Assembly (NCBI RefSeq): GCF_003130405.1
Contig: NZ_QEAS01000014.1
Location: 1-52,948, forward strand
From: Pararcticibacter amylolyticus
GTDB taxonomy: Bacteria > Bacteroidota > Bacteroidia > Sphingobacteriales > Sphingobacteriaceae
Direction of reading: 5' to 3'
DNA length: 52,948 bases
Part shown: in pieces, positions 1-52,948 of the stretch
Numbering within the stretch: the stretch's first letter is position 1
How the letters are laid out: each line of letters begins with the position of its first letter
Made by a program: the position numbers and the translations under genes
The notes under the pieces: model-generated
Seen by the model: only the letters and a program-made list of their open reading frames with translations
The model's database searches: none
Told to the model about the DNA's origin: nothing

Positions 1-3000
1 CTCGGAGATACTTGTGGTCCAGGCCGTCCACCCGTTCTTCGGACTGTAGCTCGTCCCGTCGTGCTTATAGCCCTGCGCGCGGTTGAACTGCCAGTACCAT
101 CCGGCTGATGGTTCGGTATTGTCGTTTACGGCAGCTGCCTGGCGGTCGGAGCCCAAATTCTGAGCTAACCAGCACATCAAAGAGCCAGATATCTCTGTAC
201 TGATAGCCTCATATTTAACAATCTTATTCTCCGGTGCTCCATTGAGGCCGGCAACATGAATCGCATCTATAGGTTTGCAGATTTTGAACCTTACCGAAAG
301 CGCGCTATATCCTGTACCGGCACTATTTGTCGCAAACGCCCTTACATAGTATGTCCTCCCATCCTCCAACCCATTTATTGCCGCCGTAAAATCTCCCAGG
401 CCGGTCGTATCAACCTCCACGACATTATCGTTGATCGTTGGATTCCCGGTAGCATTCCATACTAATCCTCTCTTAGTTACAGGAGCGCCGCCATCTGGCG
501 TCACAGTAGCTGTTCCAACAGCAACACTGTCGGTCATTTTAATGATCGTAACATTGCTTACCGCGGGCGGTGTAATCACAATATCCTCTCTTATACATCG
601 TAAAGACCACCCCCTGTCAGCTTTACTGTAACTTGCCACTTTAGCAGTACCTGTTGCTGCACTAAACTCCAGATACGAGCCTGTAGTTGCGCTGGCCTGA
701 GTTGCACTCCAGAACATTCCATAGCTTCCGCGGTCTACCAGTGCTCCTGATTTCAGTTGACCGCCATAATGCAGTTTTAGTTCAGAAGTGTATGCATTTT
801 TAGCCCCCCATCCGCCACTAGCTACCGCGTTCGTCCATTCTGTTGCTGTCGGTATTCTCCAGCCCGTACTCAAAAGCGATCTGCATGGATCAGAGACAGA
901 CGTCCAGTTCGAATTTTCATTGATTGCTGCAACCCAGCCGACATTCGGAGTCAATATGGAACCATCGTGTTTGTACCCTTGAATCCTGTTAAACTGCCAA
1001 TACCATCCTGCGGAGGCTTCAGATGTATTAGTTGCAGCATCTGCTACCTGATCGGCACCCAGATTCTGAGTAAGCCAGCAACTTGCCGCTCCTGAAAGTG
1101 TACTGTTAACAGAATGATATTTGATCTTTTTAGTAACAGGAACACCATTGAATCCTGCACTGTGCAGAATTTCAAATTCCTGGGGACAAATCCTGAATGT
1201 TGTTACCTGCGGACTATAATTAAGGCCAATGCTATTCTCAGCATATGCTCTTACATAATATGTCGGACCCTCTTTTAAGCCTTCTATTATCCCGTTAAAC
1301 GTCGAGTCTGTCGAACCAGATGGTATCCTGTTATCATTAATAGTAGGATTGCCTGTCGTATTCCACACAATGCCTCGCGCAGTTACCGGCGATCCTCCAT
1401 TAGTTACTATGGAGGCGATCGCTTCTGCTGTACTATCAGTCATTGTAGTAGTGGAAATAACCACATTACTCAATGTCGGCGGCATCTTCACTGCTGCATC
1501 TCTTAAGCATCTGACCGAGAACCCATAAGCCTTATCATGAGCAACCATTGCGCTGCCCGCGTTGTAGAACTGAAGATCCCAGCCAGCCGTTGCACTGTTC
1601 CTGGTACTGCTCCAGTAGTTACCCTGAGTACCGCGTCCGCCAAGTGCGCCGGTATTGTAAGCAAGATATCCGGCATTATGTAGTTTTAATACGGAATTAT
1701 AAGCGTCATTGTGAGTATTCCAGTTCTGCGGCGCAGCATCTGCATTCAGCCATTCTGTATAAGTTGGCATACGCCAGTCGACACCCAGCATATTATTACA
1801 TGGATCATTAACAGGAGTCCAGTCACTTGCCTCGTTGATGGATGTGAGCCATGCAACAGGGGTACGGACACTTCCTGTATGCTGATATCCCAGCATCCTG
1901 TTAAACTGGAAATACCACCCGGCAGAAGGTTCAGTACCATCTGTTGCTGTTGTTGCTTCCCTGTCAGCTCCCAGATTTTGGGTGATCCAGCACCGGGCTG
2001 CGCCGGTCATATAAGTACCGGTAGCATGATATGTTACTTTCTTTGTCACGGGCGCTCCCTTCACTCCTGCAGTATGCTGAATGTCAAAAGAAGCCGGGCA
2101 AATAACAGTCATCACCGCATTGAAACCTGTACTGTCACTATAAGCAGTCCCGGCGCTGTTTGTTGCATACGCCCGGATGTAGTAAGTTTCTCCTTCCTTC
2201 AATCCGGTAACTTTCCCGGTAAAGGCGCCCGTTCCACCGTCTGTATCGGTCATCACATGATCTGCCAGTGTCGGGTTTCCTGTTGTATTCCAGCAGAAGC
2301 CACGGGCGGTAACCGGCGCGCCGCCGTCTGACCCAATTGCAGCTGATGCATTTGCTGATGTAGCGGTCATCGTGAAAGGATCAACCCTTACATCTCCCAC
2401 AGAAGGGATTGATATTTTAATCGAATCACGGAGACATCTTACGCTGAATGCATATGCCTTGTCATGACTTAAAACCGGATTAGCAGACGAATAAACGGGA
2501 AGATCATACGCTGCCGTAGTATTTGTTTGAACACTGCTCCAAAAATTACCTTGCGTACCCCGGCCGGCCAATACCCCGGTAGTATTATTAAGATATCCTG
2601 AATAATGAAGTTTAAGAGGAGAGGTTGCAAAAGGAAGTCCCCCGTTACTAATCACATTTGTCCACTCCGTGCTGGTCGGGATGCGCCATCCCGAACCCAG
2701 GAGTGAAGTACATGGGTCTGTAGCGGATGTCCAGTTACCGGTTTCATTTATAGAGATCCAGCCGGTAAGAGGCGTACGCAGGGTTCCGTCATATTGATAT
2801 GCCTGTGTACGGTTGAATTGCCAGTACCAGCCAGCTGATACATCAGTCGCATCTGCAAGTGAGGCCGCCTGCTGATCGGCCCCCAGATTCTGTGTCAGCC
2901 AGCATGCTGCCTGGCCGGACAAGGTACTGCTCACCGAATGATAGGTTACCTTTTTGGTTACAGCAGCTCCATCGATACCTGCAATATGCTGAATAGTGAA

Positions 3001-4930
3001 CTCGGGAGGGCAGATCTTAAAGCTGCTTGATTCCGGGCTGTAACCGGTACCAATGCTATTCGTTGCATATGCCCTGACATAATAAGTCGGGCCTTCTTTC
3101 AGTCCGGTCAGCGTCTTAATGAATGTTCCCAGGCTATCTCCTGCAGCTATCTTGTTATCGCTTGTCGTCGGATCACCAGTAGTATTCCAGCAAAATCCGC
3201 GTTCGGTGACCGGCGATCCTCCATCAGGGGTCACGGTTGCTGTTGCATCGACCGTGCTGGAAGTCATTTCCGAAAAGGCCACTTTACTTACGGATGGTTT
3301 CGACAGAACAACGGTATCCCTTAAACAGCGGAGTGTAAACCCGTGCCACTTATAGCTGCTATAGTTGGCATTTGCACCGCTGCTGAACTGCAGATAATTA
3401 GCGGTAGTCGGAGCAGTAGCCGTGCTGCTCCAGAAAATCCCGTAAGTTCCCCTGCCTGCAAGTGACCCGTCTGCATAGTTGAGGTAGCCAGAGTAGTGCA
3501 GTTTCAACGGAGTAGTAAACGGAATCCCGCCGTTGGCAATAACATTGGCAAACTCTGTTGATGTCGGGATGCGCCAGCCAGCTCCCAGCAGGAGATTACA
3601 TGGATCATTTTCCGGCGACCAGTCGCTTGTCTGCGTTAAGCTCGTCCAGGCCGTTGCAGGGGTCCTGCCGGTGGCATACTTGTATCCCTGCGATCTGTTG
3701 AACTGCCAGTACCAGCCAGCTGAAGCTTCTGTAGCATCATTGACAGCAGTCGCCTGCTGATCAGCCCCCAGATTTTGAGTAATCCAGCATCTCGCCGCTC
3801 CCGAATACATGGCGCTTACCGAGTGATAGGTAACCGTTTTAGATACAGGAGCACCATTGAGTCCCTCAACATGCTGAACCGTAAATTCAGGCGGACAAAT
3901 CTTAAAACTTGTCACAACCGGGCTGTAGCTCGTTCCCTGGCTGTTAATGGCATATGCCCTTATATAATAAGTTGGTCCTTCCTTCAGTCCATTCACCGGA
4001 CTTATAAAGCTTCCCGTTCCGGCGCCCATTGGGATCTGGTTATCGGTCATCACCGGATCACCAGTCGTGTTCCAGCAAAAGCCCCGCTCCGTTACTTCTG
4101 CCCCGCCATCTGGAGCCACCGTGGCTGTAGCGTTAATTGATGAGTTCGTCATATCAGAAATCACCACATTGCTTACAGAAGCAATGGTAACCTCAATCGA
4201 ATCTCTTATACACCGCAGAGAGAATGCATATCTTGCCTTTGGATTACTATGGACGTAACTGACCGTTGAGTTAAATCCTATATTACCCCCGTTGGCAGTA
4301 CTGGCCTGGTTACTGGTCCAGTACTCTCCGGTAGACCCTCTGTATACAAGTCCGCCGTTATCGAGATAACCTGCGGCATGCAGCTTCAATTCAGAATTGA
4401 ATGTATTAGTATAATTATTCCAGTTTTGCGGAGCCCCGTCTGCATTTGTCCATTCCAGAGTAGTCGGGATCCTCCATCCTGTGCCGATAAGCATTCTGCA
4501 TGGATCATTTTCCGGTTTCCAGTCACTGTCTTCTGTTATGGAAGAAACCCATGCAAGCGGATATCGTGCTGTTGTATACTGATATCCCTGTATACGGTTG
4601 TATTGCCAGTACCAACCAGCCGCGGATTCTGTTGCATCAGTCGCTCCTGTAGCCAGCTTATCAGCTCCGAGATTCTGCGTCAGCCAGCAGGCAGCCTTAC
4701 CGCTGATATTGCTGCTTACAGAATGATAGGTGACGGTCTTGGATACAGGGGCGCCATTTAAACCTTCTACGTGTATCACATCAAAAGCAGACGGACAAAT
4801 CCTGAAACTTGTCACTACCGGGCTATATGCGATCCCGGCACTATTGATTGCGTATGCCCGGACGTAATAAGTAGACTGGTCATTGAGGCCTTTCAATGGT
4901 GTTGTAAAGCTTCCCTTGCCGGCTCCCGCC
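1..4930 (-). repeat. Alternating Fn3-FISUMP composite repeats, about 900 nt each
   Basis: After the pure Fn3 array, anchors recur at about 4850, 3951, 3066, 2165, 1242 and 328, a spacing of 885-923 nt. Each interval contains one FISUMP domain: a 'LTQNLGADxxA' stretch, 'SAGWYWQFNR', 'SxxDPCxxLLGxGWRIPTxTEW' and 'RCLRD' in order. Five pairs are complete and the sixth is cut by the window edge. Confidence 0.88.
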
Positions 4931-7900
4931 CGGATGGTATCGTTAGCAATTGTCGGGTTACCACTTGTATTCCAGCAAAGCCCCCGTTCGGTAACTTCAG
5001 CCCCGCCGTCGGTCACCACAGCGGCAGTTCCGTCACCGGAGTTGTCCGTAAGGTTGGACATGACGACATTGCTTACCGTTGCACGGACTGCTTTGGTCAC
5101 CAGGCTGTCGAGATTACCGTAGGCCGTTCCTTTATTATTAACTGCAAAAGCTTTTACATAATATTTTGTACCCGGCGATAATCCGGCAAACTGATTTGTA
5201 TAGTATCCTGTATCACTTACGCTGTTCGTCAGCCTGGTCAGCGTATTGATATCAAGGTTTTTACCGATCCCCCAAATGATCCCCCTGCTGAGAATCGGCA
5301 TTCCTCCGTCATCCGTAATATCACCACCACTGGTGGCTTTTACGCTATCAACCGCAAAAGGAGGTACAGTTATCAATGTTGGAAGCATAACAGGAAGTGT
5401 AGTAAACTGTACCTGGCTTCCATAGCCGGTACCCACAGCATTGGTAGCATACGCCCTGACATAGTAAGTTGTGTTCGGGCTCAGTCCCTTCATTTTAGCG
5501 AGGAAGCTCCCGATTGTATGAACAGTAGTGTCCACAGTCTTTGTTGAAAGTGAAACATCCGGATTACTATAGATGCTCCAGACTATCCCGCGTGAAAGGA
5601 TCTTTGAGCGACCGTCATCAGTCACTTCGCCTCCACCTGTTGCAGTAGTTGCAATAATATCCGTAACAGGGCGCGTTGCCGTAAGTGTCGGGATCCCATT
5701 CGTCTGGAAAGTGCGTTCTATTCCGTAAGCTGTACCGATCTTATTAACGGCGTAAGCTCTGACATAGTAAAGCGTATTCGGTTTAAGTCCGGAAAGAGTA
5801 ATCTTCCATGTATCAGTCCCATCGCCGTTATACGTGCGGCTGTCGTCGACAGTTGGATTCGTGTGCGTTGCCCAGCACATCCCTTTAAGTGTAACCGGAG
5901 CTCCGCCGTCGCTGGTAATTTCCCCCCCGGTTTTAACCGAAGTCCCGGTCACATCTGTCAGTTCAATGGTATTCAGAACCGGCGCCGTCGGAAAGATGGT
6001 AATGGTCACCTGGTTGCCGTATGCAGTACCAGCGCTATTTGTGGCATATGCCCGGATGTAATAGGATATGCTCATCGTCATATTAGTGACAGTACTGTTG
6101 AACTTCCCGGTTCCTGAGCCGTCAACTGTTTTGTTTACCACAACTGTATCCGGATTGAAGTTTGGATCTGTGCTCCAGATCACCCCGCGCTGAGTAACAG
6201 CAGCTCCGCCATCCTTCATTACCTGGCCTCCGGTAAGGACACTTGATTTGGAGATGGCTGTGGCATAAGACGTAGTAACAGTAGGTAAGGCCGGAGGGGT
6301 AGTAAAGCTGACCTCATTCCCATAAGCCGTCCCCTGGTTATTGACAGCATAAGCTCTGACATAGTATTTTGTAACAGGATCGAGCCCGGTCAATGAACTG
6401 TGGAAGTTATTTCCGGACCAGTTATCGTAAGTAGTTTTTGTATAGAGCCCGGTCGTTGGATTTGGACTTGTACTCCAGCAAACACCCTGATTAGTCACTG
6501 ATGTCCCGCCATCGCTGAGCAGCACACCGCCCGAAGATGCAGAATACCCTGTTGAAGACGGCAACGCCGGCATAGTGGTAAGTTTGGGCAGGTCGAGTGT
6601 TGTAAAGCTGATCTCATTGGAAGCATAAGCGATGCCGACACTGTTAACAGCATAGGCCCGAACATAGTAAGTAGTCCCGCGGCTAAGACCTGTCATTCCG
6701 CTTGTAAAGTATCCAATGCCGGCTCCGGTCTGGATCGTTTTGTTATTCACCACAGTATCAGGCCTGAAGCCTTTTGTTGTACTCCAGACAACACCGCGGG
6801 TAGTAACGGGTTCGCCTCCATCATCGGGTATGTGCCCTCCGCTGGTTGCCGTCAATCCGTATACATTCCATGCTTCACGTGTTGTAAGAGTAGCCAATGT
6901 TGGAGGATCCGTAATGAAGCTCAACAGGTTCCCATAACTCACTCCGGCAATATTCCTGGCGTATGCCATTATATAGTAAGTAGTATTTCCCTTAAGTCCG
7001 GTTAATCTGCTCACAAAAGAACCGGAACCACCACCGTCATTTGTCCTGTTGTAAACAACTGTATCTGGATCGAAATTCGGATCTGTGCTCCACAAAACAC
7101 CCCGCGAGCTTATCTCCGCTCCTCCGTTATCTGTTATATTCCCCCCGCTGGTAGCCTTAGTTGGTCCGTTGGCAGAAGCATAAGCGGTTGTGATACTTGC
7201 TAATGTCGGGGTCTTAAAGCTCATTTCCTCCCCATAAGCAACACCTACCCCATTGACCACATATGCCCTGACATAATACACAGTAGCAGGTGTCAGTCCC
7301 GTCATGTCTGCAGTAAACTTTCCTGTGTAATACCCGGTCTGTGCAGTCCTGTTCTGTACCACAGTATCCGGATTAAAGTTGCGTTCTGTACTCCATACAA
7401 TCCCCCTGGTGGTCACCGGAGATCCGCCATGGCTTACGATCGTACCCCCGCTGTTTGCCCTGGTCGAAGATGTTGCAACGGGCTGTGTAGTGACAATTGT
7501 TGCAAGTACCGGAGGCCGTGTAGTGAAGCTTTCAACCTGACCGTAAGCAGTGCCGACGCTGTTGGTTGCATAAGCCCGTATATAATACGTAGTGCTTCCC
7601 ATCAGTTCGGTAATAGTTCTGGTAAAACTGCCCGAGCCCGGGCCATTGGAAAGGTGTTCTCCGGCTATTGTTGGTGTATCACCCGTACTCCAGCAGATCC
7701 CGCTTTCGATAATGTCCGTTCCTCCATTTGAAATAATACTTCCGCCGGTCTTCACCCCCACACTTGTAATGGTGGATGGATCGGGAGGCAAGGTTGTCAC
7801 AACCGGGATATCAAAGGTGGTAAAGCTGACTTCATTAGAAGCATAGGCAATACCGGCACTGTTAATAGAATAAGCCCTCGCGTAGTAGGTTGTTCCCGGC

Positions 7901-10900
7901 TTAAGATTTTTGAGGGTAGAGGTGAAATTGCCAGATCCGGACTGGACGGTTTTGTTAGTAACCACTGTGTCGGGTATAAATCCGGAAACAGTACTGTAAA
8001 CGATCCCTTCAGTGGTAATGACGGCACCTCCGTTACTCACAATTATCCCACCGCAAATAGCAGTCGTTCCACTCACACCGCTCCTTCCCGATGAAGTAGT
8101 AAGCGTTGGAATGACAGGAGGTGCAGTTATAAACGTTTCAACCTGACCATAAGCTATACCAGCATTATTTATGGCATATGCCCGTACATAATAAGTGGTA
8201 CTTCCCATCAGGTTTCCTATAGAATGCAGGAACTGCCCGATACCAACACCTCCGCTCGTATGCAAGTCATAGACGTTGGGGTTGCCGGTTGTATTCCAGC
8301 AGATCCCGCTTTCGGTGACTAAAGCACCGCCGTCACTAATAATATTCCCGCCGCTTCTGGCATTTGTACTGGTAATCTGATCGGCAGGCAAAGTCAATAT
8401 TGTCGCAATAGTGAAGGTCGAAAAGGTGATTTCATTCCCGTAAGACACTCCAACATCGTTTATTGCATACGCCCTCACATAATACTTCGTGTTGGGCATC
8501 AGTCCGTAAAGAGTCCCGGAGAAAGCGCCTGTTCCCATACCATACGCAGCATGAGCGCCGGAAGTATCCGGATTCCCGGTTGTATTCCAGCAGAAGCCCC
8601 GTTCGGAAACCAAAGCACCACCGTTTCCGGTGACATTCCCTCTACCCAGAGCAGATACCCCTCCTATATTGATAACATCCGTCGTTGTGACAGTCGGAAT
8701 AACCGGAGGCGCTGTTTTAAAGCTATCAAGGTTCCCATAGGCTATCCCGACACTATTGATAGCATACGCTCTTATGTAATATTTGGTACTTCCCATCAGT
8801 CCGGACAGCTTTATAGCATACGAACCGGCTCCTGCCCCATTGCTGATATAACTGTCTGCAATTGAAGGACCTGGAGAAGTGCTCCAGCAAACACCCCTGC
8901 TTGTTACAGGCTGACTGCCATCATTGGCGATATGGCCTCCGGTCATAGCTGTCGTATTGGTAATACTTGTAGCCGGAGTAGTCATGATAGACGCTGTCGA
9001 CGCCGCGACGAGGCTGTCGAGATTACCGTACGCAACCCCGAAACTGTTGATCGCATATGCCCTGATGTAATATTTTACGCCTGGGGTGAGCCCGGTAATG
9101 TGACTGGAGTAAATTCCCGTTCCTACACCGCTCAAAGCTTCGGAGGTTTTTGTAGGCAGATCCACTGCAGGATTCTTCTCTGTACCCCAGCATACCCCTT
9201 TCGCTTCGATCACGTCATCCCCGGTCGAGAAAATTTCGCCTCCTGAATAAGCGTCAAAGCCTGTAACATTCTCAGGAGGCAGCGTTCTCAGGACAGCAAG
9301 AGAGGTTGTCCGAAAGCTATTCTCCGCGCTTAGTCCCATTCCTACGGTATTGACAGCATAAGCCTGAGCATAATAGGTAGTATTAGGAGTAAGCCCCGTC
9401 AGTTTTGCCATAAATGTTCCAATATCTGTCGGGTTATGATTTGGAGCAACTACGTAAATGTAATTGACACGATCTGTAGTATAGCGGATGCCCCGTTCCG
9501 TTACCGGATCCCCTCCATTATTTTTTACAAGGAACTCTCCGTCTGCCGAGGTATTGGTAATACTACCAATATCAAAAGAGGGAGGGAATACTGCCGGCAG
9601 GATTGGCGGAAGGGTAGTAAAGACTTTCAGATCACCAAGTGATTTCCCATACACATTGGCGGCATAAGCGCGTACATAGTATGTCGTATTCCCCAGCAGG
9701 TTATCCATCTTACTTGGAAATATCCCTTCACCTGATCCGTCATTCGTCACAGTACGCGCATCCGGATCTGTTGCCGGATCACCCTTACTGCTGAACATGA
9801 TTCCCCTCATGGTAATCACCGCTGACCCGCGGCTTGTGATATGACCTCCGCTCACTGCAGACATGCTGGTAGTATCGGATATATCAAGAGTGATGATAAC
9901 CGGAGCGTCCGGATTGATCATAAAAGACACATCCTCTCCATATCCAACACCCACACTGTTCCGGGCATAGGCCCTTATATGGTAAGTGACATTAGGAGTA
10001 AGTCCTGTAATCAGGCTTGTAAACAGTCCAAGCCCATCGCCATCGGAGGTATGACTTCCCGAGACTACCGGGTTGGCTGACTTGCTCCAGCAAATACCTC
10101 TTTCTGTCACCTGTGCTCCGCCATCACTCAGTACATTTCCGCCCGTAATAGTAGTGTTCTGATAAAAAGAGGCAGCAGAGGTTTTTACCTTAGGTACATC
10201 GGGCATCACCAGGCTGTCCAGGTTACCATAAGCAGTACCTGCAGCGTTTACAGCATATGCCCGAACGTAATAAGTAACTCCGGGAAGCAGATTTACCATC
10301 CTGCTGTTATAAGAACCGGTGCCGTCACCAGTTACAGGATCTGATGTCCGGGTGGCAAGGGTAACTGTCGGCGTCTTTGTTGTATCCCAACAGATTCCCC
10401 TGGCAGTTATAAAAGAAAATCCTGCATTTGAGATATCGCCGCCGCTCATGGCTGTGCTGCCTGAAATATTTCCTGGTTTCTTTGTAATAATTGTCGCGGA
10501 AGAAGCGGTGATAAAGCTTGTTTCACTGCTATATCCAATCCCGGCAATATTCTTGGCATATCCCTTTACGTAGTAGGTCGTACCCTGAGCGAGGCCAGTG
10601 AGATCAGTGACAAATGTTCCTATATCTGTGGGTGTAACGGTAGACGACGGAACATAGGTATAATTCACTCCATCCGTGCTGTAGCAAATTCCCCTTTCCG
10701 TAACAACAGCCCCGCCATTATTCAGGATAAGGGCGGTTCCGGTCGCTGAACTCCCGGTAATACCGGTGAGCGTAATGGCAGGATTAAGCACCGGGGGTAC
10801 CGGAGGAGGAGTTGTGAATTCCACCAGATTGCCGTAAGCCTTTCCGGCGGCATTAACCGCATAAGCTCTGATGTAATATGTTGTATTCCCAAGCAGCCCG

Positions 10901-11994
10901 TCAAGAGTACTCGGATATATGCCTACGCCTGAGCCATCATCTGTTATAATATGCGAAGGATCGTTTACAGGATCCCTTGAGTCGCTCCAAATGATTCCTC
11001 TTTTTGTAACAGGAGCCCCGCCATCAGAAGTAATATCTCCTCCGCTTCTCGCCCTGATGCTTGTAATACTGTCAGCAGGGAGAGTAATGATCGTTGGGGG
11101 CGCTATAGGAGTTGTAAATACAATATTTTCCCCATAAACAATTTCCTTGTCGTTCACAGCATAAGCACGCACATAATATGTCGTTTTTGGCAGCAGGTCA
11201 GTAAGCTGAGACGGGAATACTCCCAGCCCCGGACCGGTTGTGGTGATCCGCGTTTTACCCAGTGCGGAAGATGTATCAGGATCAGAATTCGTACTCCAGC
11301 AAATACCGGTGAGAGTTACCGGGGAGCCGCCGTTTGCCAGAACTTCGGATCCACCCATCGCCGTATAAGCAGCCAGATCAGAGACAGGTAACGTTTTCAC
11401 AACAGGATGACATTCTACATCCTTCCAGCTTGTGCCGTCATAATATTTCAGGGACTTACTGCTACTATTCAGATATATCGCACCAACCGACAACCCTACA
11501 ATAATGGGAGCATTCTTCAGTACAGGGAGCTTACAGGTCTTCACTCCGAGGCCAGTCGTAAAACCACTGCTTTCGGTGAAGTTTCCGGTTACCAGCTCCG
11601 CCAGTTTGTTCCACCCGCCCCCATTATATACCATAAAGGCCTTCATGTCTACTGAGTAATACACAGTCCCCGGTTTCAGGGATCCCATAGGAGCATTATT
11701 CAGTGAAGGAAGACAGGGAATGCCTTTTTTTACGACAAAGTACTCTTCGCTTGAAGTTGCATTAATCGTATTTGTACAGAAGCTATCCCATCCTGTACCT
11801 GTATAAATCATAGGCTTGAAATCCGTTGTGCTGTAGATGAGCATCCCCGGCTCAGGAGAAACAACAGAAGCAGGATCTCTTACAGGAAGATGAGGGACGC
11901 CATCAATGACACGAAAATAGTTCTGTCCTGATGCTGAACTGAAGCCAGCAAGGAGTAAAACTATAAATCCGGTTATGTGAAGAATACGTCTCAA
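1..11994 (-). CDS. Giant secreted Fn3-like/FISUMP repeat protein, 3' end outside window
   Basis: The frame is open from a TTG at 11994 to the window edge, at least 3998 codons, and I checked the same frame at several points without finding a shift. An in-frame stop (the end of the upstream gene, at 12013-12015) lies 18 nt before the TTG, and there is no ATG between, so TTG is the likely start. It is followed by a typical signal peptide (LRRILHITGFIVLLLAGF, then SSASGQ). Residues about 25-200 hold three 'YYS...YNGGGW' modules. Next come 21 tandem Fn3-like units of about 100 aa, each ending in a variant of 'TTYYVRAYAxNxxGxxYG', then six Fn3 units each paired with a FISUMP domain (Fibrobacter major paralogous domain; 'GWRIPTSTEW', 'LKLHYSGYL', 'GxFWSS', 'RCLRD'). 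The last pair is cut by the edge. The product is probably a cell-surface adhesin. Any T9SS sorting domain would lie beyond position 1, so the export route is inferred from its neighbours. Confidence 0.9.
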   Translation of the reverse strand, partial: MRRILHITGFIVLLLAGFSSASGQNYFRVIDGVPHLPVRDPASVVSPEPGMLIYSTTDFKPMIYTGTGWDSFCTNTINATSSEEYFVVKKGIPCLPSLNNAPMGSLKPGTVYYSVDMKAFMVYNGGGWNKLAELVTGNFTESSGFTTGLGVKTCKLPVLKNAPIIVGLSVGAIYLNSSSKSLKYYDGTSWKDVECHPVVKTLPVSDLAAYTAMGGSEVLANGGSPVTLTGICWSTNSDPDTSSALGKTRITTTGPGLGVFPSQLTDLLPKTTYYVRAYAVNDKEIVYGENIVFTTPIAPPTIITLPADSITSIRARSGGDITSDGGAPVTKRGIIWSDSRDPVNDPSHIITDDGSGVGIYPSTLDGLLGNTTYYIRAYAVNAAGKAYGNLVEFTTPPPVPPVLNPAITLTGITGSSATGTALILNNGGAVVTERGICYSTDGVNYTYVPSSTVTPTDIGTFVTDLTGLAQGTTYYVKGYAKNIAGIGYSSETSFITASSATIITKKPGNISGSTAMSGGDISNAGFSFITARGICWDTTKTPTVTLATRTSDPVTGDGTGSYNSRMVNLLPGVTYYVRAYAVNAAGTAYGNLDSLVMPDVPKVKTSAASFYQNTTITGGNVLSDGGAQVTERGICWSKSANPVVSGSHTSDGDGLGLFTSLITGLTPNVTYHIRAYARNSVGVGYGEDVSFMINPDAPVIITLDISDTTSMSAVSGGHITSRGSAVITMRGIMFSSKGDPATDPDARTVTNDGSGEGIFPSKMDNLLGNTTYYVRAYAANVYGKSLGDLKVFTTLPPILPAVFPPSFDIGSITNTSADGEFLVKNNGGDPVTERGIRYTTDRVNYIYVVAPNHNPTDIGTFMAKLTGLTPNTTYYAQAYAVNTVGMGLSAENSFRTTSLAVLRTLPPENVTGFDAYSGGEIFSTGDDVIEAKGVCWGTEKNPAVDLPTKTSEALSGVGTGIYSSHITGLTPGVKYYIRAYAINSFGVAYGNLDSLVAASTASIMTTPATSITNTTAMTGGHIANDGSQPVTSRGVCWSTSPGPSIADSYISNGAGAGSYAIKLSGLMGSTKYYIRAYAINSVGIAYGNLDSFKTAPPVIPTVTTTDVINIGGVSALGRGNVTGNGGALVSERGFCWNTTGNPDTSGAHAAYGMGTGAFSGTLYGLMPNTKYYVRAYAINDVGVSYGNEITFSTFTIATILTLPADQITSTNARSGGNIISDGGALVTESGICWNTTGNPNVYDLHTSGGVGIGQFLHSIGNLMGSTTYYVRAYAINNAGIAYGQVETFITAPPVIPTLTTSSGRSGVSGTTAICGGIIVSNGGAVITTEGIVYSTVSGFIPDTVVTNKTVQSGSGNFTSTLKNLKPGTTYYARAYSINSAGIAYASNEVSFTTFDIPVVTTLPPDPSTITSVGVKTGGSIISNGGTDIIESGICWSTGDTPTIAGEHLSNGPGSGSFTRTITELMGSTTYYIRAYATNSVGTAYGQVESFTTRPPVLATIVTTQPVATSSTRANSGGTIVSHGGSPVTTRGIVWSTERNFNPDTVVQNRTAQTGYYTGKFTADMTGLTPATVYYVRAYVVNGVGVAYGEEMSFKTPTLASITTAYASANGPTKATSGGNITDNGGAEISSRGVLWSTDPNFDPDTVVYNRTNDGGGSGSFVSRLTGLKGNTTYYIMAYARNIAGVSYGNLLSFITDPPTLATLTTREAWNVYGLTATSGGHIPDDGGEPVTTRGVVWSTTKGFRPDTVVNNKTIQTGAGIGYFTSGMTGLSRGTTYYVRAYAVNSVGIAYASNEISFTTLDLPKLTTMPALPSSTGYSASSGGVLLSDGGTSVTNQGVCWSTSPNPTTGLYTKTTYDNWSGNNFHSSLTGLDPVTKYYVRAYAVNNQGTAYGNEVSFTTPPALPTVTTSYATAISKSSVLTGGQVMKDGGAAVTQRGVIWSTDPNFNPDTVVVNKTVDGSGTGKFNSTVTNMTMSISYYIRAYATNSAGTAYGNQVTITIFPTAPVLNTIELTDVTGTSVKTGGEITSDGGAPVTLKGMCWATHTNPTVDDSRTYNGDGTDTWKITLSGLKPNTLYYVRAYAVNKIGTAYGIERTFQTNGIPTLTATRPVTDIIATTATGGGEVTDDGRSKILSRGIVWSIYSNPDVSLSTKTVDTTVHTIGSFLAKMKGLSPNTTYYVRAYATNAVGTGYGSQVQFTTLPVMLPTLITVPPFAVDSVKATSGGDITDDGGMPILSRGIIWGIGKNLDINTLTRLTNSVSDTGYYTNQFAGLSPGTKYYVKAFAVNNKGTAYGNLDSLVTKAVRATVSNVVMSNLTDNSGDGTAAVVTDGGAEVTERGLCWNTSGNPTIANDTIRAGAGKGSFTTPLKGLNDQSTYYVRAYAINSAGIAYSPVVTSFRICPSAFDVIHVEGLNGAPVSKTVTYHSVSSNISGKAACWLTQNLGADKLATGATDATESAAGWYWQYNRIQGYQYTTARYPLAWVSSITEDSDWKPENDPCRMLIGTGWRIPTTLEWTNADGAPQNWNNYTNTFNSELKLHAAGYLDNGGLVYRGSTGEYWTSNQASTANGGNIGFNSTVSYVHSNPKARYAFSLRCIRDSIEVTIASVSNVVISDMTNSSINATATVAPDGGAEVTERGFCWNTTGDPVMTDNQIPMGAGTGSFISPVNGLKEGPTYYIRAYAINSQGTSYSPVVTSFKICPPEFTVQHVEGLNGAPVSKTVTYHSVSAMYSGAARCWITQNLGADQQATAVNDATEASAGWYWQFNRSQGYKYATGRTPATAWTSLTQTSDWSPENDPCNLLLGAGWRIPTSTEFANVIANGGIPFTTPLKLHYSGYLNYADGSLAGRGTYGIFWSSTATAPTTANYLQFSSGANANYSSYKWHGFTLRCLRDTVVLSKPSVSKVAFSEMTSSTVDATATVTPDGGSPVTERGFCWNTTGDPTTSDNKIAAGDSLGTFIKTLTGLKEGPTYYVRAYATNSIGTGYSPESSSFKICPPEFTIQHIAGIDGAAVTKKVTYHSVSSTLSGQAACWLTQNLGADQQAASLADATDVSAGWYWQFNRTQAYQYDGTLRTPLTGWISINETGNWTSATDPCTSLLGSGWRIPTSTEWTNVISNGGLPFATSPLKLHYSGYLNNTTGVLAGRGTQGNFWSSVQTNTTAAYDLPVYSSANPVLSHDKAYAFSVRCLRDSIKISIPSVGDVRVDPFTMTATSANASAAIGSDGGAPVTARGFCWNTTGNPTLADHVMTDTDGGTGAFTGKVTGLKEGETYYIRAYATNSAGTAYSDSTGFNAVMTVICPASFDIQHTAGVKGAPVTKKVTYHATGTYMTGAARCWITQNLGADREATTATDGTEPSAGWYFQFNRMLGYQHTGSVRTPVAWLTSINEASDWTPVNDPCNNMLGVDWRMPTYTEWLNADAAPQNWNTHNDAYNSVLKLHNAGYLAYNTGALGGRGTQGNYWSSTRNSATAGWDLQFYNAGSAMVAHDKAYGFSVRCLRDAAVKMPPTLSNVVISTTTMTDSTAEAIASIVTNGGSPVTARGIVWNTTGNPTINDNRIPSGSTDSTFNGIIEGLKEGPTYYVRAYAENSIGLNYSPQVTTFRICPQEFEILHSAGFNGVPVTKKIKYHSVNSTLSGAASCWLTQNLGADQVADAATNTSEASAGWYWQFNRIQGYKHDGSILTPNVGWVAAINENSNWTSVSDPCRSLLSTGWRIPTATEWTNAVASGGWGAKNAYTSELKLHYGGQLKSGALVDRGSYGMFWSATQASATTGSYLEFSAATGTAKVASYSKADRGWSLRCIREDIVITPPAVSNVTIIKMTDSVAVGTATVTPDGGAPVTKRGLVWNATGNPTINDNVVEVDTTGLGDFTAAINGLEDGRTYYVRAFATNSAGTGYSALSVRFKICKPIDAIHVAGLNGAPENKIVKYEAISTEISGSLMCWLAQNLGSDRQAAAVNDNTEPSAGWYWQFNRAQGYKHDGTSYSPKNGWTAWTTSISE
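5100..11400 (-). repeat. 21 tandem Fn3-like repeats inside the giant gene
   Basis: The 'YYVRAYA' anchor recurs about every 300 nt at roughly 11160, 10862, 10557, 10253, 9964, 9661, 9356, 9053, 8761, 8464, 8171, 7868, 7568, 7260, 6959, 6650, 6347, 6044, 5751, 5448 and 5145. Each unit also carries a 'GGxPVTxRGxxW' motif. Units have diverged at the DNA level, so this is an old protein-level array and not a recent expansion. Confidence 0.9.
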
Positions 11995-12012
11995 GATTCC
12001 CGATAAAAGCGC

Positions 12013-15000
12013 TTATTCCAGTTTTTTGAGAATAGAGTTAATTTGCTGCTGCTGTTTATCAAGGCGCGATTTCAACTCATTTATTTCCAGCTGCTGATCT
12101 TTCATTCTCTTCTGCTGTTCTTTCACAGCCTCTATCAGAACAGCCGTCAATTGTGTATAGTCAACCTTCAGATAACCATCTTCCCCTTTTGTCACCATGT
12201 CTGGATAGACATTTTTCAACTCCTGTGCAACAACCCCGATCTTAGGGCCTTTAGCATATTTTTTCTGATCCCTGTATTCAAAAGTCACCCCCCTCATCTG
12301 CTCAATAGCCTGCAGCACATTACTCAGAGTTACTATATTTGTTTTCAGCCGCTCATCAGACGGTGTATACAAGTTCCCTTTAATGGTTACATCCTGTGCG
12401 AAGACACCACTTCCGGAAGACTCAAAACTTAATCCTCTGCCGTCCTGCCCGTCACCGCTGATTGAATAAGAAAGGGTTTTAATATTCTGACTTGCGGTAT
12501 GATTTCCGAGGTTATCTCCAGGAACGGTAATATTTGACGAACCGTCAAAAGAGATCCCGTTAATAGTGATGGGGGTGGTCAGCTTAGTTGCTGAATAAAC
12601 ATTTTTAGTTGCATCTGCTGTATTATCGACGTTATTAAGAGCCAGCAAAGCCTTCACCTGGGCGGCAGTTAAAGCCTGTGGAGCAGCATCAGATGCAGTA
12701 TTGTTCCCAAGTAGAGTATTTCCACTGACAGGCGCAGCCTTCACGTTCAACACCTGCGCATCTACGTATTTCTTTGTAGCGGCATCCTGAGCAGCAGTTG
12801 GATCGGCCAGCGCAGTGATCCTGAAATCAGAAAGAGGTAAGTCTTTATTGACAGAACCAAATTCGCTTAGGGAAATGACACTTTTTTCAACTGCTGCTGC
12901 GTTTCCGGAGGCATCCCCTACATAAACCTGCCCCGTTGGCAACTGGCTGTTTACAGGGATCCATTTTGTTCCGTCATACACATAAAGCTTTTTCTCTGTG
13001 GTATTATAGTAGGTATTCCCCGGGGTGGGTGTGGTTGGCGGGGTTACTGAAATTGAACCGATCTTACCATCTACATATTTCTTGTTAACAGCATCCAGAT
13101 CAGCAGTGGGCTCTGCAAGATTGATGATCTTGTAATTATTACTTCCCGTACCCATAGAAATATTCGCTTCGGCGTCGCCAAACCCACTCAGGGGAATAGC
13201 ACTTTTTGCCACCGAAGCAGCCTTGCCGGCAGCATCACCCACCAGCATGTTCCCTTTGGGAAGGGCAAGAAGGGTATTTATCCCTGCAAAAAGATCGTCT
13301 ACATATTTCTTATTGGCAGCGTCAAGATCAGCGGATGGTGTCCCTAATCCGGTTATCTTAAAGTTAGCGAGAGGAAGATCTTTATTAACAGCGCCGAACT
13401 CGCTTATAGAGATGGTACTCTTTTCGGCAGGAGCTGCATTTCCTGATGCATCTCCCACATACAACTGCCCAGTCGGTAGCTGGCTGTTAACTGGGATCCA
13501 CTTGCTGCCATCATATACATACAATTTCTTTTCTGTCGTATTATAATAAGTGCTTCCCGTAGTTGGAGTTGCAGGCGGCGTAGTAACAACCGATCCGACC
13601 TTGCTGTCAACATACTTCTTTGTCGCAGCATCCTGATCGGATGAGGGATCCGCAAGGGTGGTAATTTTAAAATTCCCAAGAGGAAAGTCCTTTGTAACCG
13701 CTCCGAATTCGCTCAGGGAAATCGTACTTTTTTCAACCGCTGCTGCATTTCCGGATGCATCCCCTACATAAACCTGACCCGTTGGCAACTGGCTGTTGAC
13801 AGGGATCCACTTTGTTCCGTTATAGACGTAAAGCTTGTTCTCAGTTGTATTATAATAGGTGCTGCCTAGGGTTGGAGTCGCAGGAGGAGTAACCGTGATT
13901 GTCCCCGCCTTACTGTCTACATATTTTTTATTTGCAGCATCATGATCGGCCGTAGGATCTGCCAGATTGATAACCTTGTAATTATTACTCCCTGTTCCTA
14001 ATGATATGTTAGCCTCTGCATCCCCGAAACCGCTAAGAGGAATAGCACTCTTTGCAACAGAAGCCGCTTTACCTGTTGCGTCTCCAACCAGCATGTTTCC
14101 TTTTGGAAGCAGAAGCAGGTTATTGACACCAGCCAAAAGATCATCGACATATTTCTTATTTGCGGCATCGAGATCAGCGGACGGTGTTCCTAATCCGGTT
14201 ATTTTAAAGTTTGCCAGGGGAAGATCCTTCGTAACATTACCAAAGTCGCTGACAGATATTGTATTCTTCGCAGCAGGAGCGGCGTTTCCGGAGGCATCTC
14301 CTACATATAACTGACCGGTTGGCAACTGGCTGTTTACCGGAATCCATTTCGTCCCGTCATAGACATAAAGCTTCTTTTCAGTCGTGTTGTAATAAGTGCT
14401 CCCGGCAGAAGGGCTTGTTGGCTGAGTAGTTGGAGTGGTTCCTGTTTTCCCATCTACATAGTTTTTTGTAGCAGCGTCCTGCGCAAGACTGGGGTCAGCC
14501 AGATCTGTGATCTTATGTGCTCCAAATGAAATATCTGCCTTCGGAGCACCGAATTCATTCAAAAACAAAGAGCTCTTTGTAGTGGCTGTAGCTTTATTTG
14601 AGGCATTTCCAACAAACAGCTGACCGGATGGTAAAGCAAGAAGACCACTCACAGCTGAAAGCTGGGTGGTCAGATACTTTTTATTGATGGCGTCGCCATC
14701 ATTTACCGGATCACGCAGATCCGTTATATTGAAGTTGCCCAGAGAAAGGTTCTGGGCAGCAGCCCCAAAATCGGTAATCGGGACACTGGTCTTGGCTATC
14801 GCTTCAGCCTGGTTTGCTACATTCCCGACAAGAATATGGCTGTTCGCTAATGTAATAGATGACGGATTCGCGATCTTTAAATCAACATAAGCTTTTGTCG
14901 CAGCATCCTGAGCGTCCAGCGGATTGGCAAGATTACTGATGGTAAATTGAGAAATGGCATCTCCCATGTAAACAGGTGCTGTGGCTTTTCCGAAACCGCT

Positions 15001-17109
15001 TACCGGAATAGCATTTTTAAGTGTTGCTTCAGCCTTTCCGGTTGCATTACCTACAAAGAGATTCCCGGAAGGAAGTGCCAGAGTGTTACTGGGTGATTTT
15101 AGAAGATCTTCTATATACTTCTTATTGACCGCATCATTATCTCCTGCCGGGGGGGCGAGGTTTGTGATCTTATAGCTACCTAACGAAACATCTGCTGTTG
15201 CCGCTCCAAAGCCGCTTAGAGGAATTAAACTCTTGATAGTTTCTACAGCTTTACCTGAACTGTTCCCAATGAGGAAGTTTCCATTACCCAGAGCAATGTT
15301 TGTTGATGGGAATATCTTGTTGTCTACATAATCTTTATTTACCGCATCAGTCCCCAATGCTGGAGCTGCCAGATTTGTAATCTTGAAAGCGCCAAGGGAG
15401 ACATCTTTTTTTGCTGCACCGAAATCACTCACAGGGATATCGAACTTCTCAACCATTCCGGCCTGATCCTGATCATTTCCAACCAGCACCATGTTTCGGC
15501 TAAGATTGATATTTATAGGAAAAACAGTTTTGTTAGAAACAGCATTATCCACATAGTCTTTGGTTACCGCATCTGAACCTGCACTCGGAGGATTGGGAAG
15601 ATTGGTAAGCCGAAAGCCATTCATGGAAATATTAGCAGCCGGATTACCAAAGCCACTCAGTGGAATACTTGTTTTAGGGGTGGCCACTGCTTTATTCAGT
15701 GCATTCCCGACATAAAAATTGTTATAAGCAAGAGTTAAGCTGCCCGAATTGAACAGACCGTCTACGTAAGCTTTATTTACAGCATCAGTAGCGGCTGAAG
15801 GTGTTTTCAGGTTGGTTATTTTATAATTGTTGCTTCCGTCTCCAACGGATACATCTGCCACCGGATTTCCAAAACCACTGAGCGGAATATTAGCTTTGTC
15901 CAGCTTTGAATCTGTTACTGCCTTGTCATTAATGGTAAGCTTTCCGGAATTATTAATGGATGCATCGCCAGACACGGGAACCGCAACCGCAACATTAGAA
16001 CTGTTGCCTACAAAGATCTGCCCGTCGCCTAACTTATTTCCAACAGGCACCCAGTCGCTGCCATTGTAAACAAAGAGCTGCGTTTCTGCTGAGTTGTAAA
16101 ACAGCTGCCCTTCTTTGACATAAACAGCCATAGGGTCTGGATTACTATACCCTGTAGGAGTCGATCCATTGGTTGACACTTCAACCCATGCATAAGTGGC
16201 ATCAAATAAATACAAGGTATTATTATCTGTATTGAAGAAAAGATCGCCAGGCTTGGGATCTGTAGGGAAGTCACCGGTTCCTCCTCCGGCAATACCGGAG
16301 CTTGTAATAGCCATCCATTGAGCTCCCCCGCCAGTAGTCCCCCCGTCCGCTAACATATATAACTTCTTCTCGCCAGTCACGTAAAAGACATCCCCAAACT
16401 GAGGGATCACAGGAAATGATGAAACTGAATTCACCAGCACCCAGTTAGTTCCGTTTGAAACATAGTAATTACTGTCTTTATAGAACTTGATGACAGTTCC
16501 AACCGCAGCAACAGGTACGTCAGTGATAACACTATTGTATTTAGTTACAATGCCAGAAACCTGGCTCCAGCCTGTAGATTGAAGTTTATATACCTTAGAG
16601 TCAACTAAGTAAAGTACAACATCTCCTAATTTATAACCAATTGAAGGTAAGGACATTCCTGCACTAAAATTGGGAAGGTCCGAATTAATGGAAATAGTTG
16701 CAGTATTGAGTGCACTACTTAAAACAGTGCCGGAAGCACCCGTAGACACTAGCGGATACTTGTTATAAGTAGGCCTGAAAATCATTCCAATACCCATAAC
16801 CGGATATTTTCCTCCGGCCAGGTCGGTCGCTACCGTAGTAATCTTGACTCCGGTAACAGAAGATATGGTTGTCACTTCATAGGTATTGCCTGATGGATCG
16901 ATAATACGATCCCCGGCTAGTGCCTGCGAAGCAGTAAACGAGTTGCTGTTATCAGTAAAGTTACCTACAATTTCATACTGGTTATTACCAAGAGACTTAA
17001 TTGAAGTAATAGTAAAGGTCCCGTTAAATTGTCTTATTGTTTGACAAAACGCGTAATATCCTGAAAACAGGAACAGTAGACAAAAGAGACATAATTCTTT
17101 TGTTCTCAT
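12013..17109 (-). CDS. Tail-fibre-like repeat protein with C-terminal Peptidase_S74 chaperone domain
   Basis: The 1698-aa protein starts with a signal peptide (MRTKELCLFCLLFLFSGYY, AFCQ). Residues about 60-430 contain several 'KLYxxxxxxWVxV' display modules. Residues about 430-1450 carry 13 copies of a 'KITNLAxPxxxxDAxNKKYVD' motif, which resembles the neck motif of trimeric autotransporters (DAVNxxQL) and repeats in phage tail fibres. The C-terminus, from S1584, is a Peptidase_S74 intramolecular chaperone domain with its SDERLK motif, the 'GVVAQELKNVYPDMV' stretch and 'YTQLTAVLIEAVKEQ', ending in a Gln/Lys-rich coiled coil. In characterised phage members this domain drives trimer assembly and then cuts itself off just before the Ser-Asp; the serine and lysine are present here. 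The start lies 5 nt after the previous gene's stop. I see no T9SS C-terminal sorting domain. Adhesin or fibre function is inferred. Confidence 0.93.
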   Translation of the reverse strand: MRTKELCLFCLLFLFSGYYAFCQTIRQFNGTFTITSIKSLGNNQYEIVGNFTDNSNSFTASQALAGDRIIDPSGNTYEVTTISSVTGVKITTVATDLAGGKYPVMGIGMIFRPTYNKYPLVSTGASGTVLSSALNTATISINSDLPNFSAGMSLPSIGYKLGDVVLYLVDSKVYKLQSTGWSQVSGIVTKYNSVITDVPVAAVGTVIKFYKDSNYYVSNGTNWVLVNSVSSFPVIPQFGDVFYVTGEKKLYMLADGGTTGGGAQWMAITSSGIAGGGTGDFPTDPKPGDLFFNTDNNTLYLFDATYAWVEVSTNGSTPTGYSNPDPMAVYVKEGQLFYNSAETQLFVYNGSDWVPVGNKLGDGQIFVGNSSNVAVAVPVSGDASINNSGKLTINDKAVTDSKLDKANIPLSGFGNPVADVSVGDGSNNYKITNLKTPSAATDAVNKAYVDGLFNSGSLTLAYNNFYVGNALNKAVATPKTSIPLSGFGNPAANISMNGFRLTNLPNPPSAGSDAVTKDYVDNAVSNKTVFPININLSRNMVLVGNDQDQAGMVEKFDIPVSDFGAAKKDVSLGAFKITNLAAPALGTDAVNKDYVDNKIFPSTNIALGNGNFLIGNSSGKAVETIKSLIPLSGFGAATADVSLGSYKITNLAPPAGDNDAVNKKYIEDLLKSPSNTLALPSGNLFVGNATGKAEATLKNAIPVSGFGKATAPVYMGDAISQFTISNLANPLDAQDAATKAYVDLKIANPSSITLANSHILVGNVANQAEAIAKTSVPITDFGAAAQNLSLGNFNITDLRDPVNDGDAINKKYLTTQLSAVSGLLALPSGQLFVGNASNKATATTKSSLFLNEFGAPKADISFGAHKITDLADPSLAQDAATKNYVDGKTGTTPTTQPTSPSAGSTYYNTTEKKLYVYDGTKWIPVNSQLPTGQLYVGDASGNAAPAAKNTISVSDFGNVTKDLPLANFKITGLGTPSADLDAANKKYVDDLLAGVNNLLLLPKGNMLVGDATGKAASVAKSAIPLSGFGDAEANISLGTGSNNYKVINLADPTADHDAANKKYVDSKAGTITVTPPATPTLGSTYYNTTENKLYVYNGTKWIPVNSQLPTGQVYVGDASGNAAAVEKSTISLSEFGAVTKDFPLGNFKITTLADPSSDQDAATKKYVDSKVGSVVTTPPATPTTGSTYYNTTEKKLYVYDGSKWIPVNSQLPTGQLYVGDASGNAAPAEKSTISISEFGAVNKDLPLANFKITGLGTPSADLDAANKKYVDDLFAGINTLLALPKGNMLVGDAAGKAASVAKSAIPLSGFGDAEANISMGTGSNNYKIINLAEPTADLDAVNKKYVDGKIGSISVTPPTTPTPGNTYYNTTEKKLYVYDGTKWIPVNSQLPTGQVYVGDASGNAAAVEKSVISLSEFGSVNKDLPLSDFRITALADPTAAQDAATKKYVDAQVLNVKAAPVSGNTLLGNNTASDAAPQALTAAQVKALLALNNVDNTADATKNVYSATKLTTPITINGISFDGSSNITVPGDNLGNHTASQNIKTLSYSISGDGQDGRGLSFESSGSGVFAQDVTIKGNLYTPSDERLKTNIVTLSNVLQAIEQMRGVTFEYRDQKKYAKGPKIGVVAQELKNVYPDMVTKGEDGYLKVDYTQLTAVLIEAVKEQQKRMKDQQLEINELKSRLDKQQQQINSILKKLE
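12740..14400 (-). repeat. 846-bp tandem duplication inside the S74 fibre gene
   Basis: The block at 13555-14400 is followed by a close copy at about 12740-13554. The conserved 'STYYNTTEKKLYVYDG' codons end at 14400 and 13554, exactly 846 nt (282 codons) apart, and a half-unit copy of the same module lies in each block (about 13864 and 13017). Protein segments such as 'WIPVNSQLPTGQ' and 'YVGDASGNAA' occur four times almost unchanged, which points to recent duplication. Confidence 0.85.
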
Positions 17110-17114
17110 GTAGT

Positions 17115-20100
17115 TTAATAATTTAGTATTACATAGTAACCCGCCGGCTCATTCCATGTCAGGTTTGCAATTTCAATAACAATTTTACCATTTGAACACT
17201 CTTTTATGATTGGATCTGCTACCTGCGTTGGCCGTAAATAGGGATTAGGATCAGTCGTTGCCGTCATCAAGCCCAGGACATCTACCATAGGAGGCATCAT
17301 GTCGGTAAATTTATCAGTGTTTACAAGACTTGAGTTGTCTGTAACTGATACTGTTAAAACATCTGACCCTACCGTATTATAATCCGTTTTGATTCTTATA
17401 TAATCGACTATTGCATCCGATGGGATTACAATGTTAATGTTACTTCCCGTCTGGGTACATGTTATCGCTGTTCCCGAACCCTTCACAAGTACTTTCTTAC
17501 TATTTATGAAGTACACCCTCCTCCCGTCTGACCCACTTCCGCCCCCTGAAGAAGTCTTCCACTCCGCCGAACCATCTGCTTTTGAAGTTAAAACCAAGCC
17601 GGCAGTCGAAGGAGCCGGTAACGTATTGTTCAACTTAAATTTATCATTAGCGTTCAAAAGACCAGCAGTACCGTCTGTGCCTGTTATCGTTGTAGAAGCA
17701 ATAGCCTGAGGCACTGTGACTGAGTAATCAGCACTTCCTAAAGAAAGCTTAATCCCCCCTGATGCTGGGGCTGCCGTATAAGACAAAGCAGGAGTCTGCC
17801 AGGCTGATGTAGTCCCTCCTGCACCCGACACAAGAACCTGGCCTATACCTGAAGAAGAAGCACTTATCGTGGGAATCCGCATAAGCTTTACTTTATCCGT
17901 TTTTACAAGGAGACCTGGGTCTGTAGTCACATTCGCGTCTGTCAGAACGGGGACGGCTGCTTTATAGCTGGTGCCACCTAAACTGATATATGCATTATAC
18001 TGGTCGTTTGCTGATGTATAATTATATCCAATCCCGGTGATACTGCTACCTCCCGATGCAGCCTGCCATGTTGCTCCTGACGTGGTACTGGTTAATACAA
18101 GTCCGGCTGTACTGGTTGCCGGAAGATAATTTGTGAGCTTGGTAAAGTCCGAACTGGCCATCAGCCCGGGGTTGGATGACGTGACAGCAGGAATAGTTTG
18201 AGAGCTTCCGCTTATTGCAGAACCTCCATTAGTAAGGCCTATTACACCAGAGGATGCTGTATATGATAACTTCAATCCACTCAAATCTGCTGAAGCTGCC
18301 TTCCAGGTACCATCTCCCGCGAGGTAAACACTGCCGCTGGCGGGATAATTCGTAATATTTGATGGTTGAATCTTCGCGTTGAGTTCCTGGGTGGCGAGAT
18401 TATATGTAAGGGCTGATGTCACCTGCTGCGGCAAATTTCCGGTCGTAGCCGACACGAATGTCGGATATACTGTCCCTGATGTTCCGGCGGCTGTTATTGC
18501 TGTATTAGTAGCGTTCGTAGCGGTAGTCGCTGACGTTGCAGTAGATGCATTTCCGCTCAGAGATCCAGAAATAGTTGCGCCGGTGATAGTAGGATTAGTA
18601 GCCAGGACAACTGATCCTGTACCTGTCGTAGTTGCCGCCGAAATTCCTGTTCCGTTACCCTGCAAAATTCCATTAACGGTAGTTTTTAAAGTTATCTGAG
18701 GAGTAGAAGTGGCATTAGCGACATCACCTGCGAAACCGTTAGCCGTAGCTACGCCCACAGTTGTCACTGTTCCGCTTCCCCCTCCCCCTGTCGCTGTCAA
18801 AACGCTGCCACTCAAACTCAGGCCACTTCCTATTGTGATTTCTGAAACGGAAGAGCCACTCGAGGATGAACCGACCAGCTTGCTGGTGCCACTCAGGCTT
18901 TTTAGCTTCGCCAGAGTAATAGAACCATCATTCAGACTGACATAAGAATTACCAGCACCGGGAGAATTTGGAGTCACCGTAATTTCAGGGCCTGAGATTC
19001 CGGTAACAAATCCGCTAGTTGTTGAAGCATCCACTGACAATACTCCGGAAGTCATCTTCAACCCATTTCCAATTTTCACCGTTCCCGATGTACTTGCAGA
19101 GGCAACAGGTAATGTTGAGGGATCCAGAGCGAGGCTCGTACCTGAAAACGCCAATCCGGAACCTAACGTTATTGCCTGGGGGGAAGCCGATGAACCTGTT
19201 GAATTTCCAAGCAGTGTATGTGCTGCTATCGTCTCAATCTTCGACAAAGTTACCCCCCCGTTCAGGATCTTTGCAGTGGTTATGCCGTTATCAGCAACTC
19301 CAACTGTAACATTCCCGGTTGCTCCCGAAACGGATATACCGTCACCTGCTACCATGCTGTTCACCACGCCGGTAAGTGCAGACGAATTCACGGATAGCTT
19401 CCCGGCACTGAGGTTCAGTCCTGAGCCTGATTCGACGATCACACCTCCCAGGGTTGTAGACGTTGCTGCCGGAAGAATATAACTACTTAAGCCATCGAGT
19501 TTCGTTTTATCTGTACCGGACAGTAACCCCGCCACAGAGGTAGTGGCTACAGGAATTGCATCCGTTATTTTTTTATTCACCCATTTCGTGCCGTTCCACT
19601 GAATAAGATCATTCGTGGCCTTGCTGGTAATGGTGACATTAGACAATCCGTCAAGAGCCAGGGATGGCGATACTGCCGCCACCTGGTCATCAACATATTT
19701 TTTGGTTGCTGCGTCCGAAGCACTTGAAGGTGCACCGAGATTTGTCAGTTTAAAGCTCCCCAGACCGATATCTGTAGTTGGCGTTCCAAACCCGCTGAGG
19801 GGAATCAGGTTTTTAGCCGTCGCTTCTGCTTTATTGGAGCTGTTTCCAACGTAGAACTGCCCCTGACTCAACGTAAGCGTAGAAGGATCGGCTGAAACTC
19901 CACCACTTAAATTAAACCATCCAAAAGTACCGTCTCCGTTTGACTGAAGAACGTAGCCTGAAGTCCCGGCCCCAAGCGCCGTGTTACCCATGCCCTTTAA
20001 ATTGGACGCTCCCACCCCGTTAGAGGCAAGGCTAAGAGTGATGTTGCCTGTTGTGCCTCCGCCCGAGAGACCTGATCCGGCAGATACACCGGAAATAGAA

Positions 20101-22835
20101 CTGCCCGCTTGACTTTCGAGGGCGGTTAAAGCGTCCTGCACATTTGTCTTACTCAAAACTGGTGTACTAAGAGAAACATTTGATGCAGGCAGAGTACCTG
20201 TTACAGCAGTGCCTGAAAGATCAACAGCGCCGGCTGCGAGCTTGGCAGCTGTTACCGCACCATCCTTAATCTTCGCAGACGTCACCGCGTCATTGTTTAG
20301 AGTAAGAGTTGGAGTCAGCGATGTCCGGCTTGAAACCGGAGCGGCAGTGGCAACGTCCCCTCCTGTAGTTTGAAATGAAATTGCCTGGTCTGCACCTGTA
20401 TTAATCGCCTCCAGCGCTTCCTGAACATTATTCTTCCCCGCAACAGGTGAAGTAAGCCCAACTCCTGATGCATTCTGGTCACCTGTATTGCTGCCTGAAA
20501 CCGATGATCCGGCAGCAGCAGTAAGCAAAGTAGTCCCGTTTGAAGCATCTTTGATCGTTATCCCTGTACCGGTATTAGTGAGGGTGAGGCCATTGATATT
20601 CTTACCTGTTCCGAGGTCAGCAGGTAAACTGCCGGAAGGTAATGTCCCTGTTACTTTTGTACCTGAGAGATCTACTGCTCCGGTTGCAAGCTTAGCTGAA
20701 GTAACGGCGCCATCCGCTAATTTAGCAGTGGTTACGGTTCCGTCGATGAGCTTGTTCGTTCCAATGACTCCGTCTCTTATTGAAAGAACCGGAGTAAGCG
20801 CCGATCCGGATACGGACGGTGCAGTTACATCCCCGGTATTGGACGGGCTGAATGTGACAGACCCGCTACCGGTTGGGATTCCGGCGGCGGCGAGCGACCG
20901 GCTTAGCCATTGACTTCCGTCCCATTGAAGGATATCTCCTGTCGCAGATCCGGAATTTAACCCTAAAGTCGTTCCGGATATAGCAAGGCCGTTTCCAATT
21001 CCTATTTTCTCAGGTGTCCCCGAACCGGAACCCGCTTTCCCGATCAATGAAGGCCCTGTCATATCAGCGAGCTTACTGAAAGAAACTGCTTTATTAACCA
21101 GATAAAGAGGAGTCGTCTTCCCATCTCCGGATATCGTTGAACCATCAGTTGTGACACCGCTAAATCCACCTCCTGCAACTGAAGCGGGAACATTTACCCA
21201 GCTCGTGCCATTCCACTGAAGGATGTCATTGACAGACTTCCCACCTGTAATTACATTTGACAAACCGTCCAGTGCATGATTATGCGTTGATGAAGCAAGT
21301 CCGCTAAAATCAACACTTAGCTTTGAATCACTCCCGAATACAAGTCCGCTTCCGATTCCGATCGGCGCTGGCGTCCCTGTCCCGGAAGCTCTTCCTAAGA
21401 AAGACGGACCTGTAATGTCAGCGAGTCTTAGCGGGTCGGCAGCTGTGCCCTTACCCTGCAACATAGACCCGGTTCCAAGTGTAACCTGGGTAAGAGCACC
21501 GGCAGGCACTGTACCTATTTTGCTGTTCAGGCCTGTAATTGCATCCTGAACCGTATTTCCCAATCCGGGTGCCAGGCTGTTATCAAAGGGTACTTCAGCA
21601 GCTGACTGGTCATCCGTTGAAACCGGCAACTGTACCCAGGTGCCCTTTCCGCTCAGATAATAGTCTGAGAGGTTATTCCCGGCAATAGCTGAAGCAGGAA
21701 TGGAGCCTGTCTGAAACCTTGCGGCAGGAATGTATCCTGATGAAAGATTAGCGGCATTCGTCTGATCCACATTCTTTACATTGCCGAGGCCGACATCTCC
21801 GGCACTAAGTGCCAGCATAGCTTTTAAATCACCAATGGATAAAGCCACCGGGGTAGCGTCAGCTCCTGAATTATTGCCCAGTATCGTTCCGCTGGCTATA
21901 GGAGACAATCCCCCCTGATCAGTCCACTTAAACCCGCCCAGTCCGTCGGACGACAATATTTGTCCGGCGCTGCCATGACTAGTGATGCTCTTTAATTTTA
22001 CAGCCGTAATTCCCTGGTCGTTTACTGAAAGCTTCGATGACGTCTGGCCTGTACCCACTAGTGTTTCATCATGATAAACGATCCCGGGCACTCCATTCCC
22101 CCCGTTTGCCAGCGCCAGGATCCCTGAAAGGTCGACATGACTGTTCCTTGGCCCTGAGATGGACAGTACCGTCCCGGCAAGACTTAATGACTGGTACAAG
22201 TCGGCAAGGCTAACCGAATTCCCTCCTTTAATCGAGAGATTTTGTTCATTGTCGAGGCTCAGCGTGGGCTCAAATTTAGTAATAGATGAAGCGACAAGGT
22301 CATCAACATATTTCTTATTGGCAGCGTCCTTGTTATTTGTCGGTGCTGCAAGATTAGTTAATTTAAACCCTCCCATCGAAACATTGGAGGCTCCCAGCAT
22401 TGCCGCACCTGTTGCAGGCCATGCTCCGTTTGCCTTGGGACCATATAAGGTATACGTACTGGTGTTGATATAAAAATCCCCATTATTCCCAACGCCCGTT
22501 GCAGGGTTGGAGCTACCGTTCAGCAAACTGTTCCCTGAAGAACCGTTTCCGGCACCTGTTTCCGTTGAGCTGGCAAGCCGTTTCCATTCCCCGGCATTAT
22601 AAAAATAAAAGCCCGGCGTATTATCCGTCTGATAAACCAGCAATCCTGTAGCGGGACTGGCAATGCTGCCACGTTGCGCAGAGGAGAGTCTGGGGATCAG
22701 CAATCCCTTCGAGATTGAATAAACTTCAAGCTGAGCACTCGCATCCGGGGTAGTCGTTCCTATCCCCACCTGGGCCCTTGTTTGCAGTGAGAAAAATACA
22801 GCGATAAGAATAAGGCATATAAATCTTCTATCCAT
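17115..22835 (-). CDS. Large repetitive surface fibre-like protein with 'VGIGTTTP' N-terminal module
   Basis: The 1906-aa product begins with a signal peptide (MDRRFICLILIAVFFSLQ, TRAQ) and then the Bacteroidota module 'VGIGTTTPDASAQLEV...KGLLIPRLSSAQR...GLLVYQTDNTPGFYFYNAGEW'. The body is rich in Gly, Ser, Thr, Ala and Asn and low in charge. It contains many phage-fibre-like segments ('SGSVTFSPSNTGDVTAPS', 'DGAVTSAKLATGAVDLSGT', 'TTLGGVIVESGSGLNLS') and two 'LTNLxAPxxxxDAxxKKYVDD' motifs near residues 170 and 1045. The last 100 residues ('VDYIRIKTDYNTVGSD' to 'GYYVILNY') form a different cap with no S74 domain and no recognisable T9SS signal. The stop is 5 nt before the next gene's ATG, so those two are almost certainly co-transcribed. 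It is 189 nt downstream of the PorP/SprF gene, and I found no clear promoter or terminator in that gap. Structural role inferred; no enzymatic motif seen. Confidence 0.92.
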   Translation of the reverse strand: MDRRFICLILIAVFFSLQTRAQVGIGTTTPDASAQLEVYSISKGLLIPRLSSAQRGSIASPATGLLVYQTDNTPGFYFYNAGEWKRLASSTETGAGNGSSGNSLLNGSSNPATGVGNNGDFYINTSTYTLYGPKANGAWPATGAAMLGASNVSMGGFKLTNLAAPTNNKDAANKKYVDDLVASSITKFEPTLSLDNEQNLSIKGGNSVSLADLYQSLSLAGTVLSISGPRNSHVDLSGILALANGGNGVPGIVYHDETLVGTGQTSSKLSVNDQGITAVKLKSITSHGSAGQILSSDGLGGFKWTDQGGLSPIASGTILGNNSGADATPVALSIGDLKAMLALSAGDVGLGNVKNVDQTNAANLSSGYIPAARFQTGSIPASAIAGNNLSDYYLSGKGTWVQLPVSTDDQSAAEVPFDNSLAPGLGNTVQDAITGLNSKIGTVPAGALTQVTLGTGSMLQGKGTAADPLRLADITGPSFLGRASGTGTPAPIGIGSGLVFGSDSKLSVDFSGLASSTHNHALDGLSNVITGGKSVNDILQWNGTSWVNVPASVAGGGFSGVTTDGSTISGDGKTTPLYLVNKAVSFSKLADMTGPSLIGKAGSGSGTPEKIGIGNGLAISGTTLGLNSGSATGDILQWDGSQWLSRSLAAAGIPTGSGSVTFSPSNTGDVTAPSVSGSALTPVLSIRDGVIGTNKLIDGTVTTAKLADGAVTSAKLATGAVDLSGTKVTGTLPSGSLPADLGTGKNINGLTLTNTGTGITIKDASNGTTLLTAAAGSSVSGSNTGDQNASGVGLTSPVAGKNNVQEALEAINTGADQAISFQTTGGDVATAAPVSSRTSLTPTLTLNNDAVTSAKIKDGAVTAAKLAAGAVDLSGTAVTGTLPASNVSLSTPVLSKTNVQDALTALESQAGSSISGVSAGSGLSGGGTTGNITLSLASNGVGASNLKGMGNTALGAGTSGYVLQSNGDGTFGWFNLSGGVSADPSTLTLSQGQFYVGNSSNKAEATAKNLIPLSGFGTPTTDIGLGSFKLTNLGAPSSASDAATKKYVDDQVAAVSPSLALDGLSNVTITSKATNDLIQWNGTKWVNKKITDAIPVATTSVAGLLSGTDKTKLDGLSSYILPAATSTTLGGVIVESGSGLNLSAGKLSVNSSALTGVVNSMVAGDGISVSGATGNVTVGVADNGITTAKILNGGVTLSKIETIAAHTLLGNSTGSSASPQAITLGSGLAFSGTSLALDPSTLPVASASTSGTVKIGNGLKMTSGVLSVDASTTSGFVTGISGPEITVTPNSPGAGNSYVSLNDGSITLAKLKSLSGTSKLVGSSSSGSSVSEITIGSGLSLSGSVLTATGGGGSGTVTTVGVATANGFAGDVANATSTPQITLKTTVNGILQGNGTGISAATTTGTGSVVLATNPTITGATISGSLSGNASTATSATTATNATNTAITAAGTSGTVYPTFVSATTGNLPQQVTSALTYNLATQELNAKIQPSNITNYPASGSVYLAGDGTWKAASADLSGLKLSYTASSGVIGLTNGGSAISGSSQTIPAVTSSNPGLMASSDFTKLTNYLPATSTAGLVLTSTTSGATWQAASGGSSITGIGYNYTSANDQYNAYISLGGTSYKAAVPVLTDANVTTDPGLLVKTDKVKLMRIPTISASSSGIGQVLVSGAGGTTSAWQTPALSYTAAPASGGIKLSLGSADYSVTVPQAIASTTITGTDGTAGLLNANDKFKLNNTLPAPSTAGLVLTSKADGSAEWKTSSGGGSGSDGRRVYFINSKKVLVKGSGTAITCTQTGSNINIVIPSDAIVDYIRIKTDYNTVGSDVLTVSVTDNSSLVNTDKFTDMMPPMVDVLGLMTATTDPNPYLRPTQVADPIIKECSNGKIVIEIANLTWNEPAGYYVILNY

Positions 22836-23024
22836 GTGAAAGGCTCGAATTACTGTTAAAATTTGATATACAGGCTACTACACACATATTCATTAGTATT
22901 AGTATACGTTACCTGTGGGGTAATACGCCAGCTATTGGTGAATGTTACCGACACACCGTCAATAATTTTTTAAGGGTTTTCAGACCGGTTATCCTAGATG
23001 ACACAGGCTGGCTTTAAACTCTTT

Positions 23025-24053
23025 TTAATAAAAATCGTAGCAACGTCTCCCCGAATTCTGATGCCTGTACCGGGAAGCAGCCGGGTTCCGGTTAGGGAAT
23101 GTTGTCTCATAACTCAAGGCGCCTTCCGTAGACCCGGAAGTGTTCCCGTACTGAAGTTTAGACAAAGTAGCATCATGGCTCACCCCCATTCTGACTTTAT
23201 CGTACATATCCTTCCTTACAAACAGATCAAAGATGAGTGAAAGAACCACAGCATCCCCTTTTGTTGCAGCCTCACTGCGGTACCATAATCCAAGATTTAC
23301 CGCCCTGTACTTATACTGAAAGCCTGTGCTCAATGACTTTGAATTGCCCTGGTGATAGTATACCAGGGAAGGAATGAGAGCCGGCCCCGATTCTTCATCG
23401 TAAGGATCAAGCGCCAGCCTGTAGCTGGCATGCCCGTTTACCCTCACAGGCAATGTTGCACTCGCCCCGGTGAAGGATTCATTGGGTTTGTTAAGATGCT
23501 GGGAGGCTATGCCCATCATGAAGTTTCCGGCAACAAGATTAATTCCGGCTCCCGCGTCGAAGAAATATTTATTGTTCATGGAGGGAACCGATGCCTCTGA
23601 TACCGCCCCCGGGATAATTCCTGTCACCGGATCGATCTGATCGCCAAATACGATCTGGCTGTAATCTATTTTGCGCCGGGTAAGCCCGGCCTGGACACCA
23701 AATGACAGGATCGCGTTATCAAATGAAACGCTGTATGAATATATCCCTGACATATTAAGCTTTCGGAGATACGCAGTTCCCTCATTCGAGCTGGTGACCA
23801 GTAAACCAACTCCTCCGTTCAGCTTTGGAACAGTGTAGTCTGCCGAAAAAGTAAAATAATTGAGACCACCAGGTACAGAACTCCACTGGTTCCTGTAAAT
23901 CATATTCGCACGCAGGTCGCCTTCGAACTGACCGTTTAAAGCTGGATTCAGATAATTCGGGGCATTAAAAAACTGCGAATAAATATGATCCTGGGCCGAC
24001 ACACGGCCTAAAGCCAGACCCGTTAGCAAGAATACCGGAAATAAGCGTTTCAT
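23025..24053 (-). CDS. PorP/SprF family T9SS membrane protein
   Basis: The 342-aa product is an outer-membrane beta-barrel of the PorP/SprF family. Characterised members anchor or help export T9SS surface proteins (SprF is needed for the adhesin SprB in Flavobacterium). Family features are a signal peptide (MKRLFPVFLLTGLALGRVSAQ), 'DHIYSQFFNAPNYLNPALNG' right after it, 'NMIYRNQW' and late strands such as 'SLVYYHQGN'. I chose the ATG at 24053 because it gives a clean signal peptide and lies 5 nt after the stop of the PKD protein gene. An in-frame ATG at 24125 would overlap that gene and bury the signal peptide. A PorP/SprF gene directly after a gene for a T9SS-sorted giant protein is a common pairing in this phylum, so the PKD protein is its likely client. 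Confidence 0.95.
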   Translation of the reverse strand: MKRLFPVFLLTGLALGRVSAQDHIYSQFFNAPNYLNPALNGQFEGDLRANMIYRNQWSSVPGGLNYFTFSADYTVPKLNGGVGLLVTSSNEGTAYLRKLNMSGIYSYSVSFDNAILSFGVQAGLTRRKIDYSQIVFGDQIDPVTGIIPGAVSEASVPSMNNKYFFDAGAGINLVAGNFMMGIASQHLNKPNESFTGASATLPVRVNGHASYRLALDPYDEESGPALIPSLVYYHQGNSKSLSTGFQYKYRAVNLGLWYRSEAATKGDAVVLSLIFDLFVRKDMYDKVRMGVSHDATLSKLQYGNTSGSTEGALSYETTFPNRNPAASRYRHQNSGRRCYDFY

Positions 24054-24058
24054 TCTAT

Positions 24059-27000
24059 TTATCTTATAAGGTGTACCGGCCCAACTGTTTTCCTGGACCC
24101 TCTCTCGTATTTCATTCCTTTCCATTCACTTCCGTCAAGGAAGGTGGCGGTAATTTCCCAGATATAAACTCCCTGCGGGGCTGGTGAACCACCTGCCGTA
24201 CCATCCCATCCTTCTGCTGGAGCACCAGTCTCATCCAGCTTGTCGGTCTGCCAGATCAGCGTCCCCCATGTATTAAAGACCTTCAATGAATATTTCGCTA
24301 TTCCCGAGCCTTTTGGCTTAAAGGTCTTTAACTCAAATTTAGAACTCCCCGGTTCAAAGCCGTTGGGAACGTACAGGAAGCCCGGCACACCGTCGATCCG
24401 GAGATCTTTAGTGGCGAAATCTGTACATCCCTCTGCATTCGTCACGGTTAGTTTCACCGTATATGGCCCATGATAGGTATACGTGTGAACAGGGCTTTCT
24501 TCCTCTGAAGTGGTGCCGTCACCGAAATACCATTTGTATTTCAAACCAGCACCCTCACTCTTGTTTTTAAAAGAAAAGGTGTAGTCCGGCACCTTTATAA
24601 CCGGGTCAGGTAATACATCAAACCTCGCCGATGGAGGTGCCGACACGTATACAATCTGTACAGCAGATTCTTTACAGCCGTATTCTCCAGTGACTGTCAA
24701 CCGTACTGTAAAGGGAGATCCGATATATCCGAATGTATGTGAAGGGTTGCTCTCTGTTGAGTATGTACCATCCCCAAAATCCCATTCATATCTGTTGGCA
24801 TGAAGGGAAGTATTTTGAAATGTTACATTCAGCTGCGTACATCCTCTGTTCACACTCGGCACAAATATGGGCTGTGGCGGAAGAGCGATGAAAACAAAAC
24901 GGGTAAGGGTATCACTGCACGTATTGTTCGAGGCGATCAGCCTGAGCTTATATACCCCGGGGGCCCCATACAGATGCTGCGGAACAGTTTGCGCAGACAA
25001 AGGACTGCCATCCCCGAAATCCCATGTATAGCTGGTGGCCCCGGTGCTGGTGTTAGTTACCGCAATGTCCAGTTTGCCGTTACAGCTGATGCTGTCTGCT
25101 AAGGTAAACCAGGCCTTCGGCTTCATATAGGTACTGATACTTCTTTCCAGACTGTCCATGACACAGCCATATTTTCCTGCTACCTTAAGCTTGATGGTAT
25201 ACGTCTTCCCTGCGTCTGGCAAAATGATATCAGGGTCCTTGTCTGTCGAAACCAGCACACCGTCAAGATACCAGAAGGCAAAATCTGCGTATGCTGACTT
25301 GTTCTCGATATCTATCTTATAGGGGGCACATGCAATGGCTGATTTCAGGACAAAGTTTGCTTTCGGAATAGGATTAAACTGAATAAGATGCTTTACGGTA
25401 TCAGGACAACCAAGGGTACTGGCTGTGACCAGAGTCACTTCATACCGGTAGGGTAACATTGCATTCGATGGTACCGAAAAGGGATAACTCATGTCCTTTT
25501 GAACAGAAACCGTTCTGCCATCGATTAACCACTTGTAAGCTACAGGATCCGTTCCGGCATATGCTGTTTCATTTTTGAAATGTATCGTGGCCGATGTTCC
25601 GCAGATCATTGTATCTGTTGCCGAAAAAGCAGCAGCCGGCCTTGGCTGGATCTTTATGGACTTGACAACAGTGTCGGAGCAGCCCAACGCATTATGGGCT
25701 ATCTCCTTCACAATATAAGTGCCGGGCATTGTAAAGGTGTGCTCTGCGGTATGTCCCGTCATCCTGTTATCCGTACTGCCCGGATCTCCGAACTCCCACT
25801 CTACATAAGGTGCATTGGCAGGCGTTGTTGATACCACCAGCTTAAACGGAGCGCAATTGACAGACGTAGCATTGCTCGTAAATAAAGCTACGGGCAAAGG
25901 CTGTATCTCAACCTGCTGAGTAGTAGAATTACTGCAAACAGAACCGTCAGGGTGAGACTGGAGTACCGTTAACTGAACATTGTATTTTCCCGCCCGGGCA
26001 AAAGCATGACGGGGATTTGCATCTGTGCTGGTGCCTCCGTCATCAAAATTCCACATACAGGAAGCTGAACCCGATAGCTTGCTTAAGAACTGAACAGAGT
26101 CTTTCAAACAATACGTACTACTGTTAAATGTAAAGCCAGCATCGGGAAGGGCATATACGGTGATCGTTTTCGTATCAGTGGCAGAAGAACAACCGTTGGT
26201 TGCAAACAGCGACACATCGTAAGTACCGGGGACGGTAAATGTATGAATATTGGATTCAGGAGCAGACGTAGTATTGGCAGTGCTTCCATCCTTAAAATCC
26301 CAGAAGAAACGGTTTGCTCCTTCGGTATGGTTGTCAAACCTCACGGTAAGGGGGGCACAGCCAAATCTCCTGTCTCCATCCACAATAAGCCGCGGAACAA
26401 TTGTATTGGGGTAAATCACAATATTATAGCTGGCAGTGTCCGTACCACATTCATTTTCCGCTTTCAGCCTGACCGTAATCGTATCTGTTTTGGCTGAAGA
26501 GAAGGTGTGGCGTACCGAAAGGGTATCGTTCGTAACATAAGTTTGGCCATCGCCAAAATCAAATGTATATGTAGACGCCCCTCCCTTCGATTGGTTTCTG
26601 AAAGATATTTCCAATGGAGAGCAACCCCATGTTTTGTCTGGAGAGAGAACAGCCAGCGGCTTCGGACGTACTACAACCGAATCGGTAAAGACAGTCTCCT
26701 TACAGCCGGTAGAGGCTTTTAGGGTGATAACATACGTGGTATCTTTACCTGCCGGATCAGGATCAAATACCATTGTTCCGGGATGAACGGATGTGGAAGT
26801 TTGTCCGTTACCAAAATTCCATGTATATGTTCCTCCGCTTAACGGAGTTGAAGTGTTAACAAAGTTTACAGACAGGGGACCACATCCCTTCACCTGATCT
26901 TTAGTAAAAGAGGCGGTCACATCTTTTACAGTCTCAAATGTGAACTTTGTTGTATCAGCACCACATCCGAATTTACTTGCAGTGACGAGCTGGATGGTCA

Positions 27001-30000
27001 CCGATGCCCCGTCATGAGACAGAACGTAACCAGGAAAGGTCTTTCCTGTTCCGATGCTAACACCGTCAGCAAACCATTCGTAGTTGCCATTCCTGTCATC
27101 ATGCGGGACAAGGGAGATCACCTGGCCAAGATCGAAAGGAACGCACGACTTCAGCCTGGCAACATTCACCTCTGCTTCAGGCAAAGGATTGATCACAATG
27201 CTAATTTCATTACTTACATTTTTCTGATCCCCGGAACACAGAGCCGTTGTTACAATTCTTCTGAACCAGGTTGTCTGTGGTAAGGTACCAGGATCCAGGG
27301 ATGCGGAGTTTGCTCCCGCCATATCATTCCAAACAGTCCCATCCGTACTTCTTTGCCATTGGTAGAAGTAAGTTCCGTCGCCTCCGAGAGGAACACTGCC
27401 AGTGAGAACCGAAGACGGCTGACCTGCGCACAAAACCTGGTCTGCCCCGATAGTATTATTCGTAACAGCAGGTTGTACAGTAGTGAAAACAGTGTTGCTG
27501 ACAGCGGAACATGGCCCGGATTCAACAATCCTTCTTACCCAGGCTGAAACAGTAAATATGCGGATCAGATCCTTTCCTGTTTCCCCCGGCAGATCTGACC
27601 ATGAGCTATTATCGCTGCTGATCTGCCATCGATAAACATAAGTCCCATCCCCGCCTGAGGGAGCATCGCCCTCGGCTTTAACAGTCTGCCCGGAACAGAT
27701 AGTCGTGCTTCCTGTAATATTATTTACCAGAGGGGCATAATTATAGATGGTGACGTCGTCTGTGCTCGCATCACAAATACCATTACTGATTTCCCATCGG
27801 AAAACATACGTGCCCGGCACAAGCGCACTCACGGTCGTGGTTGAAGAAAGGGGATCGCTGATCACAGCAGCCGGGCCACTTTCCTGCTTCCATTTTCCTG
27901 TTCCGGCAGATGGGCTATTCCCGCTTAGAGTGACAGTGGTTTCATTACACAAGTACTGATCCTGTCCTGCTACTGCTGCTGTAACATTAGGCAGAGCCTG
28001 GATATGAGTAATAGTTGAATATACTTCTGAACAGGCTCCATTCCGCACCACTGCACGAAACCACATATCTGTGCTAAGATTATGAAAAGTACAATTGGAT
28101 GAAGTCACTGGTACATTAGCCCATGTACTGAAATTATCAGCGGATTGCTCCCATCTCACGACAGTTCCCTTTTCTCCGGAGAGTGAAACCGTTACAGCAT
28201 TTCCTCCTATACATACCCGGGAAACACTGGCAGAGGTAGTTCCTCCTTCAGCAGGCTCGTCGACCTGCACCTTTACCGGATCCGAATAAATAAAGCCGGC
28301 ACATCCCGAAGCCTGAGTGGCCTTTACCCTGTACCACATGGTCTGGATGAGAGCGCCGGGATTGTAGGTATCATTTACAGCACCATTGATATCTGTAAAG
28401 TTCACGTTATCGGCAGACGATTGCCACTGGATCTCGTCCGTCATAGAATACGAGGACAAGACAAGGGTTCCGGGGCCGGTTCCCTTACAGATTGCAATAT
28501 TGCCCCCGTTGATGGTTCCCTTTACAGGAAAGGCAATCACGTTCACCGTTAAGATTGCAGCACTTTCTTTGCATGCGGCATCTCCGCTGGTTGCATCATT
28601 CTTTATCTTCCATTCAAACTGATATGTCCCCGGTTGCAGACCTGTAATACTGGTATTGTAAAGAGATGGATTGGCGATGAAAGCTGTCGGCCCTGATAAC
28701 TTTGTCCAATGCCCGGTTTCCCCGTTAGAGGCCAATGGCTCATTTCCCGTCAGTTGAATAAAATTATTTGTAGCCGCACTGTTCAGGCAAACCTGTAAGG
28801 GTGAGCTGACTACAGCAGTAGTTACCGGTTTTCTCACAATGACCTGTACAACAGATGTCTCGTCCGGACAGGGCGCCACTCCTTTTATCCGCCACTCAAG
28901 CTGATAACTATTTCCCGGCTGAAAATTGCTGACCGTTGCTACAGGATCCGAAACAGAGGAAAATGTCAGTGAACCTCCGGGAGATAGTTCTTTCCATTCT
29001 CCGGAGAAACCGGCTCCGGGATTATTTCCGTCAAGCTTGTAACTGGATGAATTGCATAATATCAAATCAGCCCCTGCATTCGCGACAGGCGTAGTTGCGT
29101 TTACAAGGATCTTGAGAGAACTACTTACAGCCTCACAACTATTATGACTTCTCACAATCCTCCGGTACCAGGTTGTTGCAGTTGGGTAAACAGTGAGCGT
29201 TTCCTGACCGGCACCTCCGATAGTAGCCCATGACACGTTATCGGGTGAAGATTCCCATGAATAAGAATATGAAGGGGCAATAAAACCGTTATCACCGCCG
29301 GACAATGCATCTGTCGACAAAACCACAGCTTCTCCCGGGCAGGAAATCGTTCGGTCTGCTTTGACAGAATTTGAAATATCGGTCAGAACATCGAGAATCA
29401 TTTGATCCGGAACTCCCGGGCAGGTACCATTGCTTATGGTCCAGAAGAATTCGTATCGCTTGCCTTTTTCGAGGTTGCTAATGACGCTATTGTAATGACC
29501 GGGATTATTTATCAGAGCCGTCTGCCCCCAGGGCTGTGTCCAGCTTCCGGTTCCAATCAGGGGTTGGTTACCATCTAGCTGCCATAAAGCGGCTGCGTCA
29601 ATACATATTTTCGCATCTGAACCGGCATTTGCAGGTGTGGGCTTGGGATCAACAGTTATTATGAAAGGATCTGATTTCGCGACCGAACATTCTCCGCTTT
29701 TAACAACTGCCCTGAACAATGTAGAGACAAGAAGAGTATTGTATGTATAAATTGCGGAAGCAGTTCCGGCAATTGAAGCCCAGATATTGCCCCCATCTTC
29801 AGACTTCTCCCAACCGGTGATCGTGCCTACATAGTCAGTAACTTTAATCTTACCGGTAAAAACGGACCCTTCGCAATATGTAGTCGGATCTGTACTGTTA
29901 ACGGTACCTCCTACAGACAAAGGATCAACAGGAAGCTTAAGTAGATTAGAATAAGCTACATTAGAGCATCCATCCCCCTTTCCTTTGCTTGCTACCACAG

Positions 30001-32455
30001 AACGGAAATAAGTTGTTTGCTGGATATTATTGAAAACAATACTGCTTGCTGCGCTTCCAAGCGAAATGTAATCTGCATCCCCTGGAAGAGAACCCTTGTC
30101 AGGAGCATATTGCCAGTCAATTAATGTTCCGGTAGCGCTGTTAGCTGCGGTAAGAGTGATGTTTGAGCCAGCACAAACAGATGCGGGTTTTCCTGGTTGA
30201 AGGGCTTCTGCACATGAGATTGCTCCGGCAGCAGGCACCTGGTACACCTTTAAAATCATCTCATCGTATTCTTCACACCCACCGGGATTTGTTACGGTCC
30301 ATCTTAAAGTATAGGTACCCGCTTTGAGATTGATTAACTTAGCATTATGAGTATTAGATATGCCATTTTCAAATGAATAAACCGGACTACCCGGCAGTAC
30401 AGTCCATTTACCTGTTTCATAGTTCTTAGGCTTATTCCCTCTTAATTTGAAATATGTATCATTTGATGTAAATGGAACATTTTTACAGAGTACCGTGTCC
30501 GCTCCCGCATCCACAACAATCTCATCATAAAACGTCACATTCTGACTGCTGCTAACTGCCGTTCCGCATTCATTATTATATGCCACCGATACGGTGTATT
30601 TCTTTCCCGGTTCCTTAAATTTGATTTTAGGAAATGCTTTTGTGTCCGACCCGTCTATAAATTCATAGTCCCCTCCGCTTACACTCCACTGATAGGTCTT
30701 ATTCTTCCCAAATCCTTCATAAGCTGGCTTCAGTCTTGTCTCGGCGGAAAAGTCAACATCAACAGGAACTCCCAGGCATATCTTAGCCTCTGATGGTTGT
30801 GTGACCGCAAGTCCTCCTGCCACCACAAAAGGCTTGTCGAGCACCACATCGTCGCAGGAATTAGAAACCGTAAGCCTGAGAATGTAATTTCCGGGCTTGT
30901 TAACCTGGATCACGGGTGCTTTACTGGTATCCTGATCAAGAAAAACAATCCCATCCGTAACCACCACCCCGCTTACAGAATCCAGCACCTGCCATAAATA
31001 CTTTTTGTTGCACAGATTAGCAATGCTCGTCTTATTAACCGTGGTTAAAGTTGCCGAATTACAGGGTGCGGACTGAGTAAATTCGAAATCGGGAACCGGC
31101 AGATCCGATATACAGATATCGTGGATCATTTCTGTTGGTTCACAGGTATTGTTACTTGCTACCAGTTTGATATTGTAAGTCCCATGTTCGTCAAACTGGT
31201 AAATAAGGTCCTGCGCTTTCGATTTAAGACTCCAGTTCGTGTCTGTATTCTTTTTAACATACCACTTATAGTTCGTCATCTTATCACAAGCATCCCCCGT
31301 AGCAGTAGGAGACTCCCCCGGTATGGTCGTATTCATAAAAGATACCATCTTTCCCTTACAGCCGCCTTCCACTGGTACCTCAAACTCCGCGGCGGGCATC
31401 ATGAACACTTTTGCATAGGTGGTGATCGGAACGGAAGAGCCTGTGCAAAAGTCTGAAGACAGAAAAATATTGGCCTGAAATGCATTATAAATAGGCGTTG
31501 AAAGCAATATCGGGGGCTGTCCGCATGAGGTCGATTTATACTGATGGACTGCTATCCCACTTTGAGCAAGCAGCTCATCCTGGGTAAAGGAGTCAATCAT
31601 CCCATCGCCCCAGTCGAAAGAATAAACCAGCCCCGGATAGTTCGATACAATACCATTCCCCGCGCTGGTATTAACAGAATAGGTGACTTTTTCATTCTCG
31701 TCGTTTGAGTGATCATTCGGATCAATTTTTTGCTTTAAACAGATAGTCGGATTACCGCCTGACTGCAAACTCAGGTTAAAAGTGGTATTCAGAATGATAT
31801 ATCTCCTGGTAGAGATCACCCCGTTCAATTCGGCTTTTACACTTGCTGTATAATAGCTTTTTTTCAACGGTACCTCGTATAGGTTCCAGGCAGGAAAATC
31901 AAAAGATTCAGCGGGCACAGAAGCGTTGTAATTATCCTGGATTGACACATTCACTTTTGCCCCGCCTGTACTCTGATTCTCCAATGCAAGCAGGTTCCCG
32001 TCTTTTATCACATCGCAAAACCCGTAAATGAGGTCAGCTTTCAGTAAGTTCTTTTCCTCAGCCGGTATCACTCTAATTTCAGGCCCGTTTTTATCGGTAA
32101 TAGCGATGGTGGCATGAATTTCCTTAAGAACGTAAGGATTTGAAGCTACTATCCGGACTGTAAAATTGGTCCCCGGCTGCACCGTTGCAGGAAGTACTCC
32201 GTTGATAAATGTCGTATAATGACCGTCGAACGTACCCAATGGGCTGCCTCCGGAAAGAGAGCCCCCGGACGAATCGTACATCCACAGTTCAAATTTATTC
32301 CCCGCCTTAAATCCGGTGACACTGATGGGAATACTTATATTACTTCCGGGGCCATATGCCCCGGGATCAATAGTCCCAAACGTAATCTGCTGTGCTTTAC
32401 TGTCAGCACTCCAAACCAGAAATAAAACAATAACTACAGCTAACAGTCTCTGCAT
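24059..32455 (-). CDS. Giant Ig/PKD-repeat surface protein with T9SS type-B C-terminal domain
   Basis: The product is 2798 aa with a signal peptide (MQRLLAVVIVLFLVWSADSKAQ). Residues about 22-500 are an N-terminal region with scattered Ig-like motifs. Residues about 500-1850 alternate Ig-like units ('GxWxxxSGP...PGxYxFxWxI') with 'WxRRIVxSxxCS' units. Residues about 1850-2690 hold about ten PKD-like domains, eight with a clear 'YxWDFGDG' type motif and two degenerate. The last 105 residues match the gliding-motility-associated C-terminal domain: 'VPNGFEP', 'KVFNTWGTLIWQTD', 'GWDGT', 'PAPQGVYIWEI', ending 'GPVHLIR'. That domain marks proteins for the T9SS, and type-B members such as SprB depend on a PorP/SprF partner, which is the next gene. 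The protein is probably a long surface adhesin or the scaffold of the cluster. Its upstream gap of 184 nt has no consensus promoter that I can see. Confidence 0.95.
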   Translation of the reverse strand: MQRLLAVVIVLFLVWSADSKAQQITFGTIDPGAYGPGSNISIPISVTGFKAGNKFELWMYDSSGGSLSGGSPLGTFDGHYTTFINGVLPATVQPGTNFTVRIVASNPYVLKEIHATIAITDKNGPEIRVIPAEEKNLLKADLIYGFCDVIKDGNLLALENQSTGGAKVNVSIQDNYNASVPAESFDFPAWNLYEVPLKKSYYTASVKAELNGVISTRRYIILNTTFNLSLQSGGNPTICLKQKIDPNDHSNDENEKVTYSVNTSAGNGIVSNYPGLVYSFDWGDGMIDSFTQDELLAQSGIAVHQYKSTSCGQPPILLSTPIYNAFQANIFLSSDFCTGSSVPITTYAKVFMMPAAEFEVPVEGGCKGKMVSFMNTTIPGESPTATGDACDKMTNYKWYVKKNTDTNWSLKSKAQDLIYQFDEHGTYNIKLVASNNTCEPTEMIHDICISDLPVPDFEFTQSAPCNSATLTTVNKTSIANLCNKKYLWQVLDSVSGVVVTDGIVFLDQDTSKAPVIQVNKPGNYILRLTVSNSCDDVVLDKPFVVAGGLAVTQPSEAKICLGVPVDVDFSAETRLKPAYEGFGKNKTYQWSVSGGDYEFIDGSDTKAFPKIKFKEPGKKYTVSVAYNNECGTAVSSSQNVTFYDEIVVDAGADTVLCKNVPFTSNDTYFKLRGNKPKNYETGKWTVLPGSPVYSFENGISNTHNAKLINLKAGTYTLRWTVTNPGGCEEYDEMILKVYQVPAAGAISCAEALQPGKPASVCAGSNITLTAANSATGTLIDWQYAPDKGSLPGDADYISLGSAASSIVFNNIQQTTYFRSVVASKGKGDGCSNVAYSNLLKLPVDPLSVGGTVNSTDPTTYCEGSVFTGKIKVTDYVGTITGWEKSEDGGNIWASIAGTASAIYTYNTLLVSTLFRAVVKSGECSVAKSDPFIITVDPKPTPANAGSDAKICIDAAALWQLDGNQPLIGTGSWTQPWGQTALINNPGHYNSVISNLEKGKRYEFFWTISNGTCPGVPDQMILDVLTDISNSVKADRTISCPGEAVVLSTDALSGGDNGFIAPSYSYSWESSPDNVSWATIGGAGQETLTVYPTATTWYRRIVRSHNSCEAVSSSLKILVNATTPVANAGADLILCNSSSYKLDGNNPGAGFSGEWKELSPGGSLTFSSVSDPVATVSNFQPGNSYQLEWRIKGVAPCPDETSVVQVIVRKPVTTAVVSSPLQVCLNSAATNNFIQLTGNEPLASNGETGHWTKLSGPTAFIANPSLYNTSITGLQPGTYQFEWKIKNDATSGDAACKESAAILTVNVIAFPVKGTINGGNIAICKGTGPGTLVLSSYSMTDEIQWQSSADNVNFTDINGAVNDTYNPGALIQTMWYRVKATQASGCAGFIYSDPVKVQVDEPAEGGTTSASVSRVCIGGNAVTVSLSGEKGTVVRWEQSADNFSTWANVPVTSSNCTFHNLSTDMWFRAVVRNGACSEVYSTITHIQALPNVTAAVAGQDQYLCNETTVTLSGNSPSAGTGKWKQESGPAAVISDPLSSTTTVSALVPGTYVFRWEISNGICDASTDDVTIYNYAPLVNNITGSTTICSGQTVKAEGDAPSGGDGTYVYRWQISSDNSSWSDLPGETGKDLIRIFTVSAWVRRIVESGPCSAVSNTVFTTVQPAVTNNTIGADQVLCAGQPSSVLTGSVPLGGDGTYFYQWQRSTDGTVWNDMAGANSASLDPGTLPQTTWFRRIVTTALCSGDQKNVSNEISIVINPLPEAEVNVARLKSCVPFDLGQVISLVPHDDRNGNYEWFADGVSIGTGKTFPGYVLSHDGASVTIQLVTASKFGCGADTTKFTFETVKDVTASFTKDQVKGCGPLSVNFVNTSTPLSGGTYTWNFGNGQTSTSVHPGTMVFDPDPAGKDTTYVITLKASTGCKETVFTDSVVVRPKPLAVLSPDKTWGCSPLEISFRNQSKGGASTYTFDFGDGQTYVTNDTLSVRHTFSSAKTDTITVRLKAENECGTDTASYNIVIYPNTIVPRLIVDGDRRFGCAPLTVRFDNHTEGANRFFWDFKDGSTANTTSAPESNIHTFTVPGTYDVSLFATNGCSSATDTKTITVYALPDAGFTFNSSTYCLKDSVQFLSKLSGSASCMWNFDDGGTSTDANPRHAFARAGKYNVQLTVLQSHPDGSVCSNSTTQQVEIQPLPVALFTSNATSVNCAPFKLVVSTTPANAPYVEWEFGDPGSTDNRMTGHTAEHTFTMPGTYIVKEIAHNALGCSDTVVKSIKIQPRPAAAFSATDTMICGTSATIHFKNETAYAGTDPVAYKWLIDGRTVSVQKDMSYPFSVPSNAMLPYRYEVTLVTASTLGCPDTVKHLIQFNPIPKANFVLKSAIACAPYKIDIENKSAYADFAFWYLDGVLVSTDKDPDIILPDAGKTYTIKLKVAGKYGCVMDSLERSISTYMKPKAWFTLADSISCNGKLDIAVTNTSTGATSYTWDFGDGSPLSAQTVPQHLYGAPGVYKLRLIASNNTCSDTLTRFVFIALPPQPIFVPSVNRGCTQLNVTFQNTSLHANRYEWDFGDGTYSTESNPSHTFGYIGSPFTVRLTVTGEYGCKESAVQIVYVSAPPSARFDVLPDPVIKVPDYTFSFKNKSEGAGLKYKWYFGDGTTSEEESPVHTYTYHGPYTVKLTVTNAEGCTDFATKDLRIDGVPGFLYVPNGFEPGSSKFELKTFKPKGSGIAKYSLKVFNTWGTLIWQTDKLDETGAPAEGWDGTAGGSPAPQGVYIWEITATFLDGSEWKGMKYERGSRKTVGPVHLIR
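24376..26908 (-). repeat. PKD domain array of about ten units
   Basis: Motifs of the form aromatic-x-aromatic-G-D/N-G recur about every 80-90 codons: WNFGNG, FDFGDG, WDFKDG, WNFDDG, WEFGDP, WDFGDG, WDFGDG and WYFGDG, with two units in which the motif has decayed to 'YKWLIDG' and 'AFWYLDG'. PKD domains are extended beta-sandwich spacers in surface proteins. Confidence 0.85.
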
Positions 32456-32639
32456 AAAAAAATATGAAATGCAGATTCAATAGTTTTTGTAAAAATTTAC
32501 TGTATTGAAAGAGCATTTTGATAAAATCTTAGATTAACTGAAAGCTAATACGCCCGCTACCAGAACATGTTACCGGTGCAAACAGATAAAAATGAACGGG
32601 TGAATCAGAAGGAGAAAAGGTCAGGTTCGTACCGGCCGG

Positions 32640-33854
32640 CTACTGATAGATCAAATATTTCTTACGCATTTGTTTATAGGCACTTAATCCGGGTTCCCAG
32701 CTCTTCCGGATTTGCTCCTCACTTATCCCTTCCTTAATTTGCTGCTCAAAAAGATCGTTTCCGATAAGCCGCTCTATCCTCCCTATAGCTGTACTTTGCG
32801 TATGATCGAAGAATTTATCCTTTTCGGGATAAGCTTGATACAAGTCCATCAGCCATTTAATATTGATACGTCCTGCACTATGCAGTGCTTTTGTATCATA
32901 ATTCCGGAGATCAAGCCCATAACATTCCTGTCCTTTGTGCAAGGGATTTTCCGACATACCGGATATCGGCTTCGGGGTAAAAGAAAAATCATAGAGGCCC
33001 TTCAATGCCGGGCTTCCAAGAACCGTAAAGGGCATATAGGTTCCTCTCCCCTGGCTGATAATCGTACCCTCGAATAAACAAAGGGAGGGATATAACAAGA
33101 CGGATTGCGGCGTATTCAGATTCGGCGAAGGCGCTACTGGCAATGTATACATCATATCGTGCCGATAATTCTTTAGCGGAATGATCCGGATCCGGCACTT
33201 CATTTTCCCGGGCAGCCAGCCCTCGCCGTTGACCATTTTCGCAAACTCTCCTATGGTCATACCATGGGTAACAGGTATAGGAAACCGGCCTATACCCGAC
33301 TTAAACTTCATGTCGAGCACCGGCCCGTCAACATACGCGTTCGGATTAGGCCTGTCAAGGATGATCAGTTCCTTTCCTGTCTCAGCGCAAGCTTCCATGA
33401 TATCAGCAAGTGTATTAATATTGGTATAAAACCGGCAGCCTACATCCGCAATGTCGAAAACCATTACATCAATAGCCGCCATATCTTTTGCCGAAGGCTT
33501 GCGTTTCTGTCCGTATAGAGAAATGATCGGGATCCCTGTTTTAGGATCTGTCTCATCCGCAACATGTGCTCCATTGCTGGCATTTGCCCTGAAACCATGC
33601 TCAGGCCCAAAGATCATCCGGATATCTACTCCAAGTGCCCGAAGGCTGTCAACGCTCAGAGTATGACCAATAACCGACGTCTGGTTAACAAGCATTCCAA
33701 CTTTCTTTCCTTTCAAATGTGGCAGATATTCGCCCGTCTGGTCAGCTCCGGTTATGACAGGCAAGCCATCATTGTCCGAATGAGTAGATCTGGCTGAAAT
33801 TCCGGATGAAATCGCCATGAGTGATAACAGGGAGAGAAAATAAATGAACTTCAT
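32640..33854 (-). CDS. namZ: DUF1343/NamZ family exo-beta-N-acetylmuramidase (GH171)
   Basis: The 404-aa exported protein belongs to the DUF1343 family, whose characterised member in Bacillus subtilis, NamZ, removes terminal N-acetylmuramic acid from peptidoglycan fragments (GH171). Visible family motifs are 'GKKVGMLVNQTSVIG', 'IFGPEHGFRA', 'PIISLYGQKRKP', 'VFDIADVGCRFYTNI', 'IILDRPNPN' and 'SQGRGTYMPFTVLGSP'. The N-terminus from ATG 33854 is a signal peptide (MKFIYFLSLLSLMAIS). A longer frame from a TTG at 33938 is rejected because a consensus promoter lies at 33875-33904, inside it. The expected role is periplasmic recovery of cell-wall sugar. It is co-oriented with the adhesin cluster but 184 nt away, and nothing ties the two functionally. 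Confidence 0.92.
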   Translation of the reverse strand: MKFIYFLSLLSLMAISSGISARSTHSDNDGLPVITGADQTGEYLPHLKGKKVGMLVNQTSVIGHTLSVDSLRALGVDIRMIFGPEHGFRANASNGAHVADETDPKTGIPIISLYGQKRKPSAKDMAAIDVMVFDIADVGCRFYTNINTLADIMEACAETGKELIILDRPNPNAYVDGPVLDMKFKSGIGRFPIPVTHGMTIGEFAKMVNGEGWLPGKMKCRIRIIPLKNYRHDMMYTLPVAPSPNLNTPQSVLLYPSLCLFEGTIISQGRGTYMPFTVLGSPALKGLYDFSFTPKPISGMSENPLHKGQECYGLDLRNYDTKALHSAGRINIKWLMDLYQAYPEKDKFFDHTQSTAIGRIERLIGNDLFEQQIKEGISEEQIRKSWEPGLSAYKQMRKKYLIYQ

Positions 33855-33874
33855 ACGCCAGTAATTGATTAATT

Positions 33875-33904
33875 CAAATTTAAACAATTGGCTGAGAAAC
33901 GCAA
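33875..33904 (-). promoter_or_regulatory. Bacteroidota sigma-A-type promoter for namZ
   Basis: On the minus strand TTG (33904-33902), a 19-nt spacer and TAAATTTG (33882-33875) match the phylum consensus TTG-N19-21-TAnnTTTG exactly. The predicted transcript would start near 33869, about 15 nt before the ATG at 33854. Confidence 0.75.
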
Positions 33905-33981
33905 CAAAACGCACATACAAAAAACATATCAGCAACAAAACGCAGATTAAAGTACCCCGTCTAACTATTTTTACTTTTTCC

Positions 33982-34012
33982 TTGAACTATTTCAAAATAA
34001 AACGCAACTTTG
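33982..34012 (+). promoter_or_regulatory. Putative promoter of the metal-uptake operon
   Basis: TTG at 33982-33984, a 20-nt spacer and CAACTTTG at 34005-34012 match the Bacteroidota consensus with one mismatch (C for T at the first base of the -7 element). It is divergent from the namZ promoter about 80 nt away. Confidence 0.55.
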
Positions 34013-34023
34013 CTGCAAAATTG
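34005..34023 (+). promoter_or_regulatory. 19-bp near-palindrome overlapping the -7 element (candidate operator)
   Basis: The arms CAACTTTGC and GCAAAATTG around a central T are complementary at 8 of 9 positions, with a perfect 11-bp core TTTGCTGCAAA. The site covers the -7 element and the expected start point of the operon, where a repressor would block transcription. A Fur/Zur or DtxR type regulator is a guess based on the downstream genes. Confidence 0.5.
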
Positions 34024-34368
34024 AAAAGAACAGTAAACATATCATCATCCGTTTTTCACCAGGCACTGGCACTGTTGCTGACGTTTGTATTTATATTGAA
34101 TGTCTCTGTTCAGGCCTTCCATCATCATTCATCTGATGCAGAGTTTAAATCCCTTGGGGACAAGGAACAGGTAGGGAATGCCGGCAAGTGTGCTGTTTGC
34201 GACTATATTGTTCATAAGCAAAGCAAGCATACAGTGCTATCTTATCCTCCGGTAATGACGTCTCCCGTAACCAAACCAGTTACGCTGCTGAACAGGGTCT
34301 ATGCCGGTGTATATAAATTTACACTTCAGGGCTTCACCAATAAAGGCCCTCCCCCATCTTCCTGCTAA
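34021..34368 (+). CDS. Small secreted His/Cys protein at the head of the TonB operon
   Basis: I do not recognise a named family. From the TTG at 34021 the product has 115 aa: a short basic start, a hydrophobic segment (residues about 14-30, ALALLLTFVFILNVSVQA), then HHH at 34-36 and a 'CAVCDYIVHKQ' motif with cysteines at 57 and 60. The His cluster and the CxxC suggest metal binding in the periplasm or at the membrane. The frame has no ATG; TTG codons at 33865 and 33982 are also possible, but the first would run through the divergent promoter region. With the predicted promoter the message would be nearly leaderless, so either the start or the promoter may be misplaced. The stop is 193 nt before the TonB receptor's start, same strand. 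Confidence 0.6.
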   Translation: MKRTVNISSSVFHQALALLLTFVFILNVSVQAFHHHSSDAEFKSLGDKEQVGNAGKCAVCDYIVHKQSKHTVLSYPPVMTSPVTKPVTLLNRVYAGVYKFTLQGFTNKGPPPSSC

Positions 34369-34561
34369 ACGCGATCTCCGTCTTCTTGTTCCTGGTAAAG
34401 AGCACACCCTGCCTCTAGCGTGTATTGTAACGAATTTTAACAGGCTTTCTTCTGAGATAATTCAGAGCTTGAAAGACACATATCGCATCAGTCCCGACAA
34501 TCATCATTTGACTCCCGTTTAAAGAGCGGAATTCGCGATGCTCTGCAAACCACTCACTTTA

Positions 34562-36952
34562 ATGAAGAAAACGATCCTTTTTTTGGGTTGGATTTTATTA
34601 TCCGCTCCCTTGCATGCACAGCAATTTGTTCTTTCCGGAAGTGTTCTGGATACGAAGAACCACCCCCTCTCCGGGGTGTCTGTTTACATTGACGGAACCA
34701 CCCTTCATTCTCACACTGATTCTGCCGGGCGTTTTCATTTTTCGGGGCTCACTGAGAGAAACTACCAGTTGCTGGCAGTAAAACCCGGATTCCGGAATTC
34801 GAAGCTCTCTGTAAATGTAAATGGGCATGTACACATACGCATGATAATGTCTCCACTAAAAGAACAGCTCGAAGAAGTAGTTGTAAAAGACAGGCGCCTG
34901 GAGATCAGAAAGCAGGAAGAATCGCTTAATGTGGAGACGATAAACAGAGACTTCATCCACCGTAATCTGGGGGGAAGCCTGATGGAAAGCCTGAAGCGCC
35001 TGCCGGGAATAAAAACAATCGGCATCGGCTCCGGGCAGTCTAAACCTCTCATACGGGGGCTGGGGTTCAATCGTGTGGTTGTAATCGATAAAGGAGTAAA
35101 GCATGAAGGACAGCAATGGGGCGCTGACCACGGCCTTGAACTTGACCAGTTTGCAGCGGGAGAAGTGGAGCTCATAAAAGGAGCAGCCTCGTTCATTTAC
35201 GGATCTGATGCCATTGCAGGCGTTATCGATGTTAAATCAACCTCTGTACCGGCAGCGCATAGCCTTGGAGGATCGGTTGACCTTACGGGGAAGAGCAAAA
35301 ATAATCTGTATGGAGGCTCCATCAATCTGTACGGCAGGAATGAACGATGGTTCTTTGACTCAAGGTTTACAGGATTAAACTATGGAGATTATAAAGTCCC
35401 TGCCAGCACATTGTACATATACGACTACGCCGTAAAACTTCACAATAATCAGCTTCGGAATACCGCCGGTAAAGAGAACGGCATCCATTTCAGTTCCGGC
35501 TACCTGGGAAACAGGTTCCGGTCAGTCTTCTACATGAGCAACACCTATTCAAAAAGCGGCTTCTTTGCAAACGCACGCGGACTGGAGCCTCGCAGAGTAG
35601 ATGAAACCCTGCACGACAAATCCGACAGGGACATCCAGCTGCCGGGTCAAAAGGTCAGGCATCTGAAACTGATCAATAAGAGTTCGCTTAATCTGGGCAG
35701 CAGTAAACTGGAGGCAGAACTGGGGTATCAGCATAATTCCAGGGAGGAATACAGCCACTACATCGGTCACGGTTATATGCCTCCTGCTTATCCCGATACT
35801 ATGCAGATCCCTCAGCACCTTGAACGCAGGTATGACAAGCATGTATATTCATTAAACCTGCGAACGCAGTTTCAGGCGGGTGCTCACACGATAACTGTCG
35901 GAGGGAACGGAGAATACCAGGATAATGAGATCGGAGGATGGGGGTTCCTGGCACCTTCATTTAACCAGATTATGACCGGGGTTTTCGTGTACGACAAGCT
36001 AAGGCTTAATGAAAAACTGCTGCTTCATGGCGCACTGAGATACGATCATGGCAGCTTACATATTTTCCCGTATGCAGACTGGTTTCCTTCCGGTTCCCCA
36101 GGCGAAAAGCTCGTAAGGGCTGAGGATATGAAACGCAGCATCAACAGCCTGGTGTGGTCCGGGGGCCTCAACTATAATGCAGAAAGCGGCTTCAACATGA
36201 AAGTGAACGTGGGAAGAAGTTTCCGTATGGCTATTGCTAAAGAGCTTGCGGCAAACGGAGTCAACTACGATTATTTCAGTTATGAAAAAGGGAATGCCGG
36301 CCTTTCTCCCGAAAAGTCATACCAGGTAGATTTAAGCACGGGATGGACAAATGATAAATGGACTGTACAGCTGAGTCCCTTTTTTAACTACTTTCCTAAT
36401 TACATTTATCTGAACCCTACATCTGAATTCGATCATGCTAACGGTGCCGGGAACCAAATATTCCGGTATGCGCAAAGCCGCGTCAGACGTTACGGAGGAG
36501 AGGTTCAGCTTAAATATAAGGTCAGCCGGACGCTGGCTGCAGAAATGCTTGGAGAATACCTGCACTCCAAACAGCTTTCAGGAGACAAAAAAGGCTATAC
36601 ACTCCCGTTTTCACCACCACCCTCCATCCTTTTTAATCTGACATATTCACCAGATATCAATGACTGCCTCAGAGACACTTACTTTTCCATTGACTACAGG
36701 CTGACTGCAGAACAAAACAACATAGTTCCCCCGGAACGAAAAACACCCGGATATAAGGTCATGAACGTCCAGGCCGGAACCAGGATCCATTTATATCATC
36801 GGCCGGTGATCGTAAGCCTGCAGGTGCAGAATCTTTTTAATACCCGCTATCTCGTTCACACCAGTTTTTATCGCCTGATCGGCCTGCCGGAAGCGGGAAG
36901 GAACTTCGTTTTATCGGTCAGGGCACCATTCGGAAAGAAAACACAGAATTAA
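34562..36952 (+). CDS. TonB-dependent outer-membrane receptor, probably for a metal or metal complex
   Basis: The 796-aa product starts with a signal peptide (MKKTILFLGWILLSAPLHAQ), then a carboxypeptidase-regulatory-like domain of about 85 aa ('LSGSVLDTKNHPLSGVSVY'), a plug domain ('VETINRDFIHRNLGGSLMES', 'LIRGLGFNRVVVIDKG', 'IKGAASFIYGSDAIAGVIDV') and a beta-barrel ending in an aromatic-containing strand ('NFVLSVRAPF'). I chose ATG 34562 because the ATG at 34538 adds eight residues before the signal peptide. Such receptors import scarce substrates using TonB-ExbB-ExbD energy. The plug motif 'GQQWGADHG' and the neighbouring His-rich lipoproteins suggest a metal or metal complex, but the substrate cannot be read from the sequence. 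It lies 44 nt before the next gene, probably one operon. Confidence 0.93.
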   Translation: MKKTILFLGWILLSAPLHAQQFVLSGSVLDTKNHPLSGVSVYIDGTTLHSHTDSAGRFHFSGLTERNYQLLAVKPGFRNSKLSVNVNGHVHIRMIMSPLKEQLEEVVVKDRRLEIRKQEESLNVETINRDFIHRNLGGSLMESLKRLPGIKTIGIGSGQSKPLIRGLGFNRVVVIDKGVKHEGQQWGADHGLELDQFAAGEVELIKGAASFIYGSDAIAGVIDVKSTSVPAAHSLGGSVDLTGKSKNNLYGGSINLYGRNERWFFDSRFTGLNYGDYKVPASTLYIYDYAVKLHNNQLRNTAGKENGIHFSSGYLGNRFRSVFYMSNTYSKSGFFANARGLEPRRVDETLHDKSDRDIQLPGQKVRHLKLINKSSLNLGSSKLEAELGYQHNSREEYSHYIGHGYMPPAYPDTMQIPQHLERRYDKHVYSLNLRTQFQAGAHTITVGGNGEYQDNEIGGWGFLAPSFNQIMTGVFVYDKLRLNEKLLLHGALRYDHGSLHIFPYADWFPSGSPGEKLVRAEDMKRSINSLVWSGGLNYNAESGFNMKVNVGRSFRMAIAKELAANGVNYDYFSYEKGNAGLSPEKSYQVDLSTGWTNDKWTVQLSPFFNYFPNYIYLNPTSEFDHANGAGNQIFRYAQSRVRRYGGEVQLKYKVSRTLAAEMLGEYLHSKQLSGDKKGYTLPFSPPPSILFNLTYSPDINDCLRDTYFSIDYRLTAEQNNIVPPERKTPGYKVMNVQAGTRIHLYHRPVIVSLQVQNLFNTRYLVHTSFYRLIGLPEAGRNFVLSVRAPFGKKTQN

Positions 36953-36996
36953 CAATAAATATAATCACTATGACACAAACTATTAAACTAAGTCGA

Positions 36997-37710
36997 ATGA
37001 AAACAATGAAACAATTCTTATGCTTGCTGATCTTCACAGGAACATTCTTCACCGCCTGTAAAAAAGATGATCCGGAATATATGCCGCCGGTAATCGATGG
37101 CCTGGAAGTGGGACTACGCAATAGTAAAATTGCTCATCCCGGCAGCGACCTGCATATTGAAGCGCAGATCTCAGCTCCCGGTACCATAAAAAGCGTTGTT
37201 CTGAGTATTCATCCGGAGAATGGCAGCGGGTGGGAACTGAATACCACCTATACAGAGGATCTGGAAGGATTAAAGAACGCCGAATTCCACAAACATGTTG
37301 ATGTCCCGGCTGAAGCACCGCTCGGCGATTATCATGGTCATTTGAAAGTGACGGATCAAAGCGGACAGGTAACAGAAGTTGAATTCGAGCTCGTGCTTGT
37401 TTCAGATCCGACACTACCTTCGGTTACTGGCTTTGAAGTAGGGTTAAATGCCGCAGGAAATGACCTGCACTTGGAGGCAATGGTTAATGCTCCTAATAAG
37501 ATCGCCGACATTGAGGTGGAGATACACGGCAACGGTTGGGAAAAAGAAGTAAGCTACACCGATCAGGCTATGGTTGGACAATCCACTTACAATTTTCATA
37601 AACACATCAATGTCGCAGAAGCTCCCGCCGGCCACTACCACGTTCATCTGAAAGTAACAGATCAGTCAGGTAAAGAAAATGAGTTTGAAGAGCATTTTGA
37701 TAAGCCCTGA
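36997..37710 (+). CDS. DUF4625-type lipoprotein with two HxH-bearing repeats
   Basis: The 237-aa lipoprotein has a lipobox with Cys21 ('FTGTFFTAC'). It consists of two similar units of about 115 aa. Each has a 'FHKH' motif (residues 97-100 and 200-203) followed by 'YHxHLKVTDQSG' (112-115 and 214-217), so pairs of histidines recur in the same places; H213 adds a third His in the second unit. The fold looks like an Ig-type sandwich. Starts at 36970 and 37006 are also possible; 36997 gives a normal lipoprotein leader. DUF4625 has, to my knowledge, no established function. The repeated HxH pairs beside a TonB receptor suggest that the protein binds a divalent metal at the cell surface and passes it to the receptor, which is an inference. 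Confidence 0.85.
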   Translation: MKTMKQFLCLLIFTGTFFTACKKDDPEYMPPVIDGLEVGLRNSKIAHPGSDLHIEAQISAPGTIKSVVLSIHPENGSGWELNTTYTEDLEGLKNAEFHKHVDVPAEAPLGDYHGHLKVTDQSGQVTEVEFELVLVSDPTLPSVTGFEVGLNAAGNDLHLEAMVNAPNKIADIEVEIHGNGWEKEVSYTDQAMVGQSTYNFHKHINVAEAPAGHYHVHLKVTDQSGKENEFEEHFDKP

Positions 37711-37764
37711 CAACAAGATATCCGTTTCAGAACGATAGCTCTGGAGCGGGTAATCAGCCATTAC

Positions 37765-37800
37765 AGATCATACTCCGGCTTTGCGGGAATATGATCTTTT
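37765..37800 (+). terminator. Hairpin between the two DUF4625 genes
   Basis: AGATCATA (37765-37772) pairs with TATGATCT (37790-37797), the stem continues with three more pairs after one mismatch, and a short T-run follows. It may be a weak terminator or attenuator that lowers expression of the second lipoprotein gene. Confidence 0.5.
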
Positions 37801-37826
37801 AGTACTTATTTTAATAAAGAACTCTC

Positions 37827-38303
37827 ATGCAGATCATTAAAACATCCTTTTCTTTTATTGCTATTATTTTACTCGCTGCCGGTTGCAGCAAGGACTCGGG
37901 CGAAGATATTGACACAGAATATCCGGTTATTAACATGGAGGCCCCAAATGCATTTCCAGGCCAGTGCAGTACCGTAAAACGGGGAGAAACATTCGTCTTC
38001 AGTGCAGAACTCAGCGACAACAGGGAACTTGGTTCTGTCGGAATTGATATACATCACAACTTCGATCATCATACACACAGCACTGAAACAGAAAACTGCG
38101 GCCTTGATCCCGTAAAAACACCTGTGAAACCATATGTCCTCATACAAACAGACCCTTTGCCAGCCGGGTTAAAAAGTTATTCCATCCAGCAGCAGATCAC
38201 CATCCCGGCAGATATCGACCCGGGAGACTATCATTTCATGGTGAGATTAACAGATAAGGAAGGCTGGCAAACTATCAAAAGGTTGAGTATAAAGATCAAT
38301 TGA
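37827..38303 (+). CDS. DUF4625-family His-rich lipoprotein
   Basis: The 158-aa product has a clear lipobox (LLAAGC, Cys20), so it should be membrane-anchored. The mature part resembles one unit of the preceding lipoprotein and ends with 'DPGDYHFMVRLTDKEGW', the counterpart of 'YHxHLKVTDQSG'. Residues 76-84 form a dense His cluster, HHNFDHHTH, that would suit binding of Zn, Cu or a similar ion, and C47 and C91 may form a disulfide. It is 116 nt downstream of the first DUF4625 gene with a hairpin between them, so it may be read through at a lower level. No function is established for the family to my knowledge. Confidence 0.88.
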   Translation: MQIIKTSFSFIAIILLAAGCSKDSGEDIDTEYPVINMEAPNAFPGQCSTVKRGETFVFSAELSDNRELGSVGIDIHHNFDHHTHSTETENCGLDPVKTPVKPYVLIQTDPLPAGLKSYSIQQQITIPADIDPGDYHFMVRLTDKEGWQTIKRLSIKIN

Positions 38304-38339
38304 AGCCGGCAGACACAAAATAAACGCCGATGTTTTTCC

Positions 38340-38347
38340 TATATTTG
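38340..38347 (+). promoter_or_regulatory. Candidate -7 element for the DUF4256 gene
   Basis: TATATTTG matches TAnnTTTG exactly and lies 31 nt before the ATG. No TTG is found at the expected distance upstream, so the promoter would be partial. Confidence 0.4.
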
Positions 38348-38378
38348 GTTCAGGCATCTGCAACTATGATATAAGAAT

Positions 38379-38954
38379 ATGAATAAGCCCGAAAACAATC
38401 AAAAGCAGTTAACATCCGAACAGAAGGAAGAATTATTCCAAACCCTGCAAACCCGTTTTGAGAAGAACATGAACCGTCATGAACGCCTCGAATGGGCCAG
38501 GGTACAGATGAAACTGGAATCTGATCCCGGCAAACTATGGTCTCTCTCAGAAATGGAAAGAACCGGTGGAGAGCCCGATGTAGTAGCTTATGATTCAGAG
38601 ACAGACGAATATATTTTCTACGATTGTGCAGCGGAAAGCCCTAAAGGCCGCCGGAGCCTTTGTTATGACCGCGAGGCGCTGCAGTCAAGAAAAGAATACC
38701 GGCCGGAAGATAGCGCTATTGAAGCTGCAGCGGCGATGGGCATCAACATTTTAAATGAGGACCAATACCACGAATTGCAAAAGCTCGGAAAGTTTGATAT
38801 GAAAACGTCGACCTGGCTCGAAACCCCTGCCGCCATCAGAGAGCTCGGCGGTGCTATTTTCGGAGATCGTCGTTATGAACATGTTTTCATTTATCATAAC
38901 GGCGCCCAATCATACTATGCAGCGAGAGGATTTCGCGGTGCATTGAGGGTTTGA
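38379..38954 (+). CDS. DUF4256 family protein
   Basis: The 191-aa cytosolic protein matches the DUF4256 family: 'LQTRFEKNMNRHE' near residue 30, 'MERTGGEPDVVAYD' near 68, 'YIFYDCAAESPKGRRSLCYD' around 85-105 and 'GGAIFGDRRYEHVFIYHNGA' near the end. It has no signal peptide or membrane segment, and its length is normal for the family. No biochemical function is known to me. It stands alone, with a -7-like element upstream and convergent genes downstream. Confidence 0.9.
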   Translation: MNKPENNQKQLTSEQKEELFQTLQTRFEKNMNRHERLEWARVQMKLESDPGKLWSLSEMERTGGEPDVVAYDSETDEYIFYDCAAESPKGRRSLCYDREALQSRKEYRPEDSAIEAAAAMGINILNEDQYHELQKLGKFDMKTSTWLETPAAIRELGGAIFGDRRYEHVFIYHNGAQSYYAARGFRGALRV

Positions 38955-39086
38955 CGATCACGCCCTCTGTCTGAGTCGTTCACTCCACCCCCTTACGCGC
39001 ATAAATTCACCAAAGTGCTTTGAATGCCAAACTCCCGGTTAGCAATAACCAGGCAAGTGTCTTTCTACGAAAGAGATCGAAACACA

Positions 39087-39413
39087 TTAGTGAGAAACCG
39101 CTTTTAGCCCGACGATCGAGCCAATAAGGGTAGCGATAAAAAACAATCTCAGGAAAGTTGCCGGCTCTTTAAATATTAATATTCCAACAAGTGCTGTACC
39201 GACAGCACCTATACCTGTCCACACAGCATACGCAGTACCGATAGGTAAGGTTTGAGTAGCTTTCATTAACAACAGCATGCTAATGATTAACGAAACCAGG
39301 AACCCCGTAAACCACCAGTACATTTCTGCGCCGCTCGTTTCTTTGACTTTACCTAAACACGATGCAAAAGCCACTTCAAATAAACCCGCTATAACTACGA
39401 TAATCCAGTTCAT
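39087..39413 (-). CDS. SMR family small exporter, Gdx/SugE-like
   Basis: The 108-aa product has four membrane segments and the SMR fold, in which antiparallel dimers exchange protons for small cations. The central proton/substrate residue E13 is present ('GLFEVAF'), as is the '[17 protein letters not shown]' stretch typical of the SugE/Gdx branch (guanidinium export). Serine 45, Tyr62 and Trp65 line up with the Gdx binding-site residues, but the tryptophan expected at position 16 is phenylalanine. That leaves open whether the substrate is guanidinium or a quaternary ammonium compound. I see no guanidine riboswitch in the 99 nt upstream. Confidence 0.9.
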
Positions 39414-39512
39414 CTCTTTCTATTTCCGGCAAAGATCAGAAACTAAATCCTGTTAAAACTTTACAAATGTTAAAAAATGACAGTTTCCCTATATCGCCCT
39501 TTCTGCTGATAC

Positions 39513-40061
39513 TTAGGTATTCAGCCACATAGGTTGCTGCTGCAACACTTGCTTGCCTATCGGACAATTATCTGCATGTGCTCCTTTTAGAAAGCCAATA
39601 CTCATAAGGAATTCGCCCACTATTTCACCACCTGTAAATCTGAAAGTCTTTTTGAATATCTTCACCCATTCCTCTTTGGTTTTAGGATGATGAGACTCAA
39701 GCCATTTTTCAAAGCTGCCATATTCTTTCTGTAATAAAAGAACGGTCTTTGCATTTTCAATGGCAGCATTAATCTTCAGCCGGTTTCTGATAATTCCAGG
39801 ATCACTGAGCAGCCTTTCCCGGTCATTTTCATCATACGCTGCAATCTTACTGATGTTAAAATTGTCATAGGCTTTTCTGAATCCATCTTCCTTTTTCAAT
39901 ATAGTTTCCCAGCTCAGGCCAGCCTGGTTGATTTCCAGGATGAGGCGGCCAAAAAGCTCGTTATCATCGTGTATTGGAAACCCATAATGATAATCGTGAT
40001 ATTTTTGATGCAAACTCCGGCTGGGCTCAGCCATATTCGGTATATAATTACAATAACTCAT
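39513..40061 (-). CDS. tag: DNA-3-methyladenine glycosylase I
   Basis: The 182-aa enzyme should excise 3-methyladenine from alkylated DNA as the first step of base excision repair. It has the Tag zinc ligands at the right spacing: C4, H22 ('YHDYHYG'), H162 and C166 ('HADNC'). It also has the core motif 'LEINQAGLSWETILKK' with E43, and 'GIIRNRLKINAAIENA'. Length is normal. It lies 99 nt upstream of the SMR gene on the same strand; co-transcription is possible but the gap is large enough for a separate promoter. Confidence 0.95.
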   Translation of the reverse strand: MSYCNYIPNMAEPSRSLHQKYHDYHYGFPIHDDNELFGRLILEINQAGLSWETILKKEDGFRKAYDNFNISKIAAYDENDRERLLSDPGIIRNRLKINAAIENAKTVLLLQKEYGSFEKWLESHHPKTKEEWVKIFKKTFRFTGGEIVGEFLMSIGFLKGAHADNCPIGKQVLQQQPMWLNT

Positions 40062-40154
40062 AAGTCAAATATTTAGCAGGATCCTATCCCGGAGGAGCTT
40101 TTTCGTTCATTTTCCTCCTTTACAAAGTTACATAAGGCCTGTGACAACCCTATG

Positions 40155-41675
40155 TCAGGAACGCTGCCGGGCTTTACCCGCATAGTTGTTATCCTGTATA
40201 AGTGAGAGAACAACCTCATAAGCTGTTTTTTTGTCCCAGCGCGCTATCAGCCAGGCGATGAAGCTCAACGTGAAGATATCCTCATTTTCCATCCCCTTCA
40301 GCAGGCTTATAACCGCTTTTCTATACGCCTCTTCAGAAGTCACATCAGGTTTTTGCAGGTATTTCTCCACCAGCCTCAGATACAATAACACGCGTTCCTC
40401 CGAAGTTTTCAGAAGATACTTTTTATACCGCCGCCTAAAGCTGCTTAGCCGCGACATGGCGAGCTCAATGTTGGAGGACTGTATCTGAACCAGAATTTCC
40501 ATCAGATTCTTCCGGATAGTCCATAACATACCCATCTTCTTCTCATACCAGGCATCCGTGCGTGTTAGCAAAGTCAGTTGTTTCAAGCTTCCACGGTCAC
40601 TACAAAGAGCCAAAAACATGGTCAGGCATATCCGTAAATCCTCGATATCTTCCGGTTTTGACGTTTGCTTTGTGCCAGAAAGCGACCTTTGTAATACCGA
40701 GATCGCATCGTCAGCAAAGCCTGTATAGAACATGTTGAGTGCAGACAGCAACTGATGACGTAAATAAAACAGCTTATAGTAACGACTATCCGAGTCCATC
40801 AAATCCATCATCTCATTAAGATACGATGTACTCCTTTCGAAGTCCTTGCTCCTGAGATGAAAGTTCGCCAAAAAATACAGGATAGATATATGATAAAAAA
40901 GATAAGGCTGCTTTTTATAGGCATGGCTCTGTATAAATTGATTCGTCCGGTGGATATAGCGCTCTATCAATCCATAATTCTGTTGTATCGCAGCATACTC
41001 ATTCGCGATGAAAAGAATCTGGTAAATGGACTTATAAGTCATCAGATCCTCCAGAGAAATTTTGTATTTCCGGATTGTCGTAAGCATCAGGGCTTTCAAA
41101 TTAACAATCTTTCCTTTCAGGTGTATTTCCTGCAGTTCCTGCCTCAAAAAGGCATATGCCATATTGAGCTTAGCTTCGCGTTGCATATCCGACTGGTTGC
41201 GCAGGAAGCGCGCCGTCAAAGCTTCGAACTCTTCTGCTCCAGGCAGATGGGCATACTGCATTTTTAACAACAAGAGCTCGTTCAACAAATTAAACTGCTC
41301 CAGATGTTCAGCCAACCGCTCTGCTTTATCAAGGCATTTGAATGCGATCCTAACCACATCATTCTCTAACAAAAAACGACTCACTACGAGCAGCCGCAGG
41401 GCGTCATAAGAATCAGAATGATTGCTCTCGAATGTTTTCTGCGACAAGAACAACAGCAAATTATCCTGCAGCCTTTTACGCAAAGCATGGTATGCATCCT
41501 TATTTCTTTGCTTGCTGTAGAGCTTATTTACACCATCTATATCGTCAGCTTCAATCAATTCGAACAAGTGCAGATTCTTTACATCTTCGCGCTTGTTTTT
41601 CCTTTGCAAAAACTGCCTGAAAAGCTTTTTATCATTATTATTAAAGAGATTGATTAACTCCGAAAGTGGATCCAT
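40155..41675 (-). CDS. Unknown 506-aa alpha-helical repeat protein
   Basis: I do not recognise a named family. The protein has no signal peptide or membrane segment and is almost wholly helical, rich in Leu, Lys, Arg, Glu and Tyr, with helix pairs that look like degenerate TPR units (for example around residues 95-175 and 255-330). The N-terminus is 'MDPLSELINLFNNNDKKLF' and the C-terminus ends soon after 'YEVVLSLIQDNNYAGK'. A TPR-like scaffold that binds other proteins would fit. It is divergent from the YiaA gene, with 131 nt between them, and 93 nt upstream of tag on the same strand. Confidence 0.88.
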   Translation of the reverse strand: MDPLSELINLFNNNDKKLFRQFLQRKNKREDVKNLHLFELIEADDIDGVNKLYSKQRNKDAYHALRKRLQDNLLLFLSQKTFESNHSDSYDALRLLVVSRFLLENDVVRIAFKCLDKAERLAEHLEQFNLLNELLLLKMQYAHLPGAEEFEALTARFLRNQSDMQREAKLNMAYAFLRQELQEIHLKGKIVNLKALMLTTIRKYKISLEDLMTYKSIYQILFIANEYAAIQQNYGLIERYIHRTNQFIQSHAYKKQPYLFYHISILYFLANFHLRSKDFERSTSYLNEMMDLMDSDSRYYKLFYLRHQLLSALNMFYTGFADDAISVLQRSLSGTKQTSKPEDIEDLRICLTMFLALCSDRGSLKQLTLLTRTDAWYEKKMGMLWTIRKNLMEILVQIQSSNIELAMSRLSSFRRRYKKYLLKTSEERVLLYLRLVEKYLQKPDVTSEEAYRKAVISLLKGMENEDIFTLSFIAWLIARWDKKTAYEVVLSLIQDNNYAGKARQRS

Positions 41676-41806
41676 ACAGTATATCAGTGCCTATAAAGAT
41701 ACAATAAACGAAAATTATATCGTCAGTATTTTAACAATTCTATCTTCCTCAGATCTGTTTCACCGCCGACATTTGCTTTCATATTAATCACTAAAACAAA
41801 TTAAAT

Positions 41807-42275
41807 ATGGAACCGCTACAACACAGAACAGACGAAAATTCACCTATTGTAAAACACACCGAAAAGGTTAGAAACCCGTTTAAACCCACCGGTGCATTTA
41901 TCGGCGCCTCATGGCTTGCCTTATTAACGGGAGCAGTGGGATACTGCATCGGCTTATGGAATGCAAAGTATGGAGCTGAACGAAAAAGGCTATTATTTCA
42001 CGGTTCTGTTATTTGGCCTTTTCGCAGTGATCTCAGTACAAAAAAGCGTCAGGGACAGAGCTGAAGGCCTTATCGTTACAGATCTTTACTACGGACTGAG
42101 CTGGTTTGCCACTATTGCTGCAATGACCTTGCTAACGATTGGACTATGGAATGCAGACCTTACCTTAAGTGAAAAAGGATTTTACGCGATGGCATTCTGC
42201 CTGAGCATGTTTTCAGCCATTGCTGTACAAAAGAACACCCGCGACACAAAGATATTCGAAGATAAAGAGATGTAA
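41807..42275 (+). pseudogene. yiaA: YiaA/YiaB-family inner-membrane protein, broken by a one-base frameshift
   Basis: The first frame (from ATG 41807) encodes 'FIGASWLALLTGAVGYCIGLWNAK', the first half of a YiaA-type domain, then runs into unrelated sequence and stops at 42064. The family continuation 'MELNEKGYYFTVLLFGLF...QKSVRD' lies in the next frame from 41970 and goes on to 'GLWNADLTLSEKGFYAMAFC...AVAVQKNTRD'-like sequence, ending at 42275. Removing one T near 41969 restores 'GLWNAK-MELNEKGYYF', which matches the family pattern. The site is not a homopolymer, so a true mutation is as likely as a read error. The intact protein would have two YiaA/B domains with four membrane helices. Known members respond to stress but have no defined activity. 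Confidence 0.8.
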
Positions 42276-42289
42276 CGTAGCGGTTGCTG

Positions 42290-42332
42290 CCCCGCAGAGC
42301 CTTGCCTGGCAAGTCTGCGGGGTTTATTTATT
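42290..42332 (+). terminator. Terminator after yiaA
   Basis: CCCCGCAGA (42290-42298) pairs perfectly with TCTGCGGGG (42314-42322), an inner CTTG/CAAG pair extends the hairpin, and TTTATTTATT follows. It lies 15 nt after the yiaA stop. Confidence 0.8.
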
Positions 42333-42662
42333 CTGCGGAAAGGGGGATTTATTGCGCCCCAGAGCTTCCATACTCTTGGCCGCGATGAGAGAGTTCGAAC
42401 CCTGGCCCTACGCTTCTGTTCGATCCCTTTCCCAAATCAAAAGGGGATGAAGTGAATCCATTAAAACACATAAACGCTCTTTTGGCTATAATTAGGAACG
42501 TTTAATAGTAAGAAGGGAACTGGTTTATACTCGTGCTCGCAAATAGATGTTATTGACCACTTTCACTTTACTTGACATAAAAACCAGCTAAGAGTTGAGT
42601 ACAGATTGAAAATAAAAAATGCCAACACAGATCGCGGCAATCTTCTCGTTAAAGGGTTTAAC
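42333..42662. other. Intergenic, no gene seen
   Basis: This 330-nt stretch holds no convincing reading frame, tRNA or strong hairpin. A short piece near 42391-42410 (GAGAGTTCGAACCC) looks like the T-loop of a tRNA, but its flanks do not pair. A weak TGCC/GGCA hairpin followed by six T on the minus strand near 42617-42640 could end the hxlR transcript. Confidence 0.5.
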
Positions 42663-43013
42663 TCACACCGTAAGAGCTCTTTCCAGCACGGCCCTGTTGC
42701 TTTCACCCCATGCCTCCAAATTTAAAATGACAGGGAGTAAACTTTTCCCTAAATCTGTAAGTTCGTATTCTACTTTAGGAACTTTGGTATCGAAAATGAC
42801 TTTACTAACAAAACCGTGCACTACCAATTCATTCAGTTGATTAGCCAGAACACGCCTATCCGCGGTGCAAATTTTTCGTTGTAATTCCCCTGGCCTTTTA
42901 AATCCTGTTGATATATAGTAAATCAACATGAGCTTCCATTTTCCGTTCAATAATTCTTTGAATAAATGAAGCCCGCAGTCCTTCCGCATCGGAATCTTCT
43001 TCTCATATTTCAT
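42663..43013 (-). CDS. HxlR-family transcriptional regulator
   Basis: The 116-aa winged-helix protein has the HxlR pattern: 'CGLHLFKELLNGKWKLMLIYY' at residues 13-33 with the conserved Cys13, 'GFKRPGELQRKI', 'RRVLANQLNELVVHGFVSK' as the recognition helix region and 'PKVEYELTDLGKSLLPV' as the wing. HxlR regulators act as dimers, and several sense electrophiles or oxidants through the N-terminal cysteine. The gene is divergent from the EthD-domain gene, 97 nt away, so it probably controls that gene and perhaps itself. Confidence 0.93.
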   Translation of the reverse strand: MKYEKKIPMRKDCGLHLFKELLNGKWKLMLIYYISTGFKRPGELQRKICTADRRVLANQLNELVVHGFVSKVIFDTKVPKVEYELTDLGKSLLPVILNLEAWGESNRAVLERALTV

Positions 43014-43061
43014 ATTTGATATGTATATGCTTCAACCTTATAGGGATTAATTTATGCGTAC

Positions 43062-43092
43062 TTGCCCTAAGGCATGATTTGAAATAGTTTTG
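43062..43092 (+). promoter_or_regulatory. Promoter of the EthD gene with an inverted repeat at -33
   Basis: TTG at 43062-43064, a 20-nt spacer and TAGTTTTG at 43085-43092 match the Bacteroidota consensus exactly. An inverted repeat, TGCC-N4-GGCA at 43063-43074, overlaps the -33 element and is a plausible operator for the divergent HxlR regulator. Confidence 0.7.
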
Positions 43093-43110
43093 ATGTAAAT
43101 AAATAAAGAT

Positions 43111-43449
43111 ATGATTAAGTTTTCATTTTTAATTAAAAGACTTCCTGAGATGAGCTTTGAACAATTTGTGGATTATCACAAAAATAAACATGCTCCTTTA
43201 TTCGCTTCCATACCCGAGACGAAGCAATACGTACGCAGATATGTTGTAAGTCATCCGGTAGAAGCACCGGGTTTTCCCGCACCTATGTATGATGGTGTAA
43301 CAGATATATATTTTGATTCATTTGACGATTATCAACATTTTTTTTCGAGTGAAAACTTTTTGAACAAAGTAAATCCCGACCATATAAACTTTTTTGATAC
43401 GGACAATATTGTAATAATGGTAGCTAATGAGACAATAATTAAAACCTAA
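43111..43449 (+). CDS. EthD-domain (dimeric alpha/beta barrel) protein
   Basis: The 112-aa protein fits the EthD family: 'KFSFLIKRLPEMSFEQFVDY' at the start, the conserved 'HKNKHAPLFASIPE' stretch at 23-36, 'RRYVVSH' and 'FDSFDDYQHFFSSENF' in the second half. EthD proteins are small dimeric ferredoxin-fold proteins, some of which degrade aromatic or quinone-like compounds or help such enzymes. The specific reaction here is unknown. It has its own promoter and lies divergent from an HxlR regulator, the usual arrangement for a gene induced by a reactive compound. Confidence 0.88.
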   Translation: MIKFSFLIKRLPEMSFEQFVDYHKNKHAPLFASIPETKQYVRRYVVSHPVEAPGFPAPMYDGVTDIYFDSFDDYQHFFSSENFLNKVNPDHINFFDTDNIVIMVANETIIKT

Positions 43450-43485
43450 AAATGGAACTACAAAATTGTTAAAGCAACGAATTCA

Positions 43486-43530
43486 AACGTTAAAGCCTCT
43501 AAGAAGGTCTTTAACGTTCTTTGTTTTCCA
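43486..43530 (+). terminator. Terminator after the EthD gene
   Basis: AACGTTAAAG (43486-43495) pairs perfectly with CTTTAACGTT (43509-43518), followed by the T-rich CTTTGTTTTCC. It begins 37 nt after the stop codon. Confidence 0.65.
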
Positions 43531-43639
43531 ACCTGTGGTTAAGAATATTACCTCTCATACGGAGAGTTTGCGATGGAGGGCTTTGAGGCGTCAGTGACTG
43601 ATTACGTGTTAAAACCTCTTCCGCATTTTGTACGGGCCA

Positions 43640-43761
43640 CCGAAAAAAGCAGTAAGTAAAGTACACTATGCTTTACTTACATTCCAAACAGCTGACCATG
43701 AATATTTTATCATGGTGAAATCTGATAAAACCTTAACAAAATATCCTATGTAAGATATTTT
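43640..43761 (-). terminator. Terminator and extra hairpins downstream of tRNA-Ser(CGA)
   Basis: On the minus strand, a perfect 10-bp stem (43671-43680 with 43652-43661) is followed by TGCTTTTTT, a good intrinsic terminator for the tRNA. Two more perfect hairpins lie between it and the tRNA: AAAATATC/GATATTTT (43738-43745 with 43754-43761) and CCATGA/TCATGG (43696-43701 with 43710-43715). They may be processing signals. The rest of the 43519-43762 interval holds no gene that I can see. Confidence 0.6.
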
Positions 43762-43762
43762 G

Positions 43763-43849
43763 CGGAGAGAGAGGGATTCGAACCCCCGGTACCTTTTACA
43801 GTACACCTGATTTCGAATCAGGCACATTCAACCGCTCTGACATCTCTCC
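43763..43849 (-). tRNA. tRNA-Ser (anticodon CGA)
   Basis: The 87-nt cloverleaf has a 7-bp acceptor stem (GGAGAGA with TCTCTCC), a D-arm with AGAGCGGTTGAATG, an anticodon stem CCTGA/TCAGG around the loop TTCGAAA giving anticodon CGA, a long class II variable arm and the T-loop GTTCGAAT. The discriminator base is G, as expected for serine, and CCA is not encoded. It reads UCG codons. Confidence 0.95.
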
Positions 43850-44105
43850 TTAATGTTTTGTTGCGGTCCGGATCGGAAAGGAATGGTCAAAAATATAATT
43901 TTTAATAAAATCCAGACATCAAGACAAGAAGTTTTTTTCAATCACCGCTTCATTTGCTCAAAGCCAGCATTTCCGTTCCAGTTCAATTATCTTAGGGTTG
44001 ATGAAGACAGCGAGCTATGTTACTTGAGATATAACACCGTGAACACCCTTGGGAATTTCTGCTTTTATCAATACCTTACAACTGCTTTCACGAAGACAGA
44101 TTCCT

Positions 44106-44843
44106 ATGAAAGAACCATTAAGTAATCCGTTTATTCTCGCCCTTACAGCACACAATCTTACCGTCGAGATCCATAAACATTCGGCCTATCAAATTGTCCT
44201 GTCGAATGATTCTCCGTTTACTTCAACCATTAACGGGCAGTTGCACCGGGATATCCAGGGCTTTCTGATCAAACCGCAAGTCCCTCATCTGTGTGTCGCC
44301 GAAAAGGGCACATTAAGTGTCCTTAATATAGAACCCTATTCTAACGTAGGTTTAGAACTTTCAAAAAGCTTCAATCCTGCCCAAGCCTGTATCCTATTCC
44401 ATTCCAGGGCTGAAATACTGAACTATTTTAAAATAGAAACCGATCATTTTGACATCCGCTCTGTCATCAGTGCATTACTTCTGAAGACGCCGGAAAAACA
44501 ATATGATGAACGGGTAACAAAAATGGTTGAATATATCAGAACCAATTTTTTTGACCGGGATATCAATCCGCAAACCTTCTCTGACCTGGTTTTTCTTTCC
44601 CCCTCCCGTTTAGCTTCATTATTTAAAGAACAGACGGGGAGTAGCCTGTCCAAATACTTGCTGTGGACGAGATTACGGCAAGCTATTTATGTTACTCTTT
44701 CGGAGAAGGACAAAGGCCTTACAGAAATTGCATATTATACCGGGTTTTATGATCTCCCTCAATTGAATAAGTATATGTATGAAATGTTCGGCATGCCCCC
44801 AACAGCACTGAAACACAATAGTGATCTGATACAAGTCTATTAG
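44106..44843 (+). CDS. AraC-family transcriptional regulator
   Basis: The 245-aa product has an N-terminal sensor region of about 145 aa ('HKHSAYQIVLSND', 'FLIKPQVPHLC') and a C-terminal AraC DNA-binding domain with two helix-turn-helix motifs: 'INPQTFSDLVFLSPSRLASL' with 'FKEQTGSSLSKYLLWTRLRQ', and 'LTEIAYYTGFYDLPQLNKYM' with 'FGMPPTAL'. ATG 44106 is used because the longer frame opens with a TTG (44049) and unrelated residues. It lies 57 nt before the MDR oxidoreductase gene and is followed by the old yellow enzyme gene, so it likely regulates those two. Confidence 0.92.
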   Translation: MKEPLSNPFILALTAHNLTVEIHKHSAYQIVLSNDSPFTSTINGQLHRDIQGFLIKPQVPHLCVAEKGTLSVLNIEPYSNVGLELSKSFNPAQACILFHSRAEILNYFKIETDHFDIRSVISALLLKTPEKQYDERVTKMVEYIRTNFFDRDINPQTFSDLVFLSPSRLASLFKEQTGSSLSKYLLWTRLRQAIYVTLSEKDKGLTEIAYYTGFYDLPQLNKYMYEMFGMPPTALKHNSDLIQVY

Positions 44844-44900
44844 GTTGCGACCGGCCATCTTTGTAGCATAGTTTATTTATCAAATTTTAAGGAAAAGAAA

Positions 44901-45845
44901 ATGAAAACAATTGCTTACAAAGTGTTTGGTGATACAGGGGTATTACAAACCATTGATGAACAAAAACCATCTATCCAGCCAAACCAGGTTTTAGTAAAAG
45001 TAAAAGCGGTTTCGATCAATCCCCTGGACTGGAAAATCAGGAAAGGCGAAATGAAACTCATGTCGGGATCAAAGTTCCCAAAGCACACAGGGACTGATTT
45101 TGCCGGAGTTATTGAAGATGCCGGGGCATCAGTAGCTAATTTCAAAAAAGGCGACGAGGTCTTTGGAATGGTAAAAAATAACATGAAAGACGGAGCATTA
45201 GCTGAATATGTTGCTGTCCCTTCAACATCCATCTGGAAAAAACCTGCCGGTATCAGCTTCGTTCAGGGCGCCTCCATTCCTACTGCGGGTGCTGCCGCAG
45301 TTACCGCTTTTCAAAAAATGGGCAGGATTAATCCGGACTCCCGGATTTTAATAAACGGAGCCACAGGCGGTTTCGGCATGTTCCTGCTGCAACTGCTGAG
45401 AGATACTGGAGCCAGCGTTACGGCAGTTACCGGCACTGACGCATTGGCTTTCGCAAAAGAATGGGGAGCTGGTTCTGTAGTGGACTACAAAAAAGATAAT
45501 GTACTCTCTCAAAAGGTAGTTTATGACATCGTTATCGATTTATCCGCCAAGATGAGATTTTCAAATGCCAAACGGATCATGAAACCCGGTGCCTTGTTTT
45601 TAAATCCGGTCCCGGGGCTCTCTGATATCATCACGTCGCCCGTCAGAAATTTATTCAGGAGTAAGAAGCATGTCGCTTTGCTCACCGCCCCTTCTGAAGA
45701 AAACATCCCTATGCTACTAAATGCAATCAGCAAGGGGTTGACAATTGAAGTAAGTAAAACATTTACGTTTAATCAGGCCAAAGAGGCTTATAAATATGCT
45801 GAGAAAGGCGGGTACCCAGGCAAAATAGCCATAGAGGTTAATTAG
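44901..45845 (+). CDS. NADPH:quinone-oxidoreductase-like medium-chain dehydrogenase
   Basis: The 314-aa protein belongs to the zinc-free quinone oxidoreductase branch of the MDR superfamily. Visible features are the GroES-like N-terminal part ('VLVKVKAVSINPLDWKIRKG', 'HTGTDFAGVIEDAG') and the Rossmann nucleotide site 'ILINGATGGFGMFLLQLLRD' near residue 150. The cysteine and glutamate ligands of the structural-zinc lobe are absent. Such enzymes reduce quinones or enones with NADPH. It lies 48 nt before the old yellow enzyme gene, so the two are very likely one operon for handling reactive carbonyl compounds; the physiological substrate is unknown. Confidence 0.92.
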   Translation: MKTIAYKVFGDTGVLQTIDEQKPSIQPNQVLVKVKAVSINPLDWKIRKGEMKLMSGSKFPKHTGTDFAGVIEDAGASVANFKKGDEVFGMVKNNMKDGALAEYVAVPSTSIWKKPAGISFVQGASIPTAGAAAVTAFQKMGRINPDSRILINGATGGFGMFLLQLLRDTGASVTAVTGTDALAFAKEWGAGSVVDYKKDNVLSQKVVYDIVIDLSAKMRFSNAKRIMKPGALFLNPVPGLSDIITSPVRNLFRSKKHVALLTAPSEENIPMLLNAISKGLTIEVSKTFTFNQAKEAYKYAEKGGYPGKIAIEVN

Positions 45846-45893
45846 CAATTTTTAAATCAAATTTATCCACAAACAGAAACTGAATCTAAAATC

Positions 45894-46973
45894 ATGAAAT
45901 TACTTGATCAAATCAGATTAGGAAATCTGACACTAAAAAATAGCATGGTGATGTCTGCCATGACAAGAAGCCGTGCCGATATCAACGGAATTGTCGGTGA
46001 TCTGCACATTGAATATTACACACAGAGAGTGAGCGCGGGGCTCCTGATTACCGAAGCTATCAACATTAGTGAACAAGCGATCGGAAGTCCTTTTACACCT
46101 GGTCTTTTCACGGAAGAACAAATTAAAGCATGGAGAAAAGTTACCAGGGCAGTTCACGATAACGGTGGAATTATTGTCGCCCAGCTCTGGCACACAGGAC
46201 GGGCAGGACACTCGGTTGACCGGAAAGGAGTACTGCCTGTTGCTCCTTCAGCGGTTCCGATCACCGCGATGAAACATTTTACATCTCAGGGGCTCAGGGA
46301 TTATGAAATCCCACGCACGCTCACCTCTGATGAAATCAAACAAATAATAAAAGATTACGGGCAGGCGGCAAGAAACGCTATGGCTGCAGGTTTTGATGGC
46401 GTTGAGCTTCACTCCGCAAACGGATATCTGCCCAATCAATTCTTAGCTGATAACGCCAATATAAGAACTGACGAATATGGTGGAAGCATCGAAAATAAAA
46501 GCAGGTTTGTTCTGGAAGTGATGCAGGAACTGATCGACGCTGTTGGAGCTGATAAAGTTGGCGTTAAGCTCTCCCCTTTCCATCCTTATGGAGACATTCT
46601 GTTTGATAACCCCACCGCCACCTTTAGCTATCTGATCGGAGAACTTAACAAATTGGATTTTGCCTACGTAGAGTTAATGAAACGCAGTCCGGCGTTCCCT
46701 GTTCCAGACTATCCGGAGGATGATGAAATTGAATTGTTTGGAAAGCAGCTCAAGCAGGTTGTGATAGCCAATAGCGGGTACAATAAATCATCTGCCGGGG
46801 CTGAACTTGAGAAAGGTATTGCCAAACTCATCTCCTTCGGTACTCTATTTCTGGCAAATCCGGATCTCCCGCGGCGATTTGACAAGGATGCGCCGCTAAA
46901 CGAGCCCGACAGAGCAACTATGTTTGGAGGCGGAGCGGAAGGATATATCGACTATCCGTTTCTGAAATGGTAA
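45894..46973 (+). CDS. Old yellow enzyme family alkene reductase (NemA-like)
   Basis: The 359-aa FMN barrel enzyme has the family landmarks: 'MVMSAMTRSRAD' near the start, 'GLLITEAINISEQAIGSP', 'IVAQLWHTGRAGHS' around residue 100, the active-site 'GVELHSANGYLPNQFL' around 170-185 and 'RTDEYGGSIENKSRF', which helps bind FMN. Family members reduce the C=C bond of enones, nitroalkenes and maleimides using NAD(P)H. It is the last gene of an operon with the MDR enzyme and ends before a strong terminator. Confidence 0.95.
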   Translation: MKLLDQIRLGNLTLKNSMVMSAMTRSRADINGIVGDLHIEYYTQRVSAGLLITEAINISEQAIGSPFTPGLFTEEQIKAWRKVTRAVHDNGGIIVAQLWHTGRAGHSVDRKGVLPVAPSAVPITAMKHFTSQGLRDYEIPRTLTSDEIKQIIKDYGQAARNAMAAGFDGVELHSANGYLPNQFLADNANIRTDEYGGSIENKSRFVLEVMQELIDAVGADKVGVKLSPFHPYGDILFDNPTATFSYLIGELNKLDFAYVELMKRSPAFPVPDYPEDDEIELFGKQLKQVVIANSGYNKSSAGAELEKGIAKLISFGTLFLANPDLPRRFDKDAPLNEPDRATMFGGGAEGYIDYPFLKW

Positions 46974-47004
46974 AGAAAAGCAACTCTGGTGAGGTTTTCA
47001 TATT

Positions 47005-47044
47005 CGGAATATGATTGTTATTTCAATCACATTCCGATTTTTTT
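47005..47044 (+). terminator. Terminator after the old yellow enzyme gene
   Basis: CGGAATATGATTG (47005-47017) pairs with CAATCACATTCCG (47024-47036) with one mismatch, followed by A and seven T. On the opposite strand no T-run follows the stem, so it works mainly in the plus direction. Confidence 0.85.
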
Positions 47045-47064
47045 ATTTATAAATTTAATGAAAC

Positions 47065-48087
47065 TTATCGCCATCCTAAACCCGGAGCCACATGCTCCAA
47101 TATAGAAGACAGAACATGCACATTGTAGTCAACTCCTAATGTATTGGGTATCGTTAAAAGGAGTGTGTCTGCCTCCTGAATAGCTTCATCATGAGCCAGT
47201 TCCTTTATGAGTTGATCAGGCTCCGCAGCATAGCTTCTTCCAAAAATGGCGCGTTTATCACTTTCAATAAAACCGATTTTATCGGCACCGCTTCCCTGCC
47301 CCCCGAAGAAATACCTGTCCTGGTCGCTTACCAGTGCAAAAATCGACCTGCTTACCGAAACCCTCGCCTCTCTTTGATGCCCGGCTTTCTTCCAGGCTTC
47401 TTTGTACAGCCTGATTTGTTCGGCCTGTTGAACATGAAAGGGTTTGCCACTTTCGTCATATTTCAGTGTAGAGCTTTGCAGGTGCATGCCGTTCTCAGCT
47501 GCCCAGACAGCTGTAGCATTGGAAGCAGCGCCCCACCAGATACGATCCCGCAGCCCTTCGGAGTAGGGCTCTAAACGTAATAAGCCAGGAGGATTAGGAA
47601 ACATCGGATAAGGATTAGGTTCGGCAAATCCCACACCTTTTAGCTTATCCAAAAACTCCAGTGCCTTACGCCGGCCCATGTCTGCCTCAGTTTCTCCATC
47701 AGCCGGTTCATAACCGAAGTAACGCCAGCCATCGATCACCTGCTCAGGCGAGCCTCTGCTGATGCCCAATTGTAATCGTCCTCGGGAAATCAAGTCAGCA
47801 GCTCCCGCATCTTCTACCATGTACAATGGATTTTCATAACGCATGTCGATTACACCGGTGCCAATCTCTATGCTGCCCGTTTTGGCGCCGATAGCAGATA
47901 GCAACGGAAAAGGTGATGCTAACTGAGCAGCAAAATGATGTACCCGAAAATATGCACCGTCTAAACCAATTTCTTCGGCGGCTACAGCAAGCTCAATAGA
48001 CTGAAGCAGCGTGTCACCCGCTGTACGGGTTTTATAAGCTGTATGATTGGACCAGTGTCCGAATGATAAAAATCCAATTTTCTTCAT
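47065..48087 (-). CDS. LLM-class flavin-dependent monooxygenase
   Basis: The 340-aa product fits the luciferase-like monooxygenase superfamily, a TIM barrel that uses reduced FMN supplied by another reductase. Family features are 'ELAVAAEEIGLDGAYFRVHH' near 35-50, 'IEIGTGVIDMRYENPLYMVE' near 75-95 with 'AADLISRGRLQLGISRGSPE' after it, and 'RIWWGAASNATAVWAAENG' in the second half. The substrate is not predictable. The gene is convergent with the old yellow enzyme operon and divergent from the GH3 glucosidase gene, with 224 nt between the two start codons. Confidence 0.9.
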   Translation of the reverse strand: MKKIGFLSFGHWSNHTAYKTRTAGDTLLQSIELAVAAEEIGLDGAYFRVHHFAAQLASPFPLLSAIGAKTGSIEIGTGVIDMRYENPLYMVEDAGAADLISRGRLQLGISRGSPEQVIDGWRYFGYEPADGETEADMGRRKALEFLDKLKGVGFAEPNPYPMFPNPPGLLRLEPYSEGLRDRIWWGAASNATAVWAAENGMHLQSSTLKYDESGKPFHVQQAEQIRLYKEAWKKAGHQREARVSVSRSIFALVSDQDRYFFGGQGSGADKIGFIESDKRAIFGRSYAAEPDQLIKELAHDEAIQEADTLLLTIPNTLGVDYNVHVLSSILEHVAPGLGWR

Positions 48088-48311
48088 AAACTTCTCCGTA
48101 TTGCAAAATACCCTTGTAAATATAGCGATTAAGCCAGAGCATTGAATTAATCAGCATGTGTAAATCCCGGCGATGAGCCTTAACTCATTTATGGAAACTT
48201 CTATAAAATCTTACATCTTTTTCGTCTTCGCCTTATTTTATATTAAAAAGTAAAACGATTTAGTAGATTCTTAACGGAGATTTCTCATATTTACATCTTA
48301 TAACCAGAGTG

Positions 48312-50423
48312 ATGAACCAAAAAAGAATAACCAGACTATTGCTATTCCTGGTGGCAGGTATTGTATATACGAACAGTTACTGCCAGGTAGCCTCCCCATT
48401 TAAACCCCGCTTAACTTTTAGCGAAGCAGATACAAAAGCCGAGGAAATCTTGCGCAAGATGACTCTGGATGAAAAAACAGAGTTTATTGCCGGGGACGAT
48501 ATGCTTATCAGGGGCTTAAAGCGCTTCAATATTCCGCCCGTAATTATGGCGGATGCGACTGGCGGCGTGCGCCTGGCATTTGACGACTCCGGAAATCCAA
48601 AATGGGGAGTAACCGCGAAGAAAAGCACAGCATTTCCGAACCCGCTCTCACTTGCTGCAACATGGGACCGCGAACTCGCATACAACTATGCAAGAAGTAT
48701 TGGCGAAGAATGCCGGGCGGGAAACATCCATATTTTACTTGGCCCCGGCATGAATATATACCGGATCTCGCAGTGCGGCAGAAATTTCGAATATTTAGGA
48801 GAAGATCCTTTTCTCGCGGGCAGAATCGTCGAAAACTATGTAACAGGACTTCAAAGTACAGGCACTATAGCAACATTAAAGCATTTTCTGTGTAACCAAA
48901 CGGAGTTCAAGCGAAGAAGGAGTAACGCGATTGTCGATGAACGCACCCTGCACGAAATCTACATGCCTGCTTTTGAAGCCGGAATTAATGCCGGCGCAAT
49001 GGCGGTAATGACAGCTTACAACCAGCTTAACGGCGAATGGTGCGGGGAAAGCAGCTATGTGATAAAAGAGCTCCTCAGAAAAGATCTTGGATTTAAGTGG
49101 CTCGTTATGTGCGACTGGTGGGGTATATATGATGGAGCGAAAACAACCAGTGCAGGACTTGACCTCGAAATGCCCTGGGCTACAGCCTTGAAAGACGTCA
49201 AAGGAAAAATTGCTGAAGGTAAAATAAAGGAGTCCGACATAGACCGTATGGTAAAAAGCATCCTGAGAACCTGCTTCGCTATGGGGATTTACGATGATAT
49301 AAACAGCCGTACAGAGACTGCGGTTGATTTCAATCAGCATGAACAAGTTGCCCTGAACACCGCAAGGGAAGGAATCGTTTTACTCAAAAATTCAGATGCA
49401 ATTCTCCCCTTGTCGAATGAAAAGAGCAGGAAGATTCTCATCACGGGAAAATATGTGACAAAACTTGCGAGAGGAGGAGGTTCCGCATATGTAAACGGTT
49501 ATAACAACATTAACCTGCTGGACGCACTCAGAAATGAGTTCGGGGAACAGGTCAATTATATTGACAAACCAGATGCAGAACAACTGAGAAAGGCAGATGT
49601 AGTATTAGTCAGTACCGGAACCTTTGACGAAGAAGGAACAGACAGGTCCTTTTCTTTGACACCAGATGAGGAAAAAGAAATATCAAGATTAGTTTCGCTA
49701 AATAAGCATACAGTTGTCCTCGTCAATGCAGGTGGAGGTATCAGAATGACAGGCTGGGCTTCGGAGGCAGCAGCGATACTCTACGGGTGGTACCCGGGGC
49801 AGACAGGAAATGTTGCAATGGCTGAAATTCTTTCGGGTAAGACGAATCCTTCAGGTAAGCTTCCCATATCAATTGAAAAACAATTTGAAGACACTCCCGG
49901 GCATACTTATCTCCCTGAAGGCAAGAATGTAACCGATCAGACGCCAGAACACGAACATCCGGTATACGATATACATTATAATGAAGGAGTTTTCGTGGGC
50001 TACCGCTGGAACGAATCCCAAAAAACAGATCCCCTATTCCCCTTTGGATATGGTCTTTCCTATAGCCGTTTTTCTTACAGCAAACTTAAAACGACACCTG
50101 GTACGTTCTCTGAGGGGGATAGTGTCACAGTATCTTTTGAGATAAAAAACACGGGCAAAGTTGCCGGGACTGAGATTGTACAGGTATACGTATCCGATCC
50201 TGAAGCTAGTGTACCCAGACCGGAAAAAGAGCTAAAAGGCTTTTCCAGGGTATTCCTGAAACCCGGGGAGTCAAAGCGAGTGGAAATCATTTTAAATAAA
50301 CGCTCATTCGCTTTCTGGGATGTCAACACGAAAAGCTGGAAAGCAGAGCCCGGCGTATACAGGATACTGGTCGGACGCTCATCAAGAGGTATTGAACTTA
50401 GCTCCGCTATAAATATGAAGTAG
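48312..50423 (+). CDS. Glycoside hydrolase family 3 beta-glucosidase, exported
   Basis: The 703-aa enzyme has a signal peptide (IRTLLLFLVAGIVYT-like stretch, ending near SYCQ) and the GH3 order of (beta/alpha)8 domain, alpha/beta sandwich and C-terminal Fn3-like domain. Visible motifs are 'GRNFEYLGEDP', the substrate-binding Lys-His pair at 190-191 ('LKHFLCNQ'), 'VMTAYNQLNG', the nucleophile region 'VMCDWWGIYDG' with Asp268, and 'DEEGTDR' (440-445), whose glutamates sit where the acid/base residue is expected. ATG 48312 is used; the codon before it is GTG. It probably releases glucose from beta-linked oligosaccharides in the periplasm. No Sus-type genes are beside it. Confidence 0.93.
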   Translation: MNQKRITRLLLFLVAGIVYTNSYCQVASPFKPRLTFSEADTKAEEILRKMTLDEKTEFIAGDDMLIRGLKRFNIPPVIMADATGGVRLAFDDSGNPKWGVTAKKSTAFPNPLSLAATWDRELAYNYARSIGEECRAGNIHILLGPGMNIYRISQCGRNFEYLGEDPFLAGRIVENYVTGLQSTGTIATLKHFLCNQTEFKRRRSNAIVDERTLHEIYMPAFEAGINAGAMAVMTAYNQLNGEWCGESSYVIKELLRKDLGFKWLVMCDWWGIYDGAKTTSAGLDLEMPWATALKDVKGKIAEGKIKESDIDRMVKSILRTCFAMGIYDDINSRTETAVDFNQHEQVALNTAREGIVLLKNSDAILPLSNEKSRKILITGKYVTKLARGGGSAYVNGYNNINLLDALRNEFGEQVNYIDKPDAEQLRKADVVLVSTGTFDEEGTDRSFSLTPDEEKEISRLVSLNKHTVVLVNAGGGIRMTGWASEAAAILYGWYPGQTGNVAMAEILSGKTNPSGKLPISIEKQFEDTPGHTYLPEGKNVTDQTPEHEHPVYDIHYNEGVFVGYRWNESQKTDPLFPFGYGLSYSRFSYSKLKTTPGTFSEGDSVTVSFEIKNTGKVAGTEIVQVYVSDPEASVPRPEKELKGFSRVFLKPGESKRVEIILNKRSFAFWDVNTKSWKAEPGVYRILVGRSSRGIELSSAINMK

Positions 50424-50448
50424 GGGAATTCTCTTTCCTCAAAAACAA

Positions 50449-50490
50449 AAATACCTGCAAATTATTCGTTTGCAGGTATTTAATATTTTT
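50449..50490 (+). terminator. Bidirectional terminator between GH3 and tRNA-Ser(GGA)
   Basis: AAATACCTGCAAA (50449-50461) and TTTGCAGGTATTT (50469-50481) form a perfect 13-bp stem with a 7-nt loop. T-rich tracts follow on both strands (TAATATTTTT on plus, TTTTGTTTTT on minus), so it can end transcripts of the convergent GH3 and tRNA genes. Confidence 0.9.
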
Positions 50491-50504
50491 GATACTAATT
50501 CTGG

Positions 50505-50592
50505 CGGAGAGTGAGAGATTCGAACTCTCGATACCCTTTTGAGGTATACACACTTTCCAGGCGTGCTCCTTCAACCACTCGGACAACTCTCC
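50505..50592 (-). tRNA. tRNA-Ser (anticodon GGA)
   Basis: The 88-nt cloverleaf has acceptor stem GGAGAGT/ACTCTCC, D-arm with CCGAGTGGTTGAAGG, anticodon stem CACGC/GTGTG around the loop CTGGAAA giving anticodon GGA, a long variable arm with a TACC/GGTA stem and T-loop GTTCGAAT. The discriminator is G and CCA is not encoded. It reads UCC and UCU codons. Confidence 0.95.
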
Positions 50593-50645
50593 TCTAAGAG
50601 GTTGCAAAAGTAATAAAATCTGCAAGATTTACAGAACTTTTATTT

Positions 50646-51695
50646 TTAAAATACAGACTTGGAAGGTACAGCCAAAGGCGTCTTACTCAGTTCACCCCGC
50701 AGGTTGGTTTCCAGGAGATGGCTGATCCTCTCGGCGGAATATCCACGTCCCAGCAAAAACATCAACTTGGTGATTGCAGCCTCGTAAGTCATATCGTAAC
50801 CACTTGTCACCCCCATATTCTTCAGAGGACGACTGGTTTCATATCGTCCAAGCTCTACAGTCCCAACCTTACATTGTGATATATCAAGAACTACCTTTCC
50901 CTTGTCAAGGGCTGTCTGAAGACAGCTGAGAAACCATTGATCTGTATTCGTATTTCCTGCACCAAAGGTCTCCAATATAATAGCATCAGCCTTGGAATTC
51001 ACTATAGCTGCAACTGTTTCCTCGCTGATGCCAGGATACAACTTCAATACGGCTATAGAATTGCTGAGCTTTTTATGTGCTTTAAATTTACACTCATCGC
51101 ATTTGCGGATACTGGCATCGTTAAATCTCAGATGTACGCCCGCCTCGGCAAGAACCGGGTAATTGGGTGATCTGAATGCTTCGAACTTAGCTGAATTATA
51201 CTTAAATGCCCTGTTTCCTCTGAAAAGCTGAAAATCAAAATAGATACAAACTTCAGGAACCCTTGCCTTTCCGTTTTGCTTTGCTGTTGCGATTTCGAGC
51301 GCTGTAATCAGATTTTCTTTTGCATCTGTTCTGATCTCCCCTATCGGCAATTGTGATCCTGTGAAGATTACCGGCTTGTTCAGCCCTTCCAGCATAAAAC
51401 TTAATGCTGAAGCCGAAAATGCCATAGTATCAGAACCATGCAATATGACAAAGCCATCATAAAGCTCGTAATTCTTGTCTACAAGATCCGCAAGCTCCAC
51501 CCATATCCGCGGATTCATGTTAGATGAATCAATAATATCTGAAAATGAATGAACTGTTATTTCGTAATTTAATCGCTGAAGCTCAGGAACATTTTCCGTG
51601 ATCAAATTGAAGTCGAGAGGCTTCAAGGTACCCGTTACTTTGTCCTGAACCATACCTATTGTCCCCCCGGTATATATTATCAGTACCTTTGTCAT
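50646..51695 (-). CDS. ansA: Type I (cytosolic) L-asparaginase
   Basis: The 349-aa enzyme should hydrolyse L-asparagine to aspartate and ammonia. It has both catalytic loops: 'YTGGTIGM' with nucleophile Thr12, and 'LHGSDTMAFSASALSFMLEG' with Ser88-Asp89, where many homologues have Thr-Asp. 'FTGSQLPIGEIRTDAKENL' follows at about 112-130. There is no signal peptide, which separates it from the periplasmic type II enzyme. It lies 51 nt downstream of the TatD gene on the same strand and may be co-transcribed; tRNA-Ser(GGA) follows 53 nt later. Confidence 0.95.
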   Translation of the reverse strand: MTKVLIIYTGGTIGMVQDKVTGTLKPLDFNLITENVPELQRLNYEITVHSFSDIIDSSNMNPRIWVELADLVDKNYELYDGFVILHGSDTMAFSASALSFMLEGLNKPVIFTGSQLPIGEIRTDAKENLITALEIATAKQNGKARVPEVCIYFDFQLFRGNRAFKYNSAKFEAFRSPNYPVLAEAGVHLRFNDASIRKCDECKFKAHKKLSNSIAVLKLYPGISEETVAAIVNSKADAIILETFGAGNTNTDQWFLSCLQTALDKGKVVLDISQCKVGTVELGRYETSRPLKNMGVTSGYDMTYEAAITKLMFLLGRGYSAERISHLLETNLRGELSKTPLAVPSKSVF

Positions 51696-51746
51696 CCTAA
51701 ACTTCTATGTAATATTTTTGATAAAGATATAAAAGGAATACATTAC

Positions 51747-52514
51747 TCAAATACCAAAAATTCTTTTTGAGTTATTTGTCGTAATCTTTGCCACTTCCTC
51801 CATGGAGAGATTTTTAACCTCCGCCACTTTTCCCGCTACATACACCAGGTAACTGCTCTCATTGGGTTTACCCCTGAAAGGCACCGGTGTAAGATATGGC
51901 GAGTCTGTCTCTAATACGAGATTTTGCAGGTCAAGGTTCGCTACAACTTTATCAAGTCCTGAGTTTTTATATGTAATCACGCCCCCTATTCCCAGGTAAA
52001 ACCCGAGCTCTATGATTTTCTTCGCCTGTTCTTCTGACCCGGTAAAACAATGAAAAATCCCCCTTAATCTTTCATCCTTCAATTCGTAAAGAATTTCATA
52101 TACCTCCTCAAAAGCCTCCCGGCAATGGATCACGATAGGCAGATTCTTGTCCTTAGCCCATCCAATCTGGATCCTGAATGCTTCTTTCTGAATCTCCAGC
52201 GTAGTTTTATCCCAATAGAGATCAATACCGATCTCCCCTATCGCCCAAATCTTTTGATCCTCAATCACAGAAAGAATAGTATCAAGCTCTTCCTGGTAGT
52301 TTTCCCTGACATCGCATGGATGCAGCCCCAGCATGGGGAAACAATTTTCAGGATATTCAGATGTTAGCTGATTTACAAGTTCTATAGATTCGGAATTGAC
52401 ATTTGGCAGAAATAAGCGCGAAACATTGTTCTCAAGACATCGCTCTATCAGCTGTTTTCTCTTTTCCGGTTCCTTTTCGTAATAAAGGTGCGTATGCGTG
52501 TCGGTTAAAATCAT
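51747..52514 (-). CDS. TatD-family metal-dependent hydrolase (DNase)
   Basis: The 255-aa TIM-barrel amidohydrolase has all metal-site motifs of TatD proteins: 'LTDTHTHLYY' at the start, 'AIGEIGIDLYW' near 87, 'IVIHCREAFEEV' near 127, 'GIFHCFTGSEEQA' near 152 and 'LVLETDSPYLTPVPF' near 202. Family members act as 3'-5' exonucleases in DNA repair or turnover. The ATG at 52514 places the metal motif at the N-terminus as usual. A TTG start at 52542-52544 would reach the dnaK terminator and is unlikely. ansA follows after 51 nt. Confidence 0.93.
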   Translation of the reverse strand: MILTDTHTHLYYEKEPEKRKQLIERCLENNVSRLFLPNVNSESIELVNQLTSEYPENCFPMLGLHPCDVRENYQEELDTILSVIEDQKIWAIGEIGIDLYWDKTTLEIQKEAFRIQIGWAKDKNLPIVIHCREAFEEVYEILYELKDERLRGIFHCFTGSEEQAKKIIELGFYLGIGGVITYKNSGLDKVVANLDLQNLVLETDSPYLTPVPFRGKPNESSYLVYVAGKVAEVKNLSMEEVAKITTNNSKRIFGI

Positions 52515-52544
52515 TCCTGCGGCAAAATTAAGTATAAATAACAA

Positions 52545-52576
52545 AAAAGCCGTCTCTGTTTAAAGAAACGGCTTTT
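52545..52576 (-). terminator. Terminator of dnaK
   Basis: On the minus strand AAAAGCCGT (52576-52568) pairs with ACGGCTTTT (52553-52545), the stem can extend by about three pairs, and the T-run continues after it. It begins about 20 nt after the dnaK stop codon. Confidence 0.88.
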
Positions 52577-52596
52577 CTATAGAGATATTACCTTAC

Positions 52597-52948
52597 TTAT
52601 TTTACTTCTTCGTAATCTACATCGGTAACAGTATCACCATTATTATTAGCAGCATTCCCTGCCTGGCCACCCTCAGCATTAGGTTGACCCTGTGCTCCAG
52701 CCTCTTGTGTTGCTTTGTACATATCTTCGGAAGCAGCATTCCATGCATTCTGCAATTCAGCCTGCGCGGCGTCAATCTCTGCAAAATTCTTCGAAGCATG
52801 AGCTTCTTTTAACTTCTTCAAAGCACTTTCAATAGGATCCTTCTTGTCAGCAGGAATCTTGTCGCCATACTCTTTCAACTGTTTTTCAGTAGAGAAGATC
52901 AGTGCATCGGCAGCGTTCAGCTTGTCGATCTCTTCTTTGGCCTTCTTG
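52597..52948 (-). CDS. dnaK: Chaperone DnaK, C-terminal end only
   Basis: Only the last 116 codons are in the window; the gene continues past the right edge. The piece covers the helical lid ('KKAKEEIDKLNAADALIFST', 'EKQLKEYGDKIP', 'DAAQAELQNAWNAASEDMYK') and the disordered Gly/Ala/Asn/Gln-rich tail that ends in 'VTDVDYEEVK'. The acidic ending is the hallmark of bacterial DnaK, where it helps retain clients. The N-terminal ATPase and substrate domains are outside the window. Confidence 0.95.
   Translation of the reverse strand, partial: KKAKEEIDKLNAADALIFSTEKQLKEYGDKIPADKKDPIESALKKLKEAHASKNFAEIDAAQAELQNAWNAASEDMYKATQEAGAQGQPNAEGGQAGNAANNNGDTVTDVDYEEVK

Follow-up and report, generated by a model that had tools for sequence, protein, structure and literature searches.

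The window that we analysed, a whole stretch of 52,948 nucleotides of contig NZ_QEAS01000014.1 from Pararcticibacter amylolyticus, a soil and ice bacterium, carries over its first 32,455 positions five minus-strand genes separated by gaps of 5, 189, 5 and 18 nt. Open reading frame calling, translation and simple arithmetic reproduced this spacing, first set out in a preliminary description, together with the product sizes of 2798, 342, 1906, 1698 and at least 3998 aa. The signal peptides that had been assigned to all five products are also apparent by eye, each protein having a hydrophobic leader followed by a Gln at the probable signal-peptidase-I site. Such a leader with a Gln at the cleavage site fits the Bacteroidetes Q-rule as given in PMC5837995. 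The genes and their main features are:

24059..32455, minus strand: P1, a 2798-aa PKD-repeat giant with a C-terminal T9SS type-B-like (CHU_C) sorting domain (CHU_C at 30.3 bits in the last 160 aa)
23025..24053, minus strand: PorP1, a PorP/SprF-family outer-membrane shuttle of 342 aa ending in ...RRCYDFY (PF11751, TIGR03519)
17115..22835, minus strand: P3, a 1906-aa fibre-like protein with DUF5907 repeats, a conserved N-terminus and a divergent C-terminal region of ~140 aa
17118..17543, minus strand: the divergent C-terminal domain of P3, a possible fibre tip (alignment of five genomes; all-beta in a low-confidence model)
12013..17109, minus strand: P4, a 1698-aa fibre-like protein with repeated stalk modules and a C-terminal Peptidase_S74 domain, SDERLK at residue 1584
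1..11994, minus strand: P5, cut by the contig end, with N-terminal modules and Fn3-like repeats, then FISUMP and Fn3 units

The open reading frame of PorP1 spans 23025-24125 (366 aa) from its first ATG, and gives the 342-aa product when read from the signal-peptide Met, with its start at 24053. That of P5 begins with TTG, encodes 3998 aa within the window and runs off the contig; base 1 of the window is base 1 of the contig (C30), so P5 is interrupted by an assembly break. The five genes first proposed as the cluster are real, but the low end assigned to them is not its end, as three further genes, g6, g7 and PorP2, follow P5 both in the relative G002 and on another contig of the host itself (C87). 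The latter opens with 539 aa that correspond at 84% to residues 5749-6287 of the G002 P5 and continues with g6, g7 and PorP2 (locus L152, outside the window). Full-length P5 has 6287 aa in G002 and 5671 aa in G005, and about 1,750 residues of the host protein lie unassembled between C30 and C87. Across the genus genomes, the intergenic gaps from P3 to PorP2 range from -32 to 57 nt with one exception, and a transposase ORF separates g7 from PorP2 in G002. A scan of the region returned promoter-like sites at chance level (22 found, 22.0 expected) and 2 matches to a Bacteroidota-type promoter pattern where 1.48 were expected; terminator-like sites were above chance (22 against 13.6 expected, sd 3.8) and fell mostly within genes.

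The order P1-PorP1-P3-P4-P5-g6-g7-PorP2 was recovered in all six Arcticibacter genomes examined, mostly pieced across contig breaks, with P3 adjoining PorP1 and g6-g7-PorP2 together in every one of them. P5 lies on a single contig in G002 and G005 and is split in two in G000, G001 and G004; in G003 it is reduced to a 107-aa stub, through assembly collapse or real loss, yet P3, P4, g6, g7 and PorP2 are kept. Named cultured strains are among the carriers (A. svalbardensis MN12-7, A. eurypsychrophilus MJ9-5 and A. pallidicorallinus CGMCC 1.9313). Between G000 and G002, dN amounts to 0.097 for P5, 0.118 for PorP1, 0.121 for P4, 0.127 for g6, 0.308 for P1 and 0.345 for P3, with dS saturated, so that no dN/dS ratio is possible. 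Because the same order is found again in the five other genus genomes, and because amino-acid divergence is low despite saturated synonymous sites, the cluster is more than a chance arrangement, and the earlier proposals of a conserved operon-like unit whose genes are kept together in related genomes are borne out within the genus. On this footing, an eight-gene Arcticibacter operon that assembles several components into an apparatus for adhesion at the cell surface is the reading that we develop here, one that could equally well prove right or wrong.

Beyond the genus the picture is different for the two parts of the locus. Among 80 named loci related by PorP, 75 hold a PKD-giant/PorP pair, and 71 of these 75, including all 70 outside the genus, show nothing resembling P3, P4 or P5 in the flank examined. 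Fibre genes stand behind the pair only in Arcticibacter (four of its five loci and none of the 75 others), as found by BLAST against window segments, a search that very divergent fibres would escape; the second PKD-PorP copy of A. eurypsychrophilus (L066) is also without them. The giant/PorP pair is thus not peculiar to the cluster but ordinary, and the new part is its genus-restricted extension with fibre-like and FISUMP genes. A wider synteny of PorP, S74 and FISUMP genes, which had been anticipated across Bacteroidota, was not seen outside the genus when positions in 80 genomes were compared by eye among the PorP matches listed. The nearest S74-PorP neighbours there, among the matches listed, are ~19 kb apart (G055:C1, S74 at 111499 and a PorP ending at 92307), and S74 and FISUMP genes lie no more than ~4 kb apart, separated by other ORFs, in G057:C11 and G072:C73. 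A literature search that fell short of most subscription papers returned no paper on the combination, in line with the earlier remark that it is not known as a described system.

This distribution bears on another account, in which P3-P4-P5-g6 form a separate adhesin operon with Sec export, lying between two ordinary type-B/PorP pairs with no joint apparatus. The many pairs that occur alone speak for it, as do the lack of sorting domains in P3-P5 described below and the PorP1-P3 gap, which is the widest within the cluster (189, 143, 42 and 41 nt, and 226 nt in the G003 record). It does not readily accommodate the recurrence of the order in all six genus genomes with a second PorP pair behind g6, the minus strand of 22836-23024, where no terminator-like site is listed for the PorP1-P3 gap, or the P3 ORF of G004, which overlaps PorP1 when read from its first start. 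We regard this account as possible, though less probable than a joint apparatus.

In the type-B/PorP pairs known so far, a single adhesin goes with a single shuttle-anchor. P1 and PorP1 probably form such a pair, as had been proposed, P1 being type-B-like. P1 contains PKD and CHU_C domains, the latter at 25.9 bits (cut-off 27) when the whole protein is searched and at 30.3 bits when only the last 160 aa are used; the same segment reaches 19.2 bits with TIGR04131, below the cut-off of 35, though in an alignment of this C-terminus (A5) 17 of 17 members match both CHU_C and TIGR04131 at E<=0.01. PorP1 is a PorP_SprF protein (PF11751, 135 bits; TIGR03519, 165.8 bits, cut-off 90.55). At the far end of the cluster, g7 is a second protein with a T9SS type-B signal (CHU_C, 88.4 bits; TIGR04131, 73.7 bits, cut-off 35), and PorP2 matches PF11751 at 177.1 bits and TIGR03519 at 170.7 bits (cut-off 90.55). 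Both P1 and g7 have a PorP/SprF gene directly downstream, after 5 and 20 nt, respectively, and the genome encodes the T9SS machinery (SprA, 2698.9 bits; GldK, 595.5 bits). The arrangement of a large leader-bearing CHU_C/type-B protein with a PorP/SprF gene right behind it, here found twice, resembles SprB-SprF and Fjoh_3952-3951 of F. johnsoniae and PG1035-PorP of P. gingivalis. It differs from these in the three extra giants and the thioredoxin-like protein placed between the two pairs, in the single C-tail Cys of PorP1 with none in the PorP2 tail, and in a P1 C-terminal domain that scores under the TIGR04131 cut-off.

The C-tail cysteine raises the question of whether the pair is mobile. PorP1 has exactly one Cys in its last 30 residues, as do the related proteins at 80 of 80 named loci, whether or not fibre genes are present; the Cys-Xaa-Cys of the F. 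johnsoniae SprF C-tail is absent from the last 30 residues of PorP1 and of all 80. Two Cys of the host GldK align with PorK chains in PDB and are candidates for the counterpart of GldK Cys343; PMC12635249 describes a disulfide link between SprF and GldK in F. johnsoniae. A set of gliding adhesins of the SprB/SprF kind, enlarged by further adhesins, would suit a giant and a PorP with a C-tail Cys in a genome with SprA and GldK, and domain profile searches detected no PorE-like domain among the eight cluster proteins; in F. johnsoniae the mobile type-B pairs are those without PorE, according to PMC12618676 and PMC9143113. Gliding sits poorly, however, with the single rather than twin Cys of PorP1, with the description of A. 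svalbardensis as nonmotile (PMC3709154) and with PMC5435697, where no motility genes are reported in Arcticibacter. We therefore consider a gliding function improbable.

The two fibre-like proteins are only partly what had been supposed, in that P4 carries an S74 chaperone domain and P3 does not. In P4, Peptidase_S74 scores 58.2 bits (cut-off 22), and the Ser and Lys of SDERLK, which we take to be the catalytic residues of S74, are kept in 5 of 5 genus sequences, three of which fit the stricter S[DE]xRLK. The sole domain match in P3 is DUF5907. Of 80 genomes, the other 79 gave no match to its C-terminal 138 aa, and in an alignment of five genomes (A4) this divergent end is 20-27% identical to the window copy; an AF2 model of it is all-beta but, with a mean pLDDT of 59.9, too poor to support a fold, and a Foldseek search placed none of 190 listed matches at E<=0.001. 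In its stalk modules, C-terminal S74 domain and conserved Ser and Lys, P4 resembles phage tail or endosialidase-type fibres with an S74 chaperone, and its long repetitive stalk recalls trimeric autotransporter adhesins of the YadA type (YadA_stalk 20.6 bits, below the cut-off of 28.4). The YadA-type adhesins differ in their anchor domain, none being listed for P3 or P4, which end instead in a divergent domain and in S74, respectively; relative to phage fibres, P4 is leader-bearing, chromosomal and part of a conserved host gene cluster, with no tail genes in the flank scanned.

The term "phage-like" holds for P4 as a domain resemblance and nothing beyond. Its S74 end matches 813 of 50,697 phage records, distantly, with the best places about 30% identical, and many PHROG tail families match the protein; these are the observations that would be explained by a phage tail or contractile-injection fibre module, whether a remnant or domesticated. 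Such a module would hardly have leaders on all five window proteins, low dN, S74 genes in 39 of 80 related genomes, or a P3 that matches one phage record, weakly, in the same collection. Nor did the 10 flanking window ORFs yield a tail or baseplate match to PHROGs, their matches being to unknown-function families and a transcriptional regulator. We disfavour this origin as the least probable of all those considered, and a recent phage capture was rejected, given the one weak match of P3, the distant matches of the P4 end and the absence of tail genes among the 10 flanking ORFs.

P5 matches Fn3-like families, Lcl_C (38.0 bits, cut-off 34.9) and FISUMP (TIGR02145 of NCBIfam, 66.8 bits, cut-off 41.65); the Pfam Fib_succ_major profile gives 30.8 bits, below its cut-off of 33.9, and has no place in the host genome at E<=0.001. 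Six FISUMP units are seen in the window, the last one cut. Four Cys are invariant in 20 of 20 units of an alignment (A2) collected with the pattern QNLG[AS][ND], which covers 5 of the 6 window units, the truncated one being omitted, together with 8 of the 13 units of G002 and 7 of the 10 of G005. An AF2 model of a FISUMP+Fn3 unit is too poor to support a fold (mean pLDDT 54.5), and a profile search of PDB gave a best E of 0.028. P5 thus shares with Fibrobacter succinogenes major paralogous (FISUMP)/Lcl_C proteins both domain matches above cut-off and four conserved Cys per unit, and is set apart from them by 10 (G005) or 13 (G002) units that alternate with Fn3 on a single chain. A FISUMP protein is recorded in a Fibrobacter envelope proteome in PMC4619616. 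The neighbouring g6 product is thioredoxin-like, with family matches all below cut-off and a CxxC invariant in 8 of 8 orthologues. A FISUMP gene in G072, which belongs to another family, is followed immediately by a g6 orthologue (50%); the other orthologue outside the genus, in G208, has no FISUMP gene beside it. The g6 product is probably the disulfide enzyme of P5.

Profile searches with CHU_C, TIGR04131 and TIGR04183 gave no match to a T9SS C-terminal domain in P3, in P4, in the window part of P5 or in its true end on C87. The three proteins therefore have no recognised T9SS route across the outer membrane, and the earlier view that the fibres are built on a T9SS scaffold found no link to support it. 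One consequence might be that P3-P5 remain periplasmic or beneath the outer membrane and form no surface fibres, as Sec-type leaders with no known export signal would allow; the fast-evolving P3 end, the FISUMP repeats and the fibre domains suggest instead exposed binding proteins, and we hold a periplasmic location to be very unlikely. More speculatively, a T9SS-anchored platform may carry, or export in trans, the fibre-like proteins and the FISUMP giant that have no sorting signal of their own. Both PorP shuttles and their type-B partners would form the base, the C-tail Cys of one shuttle coupling it to the moving GldK track, and a thiol enzyme from the same operon would serve the disulfides. 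We think this doubtful, though, if true, fibres would have a new way to cross the outer membrane of Bacteroidota.

Returning to the eight-gene adhesion apparatus, the gene order, domains, conserved cysteines and conservation are read directly from the sequences, and from them we infer how the products might act jointly. Several of the observations above weigh against this reading: the missing sorting domains of P3-P5, the reported nonmotility as far as a gliding role is concerned, the single C-tail Cys shared by related loci with and without fibre genes, the G208 orthologue of g6 and the sub-threshold family matches of g6, the P5 stub of G003, the fibre-free second pair of A. eurypsychrophilus, the transposase ORF of G002 and promoter-like sites that do not exceed chance. 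All eight would enter the periplasm via Sec and signal peptidase I. The type-B C-terminal domains of P1 and g7 would direct them out through SprA, the T9SS translocon, and at the surface each would remain attached to the PorP-type shuttle whose gene follows its own. The C-tail Cys of PorP1 could be disulfide-linked to GldK, as in F. johnsoniae SprF, which would make PorP1 an anchor that moves or bears force; PorP2, with no Cys in its tail, would be static. P3 and P4 would reach the surface as trimeric fibres, P4 matured by its own S74 chaperone and P3 carrying the binding specificity in its fast-evolving end. P5 would also be displayed there, its Fn3 repeats forming a very long stalk and its 10-13 FISUMP units the heads, and g6 would make or repair the disulfides of these heads.

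In summary, a fixed order of genes in the genus encloses fibre-like and FISUMP giants without a recognised export signal between two type-B/PorP pairs. If the products act together, this cluster would offer a tractable case for studying how the surface of Bacteroidota is reached by proteins that have no T9SS signal, and how anchors, fibres and a disulfide enzyme combine.

The five genes that the preliminary description placed in one giant surface-protein cluster are present as described in ORF and protein sequence. They lie on contig C30 (180,636 bases of a 6.3 Mb genome), the window being its bases 1-52948, and searches against Pfam and NCBIfam assigned their products as follows:

24059-32455, minus strand: P1, PKD repeats and a CHU_C end
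23025-24053, minus strand: PorP1 (P2), PorP/SprF
17115-22835, minus strand: P3, DUF5907
12013-17109, minus strand: P4, S74
1-11994, minus strand: P5, Fn3-like families, Lcl_C and FISUMP (TIGR02145, 66.8 bits; cut-off 41.65)

P5 scores below the cut-off of the Pfam family Fib_succ_major. Profiles built here detect 33 Fn3-like units in P5, together with 13 (genus genome G002) or 10 (Arcticibacter svalbardensis, G005) FISUMP units, and four cysteines are invariant across the 20 FISUMP units aligned, a subset of the total. P4 has repeated stalk modules and S74, the serine and lysine of which are kept in all five sequences, with the stricter S[DE]xRLK pattern fitting three. Relative to the window copy, the N-terminal 300 residues of P3 are 57-86% identical per 100-residue bin in four other genomes and the C-terminal 140 residues 20-27%, giving the protein a conserved base and a divergent end. 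The gene directly upstream of P1, also on the minus strand, encodes a NamZ-type exo-beta-N-acetylmuramidase (32640-33938); in G002 this position is occupied by other neighbors. Two tRNA-Ser genes (43762-43849 and 50502-50592; anticodons cga and gga) lie outside the cluster.

The five-gene extent proposed earlier stands for the genes it named, but the unit is larger. P5 is interrupted by the start of C30; it is 6287 aa long in G002 and 5671 aa in G005, and three further genes follow its end:

G002: g6, 477 aa; g7, 429 aa; second PorP-like gene, 336 aa as called
G005: g6, 495 aa; g7, 406 aa; second PorP-like gene, 322 aa as called
P. amylolyticus, contig C87: g6, 490 aa; g7, 419 aa; PorP2, 315 aa

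The first 539 residues encoded on contig C87 match G002 P5 5749-6287 at 84% (other G002 repeats also match, at 75%), and the last 250 residues of P5 in the window correspond to G002 3747-3995 at 88%. Provided that lengths agree with G002, the gap between the contigs would be about 1,750 codons and the cluster about 43 kb. Because G002 carries all eight genes in order on one contig, we infer that the pieces a genome has on different contigs form one cluster. Together, g7 and PorP2 form a pair of a type-B-signal protein (CHU_C 88.4 bits, TIGR04131 73.7 bits) and a PorP/SprF gene (PF11751 177.1 bits, TIGR03519 170.7 bits). All matches of g6 are sub-threshold (AhpC-TSA 24.3, cut-off 26; DUF5106 23.7, cut-off 28; ResA 23.3, cut-off 170).

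Comparison of six genomes of the genus that holds Arcticibacter upholds the view of a conserved unit, as P1-PorP1-P3 (the G003 contig begins inside P1) and g6-g7-PorP2 each occur in all six. Five genomes have P4 behind P3 on a single contig; in G005, P3 runs to a contig end and only the C-terminal part of P4 is present, closing contig C62 and showing an apparent frame change close to that end. P5 follows P4 in five genomes, reaching the edge of the examined stretch in A. pallidicorallinus (G004), 500 bases from the contig start. The g6-g7-PorP2 genes lie behind the P5 end in all genomes except G003, a Sphingobacteriales MAG, where they lie behind a stub. This stub (L043:9082-9405) is a 107-aa N-terminal piece of P5 with the remaining cluster genes present, and may reflect either real loss or repeat collapse. 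Measured on first-start ORFs, neighboring genes from P3 through PorP2 are separated by -32 to 57 nt, except for 1014 nt between g7 and PorP2 in G002; the PorP1-P3 gap is 189, 143, 42 or 41 nt, 226 nt in G003 and -59 nt in G004. The G002 gap holds an ORF for a 329-aa DDE transposase (L145:3390-4379; PF13612, 72.7 bits), not seen in the other five genomes. Between G000 (P. amylolyticus) and G002, dN is 0.097 for P5 (first 2331 aa), 0.118 for PorP1, 0.121 for P4, 0.127 for g6, 0.158 for PorP2, 0.194 for g7, 0.308 for P1 and 0.345 for P3; dS is saturated for every cluster gene.

The giant/PorP pair is the ordinary part of the arrangement. Among the best 80 of 110 PorP1 relatives from a scan of our genome collection, 75 loci have a P1-like ORF immediately upstream of PorP, the exceptions being L079, L108, L115, L136 and L139 (a contig end truncates L139). 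P3-, P4- or P5-like genes occur among these 80 only in four loci of the genus, L065, L067, L068 and L069. A fifth genus locus, L066, is a second PKD-giant/PorP copy in A. eurypsychrophilus (G001) with no fibre genes and a PorP 71% identical to that of the window. In the remaining 75 loci, BLAST found no P3-, P4- or P5-like gene within flanks of at most 10 kb. Within what was searched, the cluster is restricted to the genus. A literature search, with subscription papers mostly outside it, did not find the unit described.

SprA and GldK are present in the P. amylolyticus genome, and two GldK cysteines can be aligned to PDB chains of PorK. None of the eight cluster proteins gave a PorE-like domain. 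The C-tail of PorP1 has one cysteine and that of PorP2 none. In 80/80 loci (the same best 80 of 110) the final 30 PorP residues include exactly one cysteine, which is a family trait; as the loci were picked by similarity to PorP1, this is no independent test. P. amylolyticus has eight PorP-family proteins, and four of them (L002, L003, L007 and L008) carry a cysteine in this region, within either an NC..R.F or a CYDFY motif. Since SprF has a cysteine pair in its C-tail, in contrast to the single cysteine of PorP1, and the genus is reported as nonmotile (PMC3709154, PMC5435697), it is no more than possible that PorP1 serves as a mobile or force-bearing anchor.

The CxxC motif of g6 is invariant in 8/8 orthologues. 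Together with the invariant FISUMP cysteines and gene neighborhoods in G072, a genome outside the genus, this leads us to propose that g6 may be the disulfide enzyme of P5. Of 395 sampled genomes of the class, three have an orthologue at E<=1e-60, namely P. amylolyticus, G072 and G208; the G072 orthologue is the next gene behind a FISUMP protein and that of G208 is not, so that one independent orthologue speaks for this reading and one against. A weaker g6-like gene in G072 (23% identity; L163:2468-3943, contig C18) lies in a stretch flanked by FISUMP-type genes, which again hints that such thioredoxin-like proteins may travel with FISUMP genes. A ligand-binding role for FISUMP is plausible, because PMC4159848 tabulates this domain and the similar DUF1566 among putative targets of diversity-generating retroelements and gives a predicted C-lectin fold for many such targets.

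A type-B substrate with a PorP/SprF shuttle gene behind it is an established arrangement (PMC12618676, PMC9143113), and we class the cluster as a variant of the type-B/PorP adhesin operon. What is unusual is the placement of three giant leader-bearing proteins without a recognised T9SS signal between two such pairs, g7-PorP2 of type B and P1-PorP1 probably so. The idea of the preliminary description that fibres are built on a T9SS scaffold is a hypothesis.
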